64,000 bases of DNA from assembly GCF_003860345.1 (NCBI RefSeq), contig NZ_CP034179.1, positions 1 to 64,000 of the forward strand, written 5' to 3'. Of this stretch, positions 1 through 64,000 are shown one piece after another; the stretch's first letter is position 1, and every line of letters begins with the position of its first letter. The DNA is from Caenibius tardaugens NBRC 16725. Lineage in GTDB: Bacteria; Pseudomonadota; Alphaproteobacteria; Sphingomonadales; Sphingomonadaceae. Under the pieces are notes generated by a model, which saw nothing but the letters and a program-made list of their open reading frames with translations, searched no databases and was not told the DNA's origin. The position numbers and the translations under genes were made by a program.

Positions 1-467
1 TTTCACATCGATGCTCGATCAATCGATGGGCTGGGATACCGCAGCGCAGATCCGTCAGGAATGGGGCGGTACTTTCTGCCTCAAAGGGTGATGAGCGCGG
101 GCGATGCACGCCGGGCCGTGGAAATCGGTGCCGACGCGATCATGATATCCAATCACGGCGGTCGTCAATTGGACGGCAGCCGCGCCCCGTTCGACAGTTG
201 CGCGAAATCGTCGACGCGGTCGGCGGAAAAATCGAGATCATCTGCGATGGTGGTGTGAAGCGTGGCACGCACGTGCTGAAAAGCCTGTGCGCAGGGGCCA
301 CGGCCGCTTTCGGGCGGACGCCTCTATCTCTATGCGCTGGCGGCGGCGGGTTATGCCGGGTGGAACGCGCGGTGGCTATTCTTCAGGATGAAATTATCCG
401 CGATATGAAGCTGATGGGCGTAACATCCGTCGATCAGTTGCAACCGGACATGCTGCGCTGGCGTTAA
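1..467 (+). pseudogene. lldD: FMN-dependent L-lactate dehydrogenase, 3' fragment with frameshifts (left copy)
   Basis: The 3' 40% of the gene found intact at 8975-10123. Relative to that copy it has a missing G near 88, a missing C near 195, an extra T near 309 and a missing G near 360, so the reading frame changes four times before the shared TAA. The His-Gly-Gly-Arg active-site stretch can still be read between the shifts. All changes are one-base length differences and the other two copies are intact, so I read them as sequence error at a contig end and not as gene decay. Confidence 0.85.
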
Positions 468-476
468 GCCCAACGC

Positions 477-986
477 TCAGGGATGGGGCAAATCGGCCCC
501 GGCCCTCGATCCCACCAGCCCGTCCCTGTGCAACGCGATCCCTGTCAGCAGACTGTCCGCGATCATGCGCGCGCGTTCCCCGACCAGTCGCACCGCCTCC
601 TCACTCGCCCCTTCGGCGCGCAATGTGCTGTAAAACAGGTCGAGCCAGTGGGCGAAATGCTGCCGATCGAGACCGGATATGGCGACATGTTTGGGCATGG
701 GATTGCCGGAATATTCGGCGCTGCTGAACAGGATGGAACGCCAGAACCGCTTCATCTGCCCCAGATGCCCATCCCAGTCGGTAACTTTGGCCGAAAAAAT
801 CGGCCCCAACAGCTCATCCGCCCTGATCCGGGCATAGAAGCTGTCTACCAAACGCGAAACGAACGCATCATCCACGCCCAGCGCCTGCGCGCGGGCGCGC
901 CGGTCTGCCCGGGCACGCAGGGCGAAGGCATGATGGTCTTCATGCGTTTCTCCGCGCGGACTGGAAGGGTTATCCCTGTCGGGCAT
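477..986 (-). CDS. Group III truncated haemoglobin (left copy)
   Basis: Identical in sequence to the globin genes at 10133-10642 and 19791-20300, where the annotation is given. The coding sequence is undamaged here: the nearest indels of this copy lie at 360 and 999, just outside it. Confidence 0.8.
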   Translation of the reverse strand: MPDRDNPSSPRGETHEDHHAFALRARADRRARAQALGVDDAFVSRLVDSFYARIRADELLGPIFSAKVTDWDGHLGQMKRFWRSILFSSAEYSGNPMPKHVAISGLDRQHFAHWLDLFYSTLRAEGASEEAVRLVGERARMIADSLLTGIALHRDGLVGSRAGADLPHP

Positions 987-1007
987 GGGAAACGATCCCC
1001 GGGATAA

Positions 1008-1040
1008 GCGAAAAGGCGCGCCGGGCTCTCCAGCGCGCCT
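1008..1040 (-). terminator. Rho-independent terminator after sdhA (left copy)
   Basis: A GC-rich 9-bp stem (AAGGCGCGC/GCGCGCCTT) followed by a short T-run on the minus strand, just past the sdhA stop codon. Same element as at 20326-20356. Confidence 0.65.
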
Positions 1041-1047
1041 TCCGATA

Positions 1048-2978
1048 TCAATATACGCGGGCCTTGGGCTTGATGTACTGAACATCGTCGGTCAGCGTGA
1101 ATTCGTGGACCGGACGGTAATCGAGCTTCACCTCGCCGCCCTTGCCGCCCCATCCGTTGAACCAGCCAACGGTGTGCTTCATCCAGTTGGCATCGTCACG
1201 GTTCGGGAAATCCTCGTGCGCATGGGCGCCGCGGCTTTCCTTGCGGGCGTAGGCGCCGCTCATCGTGACGCTGGCCTGCGAGATCAGGTTATCGAGTTCC
1301 AGCGTTTCGATCAGGTCCGAATTCCAGATCAGCGAACGGTCAGACACGTGAATGTCCTGCATGCGCTTGTAGGTATCGGCCAGCTTGGTCACGCCTTCGG
1401 CCATCAGTTCATCCGTGCGGAACACAGCGGCATGGGCCGACATGGTACGCTGCATTTCGGTGCGGACTTCCGCGGTGGGAGAACCCCCTTGGCATTGCGG
1501 AAGTGATCGAGGCGGCCCAGCGCCAGATCGGCCGAATCCTTGGGTAGACCGTTGTGGGCCGTGCCCGGCTTGATCAGTTCCTTCAGGCGATGGCCGGTCG
1601 CACGGCCGAACACCACGAGATCGATCAGGGAGTTCGATCCGAGACGGTTTGCACCGTGGACGGACACGCAGGCGGCTTCGCCCACAGCGAACAGACCCGG
1701 CACAACCGTTTCCGGGTTCCCATCGGCACCGATGGTGACGACTTCGCCGTGATAGTTACAGGGGATACCGCCCATGTTGTAATGCACAGTCGGAACCACG
1801 GGCAAAGGCTGGCGGGCCAGATCCACGCCAGCGAAAATCTTGCCGCTTTCGGTAATGCCGGGCAGACGTTCTGCCAGCACCTTGGGATCGATATGATCGA
1901 GGTGAAGGTAGATATGGTCCTTGTGCGGGCCTACACCGCGACCTTCGCGGATTTCCATCGCCATCGAACGCGACACAACGTCGCGGCTGGCGAGATCCTT
2001 GGCCGACGGCGCATAGCGTTCCATAAAACGCTCACCCTCGGAGTTGGTGAGATAACCACCTTCGCCGCGCGCGCCTTCGGTGATCAACACGCCCGCACCG
2101 TAAATCCCCGTAGGGTGGAACTGCACGAATTCCATGTCCTGCATCGGCAGGCCCGCGCGCAGTACCATCCCGCCACCGTCGCCGGTGCAGGTGTGGGCCG
2201 AGGTCGCGGTGAAATAGCTGCGTCCGTATCCGCCAGTGGCGAGCACAACGGCGTGGCTGCGGAAACGGTGGATCGAACCATCGTCCATGCACATGGCGAT
2301 CACGCCACGGCAGACCGGAACGCCATCAGGGCCGTTTTCCATGATCAGGTCGATCGCGAAGTATTCGATGAAGAAGTCTGCATCGTACTTCAGCGACTGC
2401 TGATAAAGCGCGTGCAGCATGGCGTGGCCGGTACGGTCGGCGGCAGCACAAGTGCGCTGCACCGGCGGGCCTTCCCCCATATGTGGATAGCGCAAACCCA
2501 ATCTGGCGTGCGTTGCCTCCCCGTTTTCGGGAAGTGAAGGCGTGGTGCCGCGAAGGCTGTTCACTCTGACATCAAGCGGCGCGCGATCGAGCAGGGTCGC
2601 AAGTTCGGCAGCATCCATGCCGGATGCCACAAGCCGCTTTTCCAGCCACGCTGGCGCGCTTCCGCCTTCCGCCACCGGTTCGCCATCGCGTACCGGTTCG
2701 GGGCCATGCCGCGATCCGTCAAACAACGAGGCAAGCGAAGGGTCGTCTGCCACCAGCCGCAGCATCGCCGCACGTCCTGTCGCCGGAACCGGCCCGCAGG
2801 CGCGGATCGCACGGAACAACAGCTCCCGCACCGCCCGCCGGTCTTTCGATCCGGCAAACCGCCGGGTCCGGAACCATTCGGTCACGATTCTGTCGGCAGG
2901 GGCGCGGCGTTCGCTGGCCGCATCGATGACCAGATCCAGTACCTCGATAGCGGCCTGAACGCGTGCCGCAGGGGTCAT
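1048..2978 (-). pseudogene. Chimeric rsmB'-sdhA' gene, frameshifted copy
   Basis: The same fusion as at 10705-12636: the first 166 codons of rsmB joined to sdhA from Met135 onward. In this copy a run of five C at 1484-1488 replaces the six C of the other copies. This breaks the frame late in the sdhA part, so the long frame stops at 1404 and the last 135 residues are read in another frame. The shift is most simply a homopolymer error. Upstream the gene overlaps the 79-aa gene by 4 nt and would be transcribed with guaB. Confidence 0.85.
2473..2492. other. Duplication junction 1 (rsmB/sdhA novel joint)
   Basis: To the left, the plus strand reads as sdhA up to cccccatat (ending 2482). To the right it reads gtggatagcg, which is the inside of rsmB. 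Intact sdhA has cccccatattctg at the same place. The bases shared by sdhA and the joint give at most a few bases of microhomology; the exact length needs the intact rsmB sequence, which is not in this window. Confidence 0.9.
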
Positions 2979-3214
2979 TGTCCACGACCGATCAAGGCAT
3001 CGTAATCAGCAGGCGACGGAGCTTCGACACAGAAATAGCGATGCTGCGCCGCGACCTTGTCCGCCGCCCTGCCGAGCCCTGCCATGAAGGCCGCGCCTTG
3101 CGCCTCACAGGCTTCTCTGCTGGGCTGGAGCGATTGCGCCACTTCCATGCTATCTGCCGGCGATGCGGGATTCCAGCCAACCAGAATCAGCAGATAAGGC
3201 AAAAACGCTTCCAT
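2975..3214 (-). CDS. Small exported protein of unknown function, 79 aa
   Basis: A 79-residue protein with a short hydrophobic N-terminus (residues 3-14, [11 protein letters not shown]) that could be a signal peptide or anchor. A polar remainder carries two Cys, in SREACEAQG and HRYFCVEAP, which could form a disulfide outside the cytoplasm. It starts 6 nt after the guaB stop, and its stop overlaps the rsmB start as ATGA, so it is translated within a guaB-small gene-rsmB operon. I recognise no domain. The tight packing on both sides supports a real gene. Confidence 0.65.
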
Positions 3215-3220
3215 GCGGCG

Positions 3221-4749
<1,529 letters not shown>

Positions 4750-4815
4750 TAGCTGTGATTCACGCAGGCGCGCATTCCCCGTCGCGATCACACCTCCTGA
4801 CCGGAGTAGACCCGC

Positions 4816-5571
4816 TTACTGCGCGGTCCAGCCCCCATCGAGCGAGAAGTTCGAACCGGTGATATTGCCCGCTTCCTCGCGGCACAAAAACACCGCCATC
4901 GCCCCCAGATCCTCGACCTGCGTAAACCGCTTGGTGGGTTGCCCCGCCAGCAGGACGTCGTTGATCACCTGTTCGCGTGTCAGATTGCGCGCTTTCATGG
5001 TGTCGGGAATCTGGTTTTCGACCAGTGGCGTCCAGACATAGCCGGGGCTGACGCAATTGGCTGTCACCCCGCTTTGCGCCAGTTCCAGCGCCACGGTCTT
5101 CGTCAGCCCGGCCAGACCATGCTTGGCCGCAACATAGGCGGATTTGAACGGCGAGGCGGTGAGCGAATGGGCACTGGCGGTATTGATGATACGCCCCCAC
5201 CCCTGCCCTTTCATATAAGGCACCGCCAGACGAATCGTATGGAACGCCGCACTGAGATTCAGCGCGATAATCTTGTCCCATTTCTCCACCGGGAAATCTT
5301 CTACCGGGGAAACGAACTGCATGCCCGCATTGTTGACGAGAATGTCCACGTTGCCCGCAGCGGCCATCAGGGTTTCGGCCCCTTCAGGCTGAGTCAGATC
5401 CGCATCCACGTGCACAGCACCGATTTCCGCGCAGATTGCCGCGATCGCATCTTGATCACCGAAGCCCGTGATCACGGTTTCAGCATCTTCGGCCGCCAGC
5501 GCCCGGGCAATTGCAAGACCGATCCCGGATGTCGACCCGGTAACCAATGCGCGTTTTCCCTTGAGAAACAT
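4816..5571 (-). CDS. D-3-hydroxybutyrate dehydrogenase (SDR family, first full unit)
   Basis: Probably interconverts 3-hydroxybutyrate and acetoacetate with NAD(H), linking stored polyhydroxybutyrate or ketone bodies to acetyl-CoA. The 251-residue protein shows the classical SDR signature: TGSTSGIG at 11-18, NNAG at 80-83, catalytic Ser133, and Tyr146 with Lys150 in YVAAK. The stretch SPGYVWTPLV followed by QPTKRFTQVEDLG is typical of the hydroxybutyrate dehydrogenase branch. I start at MFLKGKRALV because AAGGAG sits 6 nt upstream; the ATG 11 codons earlier has no such site. It is transcribed away from the zinc peptidase gene. Substrate is inferred from family resemblance. Confidence 0.82.
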   Translation of the reverse strand: MFLKGKRALVTGSTSGIGLAIARALAAEDAETVITGFGDQDAIAAICAEIGAVHVDADLTQPEGAETLMAAAGNVDILVNNAGMQFVSPVEDFPVEKWDKIIALNLSAAFHTIRLAVPYMKGQGWGRIINTASAHSLTASPFKSAYVAAKHGLAGLTKTVALELAQSGVTANCVSPGYVWTPLVENQIPDTMKARNLTREQVINDVLLAGQPTKRFTQVEDLGAMAVFLCREEAGNITGSNFSLDGGWTAQ

Positions 5572-5668
5572 CCTCGACTCCTTGCATGTGGACAAACAAG
5601 GCATGCGCCAGAGTCACCGAAAAGGTCCAGTCCTTTTCGCAAGTGCAATATGATTGAGGGAGGCAGCG

Positions 5669-6547
5669 ATGCGGCTCAAGGATTTCAACCCCGGTAATAT
5701 CCGCGTCGAAGACCAGCGCGGCATGGGCGGCGGTATGCGTTTCCCCGGTGGCGGTGGTGGCAAGCTGGGTTGCGGCTCCATCATCATCATCGCCATCGCG
5801 GCGCTCGTGTTCGGAGTCGATCCCGCACAGATGCTGGGCGGCCTCCAGCAGGTGCAGCAGCAGGGTGGTGAAGCCGCTGCCCCCGCCCAGGGCGGCAAGA
5901 CGACGGAAGAAAGCTGCAACAGCGACCCGCTCAGCCGCGAAAGTTGCGCCGCGCTCGCTTCGCTCAACGCGACATGGGAACCCCTGTTCAAACAGGCTAA
6001 CATCCCGTTCCAGCAACCCAAGCTGGTCTTCTATTCGCAAGCGGGCAGTTCAGGCTGCGGCGCAGCGCAAAGCGCGATGGGGCCCTTCTATTGCCCCAGC
6101 GACAGCGGAATCTATATCGACACCGATTTCTATCGGGAAATGGAACAGCGCCTTGGGGCGGGCGGCGATTTCGCACGGGCATACGTGATGGCGCATGAAT
6201 ATGGGCATCATATCCAGACCATGACCGGCATTGCCGATCAGGTCCGCCAGGCGCAGCAGCGCAACCCCAATGCCGCCAACCAGCTTCAGGTGCGCATGGA
6301 ATTGCAGGCGGATTGCTATGCCGGGGTCTGGGCGGCCAAGAACAAGGATCTGATTGAGCCCGGCGATATCGAGGAAGGCCTGAATGCGGCCCATCAGATC
6401 GGCGATGACACTTTGATGAGCAAATCGGGCCAGCGTCCAGTCGAAGCCGCCTTCACTCACGGCAGCAGCGCCCAGCGCAAGGAATGGCTCCAGCGCGGAC
6501 TGCAGTCGGGCGACGAGGACAAGTGCGATACCTTTGCCGATCTCTGA
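5669..6547 (+). CDS. Neutral zinc metallopeptidase, YpfJ-like (first full unit)
   Basis: A predicted membrane-anchored metalloprotease of the PF04228 type; its substrate is not known. The 292-residue protein has a Gly-rich cytoplasmic start, one transmembrane segment at about 35-50 (GSIIIIAIAALVFGV), and the zinc motif HEYGH at 176-180 followed by a second His and an ELQADCYAG segment that supplies the distal ligand. FYCPSDSGIYID is also typical of the family. I start at MRLKDFNPG because GAGGGAGG lies 5-6 nt upstream. The next gene follows after 22 nt on the same strand and may be co-transcribed. Confidence 0.85.
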   Translation: MRLKDFNPGNIRVEDQRGMGGGMRFPGGGGGKLGCGSIIIIAIAALVFGVDPAQMLGGLQQVQQQGGEAAAPAQGGKTTEESCNSDPLSRESCAALASLNATWEPLFKQANIPFQQPKLVFYSQAGSSGCGAAQSAMGPFYCPSDSGIYIDTDFYREMEQRLGAGGDFARAYVMAHEYGHHIQTMTGIADQVRQAQQRNPNAANQLQVRMELQADCYAGVWAAKNKDLIEPGDIEEGLNAAHQIGDDTLMSKSGQRPVEAAFTHGSSAQRKEWLQRGLQSGDEDKCDTFADL

Positions 6548-6569
6548 CAAGTCTTATACATTGTTTTGA

Positions 6570-7439
6570 ATGCGATTGATCCCCACCGTTCTGGGTGCCT
6601 GCGCGCTGGTGCAGGCATCCGCCATTCTCGCTCAGGAAGCGCAGCCATCCCCACTGGATAAGCCGGTAACGGATGATTCCGTATCTGCGGGGGATGTCGC
6701 GCTGACACCGCTCACCGATCTTAATCTGGCGCGGGACGAAATCCCCGAACTGCTCGTGCAGGCCCGCGCCGCGCCTTACGATATGGCGGGGCTGGAGGGC
6801 TGCGGCGATATCGTCGCAGCGGTCGAAAAGCTCGACATTGTGCTGGGGGAAGATCTCGACACCGCCGATGTACAGCAACGAGACGTAAATGCCGGGCGCA
6901 TAGCCCAATGGGCCGTCGGGCGGTTCATTCCGTTCCGCGGGCTGATCCGCGAAGTTTCCGGCGCGCGGGCGCACGAACGAAAATTGCGCGACGCAGTGAT
7001 CGGCGGAATGATGCGGCGCGCTTACCTCAAGGGCCTCGGCCATCAAAAAGGATGCGCCTACCCCGCACGCCCCGCACCGCCGGAAGATATCCAAGCCATC
7101 AAGACCGACCGGGTGGTGGCGCAACAGACCGCGATGGCGGAAGTCGCAACCGACAGGGTTGCCGCAGCCGAACAGAAAATCGCGGACAAGCGCGCGAACG
7201 AACAGTTTGAGGACGCGGCTGAACGCGCAGCGGATCAGCGCAAGGCGGAAGACAGACGCGCCGCACGCGAACGCCGCGAAGCGGAAAAGCGTGCAACGCA
7301 GGAACGAAAGGCTGCCGAGAAACGCGCCAAAGCGGTCGAAAAGCAAGCAACCCGGAAACAACAGGCCGATGCAAATGACGGGCCCCGATATGTATCGGAG
7401 CCCGTCGTGCAACCTGCAACCCGAATCAGGCGGCGTTAA
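6570..7439 (+). CDS. Secreted coiled-coil protein of unknown function (first full unit)
   Basis: A 289-residue protein with a likely signal peptide (residues 1-21, cleaved after ILAQ). A globular part to about residue 170 includes GCGDIVAAVEKLD and MMRRAYLKGLGHQKGC. The C-terminal third is a highly charged helix of Ala-, Glu- and Arg/Lys-rich repeats (DRRAARERREAEKRA) like the stalk of TolA-type proteins, ending in a Pro/Arg-rich tail. I recognise no named family. It follows the zinc peptidase by 22 nt and overlaps the convergent creD gene by 4 nt. The start has no clear Shine-Dalgarno sequence. Confidence 0.75.
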   Translation: MRLIPTVLGACALVQASAILAQEAQPSPLDKPVTDDSVSAGDVALTPLTDLNLARDEIPELLVQARAAPYDMAGLEGCGDIVAAVEKLDIVLGEDLDTADVQQRDVNAGRIAQWAVGRFIPFRGLIREVSGARAHERKLRDAVIGGMMRRAYLKGLGHQKGCAYPARPAPPEDIQAIKTDRVVAQQTAMAEVATDRVAAAEQKIADKRANEQFEDAAERAADQRKAEDRRAARERREAEKRATQERKAAEKRAKAVEKQATRKQQADANDGPRYVSEPVVQPATRIRRR

Positions 7440-8863
7440 GCCCCTGTGGACTGGGCCGGGATAGCGGGTTCTTCACTGCTGCGGCCGACGGCCGACCAGT
7501 TGACCCCGCGCGTTGCGTACATCACGCCAGCCAGCGCCACGAACAGCAGGACCGCGCCGATCAACAGCGACCACGCCTCGAGGCTGAGCAGGACGTAGAG
7601 CAGCGCATAGAGACCCAACAGTAGCGCCCCGATAAAGCCTGCGCGGCGCCAGCTTCCCAGCACCGCAGCGCTGTAGGCTGTCAGCAGGCCGATGATCGCC
7701 GCACTGGCCAGTAGATAGGCTGCTGTAAATCCGATCACTTCGGCAAATGCCAGAAGCAGCACGAAGAACAGTACCAGCCCGGCCCCGGTCAGGAGATATT
7801 CGGCCGCGGAAACACGTGCGCCCGCAACGACATCGAACATCAGGAAGGCCAGGAAGGTGAAGCCGATAAACAGGAAACCGTACTTCACCGAACGGTCCAC
7901 GCGGCTGTAAAGATCGACCGGTTCGACAAGACCGACCGTAACAGCCAGCGATTGCCCGTTGATCGTTTCCGCCCGTTCCGCCGCCATGACGTTTACGGAC
8001 GAATACGACCCGTTCAGATCATCGGTGATGACCGGCGGACCGAGGTCTTCATCAGCCACTGGCGCTTGTCCCAGCGCGAGCTTGTCGACCGTGTAGGAGG
8101 CCTTGAATCCCTTGTCCGAAATGCTGCGGCTTTCGGGCAGGAACGCCCCGCTGAAGCTCGGGCTCGGCCAGGTCGATGCCACGTCCCACTTGGTCTGGCC
8201 GCCGCGCGGCACCATGCTCAACGAACGGCTGCCTCGCAGACTGAACGCATAATCGACATTGAGCGGTGCCTTCCCGTCCCAATTGAGAAACGCAAAGAAG
8301 CCCTGCCCGCTGGTGGCGCCCGGTCCACGGCCCGGTTCCACCGAGAGCGGTTGCCCGTTGGCCGTAAACCGGCCGCCTTTGGTCAGGCCGCGCGCATCCG
8401 AAACGCCCATGCGAAGTTCCGCGCGATCCCATTCGAGCCGCTCCGGCGTAACGCCGAACCGCGGGAGATCGGGCGGCAGGGCAAAGTTCGCCTTGCCCGC
8501 CACATTGGCTTCAAACAACACGCTGCGATAAATGGATTTGCGCCGTTCCTGCGGTTTCAAAGCGGTTGTTACGGTATTGGAAACCGGAGAAATATACAGC
8601 AACCGTTCCACCTCGATCGTGCGGCTGACCGTCTTTCCGGCAACTTCCTCATTCTGAACCTGTGTGGTCTTGAACGGCACCACCACGACCGGCCCTGCAA
8701 CGATCTGGGGGCTGCCCCAACCGGCGGTAATGCTGTCCTGCGCGATACGCGACTGGCCCTGCCGATCGCTGACCAGTGCATAGACGAATACCAGGGGAAT
8801 GATCAGTGCCGCACCGATCAGAACAGCGAACAGAAGCTTTATTCCGGGACTTCGCTCACGCAT
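7436..8863 (-). CDS. creD: CreD-family inner membrane protein (first full unit)
   Basis: A 475-residue integral membrane protein of the CreD (CET) family, in other bacteria linked to the CreBC response and to envelope integrity and beta-lactam tolerance. There is one N-terminal transmembrane segment (about 8-30), a long periplasmic domain containing the family stretch GWGSPQIVAGPVVVVPF, and a cluster of about five or six transmembrane segments between residues 325 and 455. No creB/creC genes are in the window. The gene is divergent from the lactate dehydrogenase gene and converges with the coiled-coil gene, overlapping its end by 4 nt. Confidence 0.88.
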   Translation of the reverse strand: MRERSPGIKLLFAVLIGAALIIPLVFVYALVSDRQGQSRIAQDSITAGWGSPQIVAGPVVVVPFKTTQVQNEEVAGKTVSRTIEVERLLYISPVSNTVTTALKPQERRKSIYRSVLFEANVAGKANFALPPDLPRFGVTPERLEWDRAELRMGVSDARGLTKGGRFTANGQPLSVEPGRGPGATSGQGFFAFLNWDGKAPLNVDYAFSLRGSRSLSMVPRGGQTKWDVASTWPSPSFSGAFLPESRSISDKGFKASYTVDKLALGQAPVADEDLGPPVITDDLNGSYSSVNVMAAERAETINGQSLAVTVGLVEPVDLYSRVDRSVKYGFLFIGFTFLAFLMFDVVAGARVSAAEYLLTGAGLVLFFVLLLAFAEVIGFTAAYLLASAAIIGLLTAYSAAVLGSWRRAGFIGALLLGLYALLYVLLSLEAWSLLIGAVLLFVALAGVMYATRGVNWSAVGRSSEEPAIPAQSTGA

Positions 8864-8974
8864 GATGCATCCTCTCCGTTGCGATGAACCGTTTTTTATG
8901 AGCGACGAATGAACGCTAGCTGACTCATCGGCAATGCCAGTTGCATCTGCGTTTCATCATGCTAGCTCTTGTCC

Positions 8975-10123
8975 ATGCGGCTCAAAGACTGTCACAACAT
9001 CGACGATTTCCGGCTTCTCGCCAAGTCCCGACTGCCTTGGCCCGTCTTCGATTACATCGACGGCGCCGGTGACGATGAATTGACCCGCGCCCGTAACACC
9101 GCGGCTTATGCTTCCGCCGATCTGGTCCCCAATGTGCTGGCAGGCGTCGCCGATATCGATACCTCCTGCACGATCATGGGCCGCAAAAGCGCCCTTCCCC
9201 TTGTCCTCTCCCCCACAGCCTTGCAGCGGGTGTTCCATTGGGAAGGGGAACGGGCCGTCGCCCGGGCAGCGCACAAATTCGGGCTGTGGTGCGGCATTTC
9301 CAGTCTGGCGACAGTCAGCGTCGAAGAAATCGCCGCGATCACCCAGGGCCCCAAGATGTTCCAGCTTTATGTCCACAAGGACAAGGGCCTGAATGCGTCC
9401 ATGATTCAGCGGTGCAAGGATGCCCGGTTCGATGCGATCGCACTGACTGTCGACACCATCGTCGGCGGCAAACGCGAACGGTGCCTGCGCAGCGGCTTCT
9501 CGAGCCCGCCAAGTTTCACGCCTTCGTCGTTCTTCTCCTATGCGATCAAACCGCGCTGGGCGCTGGATTACCTCCTGCGCGAAAAATTTCGCATGCCGAT
9601 GCTGGAAACGCATTTTCAGGCGGATTCGCGCAAGGCCATGTCGATTGGCGATTATTTCACATCGATGCTCGATCAATCGATGGGCTGGGATACCGCAGCG
9701 CAGATCCGTCAGGAATGGGGCGGTACTTTCTGCCTCAAAGGGGTGATGAGCGCGGGCGATGCACGCCGGGCCGTGGAAATCGGTGCCGACGCGATCATGA
9801 TATCCAATCACGGCGGTCGTCAATTGGACGGCAGCCGCGCCCCGTTCGACCAGTTGCGCGAAATCGTCGACGCGGTCGGCGGAAAAATCGAGATCATCTG
9901 CGATGGTGGTGTGAAGCGTGGCACGCACGTGCTGAAAAGCCTGTGCGCAGGGGCCACGGCCGCTTCGGGCGGACGCCTCTATCTCTATGCGCTGGCGGCG
10001 GCGGGTTATGCCGGGGTGGAACGCGCGGTGGCTATTCTTCAGGATGAAATTATCCGCGATATGAAGCTGATGGGCGTAACATCCGTCGATCAGTTGCAAC
10101 CGGACATGCTGCGCTGGCGTTAA
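8975..10123 (+). CDS. lldD: FMN-dependent L-lactate dehydrogenase / alpha-hydroxy-acid oxidase (first full unit)
   Basis: Oxidises L-lactate or a similar 2-hydroxy acid to the keto acid, using FMN and passing electrons to the respiratory chain. The 382-residue TIM-barrel protein has the family opening RLPWPVFDYIDGAGDDE, the FMN contact region FQLYVHKD, the active-site stretch SNHGGRQLDG with proton-abstracting His279, and the phosphate-binding DGGVKRGTHVLK. A TTG two codons upstream could also serve as start; neither has a convincing Shine-Dalgarno site. It converges with the globin gene after a 9-bp gap. Lactate as substrate is inferred; other hydroxy acids are possible. Confidence 0.88.
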   Translation: MRLKDCHNIDDFRLLAKSRLPWPVFDYIDGAGDDELTRARNTAAYASADLVPNVLAGVADIDTSCTIMGRKSALPLVLSPTALQRVFHWEGERAVARAAHKFGLWCGISSLATVSVEEIAAITQGPKMFQLYVHKDKGLNASMIQRCKDARFDAIALTVDTIVGGKRERCLRSGFSSPPSFTPSSFFSYAIKPRWALDYLLREKFRMPMLETHFQADSRKAMSIGDYFTSMLDQSMGWDTAAQIRQEWGGTFCLKGVMSAGDARRAVEIGADAIMISNHGGRQLDGSRAPFDQLREIVDAVGGKIEIICDGGVKRGTHVLKSLCAGATAASGGRLYLYALAAAGYAGVERAVAILQDEIIRDMKLMGVTSVDQLQPDMLRWR

Positions 10124-10132
10124 GCCCAACGC

Positions 10133-10642
10133 TCAGGGATGGGGCAAATCGGCCCCGGCCCTCGATCCCACCAGCCCGTCCCTGTGCAACGCGATCCCTG
10201 TCAGCAGACTGTCCGCGATCATGCGCGCGCGTTCCCCGACCAGTCGCACCGCCTCCTCACTCGCCCCTTCGGCGCGCAATGTGCTGTAAAACAGGTCGAG
10301 CCAGTGGGCGAAATGCTGCCGATCGAGACCGGATATGGCGACATGTTTGGGCATGGGATTGCCGGAATATTCGGCGCTGCTGAACAGGATGGAACGCCAG
10401 AACCGCTTCATCTGCCCCAGATGCCCATCCCAGTCGGTAACTTTGGCCGAAAAAATCGGCCCCAACAGCTCATCCGCCCTGATCCGGGCATAGAAGCTGT
10501 CTACCAAACGCGAAACGAACGCATCATCCACGCCCAGCGCCTGCGCGCGGGCGCGCCGGTCTGCCCGGGCACGCAGGGCGAAGGCATGATGGTCTTCATG
10601 CGTTTCTCCGCGCGGACTGGAAGGGTTATCCCTGTCGGGCAT
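10133..10642 (-). CDS. Group III truncated haemoglobin (first full unit)
   Basis: A small haem protein of the 2-on-2 globin fold, expected to bind O2 or NO in the cytosol. The globin part begins near residue 37 (VDDAFVSRLVDSFYARI) and shows the group III pattern: LLGPIFSAKV, W71 and H74 in the WDGHLGQM stretch, FWRSIL, proximal His100 in PMPKHVAISGL, and FAHWLDLF. A 35-residue basic and His-containing N-terminal extension makes the protein (169 aa) longer than most of the group; a start further inside cannot be excluded. It lies downstream of sdhA on the same strand, behind a terminator-like hairpin. Confidence 0.8.
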   Translation of the reverse strand: MPDRDNPSSPRGETHEDHHAFALRARADRRARAQALGVDDAFVSRLVDSFYARIRADELLGPIFSAKVTDWDGHLGQMKRFWRSILFSSAEYSGNPMPKHVAISGLDRQHFAHWLDLFYSTLRAEGASEEAVRLVGERARMIADSLLTGIALHRDGLVGSRAGADLPHP

Positions 10643-10667
10643 GGGAAACGATCCCCCGGGATAAGCG

Positions 10668-10698
10668 AAAAGGCGCGCCGGGCTCTCCAGCGCGCCTT
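10668..10698 (-). terminator. Rho-independent terminator after the chimeric rsmB'-sdhA' gene
   Basis: The same AAGGCGCGC/GCGCGCCTT hairpin with a short T-run as at 20326-20356, here just past the stop of the fusion gene. Confidence 0.65.
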
Positions 10699-10704
10699 CC
10701 GATA

Positions 10705-12636
10705 TCAATATACGCGGGCCTTGGGCTTGATGTACTGAACATCGTCGGTCAGCGTGAATTCGTGGACCGGACGGTAATCGAGCTTCACCTCGCCGCCCTT
10801 GCCGCCCCATCCGTTGAACCAGCCAACGGTGTGCTTCATCCAGTTGGCATCGTCACGGTTCGGGAAATCCTCGTGCGCATGGGCGCCGCGGCTTTCCTTG
10901 CGGGCGTAGGCGCCGCTCATCGTGACGCTGGCCTGCGAGATCAGGTTATCGAGTTCCAGCGTTTCGATCAGGTCCGAATTCCAGATCAGCGAACGGTCAG
11001 ACACGTGAATGTCCTGCATGCGCTTGTAGGTATCGGCCAGCTTGGTCACGCCTTCGGCCATCAGTTCATCCGTGCGGAACACAGCGGCATGGGCCGACAT
11101 GGTACGCTGCATTTCGGTGCGGACTTCCGCGGTGGGAGAACCCCCCTTGGCATTGCGGAAGTGATCGAGGCGGCCCAGCGCCAGATCGGCCGAATCCTTG
11201 GGTAGACCGTTGTGGGCCGTGCCCGGCTTGATCAGTTCCTTCAGGCGATGGCCGGTCGCACGGCCGAACACCACGAGATCGATCAGGGAGTTCGATCCGA
11301 GACGGTTTGCACCGTGGACGGACACGCAGGCGGCTTCGCCCACAGCGAACAGACCCGGCACAACCGTTTCCGGGTTCCCATCGGCACCGATGGTGACGAC
11401 TTCGCCGTGATAGTTACAGGGGATACCGCCCATGTTGTAATGCACAGTCGGAACCACGGGCAAAGGCTGGCGGGCCAGATCCACGCCAGCGAAAATCTTG
11501 CCGCTTTCGGTAATGCCGGGCAGACGTTCTGCCAGCACCTTGGGATCGATATGATCGAGGTGAAGGTAGATATGGTCCTTGTGCGGGCCTACACCGCGAC
11601 CTTCGCGGATTTCCATCGCCATCGAACGCGACACAACGTCGCGGCTGGCGAGATCCTTGGCCGACGGCGCATAGCGTTCCATAAAACGCTCACCCTCGGA
11701 GTTGGTGAGATAACCACCTTCGCCGCGCGCGCCTTCGGTGATCAACACGCCCGCACCGTAAATCCCCGTAGGGTGGAACTGCACGAATTCCATGTCCTGC
11801 ATCGGCAGGCCCGCGCGCAGTACCATCCCGCCACCGTCGCCGGTGCAGGTGTGGGCCGAGGTCGCGGTGAAATAGCTGCGTCCGTATCCGCCAGTGGCGA
11901 GCACAACGGCGTGGCTGCGGAAACGGTGGATCGAACCATCGTCCATGCACATGGCGATCACGCCACGGCAGACCGGAACGCCATCAGGGCCGTTTTCCAT
12001 GATCAGGTCGATCGCGAAGTATTCGATGAAGAAGTCTGCATCGTACTTCAGCGACTGCTGATAAAGCGCGTGCAGCATGGCGTGGCCGGTACGGTCGGCG
12101 GCAGCACAAGTGCGCTGCACCGGCGGGCCTTCCCCCATATGTGGATAGCGCAAACCCAATCTGGCGTGCGTTGCCTCCCCGTTTTCGGGAAGTGAAGGCG
12201 TGGTGCCGCGAAGGCTGTTCACTCTGACATCAAGCGGCGCGCGATCGAGCAGGGTCGCAAGTTCGGCAGCATCCATGCCGGATGCCACAAGCCGCTTTTC
12301 CAGCCACGCTGGCGCGCTTCCGCCTTCCGCCACCGGTTCGCCATCGCGTACCGGTTCGGGGCCATGCCGCGATCCGTCAAACAACGAGGCAAGCGAAGGG
12401 TCGTCTGCCACCAGCCGCAGCATCGCCGCACGTCCTGTCGCCGGAACCGGCCCGCAGGCGCGGATCGCACGGAACAACAGCTCCCGCACCGCCCGCCGGT
12501 CTTTCGATCCGGCAAACCGCCGGGTCCGGAACCATTCGGTCACGATTCTGTCGGCAGGGGCGCGGCGTTCGCTGGCCGCATCGATGACCAGATCCAGTAC
12601 CTCGATAGCGGCCTGAACGCGTGCCGCAGGGGTCAT
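10705..12636 (-). CDS. Chimeric RsmB'-SdhA' open reading frame, 643 aa
   Basis: An uninterrupted frame made by the duplication. Residues 1-166 are the N-terminal NusB-like RNA-binding domain and linker of the 16S rRNA m5C967 methyltransferase RsmB ([45 protein letters not shown]). Residues 167-643 are succinate dehydrogenase flavoprotein from Met135 on. The fusion lacks the methyltransferase domain, the FAD-binding GxGxxG and the flavin-linking His of SdhA, so neither parent activity is expected. It keeps the rsmB start, overlapping the 79-aa gene as ATGA, and would be expressed with guaB. Whether a stable protein is made is unknown. Confidence 0.9.
12131..12150. other. Duplication junction 2 (rsmB/sdhA novel joint)
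   Basis: Identical to the joint near 2482. The sdhA-derived sequence ends at 12140 and rsmB-derived sequence starts at 12141. Recurrence of the same joint at a spacing of 9,658 bp defines the unit length. Confidence 0.9.
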
Positions 12637-12872
12637 TGTCCACGACCGATCAAGGCATCGTAATCAGCAGGCGACGGAGCTTCGACACAGAAATAGCGAT
12701 GCTGCGCCGCGACCTTGTCCGCCGCCCTGCCGAGCCCTGCCATGAAGGCCGCGCCTTGCGCCTCACAGGCTTCTCTGCTGGGCTGGAGCGATTGCGCCAC
12801 TTCCATGCTATCTGCCGGCGATGCGGGATTCCAGCCAACCAGAATCAGCAGATAAGGCAAAAACGCTTCCAT
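12633..12872 (-). CDS. Small exported protein of unknown function, 79 aa (second unit)
   Basis: Identical copy of the 79-aa gene at 2975-3214, with the same 6-nt spacing from guaB and 4-nt overlap with the rsmB start. Confidence 0.65.
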
Positions 12873-12878
12873 GCGGCG

Positions 12879-14407
<1,529 letters not shown>

Positions 14408-14473
14408 TAGCTGTGATTCACGCAGGCGCGCATTCCCCGTCGCGATCACACCTCCTGACCGGAGTAGACCCGC

Positions 14474-15229
14474 TTACTGCGCGGTCCAGCCCCCATCGAG
14501 CGAGAAGTTCGAACCGGTGATATTGCCCGCTTCCTCGCGGCACAAAAACACCGCCATCGCCCCCAGATCCTCGACCTGCGTAAACCGCTTGGTGGGTTGC
14601 CCCGCCAGCAGGACGTCGTTGATCACCTGTTCGCGTGTCAGATTGCGCGCTTTCATGGTGTCGGGAATCTGGTTTTCGACCAGTGGCGTCCAGACATAGC
14701 CGGGGCTGACGCAATTGGCTGTCACCCCGCTTTGCGCCAGTTCCAGCGCCACGGTCTTCGTCAGCCCGGCCAGACCATGCTTGGCCGCAACATAGGCGGA
14801 TTTGAACGGCGAGGCGGTGAGCGAATGGGCACTGGCGGTATTGATGATACGCCCCCACCCCTGCCCTTTCATATAAGGCACCGCCAGACGAATCGTATGG
14901 AACGCCGCACTGAGATTCAGCGCGATAATCTTGTCCCATTTCTCCACCGGGAAATCTTCTACCGGGGAAACGAACTGCATGCCCGCATTGTTGACGAGAA
15001 TGTCCACGTTGCCCGCAGCGGCCATCAGGGTTTCGGCCCCTTCAGGCTGAGTCAGATCCGCATCCACGTGCACAGCACCGATTTCCGCGCAGATTGCCGC
15101 GATCGCATCTTGATCACCGAAGCCCGTGATCACGGTTTCAGCATCTTCGGCCGCCAGCGCCCGGGCAATTGCAAGACCGATCCCGGATGTCGACCCGGTA
15201 ACCAATGCGCGTTTTCCCTTGAGAAACAT
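14474..15229 (-). CDS. D-3-hydroxybutyrate dehydrogenase (second unit)
   Basis: Identical copy of the SDR gene at 4816-5571, with the same AAGGAG ribosome binding site. Confidence 0.82.
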   Translation of the reverse strand: MFLKGKRALVTGSTSGIGLAIARALAAEDAETVITGFGDQDAIAAICAEIGAVHVDADLTQPEGAETLMAAAGNVDILVNNAGMQFVSPVEDFPVEKWDKIIALNLSAAFHTIRLAVPYMKGQGWGRIINTASAHSLTASPFKSAYVAAKHGLAGLTKTVALELAQSGVTANCVSPGYVWTPLVENQIPDTMKARNLTREQVINDVLLAGQPTKRFTQVEDLGAMAVFLCREEAGNITGSNFSLDGGWTAQ

Positions 15230-15326
15230 CCTCGACTCCTTGCATGTGGACAAACAAGGCATGCGCCAGAGTCACCGAAAAGGTCCAGTCCTTTTCGCAA
15301 GTGCAATATGATTGAGGGAGGCAGCG

Positions 15327-16205
15327 ATGCGGCTCAAGGATTTCAACCCCGGTAATATCCGCGTCGAAGACCAGCGCGGCATGGGCGGCGGTATGCGTTT
15401 CCCCGGTGGCGGTGGTGGCAAGCTGGGTTGCGGCTCCATCATCATCATCGCCATCGCGGCGCTCGTGTTCGGAGTCGATCCCGCACAGATGCTGGGCGGC
15501 CTCCAGCAGGTGCAGCAGCAGGGTGGTGAAGCCGCTGCCCCCGCCCAGGGCGGCAAGACGACGGAAGAAAGCTGCAACAGCGACCCGCTCAGCCGCGAAA
15601 GTTGCGCCGCGCTCGCTTCGCTCAACGCGACATGGGAACCCCTGTTCAAACAGGCTAACATCCCGTTCCAGCAACCCAAGCTGGTCTTCTATTCGCAAGC
15701 GGGCAGTTCAGGCTGCGGCGCAGCGCAAAGCGCGATGGGGCCCTTCTATTGCCCCAGCGACAGCGGAATCTATATCGACACCGATTTCTATCGGGAAATG
15801 GAACAGCGCCTTGGGGCGGGCGGCGATTTCGCACGGGCATACGTGATGGCGCATGAATATGGGCATCATATCCAGACCATGACCGGCATTGCCGATCAGG
15901 TCCGCCAGGCGCAGCAGCGCAACCCCAATGCCGCCAACCAGCTTCAGGTGCGCATGGAATTGCAGGCGGATTGCTATGCCGGGGTCTGGGCGGCCAAGAA
16001 CAAGGATCTGATTGAGCCCGGCGATATCGAGGAAGGCCTGAATGCGGCCCATCAGATCGGCGATGACACTTTGATGAGCAAATCGGGCCAGCGTCCAGTC
16101 GAAGCCGCCTTCACTCACGGCAGCAGCGCCCAGCGCAAGGAATGGCTCCAGCGCGGACTGCAGTCGGGCGACGAGGACAAGTGCGATACCTTTGCCGATC
16201 TCTGA
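15327..16205 (+). CDS. Neutral zinc metallopeptidase, YpfJ-like (second unit)
   Basis: Identical copy of the gene at 5669-6547, with the HEYGH motif intact. Confidence 0.85.
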   Translation: MRLKDFNPGNIRVEDQRGMGGGMRFPGGGGGKLGCGSIIIIAIAALVFGVDPAQMLGGLQQVQQQGGEAAAPAQGGKTTEESCNSDPLSRESCAALASLNATWEPLFKQANIPFQQPKLVFYSQAGSSGCGAAQSAMGPFYCPSDSGIYIDTDFYREMEQRLGAGGDFARAYVMAHEYGHHIQTMTGIADQVRQAQQRNPNAANQLQVRMELQADCYAGVWAAKNKDLIEPGDIEEGLNAAHQIGDDTLMSKSGQRPVEAAFTHGSSAQRKEWLQRGLQSGDEDKCDTFADL

Positions 16206-16227
16206 CAAGTCTTATACATTGTTTTGA

Positions 16228-17097
16228 ATGCGATTGATCCCCACCGTTCTGGGTGCCTGCGCGCTGGTGCAGGCATCCGCCATTCTCGCTCAGGAAGCGC
16301 AGCCATCCCCACTGGATAAGCCGGTAACGGATGATTCCGTATCTGCGGGGGATGTCGCGCTGACACCGCTCACCGATCTTAATCTGGCGCGGGACGAAAT
16401 CCCCGAACTGCTCGTGCAGGCCCGCGCCGCGCCTTACGATATGGCGGGGCTGGAGGGCTGCGGCGATATCGTCGCAGCGGTCGAAAAGCTCGACATTGTG
16501 CTGGGGGAAGATCTCGACACCGCCGATGTACAGCAACGAGACGTAAATGCCGGGCGCATAGCCCAATGGGCCGTCGGGCGGTTCATTCCGTTCCGCGGGC
16601 TGATCCGCGAAGTTTCCGGCGCGCGGGCGCACGAACGAAAATTGCGCGACGCAGTGATCGGCGGAATGATGCGGCGCGCTTACCTCAAGGGCCTCGGCCA
16701 TCAAAAAGGATGCGCCTACCCCGCACGCCCCGCACCGCCGGAAGATATCCAAGCCATCAAGACCGACCGGGTGGTGGCGCAACAGACCGCGATGGCGGAA
16801 GTCGCAACCGACAGGGTTGCCGCAGCCGAACAGAAAATCGCGGACAAGCGCGCGAACGAACAGTTTGAGGACGCGGCTGAACGCGCAGCGGATCAGCGCA
16901 AGGCGGAAGACAGACGCGCCGCACGCGAACGCCGCGAAGCGGAAAAGCGTGCAACGCAGGAACGAAAGGCTGCCGAGAAACGCGCCAAAGCGGTCGAAAA
17001 GCAAGCAACCCGGAAACAACAGGCCGATGCAAATGACGGGCCCCGATATGTATCGGAGCCCGTCGTGCAACCTGCAACCCGAATCAGGCGGCGTTAA
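16228..17097 (+). CDS. Secreted coiled-coil protein of unknown function (second unit)
   Basis: Identical copy of the gene at 6570-7439. Confidence 0.75.
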   Translation: MRLIPTVLGACALVQASAILAQEAQPSPLDKPVTDDSVSAGDVALTPLTDLNLARDEIPELLVQARAAPYDMAGLEGCGDIVAAVEKLDIVLGEDLDTADVQQRDVNAGRIAQWAVGRFIPFRGLIREVSGARAHERKLRDAVIGGMMRRAYLKGLGHQKGCAYPARPAPPEDIQAIKTDRVVAQQTAMAEVATDRVAAAEQKIADKRANEQFEDAAERAADQRKAEDRRAARERREAEKRATQERKAAEKRAKAVEKQATRKQQADANDGPRYVSEPVVQPATRIRRR

Positions 17098-18521
17098 GCC
17101 CCTGTGGACTGGGCCGGGATAGCGGGTTCTTCACTGCTGCGGCCGACGGCCGACCAGTTGACCCCGCGCGTTGCGTACATCACGCCAGCCAGCGCCACGA
17201 ACAGCAGGACCGCGCCGATCAACAGCGACCACGCCTCGAGGCTGAGCAGGACGTAGAGCAGCGCATAGAGACCCAACAGTAGCGCCCCGATAAAGCCTGC
17301 GCGGCGCCAGCTTCCCAGCACCGCAGCGCTGTAGGCTGTCAGCAGGCCGATGATCGCCGCACTGGCCAGTAGATAGGCTGCTGTAAATCCGATCACTTCG
17401 GCAAATGCCAGAAGCAGCACGAAGAACAGTACCAGCCCGGCCCCGGTCAGGAGATATTCGGCCGCGGAAACACGTGCGCCCGCAACGACATCGAACATCA
17501 GGAAGGCCAGGAAGGTGAAGCCGATAAACAGGAAACCGTACTTCACCGAACGGTCCACGCGGCTGTAAAGATCGACCGGTTCGACAAGACCGACCGTAAC
17601 AGCCAGCGATTGCCCGTTGATCGTTTCCGCCCGTTCCGCCGCCATGACGTTTACGGACGAATACGACCCGTTCAGATCATCGGTGATGACCGGCGGACCG
17701 AGGTCTTCATCAGCCACTGGCGCTTGTCCCAGCGCGAGCTTGTCGACCGTGTAGGAGGCCTTGAATCCCTTGTCCGAAATGCTGCGGCTTTCGGGCAGGA
17801 ACGCCCCGCTGAAGCTCGGGCTCGGCCAGGTCGATGCCACGTCCCACTTGGTCTGGCCGCCGCGCGGCACCATGCTCAACGAACGGCTGCCTCGCAGACT
17901 GAACGCATAATCGACATTGAGCGGTGCCTTCCCGTCCCAATTGAGAAACGCAAAGAAGCCCTGCCCGCTGGTGGCGCCCGGTCCACGGCCCGGTTCCACC
18001 GAGAGCGGTTGCCCGTTGGCCGTAAACCGGCCGCCTTTGGTCAGGCCGCGCGCATCCGAAACGCCCATGCGAAGTTCCGCGCGATCCCATTCGAGCCGCT
18101 CCGGCGTAACGCCGAACCGCGGGAGATCGGGCGGCAGGGCAAAGTTCGCCTTGCCCGCCACATTGGCTTCAAACAACACGCTGCGATAAATGGATTTGCG
18201 CCGTTCCTGCGGTTTCAAAGCGGTTGTTACGGTATTGGAAACCGGAGAAATATACAGCAACCGTTCCACCTCGATCGTGCGGCTGACCGTCTTTCCGGCA
18301 ACTTCCTCATTCTGAACCTGTGTGGTCTTGAACGGCACCACCACGACCGGCCCTGCAACGATCTGGGGGCTGCCCCAACCGGCGGTAATGCTGTCCTGCG
18401 CGATACGCGACTGGCCCTGCCGATCGCTGACCAGTGCATAGACGAATACCAGGGGAATGATCAGTGCCGCACCGATCAGAACAGCGAACAGAAGCTTTAT
18501 TCCGGGACTTCGCTCACGCAT
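17094..18521 (-). CDS. creD: CreD-family inner membrane protein (second unit)
   Basis: Identical copy of the gene at 7436-8863, with the same 4-nt convergent overlap. Confidence 0.88.
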   Translation of the reverse strand: MRERSPGIKLLFAVLIGAALIIPLVFVYALVSDRQGQSRIAQDSITAGWGSPQIVAGPVVVVPFKTTQVQNEEVAGKTVSRTIEVERLLYISPVSNTVTTALKPQERRKSIYRSVLFEANVAGKANFALPPDLPRFGVTPERLEWDRAELRMGVSDARGLTKGGRFTANGQPLSVEPGRGPGATSGQGFFAFLNWDGKAPLNVDYAFSLRGSRSLSMVPRGGQTKWDVASTWPSPSFSGAFLPESRSISDKGFKASYTVDKLALGQAPVADEDLGPPVITDDLNGSYSSVNVMAAERAETINGQSLAVTVGLVEPVDLYSRVDRSVKYGFLFIGFTFLAFLMFDVVAGARVSAAEYLLTGAGLVLFFVLLLAFAEVIGFTAAYLLASAAIIGLLTAYSAAVLGSWRRAGFIGALLLGLYALLYVLLSLEAWSLLIGAVLLFVALAGVMYATRGVNWSAVGRSSEEPAIPAQSTGA

Positions 18522-18632
18522 GATGCATCCTCTCCGTTGCGATGAACCGTTTTTTATGAGCGACGAATGAACGCTAGCTGACTCATCGGCAATGCCAGTT
18601 GCATCTGCGTTTCATCATGCTAGCTCTTGTCC

Positions 18633-19781
18633 ATGCGGCTCAAAGACTGTCACAACATCGACGATTTCCGGCTTCTCGCCAAGTCCCGACTGCCTTGGCC
18701 CGTCTTCGATTACATCGACGGCGCCGGTGACGATGAATTGACCCGCGCCCGTAACACCGCGGCTTATGCTTCCGCCGATCTGGTCCCCAATGTGCTGGCA
18801 GGCGTCGCCGATATCGATACCTCCTGCACGATCATGGGCCGCAAAAGCGCCCTTCCCCTTGTCCTCTCCCCCACAGCCTTGCAGCGGGTGTTCCATTGGG
18901 AAGGGGAACGGGCCGTCGCCCGGGCAGCGCACAAATTCGGGCTGTGGTGCGGCATTTCCAGTCTGGCGACAGTCAGCGTCGAAGAAATCGCCGCGATCAC
19001 CCAGGGCCCCAAGATGTTCCAGCTTTATGTCCACAAGGACAAGGGCCTGAATGCGTCCATGATTCAGCGGTGCAAGGATGCCCGGTTCGATGCGATCGCA
19101 CTGACTGTCGACACCATCGTCGGCGGCAAACGCGAACGGTGCCTGCGCAGCGGCTTCTCGAGCCCGCCAAGTTTCACGCCTTCGTCGTTCTTCTCCTATG
19201 CGATCAAACCGCGCTGGGCGCTGGATTACCTCCTGCGCGAAAAATTTCGCATGCCGATGCTGGAAACGCATTTTCAGGCGGATTCGCGCAAGGCCATGTC
19301 GATTGGCGATTATTTCACATCGATGCTCGATCAATCGATGGGCTGGGATACCGCAGCGCAGATCCGTCAGGAATGGGGCGGTACTTTCTGCCTCAAAGGG
19401 GTGATGAGCGCGGGCGATGCACGCCGGGCCGTGGAAATCGGTGCCGACGCGATCATGATATCCAATCACGGCGGTCGTCAATTGGACGGCAGCCGCGCCC
19501 CGTTCGACCAGTTGCGCGAAATCGTCGACGCGGTCGGCGGAAAAATCGAGATCATCTGCGATGGTGGTGTGAAGCGTGGCACGCACGTGCTGAAAAGCCT
19601 GTGCGCAGGGGCCACGGCCGCTTCGGGCGGACGCCTCTATCTCTATGCGCTGGCGGCGGCGGGTTATGCCGGGGTGGAACGCGCGGTGGCTATTCTTCAG
19701 GATGAAATTATCCGCGATATGAAGCTGATGGGCGTAACATCCGTCGATCAGTTGCAACCGGACATGCTGCGCTGGCGTTAA
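18633..19781 (+). CDS. lldD: FMN-dependent L-lactate dehydrogenase / alpha-hydroxy-acid oxidase (second unit)
   Basis: Identical copy of the gene at 8975-10123. Two intact genes and one 3' fragment are in the window. Confidence 0.88.
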   Translation: MRLKDCHNIDDFRLLAKSRLPWPVFDYIDGAGDDELTRARNTAAYASADLVPNVLAGVADIDTSCTIMGRKSALPLVLSPTALQRVFHWEGERAVARAAHKFGLWCGISSLATVSVEEIAAITQGPKMFQLYVHKDKGLNASMIQRCKDARFDAIALTVDTIVGGKRERCLRSGFSSPPSFTPSSFFSYAIKPRWALDYLLREKFRMPMLETHFQADSRKAMSIGDYFTSMLDQSMGWDTAAQIRQEWGGTFCLKGVMSAGDARRAVEIGADAIMISNHGGRQLDGSRAPFDQLREIVDAVGGKIEIICDGGVKRGTHVLKSLCAGATAASGGRLYLYALAAAGYAGVERAVAILQDEIIRDMKLMGVTSVDQLQPDMLRWR

Positions 19782-19790
19782 GCCCAACGC

Positions 19791-20300
19791 TCAGGGATGG
19801 GGCAAATCGGCCCCGGCCCTCGATCCCACCAGCCCGTCCCTGTGCAACGCGATCCCTGTCAGCAGACTGTCCGCGATCATGCGCGCGCGTTCCCCGACCA
19901 GTCGCACCGCCTCCTCACTCGCCCCTTCGGCGCGCAATGTGCTGTAAAACAGGTCGAGCCAGTGGGCGAAATGCTGCCGATCGAGACCGGATATGGCGAC
20001 ATGTTTGGGCATGGGATTGCCGGAATATTCGGCGCTGCTGAACAGGATGGAACGCCAGAACCGCTTCATCTGCCCCAGATGCCCATCCCAGTCGGTAACT
20101 TTGGCCGAAAAAATCGGCCCCAACAGCTCATCCGCCCTGATCCGGGCATAGAAGCTGTCTACCAAACGCGAAACGAACGCATCATCCACGCCCAGCGCCT
20201 GCGCGCGGGCGCGCCGGTCTGCCCGGGCACGCAGGGCGAAGGCATGATGGTCTTCATGCGTTTCTCCGCGCGGACTGGAAGGGTTATCCCTGTCGGGCAT
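19791..20300 (-). CDS. Group III truncated haemoglobin (second unit, native position)
   Basis: Identical copy of the gene at 10133-10642. Because the intact sdhCDA lies just upstream here, this shows the native order: sdhC-sdhD-sdhA, terminator, globin, all on the minus strand. Confidence 0.8.
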   Translation of the reverse strand: MPDRDNPSSPRGETHEDHHAFALRARADRRARAQALGVDDAFVSRLVDSFYARIRADELLGPIFSAKVTDWDGHLGQMKRFWRSILFSSAEYSGNPMPKHVAISGLDRQHFAHWLDLFYSTLRAEGASEEAVRLVGERARMIADSLLTGIALHRDGLVGSRAGADLPHP

Positions 20301-20325
20301 GGGAAACGATCCCCCGGGATAAGCG

Positions 20326-20356
20326 AAAAGGCGCGCCGGGCTCTCCAGCGCGCCTT
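20326..20356 (-). terminator. Rho-independent terminator after sdhA
   Basis: AAGGCGCGC at 20328-20336 pairs with GCGCGCCTT at 20348-20356, and the minus strand continues with TTTT. It begins 7 bp past the sdhA stop and separates the sdh operon from the globin gene. Confidence 0.7.
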
Positions 20357-20362
20357 CCGATA

Positions 20363-22198
20363 TCAATATACGCGGGCCTTGGGCTTGATGTACTGAACAT
20401 CGTCGGTCAGCGTGAATTCGTGGACCGGACGGTAATCGAGCTTCACCTCGCCGCCCTTGCCGCCCCATCCGTTGAACCAGCCAACGGTGTGCTTCATCCA
20501 GTTGGCATCGTCACGGTTCGGGAAATCCTCGTGCGCATGGGCGCCGCGGCTTTCCTTGCGGGCGTAGGCGCCGCTCATCGTGACGCTGGCCTGCGAGATC
20601 AGGTTATCGAGTTCCAGCGTTTCGATCAGGTCCGAATTCCAGATCAGCGAACGGTCAGACACGTGAATGTCCTGCATGCGCTTGTAGGTATCGGCCAGCT
20701 TGGTCACGCCTTCGGCCATCAGTTCATCCGTGCGGAACACAGCGGCATGGGCCGACATGGTACGCTGCATTTCGGTGCGGACTTCCGCGGTGGGAGAACC
20801 CCCCTTGGCATTGCGGAAGTGATCGAGGCGGCCCAGCGCCAGATCGGCCGAATCCTTGGGTAGACCGTTGTGGGCCGTGCCCGGCTTGATCAGTTCCTTC
20901 AGGCGATGGCCGGTCGCACGGCCGAACACCACGAGATCGATCAGGGAGTTCGATCCGAGACGGTTTGCACCGTGGACGGACACGCAGGCGGCTTCGCCCA
21001 CAGCGAACAGACCCGGCACAACCGTTTCCGGGTTCCCATCGGCACCGATGGTGACGACTTCGCCGTGATAGTTACAGGGGATACCGCCCATGTTGTAATG
21101 CACAGTCGGAACCACGGGCAAAGGCTGGCGGGCCAGATCCACGCCAGCGAAAATCTTGCCGCTTTCGGTAATGCCGGGCAGACGTTCTGCCAGCACCTTG
21201 GGATCGATATGATCGAGGTGAAGGTAGATATGGTCCTTGTGCGGGCCTACACCGCGACCTTCGCGGATTTCCATCGCCATCGAACGCGACACAACGTCGC
21301 GGCTGGCGAGATCCTTGGCCGACGGCGCATAGCGTTCCATAAAACGCTCACCCTCGGAGTTGGTGAGATAACCACCTTCGCCGCGCGCGCCTTCGGTGAT
21401 CAACACGCCCGCACCGTAAATCCCCGTAGGGTGGAACTGCACGAATTCCATGTCCTGCATCGGCAGGCCCGCGCGCAGTACCATCCCGCCACCGTCGCCG
21501 GTGCAGGTGTGGGCCGAGGTCGCGGTGAAATAGCTGCGTCCGTATCCGCCAGTGGCGAGCACAACGGCGTGGCTGCGGAAACGGTGGATCGAACCATCGT
21601 CCATGCACATGGCGATCACGCCACGGCAGACCGGAACGCCATCAGGGCCGTTTTCCATGATCAGGTCGATCGCGAAGTATTCGATGAAGAAGTCTGCATC
21701 GTACTTCAGCGACTGCTGATAAAGCGCGTGCAGCATGGCGTGGCCGGTACGGTCGGCGGCAGCACAAGTGCGCTGCACCGGCGGGCCTTCCCCCATATTC
21801 TGCATGTGACCGCCGAACGGGCGCTGGTAAATCGTGCCATCGGCGTTGCGGCTGAACGGCACACCGGCATGTTCAAGCTCGTAAACCGCCTGCGGCGCTT
21901 CGCGCACCATGTATTCGATCGCGTCCTGATCGCCCAGCCAGTCCGACCCCTTCACGGTGTCGTACATGTGCCAGGTCCAGTGGTCCGGCGAGTTGTTGCC
22001 GAGCGACGCGGCAATACCACCCTGCGCCGCCACGGTATGCGAACGGGTCGGGAACACCTTGGTGATGCAGGCGGTTTTCAGACCGGCTTCAGCCGAACCC
22101 ATCGTAGCGCGCAGACCAGAGCCGCCAGCGCCGACAACCACCGTATCATAGGTGTGATCGATAATCTTGTATGCGGCCTGAGTAGATGCGGAAGCCAT
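20363..22198 (-). CDS. sdhA: Succinate dehydrogenase flavoprotein subunit
   Basis: Catalytic subunit of respiratory complex II; oxidises succinate to fumarate on covalent FAD at the cytoplasmic face of the inner membrane. The 611-residue protein has the FAD-binding [10 protein letters not shown] at 21-30, the flavin-linked His54 in [10 protein letters not shown], the substrate region HPTGIYGAG...TEGARGEGG, and the C-terminal [19 protein letters not shown]. The start lies one base after the sdhD TAA, with GGAGG in the end of sdhD as ribosome binding site. This is the only intact copy in the window. Codons 135-611 are also present, fused to rsmB, in the repeat units. No sdhB follows: a terminator and a globin gene take that place. 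Confidence 0.97.
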
Positions 22199-22199
22199 G

Positions 22200-22583
22200 T
22201 TACGCGCCTCCCAGCGCAAGACGAACGACGCAGAACAGAGCGAAACCCGCCCCGGCGAATACGGCAAGGTTGAGCAGCGCAATCACGGCAAACTTGGTGC
22301 CATGGTCGTGCACGTAGTCTTCAATCACAACCTGCAGGCCCAGCCGCGCGTGCCAGAACGTGCTGATGATCAGCAATGCCATGGCCGTTGCCGGGACCGG
22401 CGCGGACAGCCATTCGCGTGCAGTGGTATAATTGAGGTCCGGCAGAAGCAGGACCGAAATGATAAACCACGCCATCAACAGCAGATTGCCGACGGCGGTG
22501 AAGCGCTGCAACAGCCAGTGATGCGCGCCGCTATGCGCGGAGCCCAGGCCCCGTACGCGTCCGATGGAAGTTCCGTTACCCAT
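22200..22583 (-). CDS. sdhD: Succinate dehydrogenase membrane anchor subunit
   Basis: The 127-residue membrane subunit of complex II that, with SdhC, holds haem b and the ubiquinone site. Three hydrophobic segments are visible (about 31-48, 61-78, 95-120). The stretch [18 protein letters not shown] carries the His expected to ligate haem and the conserved Asp-Tyr of the quinone pocket. It sits between sdhC (12-nt gap) and sdhA (1-nt gap) in one operon. Confidence 0.9.
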
Positions 22584-22595
22584 GGTATCCTGGCC

Positions 22596-22976
22596 TCAGC
22601 GAGTGCAAACCACGGCCCAGAAGCCGACGGTGAGGATGATGGCGATAACCGGAGCGAGAATGGACCAGACCTTGTTGATCTGAAGTTCATAACCCGCACC
22701 GATATCGAGCACGAAGTGACGCAGGCCCGACATCAGGTGCGTAAAGAACGCCCAGGTCAGCCCCACCAGCACGACATAGCCCAGCGGCGACGTGATCAGC
22801 GAAACGAAGGTTTCATAGTATTCGGGCCCCGCTGCGAGGGCGCCGAGCCACCACAACATGACGAACAGGCCCACTAGCGCCATCCCGTCACCGGTCACAC
22901 GGTGAAGGATGGAAACCAGCATGGCCGGACCCCATTTCCAGATCTGCAGATGCGGTGACAGCGGACGGTTTGCCAT
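22596..22976 (-). CDS. sdhC: Succinate dehydrogenase cytochrome b556 subunit
   Basis: The 126-residue membrane subunit of complex II. It shows the family motif SILHRVTG (quinone-site Ser and His-Arg) after a short cytoplasmic start, and HLMSGLRHFVLDIG, which contains the haem-ligating His. Three transmembrane segments are visible. I start at MANRPLSPHLQ because AGGAAGG is 5-6 nt upstream and the family begins RPLSPHLQ; a 50-codon upstream extension has no family match. First gene of the sdhCDA operon, divergent from prmA. Confidence 0.93.
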   Translation of the reverse strand: MANRPLSPHLQIWKWGPAMLVSILHRVTGDGMALVGLFVMLWWLGALAAGPEYYETFVSLITSPLGYVVLVGLTWAFFTHLMSGLRHFVLDIGAGYELQINKVWSILAPVIAIILTVGFWAVVCTR

Positions 22977-23032
22977 TCTCGCCTTCCTGATTGCATGTGA
23001 GCGCCACCTGCTGGCGCGAAAGATTCGAAACC

Positions 23033-23060
23033 CCCATAATGAAAAGGTACGCCAAGGCAA
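23033..23060 (-). promoter_or_regulatory. Candidate promoter of the sdhCDA operon
   Basis: Minus-strand TTGCCT and TATGGG with 16-bp spacing, in the 137-bp gap between divergent sdhC and prmA, about 56 nt before sdhC. The -10 match is weak. Confidence 0.28.
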
Positions 23061-23113
23061 GCGGTCGGAGAGTAGTTTCCGTTCGTGAAAAGGCGCGCTA
23101 GGGCAGAGTTGAA

Positions 23114-24076
23114 ATGACTGACACATGGAAAATCACCGCCCTCGCCCCCCGCGAAATTATTCAATCGGCGCTGGTTGCGCATGAAGAAGCGCTGGATTGG
23201 GACCCGGATATCGTGCTTTCCGGCAGCGAAATCGCTGAAAACAGGCCCGAAGAATGGCAACTCGAAGCGTGGTTGCCACGCAAACCGTTAAAAGCGGACA
23301 AGGCGGCCCTCACTGCATTGTTCGCCGCTGGCGCGCCGAAACTGCAAATCGAAAAATTACCGCCACAGGATTGGGTCACCTTAAGTCAGGAAGGCGTTCC
23401 CCCCATCCGTGCCGGGCGATTCCATGTCCGCACCCCGGAACATCCGCAAACCGACGAGCACGGAGTCGTGAATTTCGCGATTCCCGCCAGCCAGGCTTTC
23501 GGGACGGGGCAACACGAAACCACCGCCGGGTGCCTGACCATGCTGGACGCGATGAAAAAACGCGGAATGATCGTCCGCAATCTCGTGGATATCGGCACGG
23601 GCACCGGCCTGCTGGCCTTTGCCGGGCTAAATTTGTGGCCTCGCGCGCTCGCCACGGCGAGCGATATCGATATGGTCTGCGCGGATGTGGTGTCGGACAA
23701 CGCCGCATTGAACGGGGTTCGCATGGGGGCAGGTCCCAACGCGCTGACCATGGTCATCGCCGATGGCATGGCCGATCCGGTGCTGCAGTCGCGCGCGCCC
23801 TATGACCTGCTGATCGCCAATATTCTTGCCGGGCCGCTTGTCGAACTGGCCACCGACTTCGGCAGAGCGGTCGTGCCTGGGGGCAGCATTCTGCTGTCCG
23901 GCCTGCTCACCACACAGGAAGATCAGGTGCGGCGCGCCTATGCCAGGGCAGGCATGCGCCTGTCCGCACGCCTGACCAATGGCGACTGGTCGATCCTGTG
24001 GCTGCGCAAGCGCCCCGTATCGCGTTCTCATGCCAGCCGGCCCCGGCACTTGCCCGAATGGTCACGGTCATGGTGA
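23114..24076 (+). CDS. prmA: Ribosomal protein L11 methyltransferase
   Basis: Methylates ribosomal protein L11 with S-adenosylmethionine in the cytosol. The N-terminal half is the divergent substrate-recognition domain. The catalytic domain has PASQAFGTGQHETT, the SAM loop VDIGTGTGLLAFAG and the DLLIANILAGPLVELA stretch containing the N-I-L-A motif. The expected end is WSILWLRKR; about 20 more residues rich in Ser, Arg and Pro follow before the stop, which overlaps the next start. That tail is unusual for the family and could be a natural extension or the trace of a small indel. Confidence 0.9.
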   Translation: MTDTWKITALAPREIIQSALVAHEEALDWDPDIVLSGSEIAENRPEEWQLEAWLPRKPLKADKAALTALFAAGAPKLQIEKLPPQDWVTLSQEGVPPIRAGRFHVRTPEHPQTDEHGVVNFAIPASQAFGTGQHETTAGCLTMLDAMKKRGMIVRNLVDIGTGTGLLAFAGLNLWPRALATASDIDMVCADVVSDNAALNGVRMGAGPNALTMVIADGMADPVLQSRAPYDLLIANILAGPLVELATDFGRAVVPGGSILLSGLLTTQEDQVRRAYARAGMRLSARLTNGDWSILWLRKRPVSRSHASRPRHLPEWSRSW

Positions 24077-24744
24077 AACGCTGGACGCTGCGCCTTCTGG
24101 CAGCGTTCTTCTCGATTATTGTGATCTTCCTGCTTTCGGCATGGATCGGATCAATGATCCCGCGCAATGCGGACTGGAAACAGCCCGACAGCGGGATCGA
24201 TATCATGGTCGAAACCAATGGCGTACACACCGCGATCATTGTGCCACTGGTCACCGCGCAGAAGGACTGGCGCCCCGATTTCCCTGTTTCGGAGATCGAT
24301 GATCGGGATCGCCCCTACACGCATCTTTCGATTTCGTGGGGCGAACGGGACGTGTTTCTCAATACACCGACCTGGTCGGATCTGTCCCCGCTGACCGTGC
24401 TGCGCATCATCGCATTGGGCGGCGATGGCCTGTTGCACGTATCGCATTACGTTCAGCCCCGTCCCGGCAAATATATCCGCGGTTTCCGCATCAGCGCAGA
24501 TGAATACCGGTTACTGGTGCAACAGATCGAGGCCAGCATGCCCCGGCGCGACACGCGCAAGCGTTATCATGGCTATACCACGCACGATGTCTTCTACGAT
24601 GCACCGTTCCGCTACACCGTGTTCAACACCTGCAACCAGTGGACCAGCAACACTCTGGCCGCGGCCGGTATCCGCACCGGTTACTGGACACCATTTGCCG
24701 GCGGCGTGATGCATTCCCTGCCCGGCAACCCGCAACAGCACTGA
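24070..24744 (+). CDS. DUF2459 (TIGR02117-type) membrane-anchored protein of unknown function
   Basis: A 224-residue protein with one N-terminal membrane segment (about residues 5-26, LRLLAAFFSIIVIFLLSAW) and an extracytoplasmic domain. The segments VETNGVHTAIIVPL, ISWGERDVFLNTPTW and FNTCNQWTSNTLAAAGI are characteristic of the DUF2459 family, whose function is not established; the conserved His, Cys and Trp-Thr residues suggest an NlpC/P60-like papain fold. It overlaps the end of prmA by 7 nt. The ATG 4 codons earlier is an equally possible start. Confidence 0.75.
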   Translation: MVKRWTLRLLAAFFSIIVIFLLSAWIGSMIPRNADWKQPDSGIDIMVETNGVHTAIIVPLVTAQKDWRPDFPVSEIDDRDRPYTHLSISWGERDVFLNTPTWSDLSPLTVLRIIALGGDGLLHVSHYVQPRPGKYIRGFRISADEYRLLVQQIEASMPRRDTRKRYHGYTTHDVFYDAPFRYTVFNTCNQWTSNTLAAAGIRTGYWTPFAGGVMHSLPGNPQQH

Positions 24745-24750
24745 TCCGCT

Positions 24751-24780
24751 TTGACCTTCGCCCGGGGCAGCCTCTAAGAC
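24751..24780 (+). promoter_or_regulatory. Candidate promoter of metY
   Basis: TTGACC and TAAGAC are 18 bp apart, ending 36 nt before the metY start. The region between and after them holds two CCCGGG blocks (24761 and 24782) that could pair into a small hairpin in the leader. I see no known SAM riboswitch consensus. Confidence 0.3.
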
Positions 24781-24816
24781 GCCCGGGAACATCGCATGTC
24801 GCAACAGGAGAGAGAA

Positions 24817-26088
24817 ATGAAACTCGAATCGCTGGCCCTGCACCACGGCTATACGTCCGAAGCGACGACCAAAGCCGCCGCTGTGCCGATCTACCAGACG
24901 ACCTCGTACACATTTGATGATACGCAACACGGCGCGGATCTGTTTGACCTGAAAGTACCGGGCAACATCTATACCCGCATCATGAACCCGACAACTGCCG
25001 TGCTGGAAGCGCGCATCGCGGAAATGGAAGGCGGCATCGGGGCCCTGGCGCTGGCATCGGGCATGGCCGCGATTGCCTATGCCATTCAGACAATTGCGGG
25101 CGTTGGCGACAATATTGTATCGGTTTCGCAGCTTTACGGCGGCACATACAATCTCTTCGTGCACACCTTTCCGCGACAGGGCATCGAAACCCGGCTGGTC
25201 AGTCATGATGATTTTGCCGGAATGGAAGCCGCCATCGATGCGAACACCAAGGCGATCTTCCTCGAATCGATCGGCAACCCGGCAGGCAACGTCGTAGACA
25301 TCCAGGCCATCGCCGAAATCGCCCATCGCCATGGCGTGCCGGTCATCGTCGATAACACGGTCGCGTCGCCTTATCTCTGCAGGCCGTTTGAATATGGGGC
25401 GGACATCGTTGTCCATTCGCTGACCAAGTACATCGGCGGGCACGGCACGACGATCGGCGGGATTATCGTCGATTCCGGCAAATTCGACTGGGCCGCCAAC
25501 AAGGCCCGATTCCCGCTGCTGAGCGAACCCGATCCTTCCTATCACGGGGTGGTCTATACCGAGGCGCTGGGGCCGGCCGCATACATTGGCCGTGCCCGCG
25601 TTGTCCCCCTGCGCAACACCGGTGCGGCGCTTTCGCCGCACAGCGCATTCCTGATCCTGCAAGGGCTGGAAACACTGGGCCTGCGCATGGAACGGCACTG
25701 CGAGAATGCCCTCAAGGTGGCGCAATACCTTTCCGCGCACCCGAAAGTCCGCTGGGTCAATTATGCCGGGCTGCCCGACAGCCCTTTCCATGCTCTGGCC
25801 CAGAAGATCTGCGGCGGGCAGGCTTCCGGCATCCTCAGCTTCGGGATAGAGGGCGGCAAGGAAGCAGGCGGGCGCTTCATCGATGCTTTGCAGATGATCC
25901 TGCGACTGGTGAATATCGGGGACGCCAAATCACTGGCTTGTCACCCGGCCTCCACCACGCACCGGCAGCTGGGCCCCGAAGAACTGGCCAAAGCGGGCGT
26001 CTCGGAAGATCTGGTGCGGATTTCCGTGGGCATTGAACACATTGACGATATCATCGCGGATATCGAACAGGCCCTCGCTGCGGCGTGA
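24817..26088 (+). CDS. metY: O-acetylhomoserine sulfhydrylase / aminocarboxypropyltransferase
   Basis: A PLP enzyme that makes homocysteine from O-acetyl- (or O-succinyl-) homoserine and sulfide, in the direct-sulfhydrylation route to methionine. The 423-residue protein has the Cys/Met-metabolism layout: [47 protein letters not shown], the PLP lysine K204 in [10 protein letters not shown], and [10 protein letters not shown] near the end. The insertion around [13 protein letters not shown] fits the MetY branch and not cystathionine synthase. I start at [11 protein letters not shown] because CAGGAGAG lies 6-7 nt before it; the ATG 7 codons upstream lacks such a site. Confidence 0.93.
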
Positions 26089-26158
26089 CACGATTGGCAG
26101 GGGTACAGCGGCTGCGACGGCCACTGCCCCTGCCGCATTTCCAAGGGAGAGAAAGAGT

Positions 26159-26542
26159 ATGGCAAACACCGGTTATTTCACGGTGGGTACCAATGATGTT
26201 GATAAGGCATTGGCTTTTTACGACGCATTACTGGGTTCGGCAGGCTGGCAGCCCATGTTCGATTCACCGCGCGGCGGACGTCTCTACGGCAATGGAGCAT
26301 CGCTGTTCGGGGTGTTTCGCCCCTTCGACGGCAACGATGCCACCGTGGGCAATGGCACCATGTGCGGCTTTGTCTTTGACAGCGTCGACAAGGCGGCGGC
26401 CTTCCATGCCAAGGTTCTGGAACTGGGCGGCACCAACGAAGGCGATGTCAGCGACAGGGGCAATGGCGCCACCTTCGGTTATTGCCGCGATCTCGAAGGC
26501 AACAAACTCTGCGTGTTCCACTACCCCACGCCTGCCGCCTGA
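26159..26542 (+). CDS. VOC (glyoxalase/bleomycin resistance) family protein
   Basis: A 127-residue protein of the vicinal oxygen chelate fold, beginning FTVGTNDVDKALAFYDALLGS and ending YCRDLEGNKLCVFHYP, both hallmark edges of the family. The substrate is not predictable; the expected metal-site Glu near the end is not obvious, so it may be a binding protein. AAGGGAGAG lies a few bases before the ATG. It follows metY by 70 nt and converges with an SDR gene. Confidence 0.8.
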   Translation: MANTGYFTVGTNDVDKALAFYDALLGSAGWQPMFDSPRGGRLYGNGASLFGVFRPFDGNDATVGNGTMCGFVFDSVDKAAAFHAKVLELGGTNEGDVSDRGNGATFGYCRDLEGNKLCVFHYPTPAA

Positions 26543-26577
26543 CCGGCCCTATACCTGATCGGCAACCGCTTCCTGCC

Positions 26578-27522
26578 CTACCACGGCAAGAAGCGGATGC
26601 CCGTCGTTTCCTCGGTAATTTCCCAAAGCCGCTTCGCTGCCGCCATGTCCTGCCCCGCAGGCTTGATCACCGCCGGTCCCGGTGGGCCCTTCATTTCTCC
26701 GAATCCCTGCGGCCCATAGAAGCCCCCGCCTTTCACCGCTGGTGAGGATGCCGCGTAAAGCGTTGGCAAGGCACCCTGCGCCGCAGGCTGCCCCAGATAA
26801 GGCATCACCACTTTCAGAATACCGCTGACAATGTGATCCCCCAGCCTATATTGCCCCAACTGCCTGCGATTGGCCCCGATTGAGGTCTGCGCCACACCTG
26901 GGTGGACCGCCATACTGCTGATCTTCCCACCTGCCTGATCGACTCTCCGCTGCAGTTCCCGTGCAAAGAACAGGTTGGCCAGCTTGGTCTGGTTATAGGC
27001 CCGCTGCGCGCGGTAATCTTTCTCCATCTGGAGATCGTCCCAATCGATCCACCCGCGTGCATGCACCATGCTGGACACCGTCACCACGCGCGGCGCGGCA
27101 GCGGCTTCGAGCAGCGGCATCAGCAAGGCCGTCAGCGTGAAATGGCCGAAATGCCCTATGCCAAAAGTCAGCTCGAAACCGTCTTCAGTGGTGCGCCGTT
27201 CACTGATCGGTTGAATGCCCGCATTGTTAATCAGAATGTCCAGCTTGCCGCCTTCCGCCACGAAGGCCTGGGCAAAATCCCGCACCGCCTGCTGGCTTGA
27301 AAGATCGAGCAGGCGAAACTCCACCACGGCATCGCGGCGCAAGGCCCGAATCCGCGCCAATGCGTCGATCCCGCCCTGTTCGTTCCGGTCGCTCAGGATC
27401 ACATGCGCGCCATGCAGTGCCAATGCCCGCGCGGCTTCATAGCCAATCCCGCTTGCCCCGCCTGTCACCAGTACGCGCTGTCCCGTAAGATCGGGAATAT
27501 CCGCTTCACTCCACCCCTGCAT
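26578..27522 (-). CDS. Short-chain dehydrogenase/reductase, retinol-dehydrogenase-like
   Basis: A 314-residue NAD(P)-dependent oxidoreductase. It has TGGASGIG at the nucleotide site, NNAG, Ser in VSSMVHARGWIDW, and the YNQTK catalytic pair. The length, HFGHFTLTALLMPLL and the SSMVH stretch place it with the larger SDRs annotated as retinol dehydrogenase or WWOX-like in bacteria; the real substrate is unknown. The C-terminal KRLWEITEETTG helix is typical of this subgroup. It is monocistronic, between the convergent VOC gene and ligA. Confidence 0.85.
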   Translation of the reverse strand: MQGWSEADIPDLTGQRVLVTGGASGIGYEAARALALHGAHVILSDRNEQGGIDALARIRALRRDAVVEFRLLDLSSQQAVRDFAQAFVAEGGKLDILINNAGIQPISERRTTEDGFELTFGIGHFGHFTLTALLMPLLEAAAAPRVVTVSSMVHARGWIDWDDLQMEKDYRAQRAYNQTKLANLFFARELQRRVDQAGGKISSMAVHPGVAQTSIGANRRQLGQYRLGDHIVSGILKVVMPYLGQPAAQGALPTLYAASSPAVKGGGFYGPQGFGEMKGPPGPAVIKPAGQDMAAAKRLWEITEETTGIRFLPW

Positions 27523-27608
27523 CTGTGCCCCCCGGCTATTATGGAATTGTTATGATACCGGCGGTGGTAAATCACACGCTGATGGCGAACAAGATGTGTC
27601 GGCAGGGC

Positions 27609-29723
<2,115 letters not shown>

Positions 29724-29745
29724 CTATAGCCGGGCCAGCCCGCGA

Positions 29746-31410
29746 TCATACGCCTTCAAGCAGCCGATCAGCCTGTGCCCGCGCTTCTGCGGTGATTTCC
29801 GCGCCCGACAGCATGCGTGCGATTTCTTCCTGCCGCCCTGCCGCGTCCAGCAGCATCACAGACGTGCGCGTTACCGTGCCTTCGGAGGATTTCGCGATCA
29901 TGTAGTGCGTGCCCCCACGTGCGGCGACCTGCGGGCTGTGCGTGACCGCCAGCAATTGCCCGCCGTTGGCCAGCCGCGCAAGCCGTTCGCCGATAGCCGA
30001 GGCAACCGCCCCGCCAACCCCGCGATCGATCTCGTCGAAAATGATCGTCGCCGCGCCACCCTGCTCCGCCAGCGCCACTTTCAGCGCCAGAATGAAGCGC
30101 GAGAGTTCGCCGCCCGACGCAATTTTTGCCAGAGGCGCGAAATCGGCGCCGGGATTGGTCGCAATAAGGAATTCGACACTGTCGATCCCCTGCGCACCCC
30201 AGCGTTCTTCCGGCAAACGGGTCACCACCGTGCGGAACCGCGCGGTATCGAGCTTCAGCGGCGCGAGTTCTGCAGCCACGGCCCGATCCAGACGTTCCGC
30301 AGCATCGGCGCGCGCCAGATGAACCGCTTCTGCCCGTTCACAATATGCCTGATAACTGGCGCGTTCGGCTGTGATCAGCGCCGAAATCTCGGCTTCGCCC
30401 CCTTCAATCGCATCGAGAGCCTGCCGCATGCCCCGCATTTTTTCCGGGAGATCATCAACCTGACAATGGTGTTTGCGCGCCAGAGCCCGCAATTCGAACA
30501 GCCGTGTTTCGATGCGATCCAGTTCCGATGGATCAAACAGCAGAGCCTCGGCTGCGGCTGCGAGTTTTTCTTCCGCTTCGCCTGCTTCGATCACCGCACG
30601 GTCGAGCGCCTCCAACGCTTCGGCCAGCAAGGGGTGTTCGCCCGCAATCCGATCAAGCCGCCGTGCCCCGCCGCGCAGGCTGGCCAGCGCGGAATCCGAA
30701 CCGTCCCACAGATGGCGCAGATCCTCCAGATCGCCTGCCAGCTTTTCGCCCTTCTGCATATCGGCGCGGGCGCCCGCCAGACCGGCCTCTTCCCCTTCTT
30801 CCGGCTCCAGCGCCGCCAATTCCGCGAGGTGGGCCAGCAGGAGATCCTGATCCGCCTTGGCCTGTTCAATCGCGGCGCGGGCCTGCGCCAGTGCATCGCC
30901 AGCAGCGCGCCAGGCACGCCATGCTTCACCCATGCCACCGATATCCGCCCCGGCATAGCGATCCAGCAGATCACGATGCCCGCGCGGGTTCACCAGACCG
31001 CGATCATCATGCTGCCCATGCAATTCGACCAGAGCCGCCGCTATATCGCGCAGCAGCGCCACGCCCACTGGCTGGTCATTGATGAAAGCCCTGCTTCCGC
31101 CGTCCGCTTTCAGACTGCGCCGGATAATCAGGGGTTCACCCCTTTCAACCGCAACATCTGCGTCCGCCAGCACAGCCCCGATGACATCGGGCAACGTCGG
31201 GAAATCGAAACTGGCGGTAACGCTTGCCTGATCTTCTCCGGCACGCACGAGCGCGGACTCGGCCCGGTTGCCCAGAATCAGGCCCAGCGCATCGAGCAGG
31301 ATCGATTTGCCTGCACCGGTTTCACCGGTCAGCACGCCCAGACCCGACCCGAAAGCCAGATCCAGCGATTCGATCAACACGATGTTACGTATGGAAAGCT
31401 GGCTCAGCAT
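29746..31410 (-). CDS. recN: DNA repair protein RecN
   Basis: SMC-like ATPase that acts in double-strand break repair. The 554-residue protein has Walker A GETGAGKS at 29-36, a long coiled coil with about 300 residues of Glu-, Ala- and Arg-rich sequence, the ABC signature region LAKIASGGELSRFILALK, and Walker B TIIFDEIDRGVGG. Length and layout match the family. It lies between bamD and ligA, an order common in alphaproteobacteria. Confidence 0.96.
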   Translation of the reverse strand: MLSQLSIRNIVLIESLDLAFGSGLGVLTGETGAGKSILLDALGLILGNRAESALVRAGEDQASVTASFDFPTLPDVIGAVLADADVAVERGEPLIIRRSLKADGGSRAFINDQPVGVALLRDIAAALVELHGQHDDRGLVNPRGHRDLLDRYAGADIGGMGEAWRAWRAAGDALAQARAAIEQAKADQDLLLAHLAELAALEPEEGEEAGLAGARADMQKGEKLAGDLEDLRHLWDGSDSALASLRGGARRLDRIAGEHPLLAEALEALDRAVIEAGEAEEKLAAAAEALLFDPSELDRIETRLFELRALARKHHCQVDDLPEKMRGMRQALDAIEGGEAEISALITAERASYQAYCERAEAVHLARADAAERLDRAVAAELAPLKLDTARFRTVVTRLPEERWGAQGIDSVEFLIATNPGADFAPLAKIASGGELSRFILALKVALAEQGGAATIIFDEIDRGVGGAVASAIGERLARLANGGQLLAVTHSPQVAARGGTHYMIAKSSEGTVTRTSVMLLDAAGRQEEIARMLSGAEITAEARAQADRLLEGV

Positions 31411-31503
31411 CGGGATACCGTTCTAACCCAAGCGTTCCAGCCCGTCACCGGTTACCGGCAAGTTGCGCACAACCGGGCCGGGGATGACGAGATAACCGAA
31501 CGG

Positions 31504-32316
31504 TCAGCTCGCCTCAGCGCCCGGCGCGTACTTGTTCATCAGCTTGTATGCGCGATCGTACCATTCGCTACCCGGGTAGTTGGTGCCCAGCACGGCGGCA
31601 TATTTTTTGGCTTCTTCCGGAATCCCCAGCGAGAGGCTGGTTTCCGTCAGGCGATAAAGCGCTTCCGGCGTGTGGCTGGTGGTCTGGTACTTGTCGACCA
31701 CAGTCTGGAAACGGATACGCGCCGCGATCATCTGCCCGGACTTTTCGTAGAAACGGCCAATTTCCATTTCCTTGCCAGCCAGGTGATCGTGCACCAGATC
31801 GATCTTCAGTGTCGCATCGTTTGCGTACTTCGTATTGGGATAGCGGCGAACCACATCCGTCAGCGCGGTCAAAGCCTGATCGGTGATCTTCTGATCGCGC
31901 TGCACATCGCTGATCTGCTCGTAATAGCAGAGCGCGATGAGATAATACGCATAATCCGCATCCTTGTTGCCCGGATGGATCGAAAGGAACCGCTGGGCCG
32001 ACTGGATCGACTGGTTGTAGTTTTTCGCGACGTAGTAAGAGAACGCGCTCATCATCTGGGCGCGACGGGCCCACGGCGAATAAGGGTGCTGCCGTTCGAC
32101 TTCGTCAAACAGCGCCGCCGCCTGCCGCGCCTGGCCGCGATCGAGGCGATCCTTCGCCGCCGCGTAAAGCGTTTCCACATCGCGCGCGACGTAGGATGTA
32201 CCCTTGTTGACACGCGATCCGCCACCGCAACCGGCAGTCAGCATCATGGCAGTAGCGGCCGTCGCGAGGATTGCGATACGAACGGGCGAGCGGAAGGTAC
32301 GGGTCTTCATCAGCAT
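31504..32316 (-). CDS. bamD: Outer membrane protein assembly factor BamD
   Basis: Lipoprotein of the BAM complex that folds beta-barrel proteins into the outer membrane. The protein (270 aa from this start) has a signal peptide with lipobox LTAG-Cys30, then TPR-type repeats: ARDVETLYAAAKDRLDRG, AAALFDEVERQHPYSPWARRA, QRFLSIHPGNKDADYAYYL, VVRRYPNTKYANDA. PYSPWARRAQM and the Tyr-rich helices are classic BamD. The longer in-frame extension upstream has no signal-like sequence, so I start at ATGCTGATG, which fits a lipoprotein signal; the ATG two codons later is equally good. Confidence 0.94.
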   Translation of the reverse strand: MLMKTRTFRSPVRIAILATAATAMMLTAGCGGGSRVNKGTSYVARDVETLYAAAKDRLDRGQARQAAALFDEVERQHPYSPWARRAQMMSAFSYYVAKNYNQSIQSAQRFLSIHPGNKDADYAYYLIALCYYEQISDVQRDQKITDQALTALTDVVRRYPNTKYANDATLKIDLVHDHLAGKEMEIGRFYEKSGQMIAARIRFQTVVDKYQTTSHTPEALYRLTETSLSLGIPEEAKKYAAVLGTNYPGSEWYDRAYKLMNKYAPGAEAS

Positions 32317-32426
32317 GGCGTGCCTATAACCAGCGGCGCGGTGAACGCCAAGTGAAGTTCGTCTGATGCCCACGATCTTCGTCGAAAGCAACACACTGCG
32401 TATCGGCCCGTGCAATCCCGGCCGCG

Positions 32427-32457
32427 AAAAAGCTGGCACCGGATTTCCGGCGCCAGC
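32427..32457 (-). terminator. Rho-independent terminator after class II DAHP synthase
   Basis: On the minus strand a 12-bp stem (GCTGGCGCCGGA with TCCGGTGCCAGC, one G-T pair) is followed by TTTTTC. It starts 7 bp after the stop codon. Confidence 0.8.
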
Positions 32458-32463
32458 CTTTCA

Positions 32464-33834
32464 TCATGCAGCAGCCCGGCGCTGTTCTGCTTCGAGATTG
32501 AGCATCTCGGCCAGCAGGAACGCCAGTTCGAGCGATTGCGCGGCATTCAGGCGCGGATCACAGTGCGTGTGATACCGGTCAGCCAGACGTTCGTCGGTGA
32601 TCGCGACCGCACCACCGGTGCATTCGGTCACATCCTGCCCGGTCATTTCGATATGAATGCCGCCAGCATGGGTGCCTTCCGCGCGATGAACGGCGAAGAA
32701 GCCCTTCACTTCCGCAAGGATACGATCGAACGGGCGCGTCTTGTAGCCGCTTTCCGCCTTGACCACGTTGCCGTGCATGGGATCACACGACCACACCACC
32801 GGGTGCCCTTCACGCTGCACAGCGCGAACCAGACGCGGCAGACCGGCCTCAACCTTGTCATGCCCGAAACGGCTGATCAGCGTCATCCGGCCCGGAATGC
32901 GGGCAGGATTGAGCGTATCCAGCATTTTCAGCAAGGCGTCGGGTTCCAGGCTGGGGCCGCACTTCATCCCGATGGGGTTTTCCACCCCACGCAGGTATTC
33001 GACATGCGCCGACCCCTCGAAACGGGTGCGATCACCGATCCACAGCATGTGCGCGCTGGTGTCGTACCATCCGCCGGTGAGCGAATCCTGCCGGGTCAGC
33101 GCCTGCTCGTACTGCAGCAGAAGCGCCTCGTGGCTGGTGTAGAAGCTCGTCGCCTGCAGTTGCGGCACGGTGTTCGGATCGATGCCGCAGGCTTCCATGA
33201 AGTCCAGTGCCTCGCCGATCCGGTCGGCCACGTGCTTGAACTTCTCCGCCCAGGAGCTGCGGCCCATGAATTCGAGAGTCCACTGATGGACCTGACGCAG
33301 ATTGGCATACCCGCCCCCTGCGAAAGCACGCAGCAGGTTCAGCGTCGCCGCTGCCTGGCTATAGGCGCGGATCATCCGCTGCGGATCGTTCATCCGGGTG
33401 GCCGGATCGAATTCGATACCGTTGATGATATCGCCGAAATAGCTGGGCAATTCGAGACTGCCCTGATTTTCGGTCGGCGCGCTGCGCGGCTTCGCGAACT
33501 GGCCGGCCATGCGGCCGACTTTCACCACCGGCTGCTTGCTGGCGAAAGTCAGCACGACCGCCATTTGCAAGAGCACGCGGAAAGTGTCGCGAATATTGTT
33601 GGGATGAAATTCGGCGAAGCTTTCGGCACAATCACCGCCCTGCAGCAGGAAGCCACGGCCATAGCAGACTTCTGCCAGTTCCGCCTGAAGCGCACGCGCT
33701 TCACCCGCAAACACCAGCGGCGGATAGGACGCGAGCGTCTTCTCCGCATCAGCCAGCGCGGCAGGGTCTTCATACTTGGGCAGGTGCTTCGCCTCGAAGG
33801 CTTTCCACCCGTCCGGGCTCCAGTTGTTGGCCAC
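32464..33834 (-). CDS. 3-deoxy-7-phosphoheptulonate synthase, class II
   Basis: Condenses phosphoenolpyruvate and erythrose-4-phosphate into DAHP, the first step of the shikimate pathway. The 456-residue protein is a class II (plant/actinobacterial type) enzyme: [53 protein letters not shown] and [20 protein letters not shown] are all present. I start at a GTG coding for the family opening (V/M)ANNWSPDGW, because GGAGAG lies about 8 nt upstream; an in-frame ATG 32 codons earlier gives a Cys-rich stretch with no family match. No adjacent shikimate genes. A terminator closes it. Confidence 0.95.
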
Positions 33835-34011
33835 TTCTGCTCTCCAAAATACACAACCTGATGCCGTCAGAACTCTGCGACATCCGTACGCTTTTCCTCG
33901 AAAGGAAAGCGAACACATGCGCGAGCCCATAGCGGCGGCAACGAGGCAAGGCTAGCGCGGAAAAGCGCTCACTGTGATCGACCCTGCCCGCTGTTCAGGC
34001 GGGATATGGGG

Positions 34012-36933
34012 TCACTTTGCCGGTTTCGCCAGTTCCTGGCCTGCGGGAATGATCGCCAGTCGCCATCCTTCACGGCTGGTCAGGTACTTTTTCGCCAGCT
34101 CCTGCATCTTCTGCGGCGTGGTCTGCGTGTAATCGTTCAGCAGACTGCGCAGCTTTTCCGCACGCTGGGGATCGTAGCTGGCCCCTTCCAACTGGTAGAG
34201 CCAGAACGAGTTTCCGGTGGAGGCACGGCTGATCTTTTGCTTGAGCGGTTCGGTGATACGCGCCAGTTCATCCGTGGTCGGCGGGGTGGCGGCGATTTCC
34301 TTCGCAATCCTGCTGGCTTCCGCAAAGAATGTCGGCACCGCTTCGGGTTCGAGCTGGGCAAAGGCCATGATCCGTCCGCCATCGGGCATGTCGATCGGCC
34401 ATTCGGACATGACCTGCGGTGCATAGCTTGCCCCGGCATGTTCGCGCATCGCATCAAACAGGCGATTGTTGAACAGTTGCACGAGAATTTCGAGCTGGCG
34501 GGATTCGCTCAGCCCGGCAACACCGCCCCCGCTGGGCCAGGCGATGACCGCCGCCGCCTGATTGGGATCGCCACGGTGGTGCAGCACTGTGGGCGTCGCC
34601 TGCGGTGCGGGGAACGCCACCTTGCGGCTGGCTGCATCGGCCGGAATGGCCTCACGCGGCGGCAAGGCCCCAAAGGTCTTTTCCAGCGCGGCAATACCGT
34701 CTTCGCGCTTGAAATCACCAAACATGAGCACTTCGATCGGGCCTTGTTTCAGCAAGGGCTCCCAGACCTTGCGGAAACCTTCCGGCGTGACACCGGCGAG
34801 AACCTTGGGGCTGGGTGTTTCAAAACGCGGGTCGCGGTTGGACAGCAGCCAGTCGAGATCGCGTTGCATCAGGCTGGAAGGCGTTGTCGCATAGCTTTCG
34901 TACTGCAGTTCGGATGCGGCCTTGGCCCGCAGTACAGGATTGGGATCCCACCGCGGCATGCCCAGCTTCGCCGCGAACAGATAGAGCTGATCAGCCAGAT
35001 CCGCCGCACGTGTTTCCGCCGAAAACTGGAACGATGCATCATCGACACGGAAGTCGAAGCCCATCTTGCGACCGGTGGAAATACGATCGAGCGCATCCTG
35101 CCCCAGCGGCCCGATCCCCGAACCGATCAGCGCCATCTGCCCCAACTGGATATAAGGGGCGTCCTGCGCGGTGAAGCCACGATAACCGGAACCGAAGCGC
35201 ACCTGCAAATTCACCCGACCCGGTTCGGCATTGTTCGGCCAGAGCAAGGCGCGCACGCCGTTGGACAATTGCACCCATTCGACCTGCATGACACCGATCG
35301 GCGCGCTCTTGAGCACGGTCCCCGGTTTGCCGATCGGAGGAAGGTCTGCGAACGAAATCGCCGCTGCCGCATCGCGTGAACTGGCCGTTGCCGCCACCGG
35401 TTCTGCCAGAGCCAGTCTGAATGCGTCCGCATCGGCTTCGCCCGTCACCGGCGTGTTCATGACCCCGCGAATAACCGCGCCCGCGAACAGTGCCCGCGTA
35501 TGATCCCGTATCGCCTCAGGCGTGAAACGCGCGCGCATGTCGCGGAAAACCTGCAGCACCACTTCGGGCGTCGCCACGGCTTCGCGAATATCCACCGCGT
35601 TGACCACATCGTCCGCCAGTTTGGAACCGGCCATGACTGTCCGTTCTTCCACGCTGCTGGCGAACGCCACGTCGTATTCCGCGAGTTCGCGGTCGATTTC
35701 CTGCTGCGTGGGCGGATTGGCAATGGCGTCGGCAATGACGGCGCGAACATCCTTCAGCGCGGCTTTCCAGTCGCTGCCCAGCGGGGTCACATTGACGAAC
35801 GTACCATCGGCCGAACGGCTCACCTTGTCCTGCCCGACCTGGGCGAACAGATAACTGCCTCCGGCGCGCGCGCGCTCTTCCAGCTTGCGGTTAATGATCG
35901 CCTGCGAAATCGCATCCAGCATGATCCCGCGATTGTATTCGATATTGTCGATCACCTGCTTGTAGGGGCGCAGGAACGCGTAGTTGATATTGCGCGGCAG
36001 GTCCGGTTCGACCAGCACCCGCGTTTCACCGACCGGATTGGCAGGATCGCTTCCGGCAGGGGCCTGAGGCTTGCCGAAATCAGGGGCTTCAGTTTTCTTG
36101 CCTTTGCCTTTCCAGTCGGCGAACCAGCGTTCGATCTCACCGGCCAGAACCATCGGATCGGCATCGCCCACCGCCACAATCACCGTATTGTCCGGACGAT
36201 ACCACCGATCATGGAACGCCTGCACCGATACTGCGGTTGCCCCGCGCAAAGACTCGTCCGTACCGATCGGTGCCCGAGTCGCCAGCGGCTGGCCCGCAAA
36301 AAACGTCTCGCGGGTCGCATCACCGATACGCATCGACGCCCCGCCCCGTTCACGCTTTTCCGCCAGAACGATGGGGACTTCCGTGTTGATGTTGGGCTGG
36401 CTCAGAACCGGTTCGCGAACCATGCCCGACAACAGACGGAAACTCTCGTTCAGTGTCGTGGCGCTGGCATTGGGCAAATCGAGTTTGTACACAGTCTGCG
36501 TCGCGCTGGTCTGTGCGTTCGTATCGCTGCCGAATGTCGCCCCGAGACGCTGCCACGTGGGGATCGCCTCGGCCACACCCAGATACTTGGACTGACGGAA
36601 CAGCAAATGCTCCAGCAAGTGGGCATAACCGCGCTCTTGCTCGCTTTCGTACATCGACCCCGCATCGACCGCGATTCGTATCGAAACCTGGCCTGGCGGC
36701 ACATTGTTGCGGCGAACCGCATAACGCAGGCCGTTGCCGAGCGTGCCGAACACCCATTCCGGATCATGCGGAATATCCGTGCCCCGATATATCCATGGAT
36801 CGGTCTTCTCGACGGACTTTACCGCCTTGGCCGATGCCTGCTGCGCTATCGCAACGGTCGGCTGCAGAAGCAGCGGAAGCGGGAGGGTAATGGCGATCGC
36901 CGCGAACAGCCGGGATACTCTGGTCATGGTCAT
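34012..36933 (-). CDS. Secreted M16-family zinc metallopeptidase, double domain
   Basis: A 973-residue periplasmic peptidase of the pitrilysin/insulinase family. The signal peptide covers residues 1-32 (RLFAAIAITLPLPLLL, ending AIAQQA). The first catalytic lobe has the inverted zinc motif HLLEH at 105-109 inside GYAHLLEHLLF. The second half repeats the M16 fold without a zinc motif, as in two-lobed members (AQDAPYIQLGQMALIGSGI, FGDFKREDGIAALEKTFG). Substrates are unknown. I use the ATG that begins the signal peptide (MTMTRVSRL), not the one 25 codons earlier. It is divergent from nfuA. Confidence 0.9.
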   Translation of the reverse strand: MTMTRVSRLFAAIAITLPLPLLLQPTVAIAQQASAKAVKSVEKTDPWIYRGTDIPHDPEWVFGTLGNGLRYAVRRNNVPPGQVSIRIAVDAGSMYESEQERGYAHLLEHLLFRQSKYLGVAEAIPTWQRLGATFGSDTNAQTSATQTVYKLDLPNASATTLNESFRLLSGMVREPVLSQPNINTEVPIVLAEKRERGGASMRIGDATRETFFAGQPLATRAPIGTDESLRGATAVSVQAFHDRWYRPDNTVIVAVGDADPMVLAGEIERWFADWKGKGKKTEAPDFGKPQAPAGSDPANPVGETRVLVEPDLPRNINYAFLRPYKQVIDNIEYNRGIMLDAISQAIINRKLEERARAGGSYLFAQVGQDKVSRSADGTFVNVTPLGSDWKAALKDVRAVIADAIANPPTQQEIDRELAEYDVAFASSVEERTVMAGSKLADDVVNAVDIREAVATPEVVLQVFRDMRARFTPEAIRDHTRALFAGAVIRGVMNTPVTGEADADAFRLALAEPVAATASSRDAAAAISFADLPPIGKPGTVLKSAPIGVMQVEWVQLSNGVRALLWPNNAEPGRVNLQVRFGSGYRGFTAQDAPYIQLGQMALIGSGIGPLGQDALDRISTGRKMGFDFRVDDASFQFSAETRAADLADQLYLFAAKLGMPRWDPNPVLRAKAASELQYESYATTPSSLMQRDLDWLLSNRDPRFETPSPKVLAGVTPEGFRKVWEPLLKQGPIEVLMFGDFKREDGIAALEKTFGALPPREAIPADAASRKVAFPAPQATPTVLHHRGDPNQAAAVIAWPSGGGVAGLSESRQLEILVQLFNNRLFDAMREHAGASYAPQVMSEWPIDMPDGGRIMAFAQLEPEAVPTFFAEASRIAKEIAATPPTTDELARITEPLKQKISRASTGNSFWLYQLEGASYDPQRAEKLRSLLNDYTQTTPQKMQELAKKYLTSREGWRLAIIPAGQELAKPAK

Positions 36934-37030
36934 GCTATAGAAAGGCTTAGCATGAAGGACCAGTGAATAGGCACGTAGTTTGATGATCGCGCCTTGACCC
37001 CGGGGCAATGTCTCTTACATCGCACGCACT

Positions 37031-37609
37031 ATGTACATAGAAACCGAAACCACGCCCAACCCCGCCACACTGAAGTTCCTGCCCGGCAGGAAAGTGATGG
37101 AAGTCGGCACACGCGAATTCGCTTCACCCGAAGCGGCGGAAGCGTCGCCGCTCGCGGACGCACTGTTCGCTTCCGGCGAAGTCACCGGCGTATTCTTCGG
37201 TTCCGATTTTATCTCGGTAACGGCAGGCCCCGGCGCGGACTGGAGCCAGTTGAAACCGCAGGTCGTGTCGATACTGCTCGATCATTTCATCAGCGAAGCC
37301 CCCCTCTTTGCCGGCGGCAGTGCTGCGGATATCGCGCTGCCAACTGACACGGATGACGCATTCGAAGATGATCCGGCGGATGGCGATATTATCGACCAGA
37401 TCAAGGAATTGCTCGAAACGCGCGTGCGCCCCGCCGTGGCCAACGATGGTGGCGACATCATCTATCGCGGCTATCGCGAAGGTGTCGTGTTTCTGACCAT
37501 GCAGGGCGCCTGTTCGGGCTGCCCGTCATCGTCGGCAACGCTGAAGAATGGTATCGAAGCGCTGCTGAAGCACTACGTTCCCGAAGTTACCGAAGTTCGC
37601 GCAGCGTGA
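37031..37609 (+). CDS. nfuA: Fe-S cluster carrier protein, Nfu type
   Basis: Receives and delivers Fe-S clusters to target enzymes. The 192-residue protein has the N-terminal Nfu domain (YIETETTPNPATLKFLPGR) and the C-terminal NifU-like domain from about residue 120 (IKELLETRVRPAVANDGGDI) with the cluster-binding Cys161-x-x-Cys164 in GACSGCPSS. The domain order is that of mitochondrial and alphaproteobacterial Nfu1. First gene of a run with tsaB and rimI; MiaB, an Fe-S enzyme, lies 3 kb downstream. Confidence 0.95.
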   Translation: MYIETETTPNPATLKFLPGRKVMEVGTREFASPEAAEASPLADALFASGEVTGVFFGSDFISVTAGPGADWSQLKPQVVSILLDHFISEAPLFAGGSAADIALPTDTDDAFEDDPADGDIIDQIKELLETRVRPAVANDGGDIIYRGYREGVVFLTMQGACSGCPSSSATLKNGIEALLKHYVPEVTEVRAA

Positions 37610-37637
37610 TCGCATCCGCTTGAACCCGGCCATACTG

Positions 37638-38258
37638 GTGCAAACGCTCGCCATCGATTGCGCAACGGAAAACTGCTCGGCCGGCCTGTTCGCCAACGGA
37701 GAACTGGCAGGGGGCGATTGCAGAACCCTGGGGCGCGGTCACGCAGAACATCTGGTTCCGATGATTGCCGCGCTTCCGGGGCAAGGTCGTGCTGACCGGA
37801 TTGCCGTCTCGCTCGGCCCCGGAAGTTTTACCGGCGTACGAATCGGACTCGCAACGGCGCGGGCGCTTGCGCTTGCCTGGGGGGCACAGGTGATCGGCTA
37901 TCCGACTCTGGCTCTGGTCTCGGCCATGGCCCGCGCGCAGGCAGGCGCCGTTCCAGTCAGTGTCGTCATGACCGGTGGGCATGGAGAATGGTTCGTTCAG
38001 GAATTCGACGCAGATGGCCGATCGCTCGCTCCGCTAGCCTCTCTGCGTCCGGATGATGCCGCAAGACTATCCCGGACCGATCTGGTCGCAGGCAGCCAGG
38101 CCGAAGCACTGGTGGCATTGCGCGGATATGGCACTGCCCTGCCCATTCTCCCTGATGCCCGGCAATTTGCCCTGCTCGACGAAACAGCGCTGGTTGCCGA
38201 TGCCGCACCGCTTTATGGTCGTGCACCGGACGCCAAACTGCCGGGGCAAGCGCAATGA
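37638..38258 (+). CDS. tsaB: tRNA threonylcarbamoyladenosine biosynthesis protein TsaB
   Basis: Partner of TsaD in making t6A37 in tRNAs that read ANN codons. The 206-residue protein shows the ASKHA-fold opening QTLAIDCATENCSAGLF, GHAEHLVPMI, and the central SLGPGSFTGVRIGLATARALA, which is diagnostic. No ATG fits. I chose a GTG that puts the first strand at residue 2, as in the family; a TTG six codons earlier is the alternative, and neither has a clear ribosome binding site, which suggests coupling to nfuA. Its end overlaps rimI by 4 nt. Confidence 0.93.
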   Translation: MQTLAIDCATENCSAGLFANGELAGGDCRTLGRGHAEHLVPMIAALPGQGRADRIAVSLGPGSFTGVRIGLATARALALAWGAQVIGYPTLALVSAMARAQAGAVPVSVVMTGGHGEWFVQEFDADGRSLAPLASLRPDDAARLSRTDLVAGSQAEALVALRGYGTALPILPDARQFALLDETALVADAAPLYGRAPDAKLPGQAQ

Positions 38259-38734
38259 CCGTTTCGCAGCTGTCTGACGACGATATTGATCGCATTGTCG
38301 ACGTCATGGGTACCGCTTTCGACCCCGCATTTGGCGAAGCCTGGAACAGACGGCAGGTCACCGATGCGCTGACAATCGGCAATTGTCGTTACGGGATTGT
38401 CGATTCGACAGGGCATGCACCAGAACAAGGCATTGCTGCAGCAGGATTTTTTATGATCCGCGGCGTACTCGATGAAGCGGAACTTCTACTATTGGCGGTC
38501 AAACCTGAAATACGGGGACGAGGCCTGGGCAGAAAACTTCTCGAAATGTTCGAAGCCGATGCAACAAATCATGGCCAAACGAGACTTTTTCTGGAAATGC
38601 GCGCCGGAAATCCTGCAGAATTTCTTTATCGTAAATTCGGGTTTACGCAAATTGGCAGGCGACCAAAGTATTATACAGGCGCCGATGGAACCCGCCTGGA
38701 CGCGTTAACCTTCGAAAAATTACTTCCATCCTAG
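38255..38734 (+). CDS. rimI: Ribosomal protein S18 alanine N-acetyltransferase
   Basis: A 159-residue GNAT enzyme that acetylates the N-terminus of S18, or a close relative. The acetyl-CoA site is VKPEIRGRGLGRKLLEMF, followed by LFLEMRAGNPAEFLYRKFGF and RRPKYY, the RimI pattern. The start overlaps the tsaB stop as ATGA, and tsaB-rimI adjacency is common across bacteria, which supports the specific call over a generic acetyltransferase. Confidence 0.88.
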   Translation: MTVSQLSDDDIDRIVDVMGTAFDPAFGEAWNRRQVTDALTIGNCRYGIVDSTGHAPEQGIAAAGFFMIRGVLDEAELLLLAVKPEIRGRGLGRKLLEMFEADATNHGQTRLFLEMRAGNPAEFLYRKFGFTQIGRRPKYYTGADGTRLDALTFEKLLPS

Positions 38735-38874
38735 CCAATTTCGCTTCTGCTCCATAATCAAACACCTATGTAGTTTTACTTGAAAAAGTGCTGCTACACG
38801 TGCAAGGCCGTTTTTGACGGGAGCCCTATCACGACTTTGCCCCTGAGAGAGGCCAAGAAGTTAAGAGGCAATTT

Positions 38875-39321
38875 ATGGAAGCCATACAACAAGACTTGAA
38901 AGAAACGCTTATCACGCTCACGTCGGATATCGTTGCTGCACATGTATCCAACAACAACGTGACGGTTGAAGATGTGCCCGCGCTCATCACCAACGTGTAC
39001 AGCGCTCTTTCCAGTCTCGGAGAAACCGCGCCGGTACAGGAAGAGAAACTCGAACCCGCCGTATCCATTCGCGCATCCGTCAAACCCGAATTCGTGGTCT
39101 GCCTGGAATGCGGCAAGAAAATGAAAATGCTGAAACGGCACCTTGCTACCGATCATGGAATTTCGACGGAAGAATATCGCGTCCGCTGGGGTCTGAGCGC
39201 AGATTATCCACTGGTCGCTCCAAACTACGCAAAAACGCGCCGGGAACTGGCGAAGAAAATTGGCCTCGGCCGTAAACCGGGGCAAAAACGGGGTCGCAAA
39301 CCTCGTTCCGCGGCAAAGTAA
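38875..39321 (+). CDS. mucR: Ros/MucR-family zinc-finger transcriptional regulator
   Basis: A 148-residue DNA-binding regulator. In alphaproteobacteria the family silences AT-rich promoters for exopolysaccharide, motility and virulence-type genes, and usually represses itself. The N-terminal half (ITLTSDIVAAHVSNNNV, VPALITNVYSAL) is the oligomerising part. The zinc finger is C-L-E-C...H-L-A-T-D-H in FVVCLECGKKMKMLKRHLATDHG, followed by YRVRWGLSADYPLVAPNY and a basic tail (GRKPGQKRGRKPR). The 140-bp upstream gap is visibly more AT-rich than its surroundings, consistent with autoregulation, though no site can be pinned down. Confidence 0.95.
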   Translation: MEAIQQDLKETLITLTSDIVAAHVSNNNVTVEDVPALITNVYSALSSLGETAPVQEEKLEPAVSIRASVKPEFVVCLECGKKMKMLKRHLATDHGISTEEYRVRWGLSADYPLVAPNYAKTRRELAKKIGLGRKPGQKRGRKPRSAAK

Positions 39322-39335
39322 CCTGCCCCGCAAAC

Positions 39336-39364
39336 TTGTTAGTTCTGCCCCGCCCCGCTAAGGT
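39336..39364 (+). promoter_or_regulatory. Candidate fur promoter embedded in the mucR terminator
   Basis: TTGTTA (39336-39341) and TAAGGT (39359-39364) are 17 bp apart. The -10 box falls in the loop of the mucR terminator, which would put the transcription start near 39371 with a leader of about 40 nt. CTGCCCC occurs three times here (39324, 39345, 39382). Confidence 0.35.
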
Positions 39365-39380
39365 GGCGGGGCATTTTATT
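39352..39380 (+). terminator. Rho-independent terminator after mucR
   Basis: GCCCCGC (39352-39358) pairs with GCGGGGC (39366-39372), followed by ATTTTATTT. It lies only 30 nt before the fur start codon. Confidence 0.75.
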
Positions 39381-39409
39381 TCTGCCCCAATTATTTGCCC
39401 GAGGAAACA

Positions 39410-39832
39410 TTGCACCAGGCAATCGACATTGAACAGCTGTGCCACGATCGCGGCTTGCGTATAACCGAACAACGCCGCGTGATCGCGCGCGTCCTGTCCG
39501 AGAGCGTGGACCACCCTGACGTTGAAAAACTGCACGAACGCGCATCAGCCATCGACCCCGGCATATCCATTGCCACTGTCTACCGGACCGTCCGCCTGTT
39601 CGAAGAAGCCGGCATTCTGGATCGCCACGATTTCGGCGACGGCCGCGCCCGCTACGAAGCCGCGCCCGAAGCACATCACGATCATCTGATTGACGTGGAA
39701 ACCGGCAAGGTCGTCGAATTCGTCGACCCCGAACTGGAAGCGCTGCAACGACAGATCGCAGAACGTCTGGGTTATCGTCTCGTCGATCACCGGATGGAAT
39801 TGTACGGCGTCCGCATCGATCGAGAGGATTGA
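39410..39832 (+). CDS. fur: Fur-family metal-dependent transcriptional regulator
   Basis: A 140-residue metal-sensing repressor. It has the winged helix (GLRITEQRRVIARVL, SIATVYRTVRLFEEAGI), the metal-site stretch APEAHHDHLID and the C-terminal dimerisation domain. The structural CxxC of gammaproteobacterial Fur is replaced by DVETG, as in many alphaproteobacterial Fur/Mur proteins, some of which respond to manganese; iron or manganese cannot be decided here. I start at a TTG 5 nt after GAGG; another TTG five codons earlier is possible. No ATG fits. It is followed after 7 nt by plsC. Confidence 0.9.
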   Translation: MHQAIDIEQLCHDRGLRITEQRRVIARVLSESVDHPDVEKLHERASAIDPGISIATVYRTVRLFEEAGILDRHDFGDGRARYEAAPEAHHDHLIDVETGKVVEFVDPELEALQRQIAERLGYRLVDHRMELYGVRIDRED

Positions 39833-39839
39833 TCGCAGC

Positions 39840-40646
39840 ATGCTGCCCCCACCCGGGCAGAACGGTTCTGATTACCAGCATCCAGCCGGGCCTGCCTTGA
39901 TTGGCGTGCTCGGCTGGATGCTTTTCGGTACCCGCGTCTTTCTGCTGCTGCTGCTTCTGGCCAGCGTCCTCCCGCTGCTGCTAATCACCCGCCTGTTCAC
40001 CCGACGGCGGATCTGGCCGCAAATCTACTTTCGCGGGGTCTGCCGAATTATCGGGCTGCGGACGCGCGTACACGGCAGGCCACAACATAACGCCCTCTAC
40101 CTCCCCAATCACATCAGTTGGATGGACATTCCCGCTCTGCTCGGCACAACGGGCAGCGCATTTGTCGCCAATGACAGCCTTGCTGGATCACGCCTCTTCA
40201 AGGTGCTGGCAGACATGAACGACACCGTGTTCATTGCCCGCCATCGCCGCACCACGATTGGCGCCCAGGTGGAAGATGTTCGCCGCGCCCTGTCGGACGC
40301 AGGCGCCTTGACCATTTTCATCGAAGGCACGACCAGCGACGGGGCCGGTGTACTCCCCTTCAAAAGCGCCCTGCTTTCCGCACTCGAACCCCTTCCGGAT
40401 GACGTCACCGTGCAACCGGTATTCCTGCACTATGCCGATGGTCGCGCGGTGGCCTGGGTGGGTGACGAACCCGGACTGGACAATGTGAAACGCATGCTGT
40501 CGCGCTGGCGCGCAATCCGGCTCGACCTCTATTTTTGCGATCCCCTGGATGGCGAGAGCCTGCAAAATCGGAAAATGATGGCCGCGGCCGCACAACAGGC
40601 CGTTGTCACGAGAATGGGCGCGCCCTCCTCCCCCCTTCACGAATGA
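39840..40646 (+). CDS. plsC: 1-acyl-sn-glycerol-3-phosphate acyltransferase
   Basis: Adds the second acyl chain to lysophosphatidic acid in phospholipid synthesis at the inner membrane. The 268-residue protein has one hydrophobic segment (about residues 20-48, [15 protein letters not shown]) and the acyltransferase blocks: [11 protein letters not shown] (a variant of the usual NHxSxxD), [28 protein letters not shown] (block III, EGT) and VQPVFLHY (block IV). It follows fur by 7 nt and overlaps miaB by 4 nt. Confidence 0.88.
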
Positions 40647-42007
40647 GCGCTTTTCCCATAAGTGCGCGCGCCATGACCGGAACCTCCACCCCCAAGACCT
40701 ATCGAGTCAAAAGCTTCGGCTGCCAGATGAACGTCTATGACGGCGAACGCATGGCCGAATTGCTCGCCGCCAAGGGCATCAGCCCTGCGGCGGATGGAGA
40801 AGACGCCGATCTGGTCGTGCTCAACACCTGCCATATCCGTGAAAAGGCAGCAGAAAAGGTCTATTCCGACATCGGACGCCTGAAGAAGGCTGATGGTTCG
40901 AAACCCCTGATTGCGGTTGCCGGCTGTGTTGCGCAGGCCGAAGGCGAAGAAATCATGGCCCGTGCCCCGGCAGTATCGATGGTGGTTGGTCCGCAAGCCT
41001 ATCATCGCCTGCCCGAACTGCTCGACAAGGCGGTTCAGGGGGAACGCGCGACCGACACCGATATGCCGGCCAACGCCAAATTCGATGTCTTGCCACAGCG
41101 TCGCCGGTCCGGCCCGAGCGCCTTTCTGACAGTGCAGGAAGGTTGCGACAAGTTTTGCACCTATTGCGTCGTCCCCTATACACGCGGCGCAGAAATATCC
41201 CGCCCTTATAAAGACTTGATAGCAGAAGCGGAGAAGCTGGTAGAAAACGGCGCGCGCGAGATCACGCTGCTGGGCCAGAATGTCAACGCATGGTCGGGCG
41301 ACGATGCCAAAGGCCAGAACATCGGGCTGGACGGTCTGATCCGGCAACTGGACCGCCTGCCCGATCTGCAGCGCATTCGATATACGACGAGCCATCCGAT
41401 GGACATGAGCGAAGGGCTGATTGCCGCCCACGGTGACGTCGAAAAACTGATGCCCTACCTGCACCTGCCGGTGCAAAGCGGTTCCGATCGCGTGCTCAAG
41501 GCCATGAATCGCAGCCATACGGCAGAAAGTTACCTGCGATTGCTCGACCGGTTTCGCGCCGTGCGGCCAGATATCGCGCTGTCGGGCGATTTCATCGTCG
41601 GTTTCCCCGGTGAAACCGATGCGGAGTTTGAAGAGACGCTGCGCCTGGTTGATGCGGTGCGTTATGCCGCCGCCTTCAGCTTCAAATACTCCCCTCGCCC
41701 CGGCACCCCGGCGGCGGAGATGGACCGCATGATCGCCGCCGAAGTGATGGACGAACGCCTCCAACGCTTGCAGGCCGCCGTGAATCGCGACCAGTTGGCA
41801 TTCAATCAGGCATCGGTGGGGCGCACCTGCGATGTTCTGGTCGAACGCAAGGGCAAGCTTCCGGGGCAATGGCTCGGCAAATCGCCATGGCTGCAGTCTG
41901 TCCACTTCATCGGCGATGCCGCGATTGGCGATCTGGTGACGGTCGAACTGGCAGAAGCCGGCCCCAATTCGCTGTCCGGACGCCTGCTTCAGGCAGCCGC
42001 AGCCTGA
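40643..42007 (+). CDS. miaB: tRNA-2-methylthio-N6-isopentenyladenosine synthase MiaB
   Basis: Radical-SAM methylthiotransferase that modifies A37 of tRNAs reading UNN codons. The 454-residue protein has the N-terminal cluster cysteines Cys27, Cys63 and Cys95 (SFGCQMN, NTCHIRE, AGCVAQ), the radical-SAM CxxxCxxC at 168-175 (GCDKFCTYC), LLGQNVNAW, and a C-terminal TRAM domain ([16 protein letters not shown]). I start at the ATG overlapping the plsC stop; the ATG ten codons later is possible. Part of the run leading to phoH, ybeY and corC, as in many bacteria. Confidence 0.95.
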
Positions 42008-42093
42008 ACTTTTCCACTGCGCTCTTTGGTTGTTCGGCTTGCCCTAGGCCACAACCGTATTATCTTTCAGATGCACCACCTTGAAAGGAGCGC

Positions 42094-43128
42094 ATGGGCC
42101 GTAAACCACACCGCGCCGTGTCCGAATCGGCGCAACTTCGCCCCTCGGACAGAGCCTCGCACAGGCGGGCTCGCGCCGAAGTGGAATTCGAGGAACAGAC
42201 CGTCCTTGGCGTTCTGTTCGGAGAATTCGACGCCAACCTGGTCCAGCTTGAAAATCGCCTGGGCGTTTATATCAGCGCACGGGGCAACCGTGTGCTGATC
42301 GAAGGGTCCGAAGACTCCGTGGCCCGCGCCCGCGATGTTCTAAAAGGCATGCATCGGCGCCTTATCGAAGGGCAGGAAATCGATGCCGGCGCGATTGAAT
42401 CGCTGATCGCCATGTCGAACGAACCGACGCTGGACGGCATCATCTCCGGCAAGGAACCTGCCGGTGGCGGCATCATGATCCGCACCCGGCGCAAGACCAT
42501 CGTGCCGCGCTCGGCCACCCAGATCGACTATATGAAAGCTCTGGCCAGCAAGGACATGATCTTTGCACTCGGCCCCGCTGGCACGGGCAAGACGTATCTC
42601 GCAGTGGCGCAGGCGGTCAGTCAGCTGATCACCGGCAGCGTGCAGCGGCTGATCCTTTCCCGCCCTGCGGTGGAAGCTGGCGAGCGGCTGGGCTTCCTGC
42701 CCGGGGACATGAAGGAAAAAGTCGATCCTTATCTGCGTCCACTGTACGACGCGCTGTACGACTGCATGCCGCCGGAACAGGTCGAACGCCGCCTCGCCAG
42801 TGGCGAGATCGAGGTCGCGCCGATTGCCTTCATGCGCGGGCGCACGCTGGCCGATGCTTTCGTCATTCTGGATGAAGCGCAGAACACCACGCGCGAACAG
42901 ATGAAGATGTTCCTCACCCGCTTCGGGATGAACAGCCGCATGGTCATTTGCGGCGACCCGAGGCAAGTGGACATCCTCGGAGGCGACCGGATGAGCGGGC
43001 TGGCCGATGCTGTAGAACGGCTGGAAGGGGTCGATGGCATCGCCATTACCCGTTTCACGGCGGCAGACGTCGTCCGTCACCCTATCGTCGGCCGAATCGT
43101 CGAAGCCTACGAAGGCAAGGACGCCTGA
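42094..43128 (+). CDS. ybeZ: PhoH-family ATPase (YbeZ type)
   Basis: A 344-residue cytosolic ATPase, a partner of YbeY in RNA metabolism in other bacteria. It has an N-terminal KH-like region (LGVYISARGNRVLIEGSED), Walker A GPAGTGKT at 160-167, LSRPAVEAGERLGFLPGDM, Walker B region VILDEAQNTT, and the sensor stretch RMVICGDPRQVD. The gene order miaB-ybeZ-ybeY-corC supports the name. GGAG sits just before the ATG. Confidence 0.93.
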   Translation: MGRKPHRAVSESAQLRPSDRASHRRARAEVEFEEQTVLGVLFGEFDANLVQLENRLGVYISARGNRVLIEGSEDSVARARDVLKGMHRRLIEGQEIDAGAIESLIAMSNEPTLDGIISGKEPAGGGIMIRTRRKTIVPRSATQIDYMKALASKDMIFALGPAGTGKTYLAVAQAVSQLITGSVQRLILSRPAVEAGERLGFLPGDMKEKVDPYLRPLYDALYDCMPPEQVERRLASGEIEVAPIAFMRGRTLADAFVILDEAQNTTREQMKMFLTRFGMNSRMVICGDPRQVDILGGDRMSGLADAVERLEGVDGIAITRFTAADVVRHPIVGRIVEAYEGKDA

Positions 43129-43188
43129 CGCTGTTTCGCGGGGAACAGCGCTCGACTTGACCGCATCGCGGCGGCAAAGGGTCGTGCG

Positions 43189-43683
43189 ATGGAACTGGAA
43201 ATCGACATCGAACAGCCATGGCCTGATTCGGCCGATTGGGAATCTTTGACCACGCGCGCGGCCGCTACGCTGGCCGGGATCGCGCCCGAACTGGCGAATC
43301 CTCGCTTGCTGACCAGCGTACTGTTCACCTCCGATGCGGAAATCCATGTCCTGAATCGCGAATGGCGGGGCAAGGACAAGCCCACCAACGTCCTGTCATT
43401 TCCCATGCTGGATCAGGACGCGCTGCTTGCCTTACCCGATGCCGGCCCCCCCGAAATGCTGGGCGATATCGCGCTGGCCTGGGAAACCTGCCAACGCGAG
43501 GCCGGGGAAAAGCACATCACCGTGGAAGACCATGCCACGCACCTGATCATTCATGCCCTGCTGCACCTTGCCGGACATGATCATGAAATTTCACCCGAAG
43601 ATGCCCGCACAATGGAAAAACTGGAAATAAAGACGCTTGCACTGATGGGCATCGCCGACCCATATGGTGACCACCATTATTGA
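43189..43683 (+). CDS. ybeY: Endoribonuclease YbeY
   Basis: Zinc-dependent single-strand endoribonuclease that matures 16S rRNA 3' ends and helps 70S quality control. The 164-residue protein has NREWRGKDKPTNVLSFP and the zinc triad His122, His126 and His132 in HALLHLAGHDH. It follows ybeZ by 60 nt and is followed directly by corC. Confidence 0.95.
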   Translation: MELEIDIEQPWPDSADWESLTTRAAATLAGIAPELANPRLLTSVLFTSDAEIHVLNREWRGKDKPTNVLSFPMLDQDALLALPDAGPPEMLGDIALAWETCQREAGEKHITVEDHATHLIIHALLHLAGHDHEISPEDARTMEKLEIKTLALMGIADPYGDHHY

Positions 43684-43688
43684 GGGAG

Positions 43689-44627
43689 ATGAATGTGGCC
43701 ATGCCCGACACCAGGGAAGGCGATAACGGTAACGGAGATGCGGACAGTAGACGCAGCCTTTGGCGCGTTATCCGGCGTTTCTTCGACGGCGAACCTGGCG
43801 ACCAGTCGCTTCGCGCGCAACTTGAGGAAGTGATCGACGAGCACGAGGAGGAACACAGCAGCCCCTCTGATGCCCCCAGAAAGGGCGACCTTTCTGCCGT
43901 CGAACTGCAAATGTTGCGCAACCTTCTGCATTTCAGCGAGCACGATGCCGACGACGTCGCCATCCCGCGCAGCGAAATCATCGCCATTTCGGCCGATGCT
44001 TCGTGGGACGAACTCGTCGCCAGTTTTGCCGAGCACGGTCATTCGCGCATGCCCGTTTACAGGGATACGCTCGATTCCGTGATCGGCATGATGCACGTGA
44101 AGGACGTCTTCACCTATCTGGCCAGAAACGAACGCGCAGCAGACTGGACCACGTTGATGCGGCAACCGCTCTACGTGCCGCAATCGCGCGGCGCGCTGGA
44201 TGTGCTGGCGGATATGCGCAGCCGCCGCATCCACCTCGCTGTTGTTGTGGACGAATATTCCGGTGTCGATGGCATTATCACGATCGAGGATCTCGTCGAA
44301 GAAATCGTCGGCGATATCGAGGATGAACACGACGATGCGCCCGAAGAACTGGTCGTATCGATCGGCAATGGCATGTGGGATGCCGATGCGCGCGCGGAAC
44401 TCGACGATATCTCGGATAAGATCGATCCGCGACTTGCCGAAGTGGATGAAGCAGTCGATACTCTCGGCGGGCTGGCATTCGTGCTGGCAGGACAAGTGCC
44501 GCCCATCGGGACGGTGCTGGAACATACGAGCGGATGGCGGATTGAGGTGACCGACGGTGATGAACGCCATGTCACACGGTTGCGCCTCCATGCGCCGACA
44601 ACTGACGACAACGGAACTGAAGACTAG
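43689..44627 (+). CDS. CorC/HlyC-type CBS-domain protein
   Basis: A 312-residue soluble protein with a pair of CBS domains (IPRSEIIAISADASWDELV... MHVKDVFTYLA, then FVPQ-like LYVPQSRGALDVLADM... EDLVEEIVGDI) and the C-terminal CorC_HlyC domain ending GWRIEVTDGD. It lacks the DUF21 membrane domain, so it matches the CorC/YbeX type linked to magnesium and cobalt efflux and to ribosome metabolism. The start is unsure: GAGGGAG directly precedes the ATG used here, so a GTG two codons later or an ATG four codons later may be favoured. Confidence 0.87.
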   Translation: MNVAMPDTREGDNGNGDADSRRSLWRVIRRFFDGEPGDQSLRAQLEEVIDEHEEEHSSPSDAPRKGDLSAVELQMLRNLLHFSEHDADDVAIPRSEIIAISADASWDELVASFAEHGHSRMPVYRDTLDSVIGMMHVKDVFTYLARNERAADWTTLMRQPLYVPQSRGALDVLADMRSRRIHLAVVVDEYSGVDGIITIEDLVEEIVGDIEDEHDDAPEELVVSIGNGMWDADARAELDDISDKIDPRLAEVDEAVDTLGGLAFVLAGQVPPIGTVLEHTSGWRIEVTDGDERHVTRLRLHAPTTDDNGTED

Positions 44628-44635
44628 GATTATCA

Positions 44636-45523
44636 GTGGCAACGCGACGCTTACCACCGCTTCGCGCGCTTGAAGCTTTTGTGCGCATCGTTCGTCTGGG
44701 TTCCGCCCGGGCGGCGGCGGAAGAACTTGCCCTCTCGCCGTCTGCGCTGTCACGGCGGGTCGCCAATCTGGAAGAGTTTATCGGCAAGAAACTGTTCACC
44801 CGCGCACATCAGTCGATGCAACTCACCGACGATGGGCGGGCCTTCTATGACGCGGTTTCCCCCCATCTTGAGGCTCTGGCTGCCGCCGTGGAGGATCAGT
44901 CGGAGAACCTGACGCTCTGGCGCCTGCATCTGGGCGTTTTGCCCCTGTTCGGCAGCCAGCGCCTGTTCCCTCGCCTGCCGGAGCTGCGCAAGCTGCATCC
45001 CCGCCTGCATATCGACATGGACACCGGCCCCCATCTGGAAACGCGGGTGGGCGATACGCTCGATTGCGCCATTCTGCTGGTGCGGGAGCCGGACCCTTCG
45101 TTCCATTCGTTCCGGCTCGATCACAATCAGGTCTATGCGATCTGCGCACGCCATGTGGCCGATGAAATCGGAGAGAAGCCCACTCTTGCGGCGCTGTCCG
45201 ACCAGACATTCCTGGTACATCAGGAAATGCCCGACAGTTTCAGTGCGTGGAAAAATGCCGTTGGACTGGGCCGTCTGGAACCTGCCGCCATCGATCATTA
45301 CGATTCCGGGCAGCTCCTTCTCGAAGCCGCAGCGCAGGGCCTTGGTATCGCGATCATGCACGATGACCATTTCCGGCGTGCCGGGGACAAGCGGCTGGCC
45401 TTGCTGTTTCCCGACAAGGACGTCGAAAGCCCCTACAGCTACTGGTTTGTGTGCCGGCCCAAAGCGCTCGACACGCGCCCGGTCCGGGTATTCTACGAAT
45501 GGCTTGTGAACGCCGGCTTGTAA
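44636..45523 (+). CDS. LysR-family transcriptional regulator
   Basis: A 295-residue regulator with the LysR winged helix (LRALEAFVRIVRLGSARAAAEELALSPSALSRRVANLEEFIGKKLFTR spread over residues 9-57) and a periplasmic-binding-like effector domain. The spacing, the GcvA-like helix and the DYHFRR-type tail resemble regulators of amino acid or aromatic genes, but no divergent target gene is present to suggest a ligand: the upstream gene is corC on the same strand, 8 nt away. It starts with GTG. Confidence 0.88.
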   Translation: MATRRLPPLRALEAFVRIVRLGSARAAAEELALSPSALSRRVANLEEFIGKKLFTRAHQSMQLTDDGRAFYDAVSPHLEALAAAVEDQSENLTLWRLHLGVLPLFGSQRLFPRLPELRKLHPRLHIDMDTGPHLETRVGDTLDCAILLVREPDPSFHSFRLDHNQVYAICARHVADEIGEKPTLAALSDQTFLVHQEMPDSFSAWKNAVGLGRLEPAAIDHYDSGQLLLEAAAQGLGIAIMHDDHFRRAGDKRLALLFPDKDVESPYSYWFVCRPKALDTRPVRVFYEWLVNAGL

Positions 45524-45555
45524 ACGCCGCTGCACCAAAGCACGATCGCCCATAG

Positions 45556-45590
45556 AAAAACGGCCGGGAAATCCACTTTCCCGGCCGTTT
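45556..45590. terminator. Bidirectional Rho-independent terminator
   Basis: A 14-bp perfect stem (AAACGGCCGGGAAA/TTTCCCGGCCGTTT) with a 5-nt loop and flanking A- and T-runs, between the ends of the convergent LysR and cyclophilin genes. It can serve both. Confidence 0.92.
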
Positions 45591-45598
45591 CGCTTTGA

Positions 45599-46048
45599 TC
45601 AGGAGATCGTCGCCTTGATGATCTTGCCCGGATTTGCGGGCGGCTCACCCTTGGGCAGCGCATCGATATGGTCCATGCCGCTCTCGACTTCACCCCAGAC
45701 GGTGTACTGCTTGTCGAGGAAGCGCGCATCGTCGAAGCAGATGAAGAACTGGCTGTTCGCGCTGTGCGGATAGGATGTCCGCGCCATGGAACAAACGCCG
45801 CGCACGTGGGGCTGGTCGTTGAATTCGGCCTGGAGATCAGGCTTGTCCGAACCACCCATGCCGGTGCCGTTGGGGCAACCGCCCTGCGCCATGAACCCGG
45901 GGATGACACGGTGGAAGGTAATTCCGTCGTAGAAGCCTTCTTTCACCAGTTCGGTGATACGCGCGACATGGCCGGGTGCCAGATCGGGACGCAGCTTGAT
46001 GACAACATCGCCGCTGTCGAGTGTAAGAGTCAGTTTTTCATCGGCCAT
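45599..46048 (-). CDS. Peptidyl-prolyl cis-trans isomerase, cyclophilin type
   Basis: A 149-residue cytosolic cyclophilin that catalyses proline isomerisation. Catalytic and substrate residues are in FYDGITFHRVIPGFMAQGGCPNGTG and SQFFICFDD, with FLDKQYTVWGEV near the end. There is no signal peptide, so it corresponds to the cytoplasmic PpiB type. The gene stands alone, divergent from mgtE. Confidence 0.93.
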   Translation of the reverse strand: MADEKLTLTLDSGDVVIKLRPDLAPGHVARITELVKEGFYDGITFHRVIPGFMAQGGCPNGTGMGGSDKPDLQAEFNDQPHVRGVCSMARTSYPHSANSQFFICFDDARFLDKQYTVWGEVESGMDHIDALPKGEPPANPGKIIKATIS

Positions 46049-46147
46049 GGGGCAAAACTCCTGATTGAACGGCCGTGGATATAAGCGTCATCCACGCAAT
46101 GTCACCCCGCCTGTTGCAATTGTTGCGGCGCGCAATAGGAGAGGCGC

Positions 46148-47571
46148 ATGACGCCGGATGAACTCGACGAACTGGACCGCACCGAGTCGCCCCCGGTGGA
46201 GGAGGAGCGCGAACAGTTCGACGAAGACAACCGGCTGAAAGCCGAATTCGTCGATGCGGTGACCCAGGCGCTCGACGACGGCGACGATACCCGCGTTTAC
46301 GAGCTGGTCGAGCCGCTTCACCCCGCTGATATCGCTGACTTGTTCGAACTGCTCGAACGGGATGAGCGCGCGCCGCTGGCCAAGGCGATTTCCGACCTGA
46401 TGACCGGCGATGTCATCGCCGAACTCAACGATCACGTCCGCGAGGACATGGTCGAGGCACTGCCCCCGAAGCTGTTGCCGAAATCGCCGATCAGCTCGAT
46501 ACCGATGACGCCGTCCAGCTGATCGAGGATCTCGAGCCGGAAGATCAGGCTGCGATTCTCGCGGAGATGGAGCCGGAAGGGCGCGCCGCAGTCGAAAGCG
46601 CGCTGTCTTACCCGGAAGAAACCGCCGGTCGCCTGATGCAGCGCGACCTTGTCGCTGTACCGGAGCATATGAGCGTCGGCGATCTCATCGATTACCTGCG
46701 CGACAACAGCAATCTGACGACCGAATTCTGGGAAGTGTTCATTGTCGATCCGCAGCACAAGCCGGTGGGCACCTGCCAGCTTTCGTGGATTTTGCGGACC
46801 CCGCGCGCCATCCCGCTGACCGACGTGATGAAGCGCGACCAGACCCTGATCCCGGTGACGATGGATCAGGAAGAAGTCGCGCTGCAATTCCAGAAATACG
46901 CGCTGATTTCCGCCGCTGTCGTGGACGAAGCCGGGCGGCTTGTCGGCCAGCTTACCGTCGACGATATCGTGCACATCATTCAGGAAGAAGCGGACGAAGA
47001 CGTCATGCTTCTGTCCGGTGCCGGCGATGGTGACATTAACGAGCCGATCCGCGAGGCCTATGCCGCCCGTGTGCGCTGGCTCATTGCCAACATGCTCACT
47101 GCCGCGCTGGCATCCACGATCATCGCGACGTTTGAAGATACGATCGCCAAGATGGTGGCACTGGCCACGCTTATGCCGATTGTCGCTGGGATCGGCGGCA
47201 ATGCGGGTACGCAGACACTGGCGGTAACCGTTCGCGCCCTCGCCACCAACCAGTTGACGGCCAGTAACGCCTGGCGTGCGGTTCGGCGCGAAATGGGCAT
47301 TGCCTTGCTCAACGGCGCGACAGTCTCCGTGGTGATCGGCAGTGTCGTGACCGTGCTGTTCCATAACCCCTTGCTGGGGCTGGTGATCGCGCTGGCCATG
47401 CTGACCAATATCTTCATTGCCGGGCTGGCCGGGGTATTCGTTCCGCTCACGCTGGAACGGTTCAAGGTCGACCCGGCGATATCCTCATCGATTTTCGTCA
47501 CGATGACGACGGATTCGATGGGTTTTCTTGCATTTTTGGGGCTTGCCACGATCAGCGGTCTGGTTTCCTGA
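46148..47571 (+). pseudogene. mgtE: Magnesium transporter MgtE, split by a one-base deletion
   Basis: Mg2+ channel/transporter of the inner membrane. The frame starting at 46148 gives the N-domain (LVEPLHPADIADLFELL, MTGDVIAELNDHVREDMVEALPP) and then derails. From about 46475 the neighbouring frame continues as AEIADQLDTDDAVQLIEDLEPEDQAAILAEM, then two CBS domains and five membrane segments with MPIVAGIGGNAGTQTLAV. One extra C in the run of five C at 46463-46467 restores a single frame of 474 residues with LPPEAVAEIAD at the repair, the normal family sequence. The damage is therefore very recent or a homopolymer sequencing error; I think error is likelier. Confidence 0.9.
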
Positions 47572-47614
47572 TTCCCACCCTTGTCTGTGCGCGCAACAGG
47601 CCTATCTCGGTCTG

Positions 47615-48007
47615 ATGCCCCTGCACATGACCAAGATCGCCTTTGGTGCGAAAAGCGTGGATGATCTGCGGGATTGGCTGGAACGCGATCATCAGGCCAT
47701 TCTCAACACACGCTATCTTCCCAAACGCCACGATGAGATGGTGGGCGGCTCGCTATACTGGATATACGAACACGCCCTTGTGGGCCGCAGCCCCATTCTC
47801 GGGTTTTCGCAGCGCGATGACGGGCGCTGGAACATCATGCTGGAGCCGCGCCTGATTGCGGTCGAACCGCGTGCCAAGCGCGCCCATCAGGGCTGGCGCT
47901 ATCTCAAAGATGAAGACGCCCCGGCCGATCTTGGCAGCGGCACGATGGCTGGCGATGTCCTTCCGGGCCATCTTGTGAAGGAACTGGCGAAGCTCGGGCT
48001 GGTCTGA
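47615..48007 (+). CDS. DUF1489-family protein
   Basis: A 130-residue cytosolic protein of unknown function typical of alphaproteobacteria. MPLHMTKIAFG, RYLPKRHDEMVGGSLYWIYEHALVGRSPILGF (read in pieces along residues 34-70) and a Trp-Arg-Tyr-Leu stretch with DLGSG are family marks. The ATG used gives the usual family N-terminus; a second ATG is four codons later. It follows mgtE by 43 nt. Confidence 0.8.
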   Translation: MPLHMTKIAFGAKSVDDLRDWLERDHQAILNTRYLPKRHDEMVGGSLYWIYEHALVGRSPILGFSQRDDGRWNIMLEPRLIAVEPRAKRAHQGWRYLKDEDAPADLGSGTMAGDVLPGHLVKELAKLGLV

Positions 48008-48057
48008 CCATGCCCCCTTGCCCGATGCCACCACAGCGCACCTGAAAGACATATGCG

Positions 48058-48558
48058 ATGAACCAACGCGATACAGATGGCTGGCGCCCCATGACAACTG
48101 CCGATCTGCCCGCCGTTCAGATGATTTCGGACGCGGTCCACGGCGCCTATACCGAACCCAAGGGCATTCTTGCCGAACGGCTGACGCTCTATCCCGAAGG
48201 CTGCCAGACTCTGGAACGCGGCGGCGTGGTCGTGGGCTATATCATCACCCATCCCTGGCATCGGGACACACCGCCCAAGCTCGGGCAGCCACTGGGCGCA
48301 ATCCCCGAGGAATCCGATACCTACTACCTGCACGATATCGCCCTGTTGCCTGCCGGACGCGGCGGCGGTTCAGGCCGTGCAGCCACTGATTTTACCGTGA
48401 TGCAGGCCCGTGCCGGCGGTTTTGCCGATATCACGCTGATTGCGGTCAACGGTGCCGACAGCTTCTGGGCATCGCAGGGATTTGCCTATGTCGAAGGGGG
48501 CGATGCCGTCACCTATGGTGAAGGCACCTATCTGATGCGCCGCATCGTCAGCGACTAG
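48058..48558 (+). CDS. GNAT-family N-acetyltransferase
   Basis: A 166-residue acetyltransferase-fold protein: WRPMTTADLPAVQMISDAVH at the start, YYLHDIALLPAGRGGGSGRAATDF as the acetyl-CoA loop, and DSFWASQGFAYVEGG near the end. The acceptor is unknown. It overlaps the end of convergent nudC by 4 nt. Confidence 0.83.
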   Translation: MNQRDTDGWRPMTTADLPAVQMISDAVHGAYTEPKGILAERLTLYPEGCQTLERGGVVVGYIITHPWHRDTPPKLGQPLGAIPEESDTYYLHDIALLPAGRGGGSGRAATDFTVMQARAGGFADITLIAVNGADSFWASQGFAYVEGGDAVTYGEGTYLMRRIVSD

Positions 48559-49439
48559 GCGCCCTTCCCCAGCCACCATTTCAACAGCTGATGCGCGACG
48601 GCCACCGGCGGCGGCGCGATGAACGGAGCTGCCGCCCCGGCCTGTCCCCCCATGGCCACCGCGATGTCATCGCGCGTGAACCAGCGGGCATCTTCCAACT
48701 CGGTCTTGTCGATGATCAGCCGGTCATCTTCCGCCGTGGCATGGCAACCGATCATCATCTGCGCGGGAAAAGGCCATGGTTGACTGACAACGTATTTCAC
48801 GTCCGTCACACGCACCCCGGCTTCTTCCATCACTTCGCGTGCGACCGCTTCCTCGATCGTTTCGCCCGGTTCCACGAAACCGGCCAGTGCCGAGAAAAAG
48901 CCTTCGGGAAACCGCGGTTGCCGCCCCAGCAACAGCCGCCCTTCGTGCTCCACCAGCATGATTGTCACAGGATCGACCCGAGGGAAATGTTCCGCATTGC
49001 AGGTCCCGCAATTGCGCTGCCAGCCGCCCTTGGCAGGCGCCGTGGGGGCGCCGCATTTTGCGCAAAAACGATGGCGTGCATGCCAATCGACCACACTGCG
49101 CGCCATGCCATAAATCGCCAGATCGTCGGATGGCATACCGCTCATGATGCGGCGCATGGCATTGCCCATCGCGGCAGGCCCTGCATCACCTGCCGCCGGG
49201 ATCGGCGCGAAACACACGCGCCCTTCCATCAGCCCGAGAAACACCAGTTCCGCACCGCCAGCATCGGCCAGCGAGCCCCATTGCAGACGGTTTTCGTCAT
49301 CCATCACGGGATCCAGCCCTTCGAGCAGGAGCAGAAGCGCGCGTTCATCCTTCAACGCTTCCAGCGCTACGGGATCGTTGCGGATATGATCTGCACGATC
49401 GAGCGGCTGTCCCGAAAAACCGATTTGCAATTCTGTCAT
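48555..49439 (-). CDS. nudC: NADH pyrophosphatase (Nudix)
   Basis: Hydrolyses NAD(H), and in other bacteria removes NAD caps from RNA. The 294-residue protein has an N-terminal domain, a zinc ribbon (CAKCG...CGTCNAEHFPRVDP), the Nudix box GFVEPGETIEEAVAREVMEEAGV, and the NudC-specific SQPWPFPAQMM. The start overlaps the stop of the serine hydrolase gene as ATGA, so it is translationally coupled in a mutY-hydrolase-nudC operon. Confidence 0.94.
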   Translation of the reverse strand: MTELQIGFSGQPLDRADHIRNDPVALEALKDERALLLLLEGLDPVMDDENRLQWGSLADAGGAELVFLGLMEGRVCFAPIPAAGDAGPAAMGNAMRRIMSGMPSDDLAIYGMARSVVDWHARHRFCAKCGAPTAPAKGGWQRNCGTCNAEHFPRVDPVTIMLVEHEGRLLLGRQPRFPEGFFSALAGFVEPGETIEEAVAREVMEEAGVRVTDVKYVVSQPWPFPAQMMIGCHATAEDDRLIIDKTELEDARWFTRDDIAVAMGGQAGAAAPFIAPPPVAVAHQLLKWWLGKGA

Positions 49440-50746
49440 GCATTCACCCCCAATGCCGCGATCGCATCTTTCATTGCGACCTGCGGGAACTCTCCTTGTA
49501 TCGGATAGGCCGATGCGGGCATGTATTGCGCGTAAAAGCCGCCACGCCAACCACGTTTCATATCGACGAAGCCCATTGTGCCTGCCGCACCGGCCCAGCC
49601 GAATGTTCCGGCCTCGACCCCCAGCCCCACGCGCCCGCCCGCACCGAAGCCGCCGCCCGTGGCGAACGTGCCAACCGTGCTGATCCCTGCCGGCAGGAGG
49701 TTGCTGGTGCCGATGCGCACGGCCTCTTCGCCGATAATGCGCTTGCCTTCGAACTTGCCATAACCCAGCAGCATGCGCAGAAACCGGTCATAATCGCGGG
49801 GGCTGCTCACCAACCCGGCCCCGCCGAACGGGAAGGCCGGTTTCATCGCGAAAACAGAAGCCGTGCCCGGATCGAGCGGCAGAAGGACGCCCTGCATGAT
49901 CCCGTAATTGGTCGTCATCCGACGCACCTGATCCTGCGGCACCTGAAACCACGTGCTGGTCATCCCCAGGGGATCGAACAGGCGTTCCTGCAAAAACGCA
50001 TCGAATGTCTGGCCTGATACGACCTCGATCACCCTGCCAAGCAGATCGAGACCGACCGAATAGCTCCACTTCGTGCCCGGCTGATAGACCAGCGGCATAT
50101 CGGCCAACCGATCCGCAAATTGCGTGAGGGTCAACGTCGTGTTCCGTGTGCCGAACAGCTCTGCAATGGGCAGGCGACTGATCTGGCCCGGTACCAGCCC
50201 GGCCTGCACATAGGCGGTCTTGATCGGCCCATTCTGGATAATCGAATAGCCCAGACCGGATGTGTGGGTGAGCAGATGGCGGATCGTGATCGGGCGTTGT
50301 GCCGGTACCAGATCGGTGATCGAACCATCCGGCACACGCTGGACTTGCATGCTGGTGTATTTGGGCAGGATATCGGCCAGAGGCTGATCGAGCTTCAGCT
50401 TGCCATCATCGATCAGCGCCATCACCGCCATCCCGGTGACCGGCTTGGTCATTGAATAGATACGGAATAGGCTGTCGCCATCCATCGGCGCGCCTTCAAA
50501 GGTGCGCTGCCCCCGTGCGACGAACTGCAGCGCGTCCTGCCCCAGCCCCATGGCTGCGATCGCCCCCGCCAGTTTGCCGCTGCGCACATAGCCATCCGTG
50601 AACTGTGTCACCCCCGGCCATACCTCTGCCTGCGGGCCGCTTTTCGCCCAGGCAAATGACGGTGCCAACGCCAGCGACGCCCCCAGCGCGGCCGTGCCAC
50701 CCATAAAGATTCTGCGCGTTGCGTAAGTGTTGATCTGGTCCGTCAT
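49436..50746 (-). CDS. Exported serine hydrolase of the beta-lactamase/esterase (class C-like) family
   Basis: A 436-residue protein with a Tat-like signal (TRRIFMGGTAALGASLALA, mature near residue 35) and a class C beta-lactamase-type domain: the SxxK motif SMTK in FRIYSMTKPVTGM, LLTHTSGLGY, the Tyr motif region WSYSVGLDLLGRV, and GWAGAAGTMGFVD near the KTG position. These features fit esterases and D-aminopeptidase-like enzymes at least as well as true beta-lactamases, so no resistance role is implied. It overlaps mutY and nudC by 4 nt each. Confidence 0.88.
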   Translation of the reverse strand: MTDQINTYATRRIFMGGTAALGASLALAPSFAWAKSGPQAEVWPGVTQFTDGYVRSGKLAGAIAAMGLGQDALQFVARGQRTFEGAPMDGDSLFRIYSMTKPVTGMAVMALIDDGKLKLDQPLADILPKYTSMQVQRVPDGSITDLVPAQRPITIRHLLTHTSGLGYSIIQNGPIKTAYVQAGLVPGQISRLPIAELFGTRNTTLTLTQFADRLADMPLVYQPGTKWSYSVGLDLLGRVIEVVSGQTFDAFLQERLFDPLGMTSTWFQVPQDQVRRMTTNYGIMQGVLLPLDPGTASVFAMKPAFPFGGAGLVSSPRDYDRFLRMLLGYGKFEGKRIIGEEAVRIGTSNLLPAGISTVGTFATGGGFGAGGRVGLGVEAGTFGWAGAAGTMGFVDMKRGWRGGFYAQYMPASAYPIQGEFPQVAMKDAIAALGVNA

Positions 50747-51783
50747 TCTGTTTCTCCCACCAATGCCAGTCGTGCGGCCTTGGCAAAAACTGTCGGCAAG
50801 CCTGCATCGTCAAGGCGATCGAGCGGCCACCATTCACCGTGTCTGCTATCGAGTGCAGCCCACTGCGCCCCATCGTAAAGCGCCAGGGAGAGGTGAAGCG
50901 AAAAATGGGTGAAGCCATGCTGAACCACCCCGCCCCGGCGCCATGTTCCGTCCAGCGGTGTCGTCCCATGTCCGTCGCTGCGCGCGGTCCAGTTGTCGTC
51001 AGGCAGGGCGCGCATACCACCCAGCAACCCCTTTCCCGGCCGCCGCACCAGCCAGACCTGCCCTTCACGCATGATCCAGTAAGCCGTGCCATGGCGTTCC
51101 GGGCGCGCTTTCTTGGGGGCCTTTACCGGAAACCGGGCCGGTTCCCCCCCTGCGCGCGCCGCGCAGTCTGATGTCAGCGGGCACAGCAGGCATCGCGGTT
51201 CGCGCGCCGTGCAGATCGTCGCCCCCAGATCCATCATCGCCTGTGCGAAATCACCCGACCGGCTTTGCGGCGTAATGCTGTCCGCGTGATACCGGATCGC
51301 CTTGCGCGCGCCGGGCAGCGGTTCATCGATCGCGAACAGGCGCGCTACCACGCGTTCGACATTGGCATCGACCACAACCGCCCGCCTGCCAAAGGCAATC
51401 GCCGCCACCGCCGCCGCCGTATAGGCGCCCAGACCGGGCAGTGCGCGCAGTTCACTCTCGCTTTCGGGAAATCCCCCCCGTTCCATCACCGCACGCGCGC
51501 AGGCCACCAGATTGCGTGCCCGCGAATAATAGCCAAGCCCAGCCCAGGCCGCCATGATCTCTTCTTCGGGTGCCGCGGCAAGCGCCGCGATAGAAGGCCA
51601 GCGTTCTGTAAACTTCGTAAAATAGGCGATGACTGCCGCAACCGTGGTTTGCTGCAGCATCACTTCGGAAAGCCACACCCGATAGGGATCGGGTGCCGGT
51701 GTTCCGGGGGGGCTGCGCCATGGCAGCACACGCGCACACTTGTCGTACCAGTCGAGTAAACGCGCGGTGACACTATCCTCCAT
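50743..51783 (-). CDS. mutY: A/G-specific adenine glycosylase
   Basis: Removes adenine mispaired with 8-oxoguanine. The 346-residue protein has Glu40 in LSEVMLQQT, the helix-hairpin-helix LPGLGAYTAAAVAAIAFG, catalytic Asp139 in VVDANVERV, a 4Fe-4S cluster with Cys191, Cys198, Cys201 and Cys207, and the C-terminal Nudix-like 8-oxoG recognition domain. I start at MEDSVTARLLDWYD because GGAG is 5 nt upstream. It heads the operon with the serine hydrolase and nudC and is divergent from dciA, only 14 bp away, so the two promoters must overlap the coding ends. Confidence 0.96.
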   Translation of the reverse strand: MEDSVTARLLDWYDKCARVLPWRSPPGTPAPDPYRVWLSEVMLQQTTVAAVIAYFTKFTERWPSIAALAAAPEEEIMAAWAGLGYYSRARNLVACARAVMERGGFPESESELRALPGLGAYTAAAVAAIAFGRRAVVVDANVERVVARLFAIDEPLPGARKAIRYHADSITPQSRSGDFAQAMMDLGATICTAREPRCLLCPLTSDCAARAGGEPARFPVKAPKKARPERHGTAYWIMREGQVWLVRRPGKGLLGGMRALPDDNWTARSDGHGTTPLDGTWRRGGVVQHGFTHFSLHLSLALYDGAQWAALDSRHGEWWPLDRLDDAGLPTVFAKAARLALVGETE

Positions 51784-51797
51784 GCGGCTCCTATGGC

Positions 51798-52376
51798 ATG
51801 GCCTTGGATGCAATGGAACCGGATGAGCCCAAACCGAAAAAGACGTCCAAAAGCGGCGGCCCGAAAAGCGGCAACAAGGCCAAGCCTTACGAACGCCCGC
51901 GTGGCGGACAGGCACGCGCCATCGGCGATCTCATGCCCCAGATCGGCCGTACGGCGTTTCGCCGGTTTGGCTTCGTGCAATCCAGCGTTGTTACCCGGTG
52001 GCCGGACATCGTGGGCGAGACGCATGCCCGCGCCTGCATTCCTGAATCCATTCGTTTCCCACCCGGCGAAAAGAGCGAAGGCATCCTGCAACTGGTGGTC
52101 AAGCCCGCCCACGCGCCACTGATCCAGCAGGTTATCCCCGAAATCATCGAACGGGTGAATCGCTTCTTTGGCTACAATGCCGTCGCGCGGATCAAAATCC
52201 GGCAAGGCGTGGTTAAGGCGCCCGATGCGCAAAAGCGCGCAGACGCGCCGCCTTCGCTCAAGCCGATCCCGATGGAACTGGGCGATTCGTTGCGTGACAT
52301 CGGAGACGCGGAATTGCGAACCGTGCTGGAATCACTCGCCCGCAGTCTGGGCGGTAAGGAAAAGGGGTCGAAGTGA
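51798..52376 (+). CDS. dciA: DUF721/DciA-family protein
   Basis: A 192-residue protein whose family (DciA) loads the replicative helicase in bacteria without DnaC. After a basic disordered start it has the domain core IGDLMPQIGRTAFRRFGFVQSSVVTRWPDIVGE and LQLVVKPAHAPLIQQVIPEIIERVNRFFGY, typical of DUF721. The role is inferred from the family. A second ATG five codons in is a possible start. Its stop overlaps the start region of the following dsbA-like gene. Confidence 0.82.
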   Translation: MALDAMEPDEPKPKKTSKSGGPKSGNKAKPYERPRGGQARAIGDLMPQIGRTAFRRFGFVQSSVVTRWPDIVGETHARACIPESIRFPPGEKSEGILQLVVKPAHAPLIQQVIPEIIERVNRFFGYNAVARIKIRQGVVKAPDAQKRADAPPSLKPIPMELGDSLRDIGDAELRTVLESLARSLGGKEKGSK

Positions 52377-52378
52377 GG

Positions 52379-53059
52379 ATGATGCGCAAGGCACTCGTAG
52401 TTGCCGCTCTGGCGACCGTTGCCGTGGCGGCCGGGGCCGCAACGCGGCCGAACTGGAACAGCTATGTGGTGGAAACCGAAGGGGGCGGCCACCGGCTCGG
52501 TAATCCGGCCGCAAAAGTCCCGGTGATCGAATTCGTCAGCTACACCTGTTCGCATTGCGCCCATTTCGAAAAAGAGTCGGATGGCCCGCTACGGCTGTCC
52601 TATATCGCGCCGGGCAAGGCCTCGTTCGAGGTTCGCCCGTTCATCCGCAATCCTGTCGATCTTGCCGCCACGCTGCTGGCCGAATGCGGACCGAAAGAAA
52701 AATTCTTTGCCAATCATACCGCGATCCTGCGCAGTCAGGATCAATGGCTGAAGCGGATTTCCGAAACGACCGCTGCAACGCAAGCCCGCTGGCGCACCGG
52801 ATCGATGCCGGAAAGGATGCGCGCCGTCGCCGGTGATGCCGGGTTTTACGAGATCATGGCCCGACGGGGATACGATCGCGTCGCCACGAACAAGTGTCTT
52901 GCCGAAGAAGCCGTGGCCAGACGCATCGCGGCGCAAAGCAAGGCCGATGCCGACAGCTTCGGGATCGAAGGAACACCCAGCTTCGCCATCGGTGGTAAGC
53001 TGCTCGATAATGTCCACACCTGGGAAACCTTGCAGCAGGCGATCGACTCCCGCCTTTAG
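52379..53059 (+). CDS. DsbA-family thiol-disulfide oxidoreductase (CSHC)
   Basis: A periplasmic thioredoxin-fold protein of 226 residues with a signal peptide (MMRKALVVAALATVAVAAGA), the active site C-S-H-C in FVSYTCSHCAHF, and the cis-Pro loop GIEGTPSFAIGG. It lacks the usual Pro in the dithiol motif. It could oxidise or isomerise exported proteins. It is followed 108 bp later by a paralogue. GTG, ATG or the next ATG are possible starts within three codons. Confidence 0.87.
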   Translation: MMRKALVVAALATVAVAAGAATRPNWNSYVVETEGGGHRLGNPAAKVPVIEFVSYTCSHCAHFEKESDGPLRLSYIAPGKASFEVRPFIRNPVDLAATLLAECGPKEKFFANHTAILRSQDQWLKRISETTAATQARWRTGSMPERMRAVAGDAGFYEIMARRGYDRVATNKCLAEEAVARRIAAQSKADADSFGIEGTPSFAIGGKLLDNVHTWETLQQAIDSRL

Positions 53060-53167
53060 CTTTTCACTGCTTCTCAATTTTTGTGGAATACACCAGATGT
53101 GGGGCCCACCGCTCTTTGCCCACCGCAATTGTTGGGATAACCTCACCCTTTCCAGCAAGGAACCATC

Positions 53168-53926
53168 ATGACGAAACTGCTCCGCCGCGCCGCTCTTGTC
53201 GCACTGATTGCCCCTCTTTCGTTGGGGCTGGCAGCTTGCGGATCGAAAGACAGCCCTGCCGGCACTGCGGAAAAGGGTGAGAAGATCGCCGCGATTGCCC
53301 CGCCTGCGGGCAAGCAGTGGGCGGACGTGATCACTGTCACCCCCGAAGACGGTTATCGTATGGGCAATCCCGATGCACCGCTAAAGCTGGTGGAATATGC
53401 ATCGCTCACCTGCCCGCACTGCGCGCATTTCTCTGCGGAAGGCGGGGCCAAACTGCGCGAGCAATATGTGGCAAGCGGCGTGGTGAGCTACGAATTGCGC
53501 AATCAGATCCATGATGGGCTCGACCTGACCATGGCGATGCTCACCCGTTGCGGTACGCCCGAAAGCTATATCGCGCTGAGCGAGCAGGTATGGGCCAATC
53601 AGGAAGCGATCGTTCAGGGTGTGCAGGCCAATGGTGAAAAGGTTGAAGCCGCGATGAAGCTCGAAAACCAGAGCGCCCGCTACAAGGCCATTGCCGATGC
53701 CGCCGGGCTGACCGAATTTTTCGCGGCACGCGGTATTTCCCGCGATCAGGCCGCCACCTGCCTTGCGAAACCGGGCTTTGCCGAAGCGATTGTCCAGCGT
53801 TCGACCAAGCAATCGGAAGAACTGGGCATCGATGGCACGCCATCCTTCCTGTTGAACGGCAGCAAGATCGAACCGCAGACCTGGGAAGCGTTGGAGCCTG
53901 TCCTGCAATCCGCTGGCGCACGCTGA
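53168..53926 (+). CDS. DsbA-family thiol-disulfide oxidoreductase, predicted lipoprotein (CPHC)
   Basis: A 252-residue paralogue of the gene before it. The signal ends in a lipobox (LGLAAC, Cys24), so it is probably anchored to a membrane. A linker precedes the thioredoxin fold with C-P-H-C in ASLTCPHCAHF and cis-Pro loop GIDGTPSFLLNG. CPHC is the dithiol of classical DsbA. AAGGAA precedes the ATG at good distance. Which substrate each paralogue serves cannot be read from the sequence. Confidence 0.88.
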   Translation: MTKLLRRAALVALIAPLSLGLAACGSKDSPAGTAEKGEKIAAIAPPAGKQWADVITVTPEDGYRMGNPDAPLKLVEYASLTCPHCAHFSAEGGAKLREQYVASGVVSYELRNQIHDGLDLTMAMLTRCGTPESYIALSEQVWANQEAIVQGVQANGEKVEAAMKLENQSARYKAIADAAGLTEFFAARGISRDQAATCLAKPGFAEAIVQRSTKQSEELGIDGTPSFLLNGSKIEPQTWEALEPVLQSAGAR

Positions 53927-53962
53927 TGCGTCGGGCACGATAACAGGAGGCTGTGGGGCACG

Positions 53963-56900
53963 ATGAAGATCAAGAAGCTCAAATTATCGGGCTTCAAGAG
54001 CTTCGTCGAACCTGCGGAACTGCGCATTGAACGGGGCCTGACCGGCGTGGTCGGCCCCAATGGTTGCGGCAAATCCAATCTGCTGGAAGCGATCCGTTGG
54101 GTGATGGGGGAAAACTCCCCCAAATCCATGCGATCAGGCGGCATGGAAGACGTGATCTTTGCCGGCACCGCGCAGCGCCCGCCGCGCGATTTCGCCGAAG
54201 TGGTTCTCCAGTGCGAGGATTCCGACAACGAGGAACTGGAAGTCACGCGCCGGATCGAACGCGGCGCTGGCAGTGCCTATCGCGTCAATGGCCGGGATGT
54301 CCGGGCCAAGGATATTGCGCTGGTCTTCGCCGATGCCGCCACGGGCGCACATAGCCCCGCTCTGGTCAGTCAGGGCAAGATTGCCGGGATTATCACTGCC
54401 AAACCCGCCGAACGGCGGCAAATGCTGGAAGAAGCCGCCGGGATTGCCGGGTTGCATGTCCGGCGCAAGGACGCGGAAAGCAAGCTGCGCCAGACCGAAG
54501 CCAATCTCGCCCGTCTGGAAGACCTGATGGCCGGGCTGGATACGCAGATTTCCTCGCTCCGTCGGCAGGCAAAGCAGGCGGAACGGTACAAGGCCCTATC
54601 CACGCAGATTCAGGTGGCAGAAGCGCGTATGCTGTTTGCCCGGTGGCGTGATGCAGCGACCGCCGCGGAAGCCGCCCGGGCCGAAGCGCAGGCCTGCGAT
54701 GCGCGCGTCACCACCGCGCAGAAGGCCACCACGCAAGCTCAGCAGGCGCAAACAGCCGCCGCGATTGCCCTGTCGCAAGCACGCGAAACACTGGCCGACC
54801 GGCGCGACGATGCCAGCGCGCACGGCCATCGCATGGCTTCGCTGACCAGCCAGTTGGAGGCTGCCGAACAACGCCTTGCCGATCTGGACCGGCAACGTAC
54901 GCGTCTGGAAGAAGATCGCGGCGATGCCGACCGGATGACTCGCGATGCCGCAGAAGCACTCGCCCGGCTGGAAACGGAACTGGCCGATAGCCAGAAGTCC
55001 CTCGCTGCGGATGAACAGGCCCGCCCCGGGCTGGCGGCAAAGCTGGAGGATGGCGAACGCGCCGCGCGCGCAGCGGAACTCGCCTTTGCCAAGGCAACCG
55101 CCGATCACGCTGGCGTGGAAGCCGAATGGCGCGTGGCAGAGGCGGAACTGGCGCAGGCCCGCGCCCGGCTTGACCGGCTGTCGCAGGAAGCGCGCAGGCA
55201 GGACGAAATGCGGGCGGCGCTCGCCGCGCAGGACGATCCGGAAATCGCCGTTCTAGCCGCCCGACAGGCGGTGGATTCCGCCACTGCCGCACTCGCATCG
55301 CTGCGCGATAGCCTGAATGCGCGGCAATCGCGCAAGGAAGAGCTTTCCACCGTCCGTGACGAAGCGGGTGCCGCTTTGGCTGCGGCCAAGGCGGAAATGG
55401 CGGGCATCGAACGCGAATTCGGTGCCTTGCAGCGCGATCGCGATGCGCGCGCCAAGCAGGCGGCGAACAAGCATGGCCTTCCGTCCGCGCTGGATCGCGT
55501 GCGCGCCGCCTCCGGATACGAACGTGCGCTGGCCGCCGTTCTGGGCCGCGACGCCAAGGCCCCGCTGGGCCAACCCGACGCCGCCACCGAAGGGCGCTTC
55601 TGGACCGGATCGCCCGCCCCTGCGGCAGTCGCAGACAGTTTGCTGCACCATGTGCCCGATTGCCCGCCCGAACTGGCTGCGCGGCTCGCGCTGGTCCATG
55701 TGTCCGATGCCGACACCGGCCAGCCGCTTGCCCCCGGGGAATGGCTGGTCACACGCGATGGCCGCTTGCGTCGTTGGGATGGCTTTGTCGCACGCGGCGA
55801 AGGGGCCGCAGAAGCGGCGCGGCTGGAAGCGGAAAACCGCTTTACGGAACTGGAGCAGGAACTGCCCGGCAAGCGCGCTGTGGTGGAACAGGCAAGTGCC
55901 GCACAACAGGATGCACAGGAACAGCTGGCGGACCTGCAACGCGCGCTGGTGGCCGCCGAGCGAGAAATAGCCAGCGCGGCCGATACGGAACGGACCGCGC
56001 TGCGCACGCTCGATCAGGCTGAAGCCGCGCGCGAACGGCTTGCCGCGCGTCTTGCAGAACTGGACGTCACGGCCAACGACCTTGCCGAACAGCGCGCGCA
56101 GGCGCAGCAGGAGTGCGAGACGGCACAGGAACGGCGCGCAACGCTACCCGACCCGGAACATGGCCGTTCCACACTGGCTGCCGCGCAAGCCCGACACGAG
56201 GCCGCGCGGGCAAGCTTGCAGGCGGCCACGGCAGAACTCGCCGCGCACGATCAGGCTCTGGCCGTCGCGCGCGAACGCACAGCGGCACGCGCGACGGACA
56301 TGCGGAGCTGGCAGTCGCGTTCCGACGAAGCCATTCGTCGCCTGTCCGAAATGGCCCGTCGTTTCGAGGAAATCGAAACCGAGCGCGCCGTCGTCGCTGC
56401 CAAACCCGCCGCGCTCATGCGCGATATCGAACAGGGTGATGTGGTGCGCGACCGGCTGGGCAACGAACTGGCCGATGCGGAAAGCACGCTTGCCGATGCA
56501 GACGCAGCGGCACGGGCCATCGATGCGCATCTGGCCGAAGCCAACGAAGCATTGGCCAGCGCCCGTGAAGATCGCGCCGGGGCCAGCGCACGCGCGGAAA
56601 ACGAGGAAGCCCGCCGTAGCGAGATGATGCGCATTTCGGGGGAGCGTTTCCAGTGCCCGCCACCATTGCTGGTCAGCCGCTTTGGCTTCGCGGAATCGGA
56701 CATTGCCGATTCTGCGGCGGAATCGGCCTCGCTGGAAAAACTGACCGCCGATCGCGAACGCATTGGCCCGGTCAATCTCGTCGCCGCCGATGAACTGGCC
56801 GAAATCGAGACGCGCCATGGCGAAAGCGCGGCGGAACAGGCGGAACTGGCCGAAGCCGTGCATCGGTTGCGCGGTTCCATCGGCAGCCTCAATCGCGAAG

Positions 56901-57388
56901 GGCGCGAACGGTTGCGCGCCGCGTTCGAGGAAGTAGACGGACATTTCCGGCGCCTGTTCACCCGGTTGTTCGAAGGCGGGCAAGCCCATCTGGCGCTGAT
57001 CGATTCCGACGATCCGCTGGAAGCCGGCCTCGAAATCTACGCCCAACCGCCGGGCAAGCGCCTGCAATCGCTCAGCCTGCTGTCCGGCGGCGAACAGGCC
57101 CTGACCGCAGTCGCCCTGATTTTCGCGCTGTTCCTGACCAATCCGGCCCCGATCTGCGTGCTCGACGAAGTCGATGCCCCGCTGGACGATGCCAATATCG
57201 ATCGTTTCTGCGACCTGCTCGACGCCATGCAACGCGAAACCGAAACCCGTTATCTCATCGTCACCCATAATGCCGTCACCATGAGCCGTATGAACCGCCT
57301 GTTCGGCGTGACCATGGTCGAAAAGGGTGTTTCCCGGCTTGTCAGTGTCGATCTGGGCGCGGCGGAGCAATTGCTGGCTGCGGAATAG
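53963..57388 (+). CDS. smc: Chromosome segregation protein SMC
   Basis: Condensin ATPase that organises and segregates the chromosome. The 1,141-residue protein has Walker A GPNGCGKSN at 31-39, two coiled-coil arms, a hinge at roughly 510-620 (AANKHGLPSALDRVRAASGYERALAAVLG), the ABC signature LSLLSGGEQALTA and Walker B ICVLDEVDAPLDD. The length is normal for the family. It follows the two dsbA-like genes by 36 nt. The window has no scpA or scpB. Confidence 0.97.
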   Translation: MKIKKLKLSGFKSFVEPAELRIERGLTGVVGPNGCGKSNLLEAIRWVMGENSPKSMRSGGMEDVIFAGTAQRPPRDFAEVVLQCEDSDNEELEVTRRIERGAGSAYRVNGRDVRAKDIALVFADAATGAHSPALVSQGKIAGIITAKPAERRQMLEEAAGIAGLHVRRKDAESKLRQTEANLARLEDLMAGLDTQISSLRRQAKQAERYKALSTQIQVAEARMLFARWRDAATAAEAARAEAQACDARVTTAQKATTQAQQAQTAAAIALSQARETLADRRDDASAHGHRMASLTSQLEAAEQRLADLDRQRTRLEEDRGDADRMTRDAAEALARLETELADSQKSLAADEQARPGLAAKLEDGERAARAAELAFAKATADHAGVEAEWRVAEAELAQARARLDRLSQEARRQDEMRAALAAQDDPEIAVLAARQAVDSATAALASLRDSLNARQSRKEELSTVRDEAGAALAAAKAEMAGIEREFGALQRDRDARAKQAANKHGLPSALDRVRAASGYERALAAVLGRDAKAPLGQPDAATEGRFWTGSPAPAAVADSLLHHVPDCPPELAARLALVHVSDADTGQPLAPGEWLVTRDGRLRRWDGFVARGEGAAEAARLEAENRFTELEQELPGKRAVVEQASAAQQDAQEQLADLQRALVAAEREIASAADTERTALRTLDQAEAARERLAARLAELDVTANDLAEQRAQAQQECETAQERRATLPDPEHGRSTLAAAQARHEAARASLQAATAELAAHDQALAVARERTAARATDMRSWQSRSDEAIRRLSEMARRFEEIETERAVVAAKPAALMRDIEQGDVVRDRLGNELADAESTLADADAAARAIDAHLAEANEALASAREDRAGASARAENEEARRSEMMRISGERFQCPPPLLVSRFGFAESDIADSAAESASLEKLTADRERIGPVNLVAADELAEIETRHGESAAEQAELAEAVHRLRGSIGSLNREGRERLRAAFEEVDGHFRRLFTRLFEGGQAHLALIDSDDPLEAGLEIYAQPPGKRLQSLSLLSGGEQALTAVALIFALFLTNPAPICVLDEVDAPLDDANIDRFCDLLDAMQRETETRYLIVTHNAVTMSRMNRLFGVTMVEKGVSRLVSVDLGAAEQLLAAE

Positions 57389-57483
57389 GGCGCATCCGCT
57401 TCGCAAACCTTGCCCCTGAGGCCCACCATCGCTACATGGCGGGCAAATTCCAAACAGTCAGCAGATACCCCCGAAGGACGACA

Positions 57484-59163
57484 ATGGCCGCCCAATACGC
57501 ATATGTCATGAAAAGCATGACAAAGACCTTCCCCGGCGCGCAGAAGCCGGTGCTCAACGACATCAACCTGCAGTTCTATCAGGGTGCCAAAATCGGCATC
57601 GTTGGCCCGAACGGCGTCGGTAAATCGACGCTGATGAAGATCATGGGCGGCATCGATACCGATTTCACCGGTGAAGCATGGCCGGGCGAAAACATCACGG
57701 TCGGCTATCTGGCGCAGGAACCGGAACTCGACACGAGCAAAACCGTGCTCGAAAACGTCAAGGACGGCGCCCGCGAAGTGGCCGACATGGTCGATCGCTT
57801 CAACGAGATTTCGATGCTGATGGCCGATCCGCCGGAAGATGCGGACTTCGATGCCCTGATGGACGAAATGGGCACGCTGCAGGAAAAGATCGACGCCGTG
57901 GATGGCTGGACGCTGGACAACCAGCTTGAAATCGCCATGGAAGCGCTACGTTGCCCGCCGGGCGACTGGCCGGTCGACAGCCTGTCCGGCGGTGAAAAGC
58001 GCCGCATCGCGCTGACCCGCCTCCTGATCCAGAAGCCGTCGATCCTGCTGCTCGACGAACCGACCAACCACCTTGACGCGGAATCGGTCGAATGGCTGGA
58101 AAACCACCTCAAGGAATATGCCGGTGCGGTGCTGATGATCACCCACGACCGCTACTTCCTCGACAATGTGGTGGGCTGGATTCTCGAACTCGATCGTGGC
58201 CGCTACTTCCCCTACGAAGGCAACTATTCGACCTATCTCGAAAAGAAGGCCAAACGTCTCGAACAGGAAGACCGCGAAGAAAGCGGCCGTTCCAAGGCGC
58301 TCAAGGAAGAACTCGAATGGATCCGGCAGACCCCTGCCGCCCGTCAGACCAAGAGCAAGGCCCGTATCCGCAAGTTCGAACAGTTGCAGGAAGCTCAGAA
58401 CGATCGCCGCCCCGGTAAGGCCCAGATCGTCATTCAGGTTCCCGAGCGCCTTGGCGGCAAGGTCATCGAAGCCAAGGGCATTTCCAAGGCTTATGGTGAC
58501 AAGCTGCTGTTCGAAGACCTTTCGTTCATGCTGCCCCCGGGCGGCATTGTCGGCGTGATCGGGCCGAACGGCGCGGGTAAATCGACGCTGTTCAAGATTC
58601 TGACTGGCAAGGAAACCCCGGATTCGGGCGAAGTGGCCATCGGTGAAACCGTCCGCCTCGGCTATGTTGATCAAAGCCGCGATCATCTTGATCCGTCGAA
58701 GAACGTCTGGGAAGAAATCTCCGACGGGCTCGATTATATGAAGGTCAACGGGCACGACACGTCGACCCGCGCCTATGTCGGCGCCTTCAACTTCAAGGGC
58801 GCAGACCAACAGAAGAACGTCGGCAAGCTTTCAGGCGGTGAACGCAACCGCGTGCACATGGCCAAGATGCTCAAGCAGGGCGGTAACGTACTGCTGCTCG
58901 ACGAACCAACCAACGACCTTGACGTGGAAACGCTGGCAGCCCTCGAAGACGCGATTGAAAACTTCGCCGGTTGCGCCGTGGTCATCAGCCACGACCGCTT
59001 CTTCCTCGACCGTCTGGCAACGCACATCCTCGCCTTCGAAGGCAATAGCCATGTCGAATGGTTCGAAGGCAACTTCGAAGCGTACGAAGAAGACAAGCGT
59101 CGCCGTCTGGGCGACGCGGCTGACCGCCCGACGCGTCTGGCCTACAAGAAGCTGACACGCTGA
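57484..59163 (+). CDS. ettA: Energy-dependent translational throttle protein EttA (ABC-F)
   Basis: Ribosome-associated ABC-F ATPase that gates the first elongation step according to energy state. The 559-residue protein has two ABC domains: GPNGVGKST at 41-49 with LSGGEKRRIA and LLDEPTNHLD, then GPNGAGKST with LSGGERNRVHMAK and LLDEPTNDLD. Between them lies the charged P-site tRNA interaction linker (KKAKRLEQEDREESGRSKAL). It has no membrane domain. I start at MAAQYAYVMKSM because AAGGA lies upstream; an ATG 16 codons earlier lacks one. Confidence 0.95.
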   Translation: MAAQYAYVMKSMTKTFPGAQKPVLNDINLQFYQGAKIGIVGPNGVGKSTLMKIMGGIDTDFTGEAWPGENITVGYLAQEPELDTSKTVLENVKDGAREVADMVDRFNEISMLMADPPEDADFDALMDEMGTLQEKIDAVDGWTLDNQLEIAMEALRCPPGDWPVDSLSGGEKRRIALTRLLIQKPSILLLDEPTNHLDAESVEWLENHLKEYAGAVLMITHDRYFLDNVVGWILELDRGRYFPYEGNYSTYLEKKAKRLEQEDREESGRSKALKEELEWIRQTPAARQTKSKARIRKFEQLQEAQNDRRPGKAQIVIQVPERLGGKVIEAKGISKAYGDKLLFEDLSFMLPPGGIVGVIGPNGAGKSTLFKILTGKETPDSGEVAIGETVRLGYVDQSRDHLDPSKNVWEEISDGLDYMKVNGHDTSTRAYVGAFNFKGADQQKNVGKLSGGERNRVHMAKMLKQGGNVLLLDEPTNDLDVETLAALEDAIENFAGCAVVISHDRFFLDRLATHILAFEGNSHVEWFEGNFEAYEEDKRRRLGDAADRPTRLAYKKLTR

Positions 59164-59181
59164 TCCTTCAGCACACCGCAT

Positions 59182-59221
59182 AAGAAAGGGCCGCTTACCC
59201 AATGGTAAGCGGCCCTTTCTT
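59182..59221. terminator. Bidirectional Rho-independent terminator
   Basis: A perfect 18-bp inverted repeat (AAGAAAGGGCCGCTTACC with its complement at 59204-59221) and a CAAT loop, between convergent ettA and the 189-aa gene. It overlaps the last bases of that gene's stop codon. Confidence 0.93.
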
Positions 59222-59789
59222 ATTGCTGCGTGGCTTCGATCGGTTCCGCAGATATTTGCGGTGAGGGATAATCATCCACAAACCCGGTAAAGGTCTCTCC
59301 ACCTTTCAGCCGAGCACTGTCACCGCCGTTCAGAAGACCAAAGATACCAAAGCCCACGACAGCCATGAGCACGCCGCCAGCATTACCGCCGCCCTCATCA
59401 TTGACCTCCCCACGCAGCGGGATTTGTCCACCGGGGGCATCAATATAAAGCAGTTTAACCACAAGCTTGCCCCCCTTGCCAACCGCACCGTTGCGCTGCG
59501 CCGAGAACACTTCAGCCCACGCATCCGTACCGACAGGAACAACGGGTTTGCCATTTATGAAGATGGGCTCACTTACGCGCAAACGAAAGCGCTCACCCAC
59601 GACAGCTGTGCGACTATTGATTTCCTTGAGAATCATCAGGCGCACAGGTGTCCCCGGAGGCACTCTCGCGACTTCGGATGATGGAATTGCTTCTTCCGCA
59701 ACCACTACCGGTACTGCTTCAGGCAAAGTTGCCTCAACCGCAGGACCAGAACCCAGCGTTGCTACGATTAATAGACCGGCACCTAACAA
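59220..59789 (-). CDS. Secreted protein of unknown function, 189 aa
   Basis: A signal peptide-like start (LGAGLLIVATLGSGPAVEA) is followed by a beta-rich domain: PPGTPVRLMILKEINSRTAVVGERFRLRV and VGTDAWAEVFSAQRNGAVGKGGKLVVKLLYIDAPGG (in pieces). This recalls the barrel of VirB10/TrbI-like or FlgH-like exported proteins. A Gly-rich hydrophobic segment (VLMAVVGFGIFGLL) follows. I cannot assign a function. It starts 3 nt after the stop of the 156-aa secreted protein, so the two form one unit. Confidence 0.7.
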   Translation of the reverse strand: MLGAGLLIVATLGSGPAVEATLPEAVPVVVAEEAIPSSEVARVPPGTPVRLMILKEINSRTAVVGERFRLRVSEPIFINGKPVVPVGTDAWAEVFSAQRNGAVGKGGKLVVKLLYIDAPGGQIPLRGEVNDEGGGNAGGVLMAVVGFGIFGLLNGGDSARLKGGETFTGFVDDYPSPQISAEPIEATQQ

Positions 59790-59792
59790 GGC

Positions 59793-60263
59793 TTATTCAA
59801 CCGGCAGCCCGGCTTCTGAGCCAGCATTATCGGCTGGTGTCGACGACTGCGCAGAGGCATCACCCGCTGAAGCAGAAGCAACGCCGTGAGAGTCAGCAGG
59901 TGTCGGGGCCAAAAACTTGATCGCAACCCCTTTGGCTGCCGATGCCCCCCAGCTCAGTGCTGTTATCTTCGGATCACCGTACTCGGCCTTGACCACCGCA
60001 TCGGCACCAAGTTTTTGGCCTCGCTCCCATAACTCGCGGTAAATTTTTTCCTGACTCGGTGCTTTGCTGAAAATGGTGGCCTTCCGTACGCTAGCTTTGA
60101 CTTCGCCCAATACCTTGTAGGGACGATCAGTCAGATCATACGGGAATACGGGTACGCCAAACTCTTCGTTTACAAGCACTGTTTTTGCTGGTGCGTCTTC
60201 AGCCATGCCAGGTGAAGAAATCGCCATCACCAAAGCAGTAAAAGAAATCAAAATAGCGCGCAT
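59793..60263 (-). CDS. Secreted protein of unknown function, 156 aa
   Basis: A signal peptide (MRAILISFTALVMAISSPGMA) is followed by a small domain, PYDLTDRPYKVLGEVKASVRKATIFSKAPS...LWERGQKLGADAVVKAEYGD. The order of 'LGEVKA', a helix and 'GADAVV' resembles the YbjQ/heavy-metal-binding fold seen in small exported proteins. A low-complexity Ala/Ser/Asp tail ends it. I start at this ATG because a G-run (GGGGGG) precedes it and it opens a signal peptide; an ATG 14 codons earlier does not. Probable operon with the 189-aa gene. Confidence 0.68.
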   Translation of the reverse strand: MRAILISFTALVMAISSPGMAEDAPAKTVLVNEEFGVPVFPYDLTDRPYKVLGEVKASVRKATIFSKAPSQEKIYRELWERGQKLGADAVVKAEYGDPKITALSWGASAAKGVAIKFLAPTPADSHGVASASAGDASAQSSTPADNAGSEAGLPVE

Positions 60264-60392
60264 TATTACCCCCCCCGCAAATATCGGGTCACAATGCGCA
60301 TTCATTAAATCCCGTCAACAGCAAATTACACCGTTTCCGTTGTATTGCCGGTGACGAAACGCGCGTCCCGTCACCGGCAATACACATTGATA

Positions 60393-62177
60393 TTAGCCTT
60401 CGGGCTGACGCTGGCGGCGCATCGGGCGCTGACCACCGGCATTCCCACCCCCGGCATTGCGCGGGCCGCCATGGCCCTGTCCGGTCCGACCGCCCTCGCG
60501 GCGTGCGCCGTCTTGACGGGGGCCGTCCCGGCGACCGCCATCGCGGCGTGCGTTGTCGCGCGGGCCACCATCGCGCTGGCCACCCTCACGCGGGGCGCCA
60601 TCACGGCGATTGTTTTCACGCGGCATCCGGTCGCCACGCGGCGCATGGCTGCGTTCACCGTGGCTACGCTCACCATAGCTGCGCTCGCCATAACCGCGTT
60701 CACCCGTACGCTGGCCCTGCTCGGGGCGACCTACGCGTTCGGGGCGCGCACTGCGATCATCGCGGGACCGCGATTGCTGCGGACGGGCCGCACGGTCTTC
60801 ACCGCCGCCCGGAAGCCGGTCAGACCGGATATGCGTGCGGTCGGTACGGGCCTTTGCAGGACCGCGTTCCTGACGCTGGCGCGGTGCGCGTTCGCCATCA
60901 CGCTGGCGCCCGTCACCACGTTGGCCATCACGGCCACGTCCGCGTGCCTGATGATGTGCCGGACGGCCATCCTCTGCGACCGCTTCCTGCACCTGCTTGC
61001 GCGAAGGCAGCGGCAGACGCGACGCCTGCTTCTCAAAGTCCTCTGGCAAGGATTGCTGGGTCAGCTTCACGCGGGTCAAACGTTCGATGTCGCGCAAATA
61101 GGGCTTTTCATCCGGCGCAACGAAGCTGACCGCGATACCATCCGCCCCGGCGCGCGCGGTGCGGCCAATGCGGTGCACGTACTGTTCGGGCACATTCGGC
61201 ATTTCGAAATTGAACACATGGCTCACGCCCGGAATATCAATGCCGCGCGCGGCGATATCCGTCGCAACCAGCACCCGGACCGACCCGGAACGAAAGCCCT
61301 TGATCGCAGCGGTGCGTTGGGCCTGGCTCTTGTTGCCATGGATGGCGGCGGCGGAAACACCGGCGCTTGCCAGATGCCGCACCACACGGTCCGCACCATG
61401 CTTGGTACGCGTGAACACCAGCGCACGATCGATCGTGTTATCGCCCAGACCATCGCGCAGACGCATGGTGAGCAACGCCTGCTTTTCCGCCTGGTTGAGG
61501 AAGACCGCATATTGTTCCACCCGTTCGGCCGTGGTCGACTGCGGGGCGACTTCAACCCGCACGGGGTTTTCGATGAACTGCTTGCCCAGATCGGCGATCG
61601 CCTTGGGCATGGTTGCCGAGAAGAACAGGCTCTGCCGTTCCTTGGGCAACATGGCCGCAATCCGCTTCAGCGGGTTGATGAACCCGAGGTCCATCATCTG
61701 GTCGGCTTCATCAAGAACGAAAATCTCGACATGACGCAGCGTCAAGGCGCGCTGATCGATAAGGTCGAGCAGGCGCCCGGGCGTCGCCACCAGAATATCG
61801 CAGCCCGGCACCAGTGCGCGGGCCTGCCGCCCCACAGGCACACCACCGAAAACGCACTGGATGTTCAGCGCGAGATACTTCGCATACCCGCGCATGTTTT
61901 CGGCAATCTGCGCGGCCAGTTCGCGCGTGGGCGACAGCACGAGCATACGGCAGGACGCATTCTTTTTCGGCTTGGGATCGGCAGCCAGCCGATGCAGCGA
62001 TGGCAGCGAGAAAGCGGCAGTCTTGCCAGTGCCCGTCTGGGCGATACCCAGAAGGTCGCGCCCTTCGAGCAGCGCAGGAATGGCTTCGCGTTGAATCGGC
62101 GTGGGATCAGCGTAGCCTTTGGTGCCAAGCGCGCGCAAAACGGGCTCGGCCAGGCCGAGATCAGAAAAATAAGACAT
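60393..62177 (-). CDS. DEAD-box ATP-dependent RNA helicase (RhlE-like) with RG-rich tail
   Basis: A 594-residue RNA helicase, probably in RNA decay, ribosome assembly or cold adaptation. All core motifs are present: the Q motif (PTPIQREAIP), AQTGTGKT at 46-53, PTRELAAQI, TPGRLLDL, DEAD in VLDEADQMMDLGF, SAT, ARGIDIPGVSHVFNF and HRIGRTAR. From about residue 375 to the end the protein is a disordered tail rich in Arg, Gly, Asp and Gln, with GERSYGERSHGERSH-type repeats (DNA about 60640-60710), likely RNA-binding. It is transcribed away from the rcnB-like gene with a leader of nearly 200 nt. Confidence 0.93.
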   Translation of the reverse strand: MSYFSDLGLAEPVLRALGTKGYADPTPIQREAIPALLEGRDLLGIAQTGTGKTAAFSLPSLHRLAADPKPKKNASCRMLVLSPTRELAAQIAENMRGYAKYLALNIQCVFGGVPVGRQARALVPGCDILVATPGRLLDLIDQRALTLRHVEIFVLDEADQMMDLGFINPLKRIAAMLPKERQSLFFSATMPKAIADLGKQFIENPVRVEVAPQSTTAERVEQYAVFLNQAEKQALLTMRLRDGLGDNTIDRALVFTRTKHGADRVVRHLASAGVSAAAIHGNKSQAQRTAAIKGFRSGSVRVLVATDIAARGIDIPGVSHVFNFEMPNVPEQYVHRIGRTARAGADGIAVSFVAPDEKPYLRDIERLTRVKLTQQSLPEDFEKQASRLPLPSRKQVQEAVAEDGRPAHHQARGRGRDGQRGDGRQRDGERAPRQRQERGPAKARTDRTHIRSDRLPGGGEDRAARPQQSRSRDDRSARPERVGRPEQGQRTGERGYGERSYGERSHGERSHAPRGDRMPRENNRRDGAPREGGQRDGGPRDNARRDGGRRDGPRQDGARREGGRTGQGHGGPRNAGGGNAGGQRPMRRQRQPEG

Positions 62178-62594
62178 GGATTACTCTCAATACTTCACGA
62201 CGCGCGCGATCAACGCGCACGACAGGGTTCGTACGATGCGACCCTGCGTGAAAAAGGAAGCTTCAGGCGGTGCGGCGATCATTCGTCCGCGCAAGGCCCA
62301 TCAAATGGTCGGGCTTCACGCTGCTGCGGACGGCGATGGGATAACCCCCAAGGCGCCAATGCGAGGGGCCTTTAGCCGACAACACTGTAGATAACAAGAA
62401 CCTTTCGATTCGCGGGCATCACGCCGCGATTCGCACTGGTTAGCTGACTGGCTGCACCATCCAATGTCAGAAAACAGCCATTTAACCTGAACAGAAACCT
62501 GGCGATGCGGTTCACCTTTGGGACAGGGCGTGAGGCATAGATTCCTACACAACGCCGCCTTCTACCTGAAGATGTGGCGAACGGAGATGCCGCA
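62178..62594. other. Intergenic region between divergent helicase and RcnB-like genes
   Basis: A 417-bp non-coding stretch with no ORF I can support. It must hold both promoters and the helicase leader. The leader side contains C- and G-runs (ccccca, gaggggcc) able to pair, consistent with a structured 5' UTR, but I recognise no known RNA family. Confidence 0.6.
62369..62397 (-). promoter_or_regulatory. Candidate promoter of the DEAD-box helicase gene
   Basis: Minus-strand TTGTTA and TAAAGG, 17 bp apart, about 190 nt upstream of the helicase start. A long leader would be in keeping with cold- or growth-controlled DEAD-box genes, but that is inference. Confidence 0.3.
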
Positions 62595-63524
62595 ATGTCT
62601 GTCAAAGAACTTCTGAAATCGAGTGGCATGATGGCTCTGGCCGCAACCATGGCCATCACTGCCCTGCCCGGCCAAGCTATGGCGCAGAACGAGAATCGCC
62701 GTGACGCATCGAATGCGCAACGCGCCGAACGCGTGCAGCGCCAGGCTGAATCCCGCGCTAACCGGATCGAAAACCGTGGCGAACGTCAAGCGCAGCGGAT
62801 TGAACGCAATGGCGATTTCCGCGCACGCCAGATTCAGCAACGCACCAATGCCGCCCCGCCACGCGCTGAAAACTGGGGTGATCGCCGCGCCGCGCAAGTC
62901 AACCGCGATAGCGAACGCCGCGCCGCGCAGGTCAATCAGGACGCACAACGCCGGGCTGCCCAGGTAAACCGCGACGCCGACCGTCGTGCCGCGCAGATCA
63001 ACCGCAACAACGACCGTCGCAACGACAACCGCGTGGTCACACGCAATCCGCAGACGCAGCAGAACTGGCGCGATGCCAATCGCGATCGGAACAACAACTG
63101 GCGCGACAACAACCGTGACCGGAACAACAACTGGCGCGACAACCGTGACCAGAACAGCAACTGGCGCGACCGGAACGACAACAACCGTTATCGTGATGCC
63201 CGGCGCGACGACCGCAAGTGGGACCGCCGCTGGCGCGACAACGACCGGTATGACTGGAATCGCTATCGCACCACAAACAGGAACCACTATCGCGTTGGAC
63301 GGTATTATTCCCCGTACAACAACTGGTCCTATCGTCGGCTGAGCATCGGGTTCTTCATGGACTCCATGTTCTACTCGAACCGCTACTGGATTAACGACCC
63401 ATGGTCCTATCGTCTCCCCTCGGCATATGGGCCCTATCGTTGGGTACGCTATTACGATGACGTGCTTCTGGTCGATATTTACAGTGGCGAAGTCGTAGAC
63501 GTGATATACGACTTCTTCTGGTAA
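62595..63524 (+). CDS. RcnB-family periplasmic protein with 11-residue repeats
   Basis: A 309-residue exported protein with a signal peptide (about residues 1-31, ending AMAQ) and a very hydrophilic Arg-, Asn-, Asp- and Gln-rich middle. The C-terminal domain RLPSAYGPYRWVRYYDDVLLVDIYSGEVVDVIYDFFW (last 37 residues, in pieces) is the RcnB fold, linked in E. coli to Ni/Co homeostasis. The metal role here is not shown: the middle is poor in His and Cys. I start at MSVKELLKS because GGAG lies upstream; the GTG seven codons earlier is a weaker choice. A strong terminator follows. Confidence 0.85.
   Translation: MSVKELLKSSGMMALAATMAITALPGQAMAQNENRRDASNAQRAERVQRQAESRANRIENRGERQAQRIERNGDFRARQIQQRTNAAPPRAENWGDRRAAQVNRDSERRAAQVNQDAQRRAAQVNRDADRRAAQINRNNDRRNDNRVVTRNPQTQQNWRDANRDRNNNWRDNNRDRNNNWRDNRDQNSNWRDRNDNNRYRDARRDDRKWDRRWRDNDRYDWNRYRTTNRNHYRVGRYYSPYNNWSYRRLSIGFFMDSMFYSNRYWINDPWSYRLPSAYGPYRWVRYYDDVLLVDIYSGEVVDVIYDFFW
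62883..63014 (+). repeat. 33-bp in-frame tandem repeat, four units (RRAAQVNRDxx)
   Basis: Four consecutive units encode RRAAQVNRDSE, RRAAQVNQDAQ, RRAAQVNRDAD and RRAAQINRNND. An 11-residue period suggests a long hendecad helix. Confidence 0.9.
63060..63185 (+). repeat. 30-33-bp in-frame tandem repeat (NWRDxNRDRN)
   Basis: Four units encode QNWRDANRDRN, NNWRDNNRDRN, NNWRDNRDQN and SNWRDRNDNN. The DNA is also near-identical between units two and three, so expansion or contraction by slippage is likely. Confidence 0.88.
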
Positions 63525-63559
63525 GCCCGGGCCGAGGAGTGGTCGGCTCCAGGGCACGG

Positions 63560-63591
63560 AACCCCCGCCTCATCCCTCGGGCGGGGGTTTT
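63560..63591 (+). terminator. Rho-independent terminator after the RcnB-like gene
   Basis: AACCCCCGCC pairs with GGCGGGGGTT across a 10-nt loop, then TT. It starts 36 bp past the stop codon. The remaining ~110 bp to the next gene show nothing further. Confidence 0.85.
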
Positions 63592-63699
63592 CCGTGGGCC
63601 CTTGGCACCTGCGCACCACCCGTGCGGATCGACGAACGCATCGACCGGCGCATCAAACATCTTGCGGGGGGCCTGTCCGATTTTCTAGACTAGCCCCGA

Positions 63700-64000
63700 A
63701 TGACGACCGCCAAGCACAGATCCGCTCCGTTTCCCGATCAACAACCCCTCGCCCGGATTGGCAAGGCCGTGATGGCCCGGCTCGACAGCAATCCGCATGT
63801 CCACCGACTTCCGGTGGATCAGGCGCACATATACGCGGTGGGGGCGTTCCTCGACGAGACGGAATGCGATGCACTGGTCACGCAGATCGACCATGTCGCC
63901 CAGCCATCGACGCTGTTCGCGGAAGACGATCTGAAAGCAGGCTATCGCACCAGCTATTCCGGCAATCTCGATCCGTCGGACCCTTTTGTGCAGATGGTGA
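63700..64000 (+). CDS. Probable 2OG-Fe(II) oxygenase (prolyl 4-hydroxylase-like), 5' part only
   Basis: The first 100 codons of a gene that continues past the window. After a helical start the sequence QAHIYAVGAFLDETECDALVTQID and GYRTSYSGNLDPSDPFVQMV matches the opening of bacterial prolyl-4-hydroxylase-like dioxygenases (strand, FL-x4-EC helix, then the RTS-SGNLD turn). The iron-binding HxD...H lies beyond the window, so the assignment rests on the N-terminal pattern only. There is no strong ribosome binding site before the ATG. Confidence 0.6.
   Translation, partial: MTTAKHRSAPFPDQQPLARIGKAVMARLDSNPHVHRLPVDQAHIYAVGAFLDETECDALVTQIDHVAQPSTLFAEDDLKAGYRTSYSGNLDPSDPFVQMV

Follow-up and report, generated by a model that had tools for sequence, protein, structure and literature searches.

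A 9,658-bp tandem repeat across the contig ends of Caenibius tardaugens NBRC 16725: tandem duplication or assembly artefact

Introduction

The chromosome record of Novosphingobium (now Caenibius) tardaugens NBRC 16725 (CP034179) opens inside a 9,658-bp segment that is repeated head to tail, and this raises the question of whether the repeat is a real tandem duplication or was written by the assembly. CP034179 is a single contig of 4,358,096 bp with a GC content of 61.2%, which was made with PacBio RS II and HGAP v3.0 with default options (PMC6424214). The library is printed as a "10-kb SMRTbell template library of 9,172 kb", and the PacBio yield was 1,248,591,484 bases with a mean subread length of 6,067 bp and an N50 of 7,616 bp (PMC6424214). 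This published yield divided by the genome size gives 286-fold coverage, and the reads are deposited as SRR8271516. As the unit of 9.66 kb exceeds the reported subread N50, the reads can hardly count tandem copies, and three units (29 kb) would be more than such a library should give. The first part of the announcement neither describes a circularisation step nor mentions a duplication (PMC6424214), and the string "duplicat" is absent from the main texts, supplements aside, of the publications on the strain that were checked for it. An older assembly of the strain has 4,291,514 bp in 54 contigs (PMC5443232), and its difference in length from CP034179, taken from these published totals, is uninformative on duplication.

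Results

Organisation of the repeat

The window, i.e., the whole stretch of 64,000 nucleotides that was analysed, comprises bases 1-64000 of the contig and has a GC content of 61.3%. Shifted by 9,658 bases against itself, the window shows an unbroken match from position 1484 to 12140 (10,657 bases), for which a chance origin is excluded. The initial annotation, made from the letters of the window, had claimed a head-to-tail repeat with a period of 9,658 bp and two identical full copies, all of which this comparison bears out. It had also suggested that the array may run past the window, and a search of the whole genome found the missing 0.74 copy at contig 4350926-4358096. Base-by-base alignment shows that unit bases 1-7171 close the contig and unit bases 7172-9658 open it; together, these terminal 7,171 bases and initial 2,482 bases make up one further unit (hereafter the wrapping copy), and the two ends meet without gap or overlap. 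The earlier count of at least 2.26 copies therefore holds inside the window, while the record taken as a circle contains three, a figure that is not supported on its own. The parts of the array and the open reading frames (ORFs) at its two joints are as follows.

1..2482, no strand: opening part of the wrapping copy (unit 7172-9658), with six single-base indels in its first 1,483 bases; the remainder is at contig 4350926-4358096
2483..12140, no strand: full copy of the 9,658-bp unit, identical to 12141-21798
12141..21798, no strand: full copy of the 9,658-bp unit that adjoins the ancestral right flank, which is continuous with the unit in relatives
1404..2978, minus strand: ORF at the first joint, 524 aa, shortened by the indels at the contig start (from ORF and alignment)
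10705..12636, minus strand: joint ORF, 643 aa, RsmB residues 1-165 in frame with the last 477 residues of SdhA (from ORF and breakpoint analysis)

The wrapping copy differs from the other copies by seven single-base homopolymer indels (six deletions and one insertion) at unit positions 5301, 7258, 7368, 7481, 7531, 8171 and 8659. Six of them are within contig positions 1-1483, and the seventh lies 1.87 kb before the contig end, while from base 1484 onward the wrapping copy shows no difference to the next copy. By their coordinates the indels affect creD, the gene for an FMN-dependent dehydrogenase (four indels), a globin-like gene and the sdhA fragment: the creD ORF encodes 375 aa vs. 475 aa elsewhere, and the match of the sdhA fragment is broken in two. 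This pattern is as expected of raw contig ends. The low-quality ends are at unit 7171/7172, and the joint (unit 9658/1) is clean at both of its occurrences.

Joint and edges

Both edges of the array lie inside genes on the minus strand, the left one in an rsmB-type gene and the right one in sdhA, so that the proposed rsmB/sdhA joint was found where the initial annotation had placed it. A joint made at random is in frame one time in three. The rsmB-type gene carries a Pfam RsmB/F domain and scores under the NCBIfam RsmB cut-offs. In the fusion, the Pfam FAD-binding domain starts only at profile position 88, so the predicted product would not be expected to be an active SdhA.

The breakpoints have zero bases in common. 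Within 50 bp of both breakpoints no shared word exceeds 6 bases, a length that 138 of 150 random pairs attained, and the longest inverted match within 300 bp of the edges is 11 bases, which 5 of 40 random pairs reached. Repeat-mediated duplication is ruled out by these edges without shared sequence. Joining without homology is possible in this organism, as its genome encodes a Ku homologue (G000 2269328-2269867, 169 bits). Neither Rfam matches at gathering score nor tRNAs were found in the window (0 each). Recombination at the terminus site (dif) is weakly disfavoured, as no dif-like motif with ≤3 mismatches was matched in the window, which holds part of the array; the motif is not specific to the host group.

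Genes in the unit

The genes of the unit are listed below with their profile scores, by their positions in the second full copy.

12879..14381, minus strand: guaB (IMP dehydrogenase), in the unit; TIGR01302, 623 bits (cut-off 482)
14474..15262, minus strand: 3-hydroxybutyrate dehydrogenase, in the unit; TIGR01963, 338 bits (cut-off 307)
15312..16205, plus strand: neutral zinc metallopeptidase (YpfJ/KPN_02809 family), in the unit; NF050010, 330 bits (cut-off 250)
17094..18521, minus strand: creD, in the unit; NF008712, 388 bits (cut-off 275)
18627..19781, plus strand: FMN-dependent 2-hydroxy-acid dehydrogenase (lldD of the initial annotation), in the unit; Pfam FMN_dh, 419 bits, under the NCBIfam LldD cut-offs
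19791..20468, minus strand: globin-like gene, in the unit; Pfam Bac_globin, 25.0 bits (cut-off 21.0)
20363..22282, minus strand: intact sdhA, which spans the right edge of the array; TIGR01816, 938 bits (cut-off 727)

The names first given to guaB, 3-hydroxybutyrate dehydrogenase, the zinc peptidase and creD stand, since all four, like sdhA, pass their NCBIfam cut-offs. Two other names had to be loosened. The gene called lldD clearly encodes an FMN-dependent 2-hydroxy-acid dehydrogenase by Pfam, but it falls short of the two NCBIfam LldD models (269 bits against a cut-off of 376 and 233 bits against a cut-off of 550), and the gene described as a group III globin exceeds the cut-off of Pfam Bac_globin but matched no NCBIfam model. 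For the region described as encoding a coiled-coil protein, two readings were tried and neither matched Pfam or NCBIfam. No replication gene is among the families that Pfam and NCBIfam identify in the unit.

Relatives

In all five relatives for which both edges were fetched, two of the same genus (G002 and G003) and three of the same family (G018, G011 and G017), the edges are uninterrupted with one copy of the segment between them, and alignment shows rsmB and sdhA intact through both edges. The inner content and spacing of the segment differ between genera. In another genome of the same genus (G001), the right edge is continuous and the contig stops near the left edge. Among 80 named loci, the closest relatives of sdhA are mostly from Novosphingobium. 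When 600 bases with the joint at their centre were used to query 199 genomes of the family, that of the strain included, 191 gave any match, and among the matches listed only those in the strain's own genome span both halves.

Contig ends of other genomes

As a control, the first and the last 20 kb were compared in the first 20 of 32 listed single-contig genomes other than its own, and direct matches with a length of ≥300 bp and ≥90% identity were retained. None of the 20 has a tandem repeat of several kb in these stretches. One of them (G063) keeps an end overlap of 11.4 kb at 98.4% identity: its start at 6349-17758 equals its last 11.4 kb, and its first 6.3 kb are unmatched in its last 20 kb (L147 and L148). 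Another single-contig genome (G010) has an 836-bp tandem repeat of 99% identity near its contig start (L177:5927-7592), and a third (G121) contains 2,500 N in the compared stretches.

Chromosomal setting

GC skew was calculated for eleven 20-kb samples. The five samples between 0.1 and 1.7 Mb have negative values and the six between 2.1 and 4.1 Mb positive ones, and negative values recur at 4.338-4.351 Mb and over most of the window. The dnaA gene lies at 2.517 Mb. The usual GC-skew rule would put the terminus between 4.12 and 4.34 Mb, with the array on its far side, and low depth near the terminus in growing cells could help the contig break there.

To the left of the array is a minus-strand gene with POR and POR_N domains (pyruvate or 2-oxoacid:ferredoxin oxidoreductase type; L009:7966-9921, contig 4346062-4348017), in a host that is described as aerobic (PMC6424214). 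Two further repeats were observed elsewhere in the contig. A minus-strand ORF of 4,324 aa (L184:3313-16287, contig 503313-516287), which looks like a giant repeat protein, contains direct repeats with a period of 765 bp (255 codons) and 94-98% identity from about 7816 to 13371; Tandem Repeats Finder, whose longest period is 500, returned 0 rows for this region. A 3,003-bp direct repeat of 99.9% identity occurs 12.6 kb apart (L185:2963-5965 and 15566-18568, contig 902963-905965 and 915566-918568), contains an ORF of 836 aa and is possibly a mobile element.

Discussion

We propose that the array may be a real short-junction tandem duplication (or a short amplification), whose copy number is not fixed by the record and which HGAP left at loose contig ends. 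Judged from sequence, this reading has about an even chance of being right, and it is held slightly more likely than an assembly artefact. The initial annotation had put forward both readings, a recent amplification and an assembly loop. The record contains identical head-to-tail units between otherwise ancestral flanks and a joint without long shared sequence, as in short-junction tandem duplication-amplification, and the ancestral order of the relatives, with both edge genes uninterrupted, counts for a real duplication. The assembler should stop inside a real array, and the contig ends do sit there. The chance that a given 29-kb stretch holds the contig ends is 0.66%, so the array and the contig ends are linked one way or the other.

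Under the proposed model, a point in sdhA would have been joined to a point 9.66 kb away in rsmB with no bases shared, which would yield head-to-tail copies with a fused rsmB'-'sdhA at the joint and leave the rsmB of the left edge and the sdhA of the right edge intact. Between such identical units, unequal recombination could then add or remove copies, and the copy number may vary between cells. Reads would probably not be placeable among the copies, and the overlap walk may have passed the unit an arbitrary number of times before it stopped. The last step of the model is what the record displays, i.e., low-quality contig ends that lie inside the unit and abut in register.

Against a real duplication and for an artefact stand the place of the array, at the ends of a contig whose ends are of low quality, where assembly errors gather, and the unit length, which is near the printed insert size of the library (10 kb; "9,172 kb"). 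The lack of any apparent selection and the silence of the first part of the announcement on a duplication (PMC6424214) also count against a real one. Were the array an artefact, to which we assign a chance somewhat short of even, the chromosome would have one copy of the segment, and chimeric or mis-overlapped reads near the ends, or the closing of overlapping ends, would have written the extra units. The lack of homology at the joint fits such an origin, the overlap kept by one of the 20 control genomes shows that ends of about this size stay untrimmed in such records, and Pseudoalteromonas haloplanktis assemblies are reported to contain false tandem copies of 1.2 and 1.6 kb, one of which minimus2 created at the ends of contigs (PMC6848147). 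Contig-end errors in assemblies are also documented elsewhere (PMC4699355). Gluing of untrimmed ends, however, would produce one joint at the low-quality ends. Because the joint is clean and the low-quality ends are at unit 7171/7172, the joints were inside the raw contig and were not made by gluing its ends; the simple form of artefact, in which the joint is the glue point, is thus not what is found, and gluing as the sole cause is disfavoured, while artefacts by looping stay within the chance given above. Independent chimeras would be expected to have different breakpoints, and repeated passes over a single chimeric template should pile up at a single joint, so that the two joints would point to several joint-bearing molecules. 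Likewise, as an overlap assembler uses each read once, two joints would need more than one joint-bearing read with different extents. The lack of a several-kb tandem repeat at the ends of the 20 control genomes also speaks against an artefact.

It is improbable that the duplication is real in a minority of the cells only (or exists as excised 9.66-kb circles) and that joint reads were woven into a mostly single-copy sequence. Such variation has precedents: stocks of Helicobacter pylori SS1 and PMSS1 carry 1 to 4 identical tandem 5,072-bp cagA units, for which the sequence data alone gave no number (PMC5358919), and the frequency of duplication at any one site is estimated at 10^-2 to 10^-5 per cell (PMC12607827). 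At these frequencies, however, joint reads would be few at 286-fold coverage if the founding cell did not itself carry the duplication, and no replication gene is among the families found in the unit.

The array resembles several known systems. Like the cat amplifications of Acinetobacter baylyi, which are joined at 0-5 bp of shared sequence, it consists of head-to-tail chromosomal copies with little or no shared sequence and intact edge genes (here by sequence), but the Acinetobacter baylyi amplicons are 12-290 kb, were selected and are documented by blots and joint sequencing (PMC9997567), whereas the unit here is 9.66 kb long, is not known to be selected and is known from the record sequence. 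Its identical tandem units, with a number not given by sequence data, recall the cagA array of Helicobacter pylori SS1/PMSS1, whose copy number was determined by Southern blot and tied to the amount of protein (PMC5358919), in contrast to the record sequence here. It is also like the false tandem repeats from assembly or circularisation of Pseudoalteromonas haloplanktis TAC125 in being a tandem copy in the assembly of a circular chromosome, one of those being at overlapped ends; the end-made repeat of TAC125, however, has ten N at its joint (PMC6848147), whereas the much longer unit here has two clean joints and errors away from them. In Anabaena sp. WA102, a promoter triplication was backed by read coverage (PMC4907049), and a tandem rRNA operon is present in an HGAP assembly of Desulfuromonas soudanensis (PMC4914508).

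If real, the array would be an ordinary spontaneous tandem duplication, and if not, an error in the record. A 17.8-kb duplication is reported to be lost at about 10^-3 per generation, with 50% lost in 630-770 generations (PMC12607827). The identity of the copies had been read as a sign of a recent event, which is weak evidence, since reads shorter than the unit, drawn from a single pool, would tend to give copies that look alike; the age of the array is therefore not informed by it. No selection for the array is apparent. The suggestion that globin or lactate dehydrogenase dosage was selected found nothing in its support, and both gene names are weaker than claimed; amplification, dosage and selection are not established as a biological claim. 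We regard it as very unlikely that the stock of the type strain holds a variable array of at least three 9.66-kb units, formed by homology-free end joining, with an in-frame RsmB(1-165)-SdhA(C-terminal) fusion at each joint, a raised dose of guaB and of the 3-hydroxybutyrate dehydrogenase, FMN-dependent dehydrogenase and globin-like genes, and an effect on the cell.

Published work on steroid degradation uses CP034179 as its reference and has mapped RNA-seq reads onto it; reads of guaB, sdhA and the genes next to them would align at several positions. If the copies are false, about 19 kb of CP034179 are surplus, and the record contains frameshifted duplicates of genes as well as two fusion ORFs. 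If they are true, the strain has a gene-dosage feature that is absent from the publications on the strain examined.
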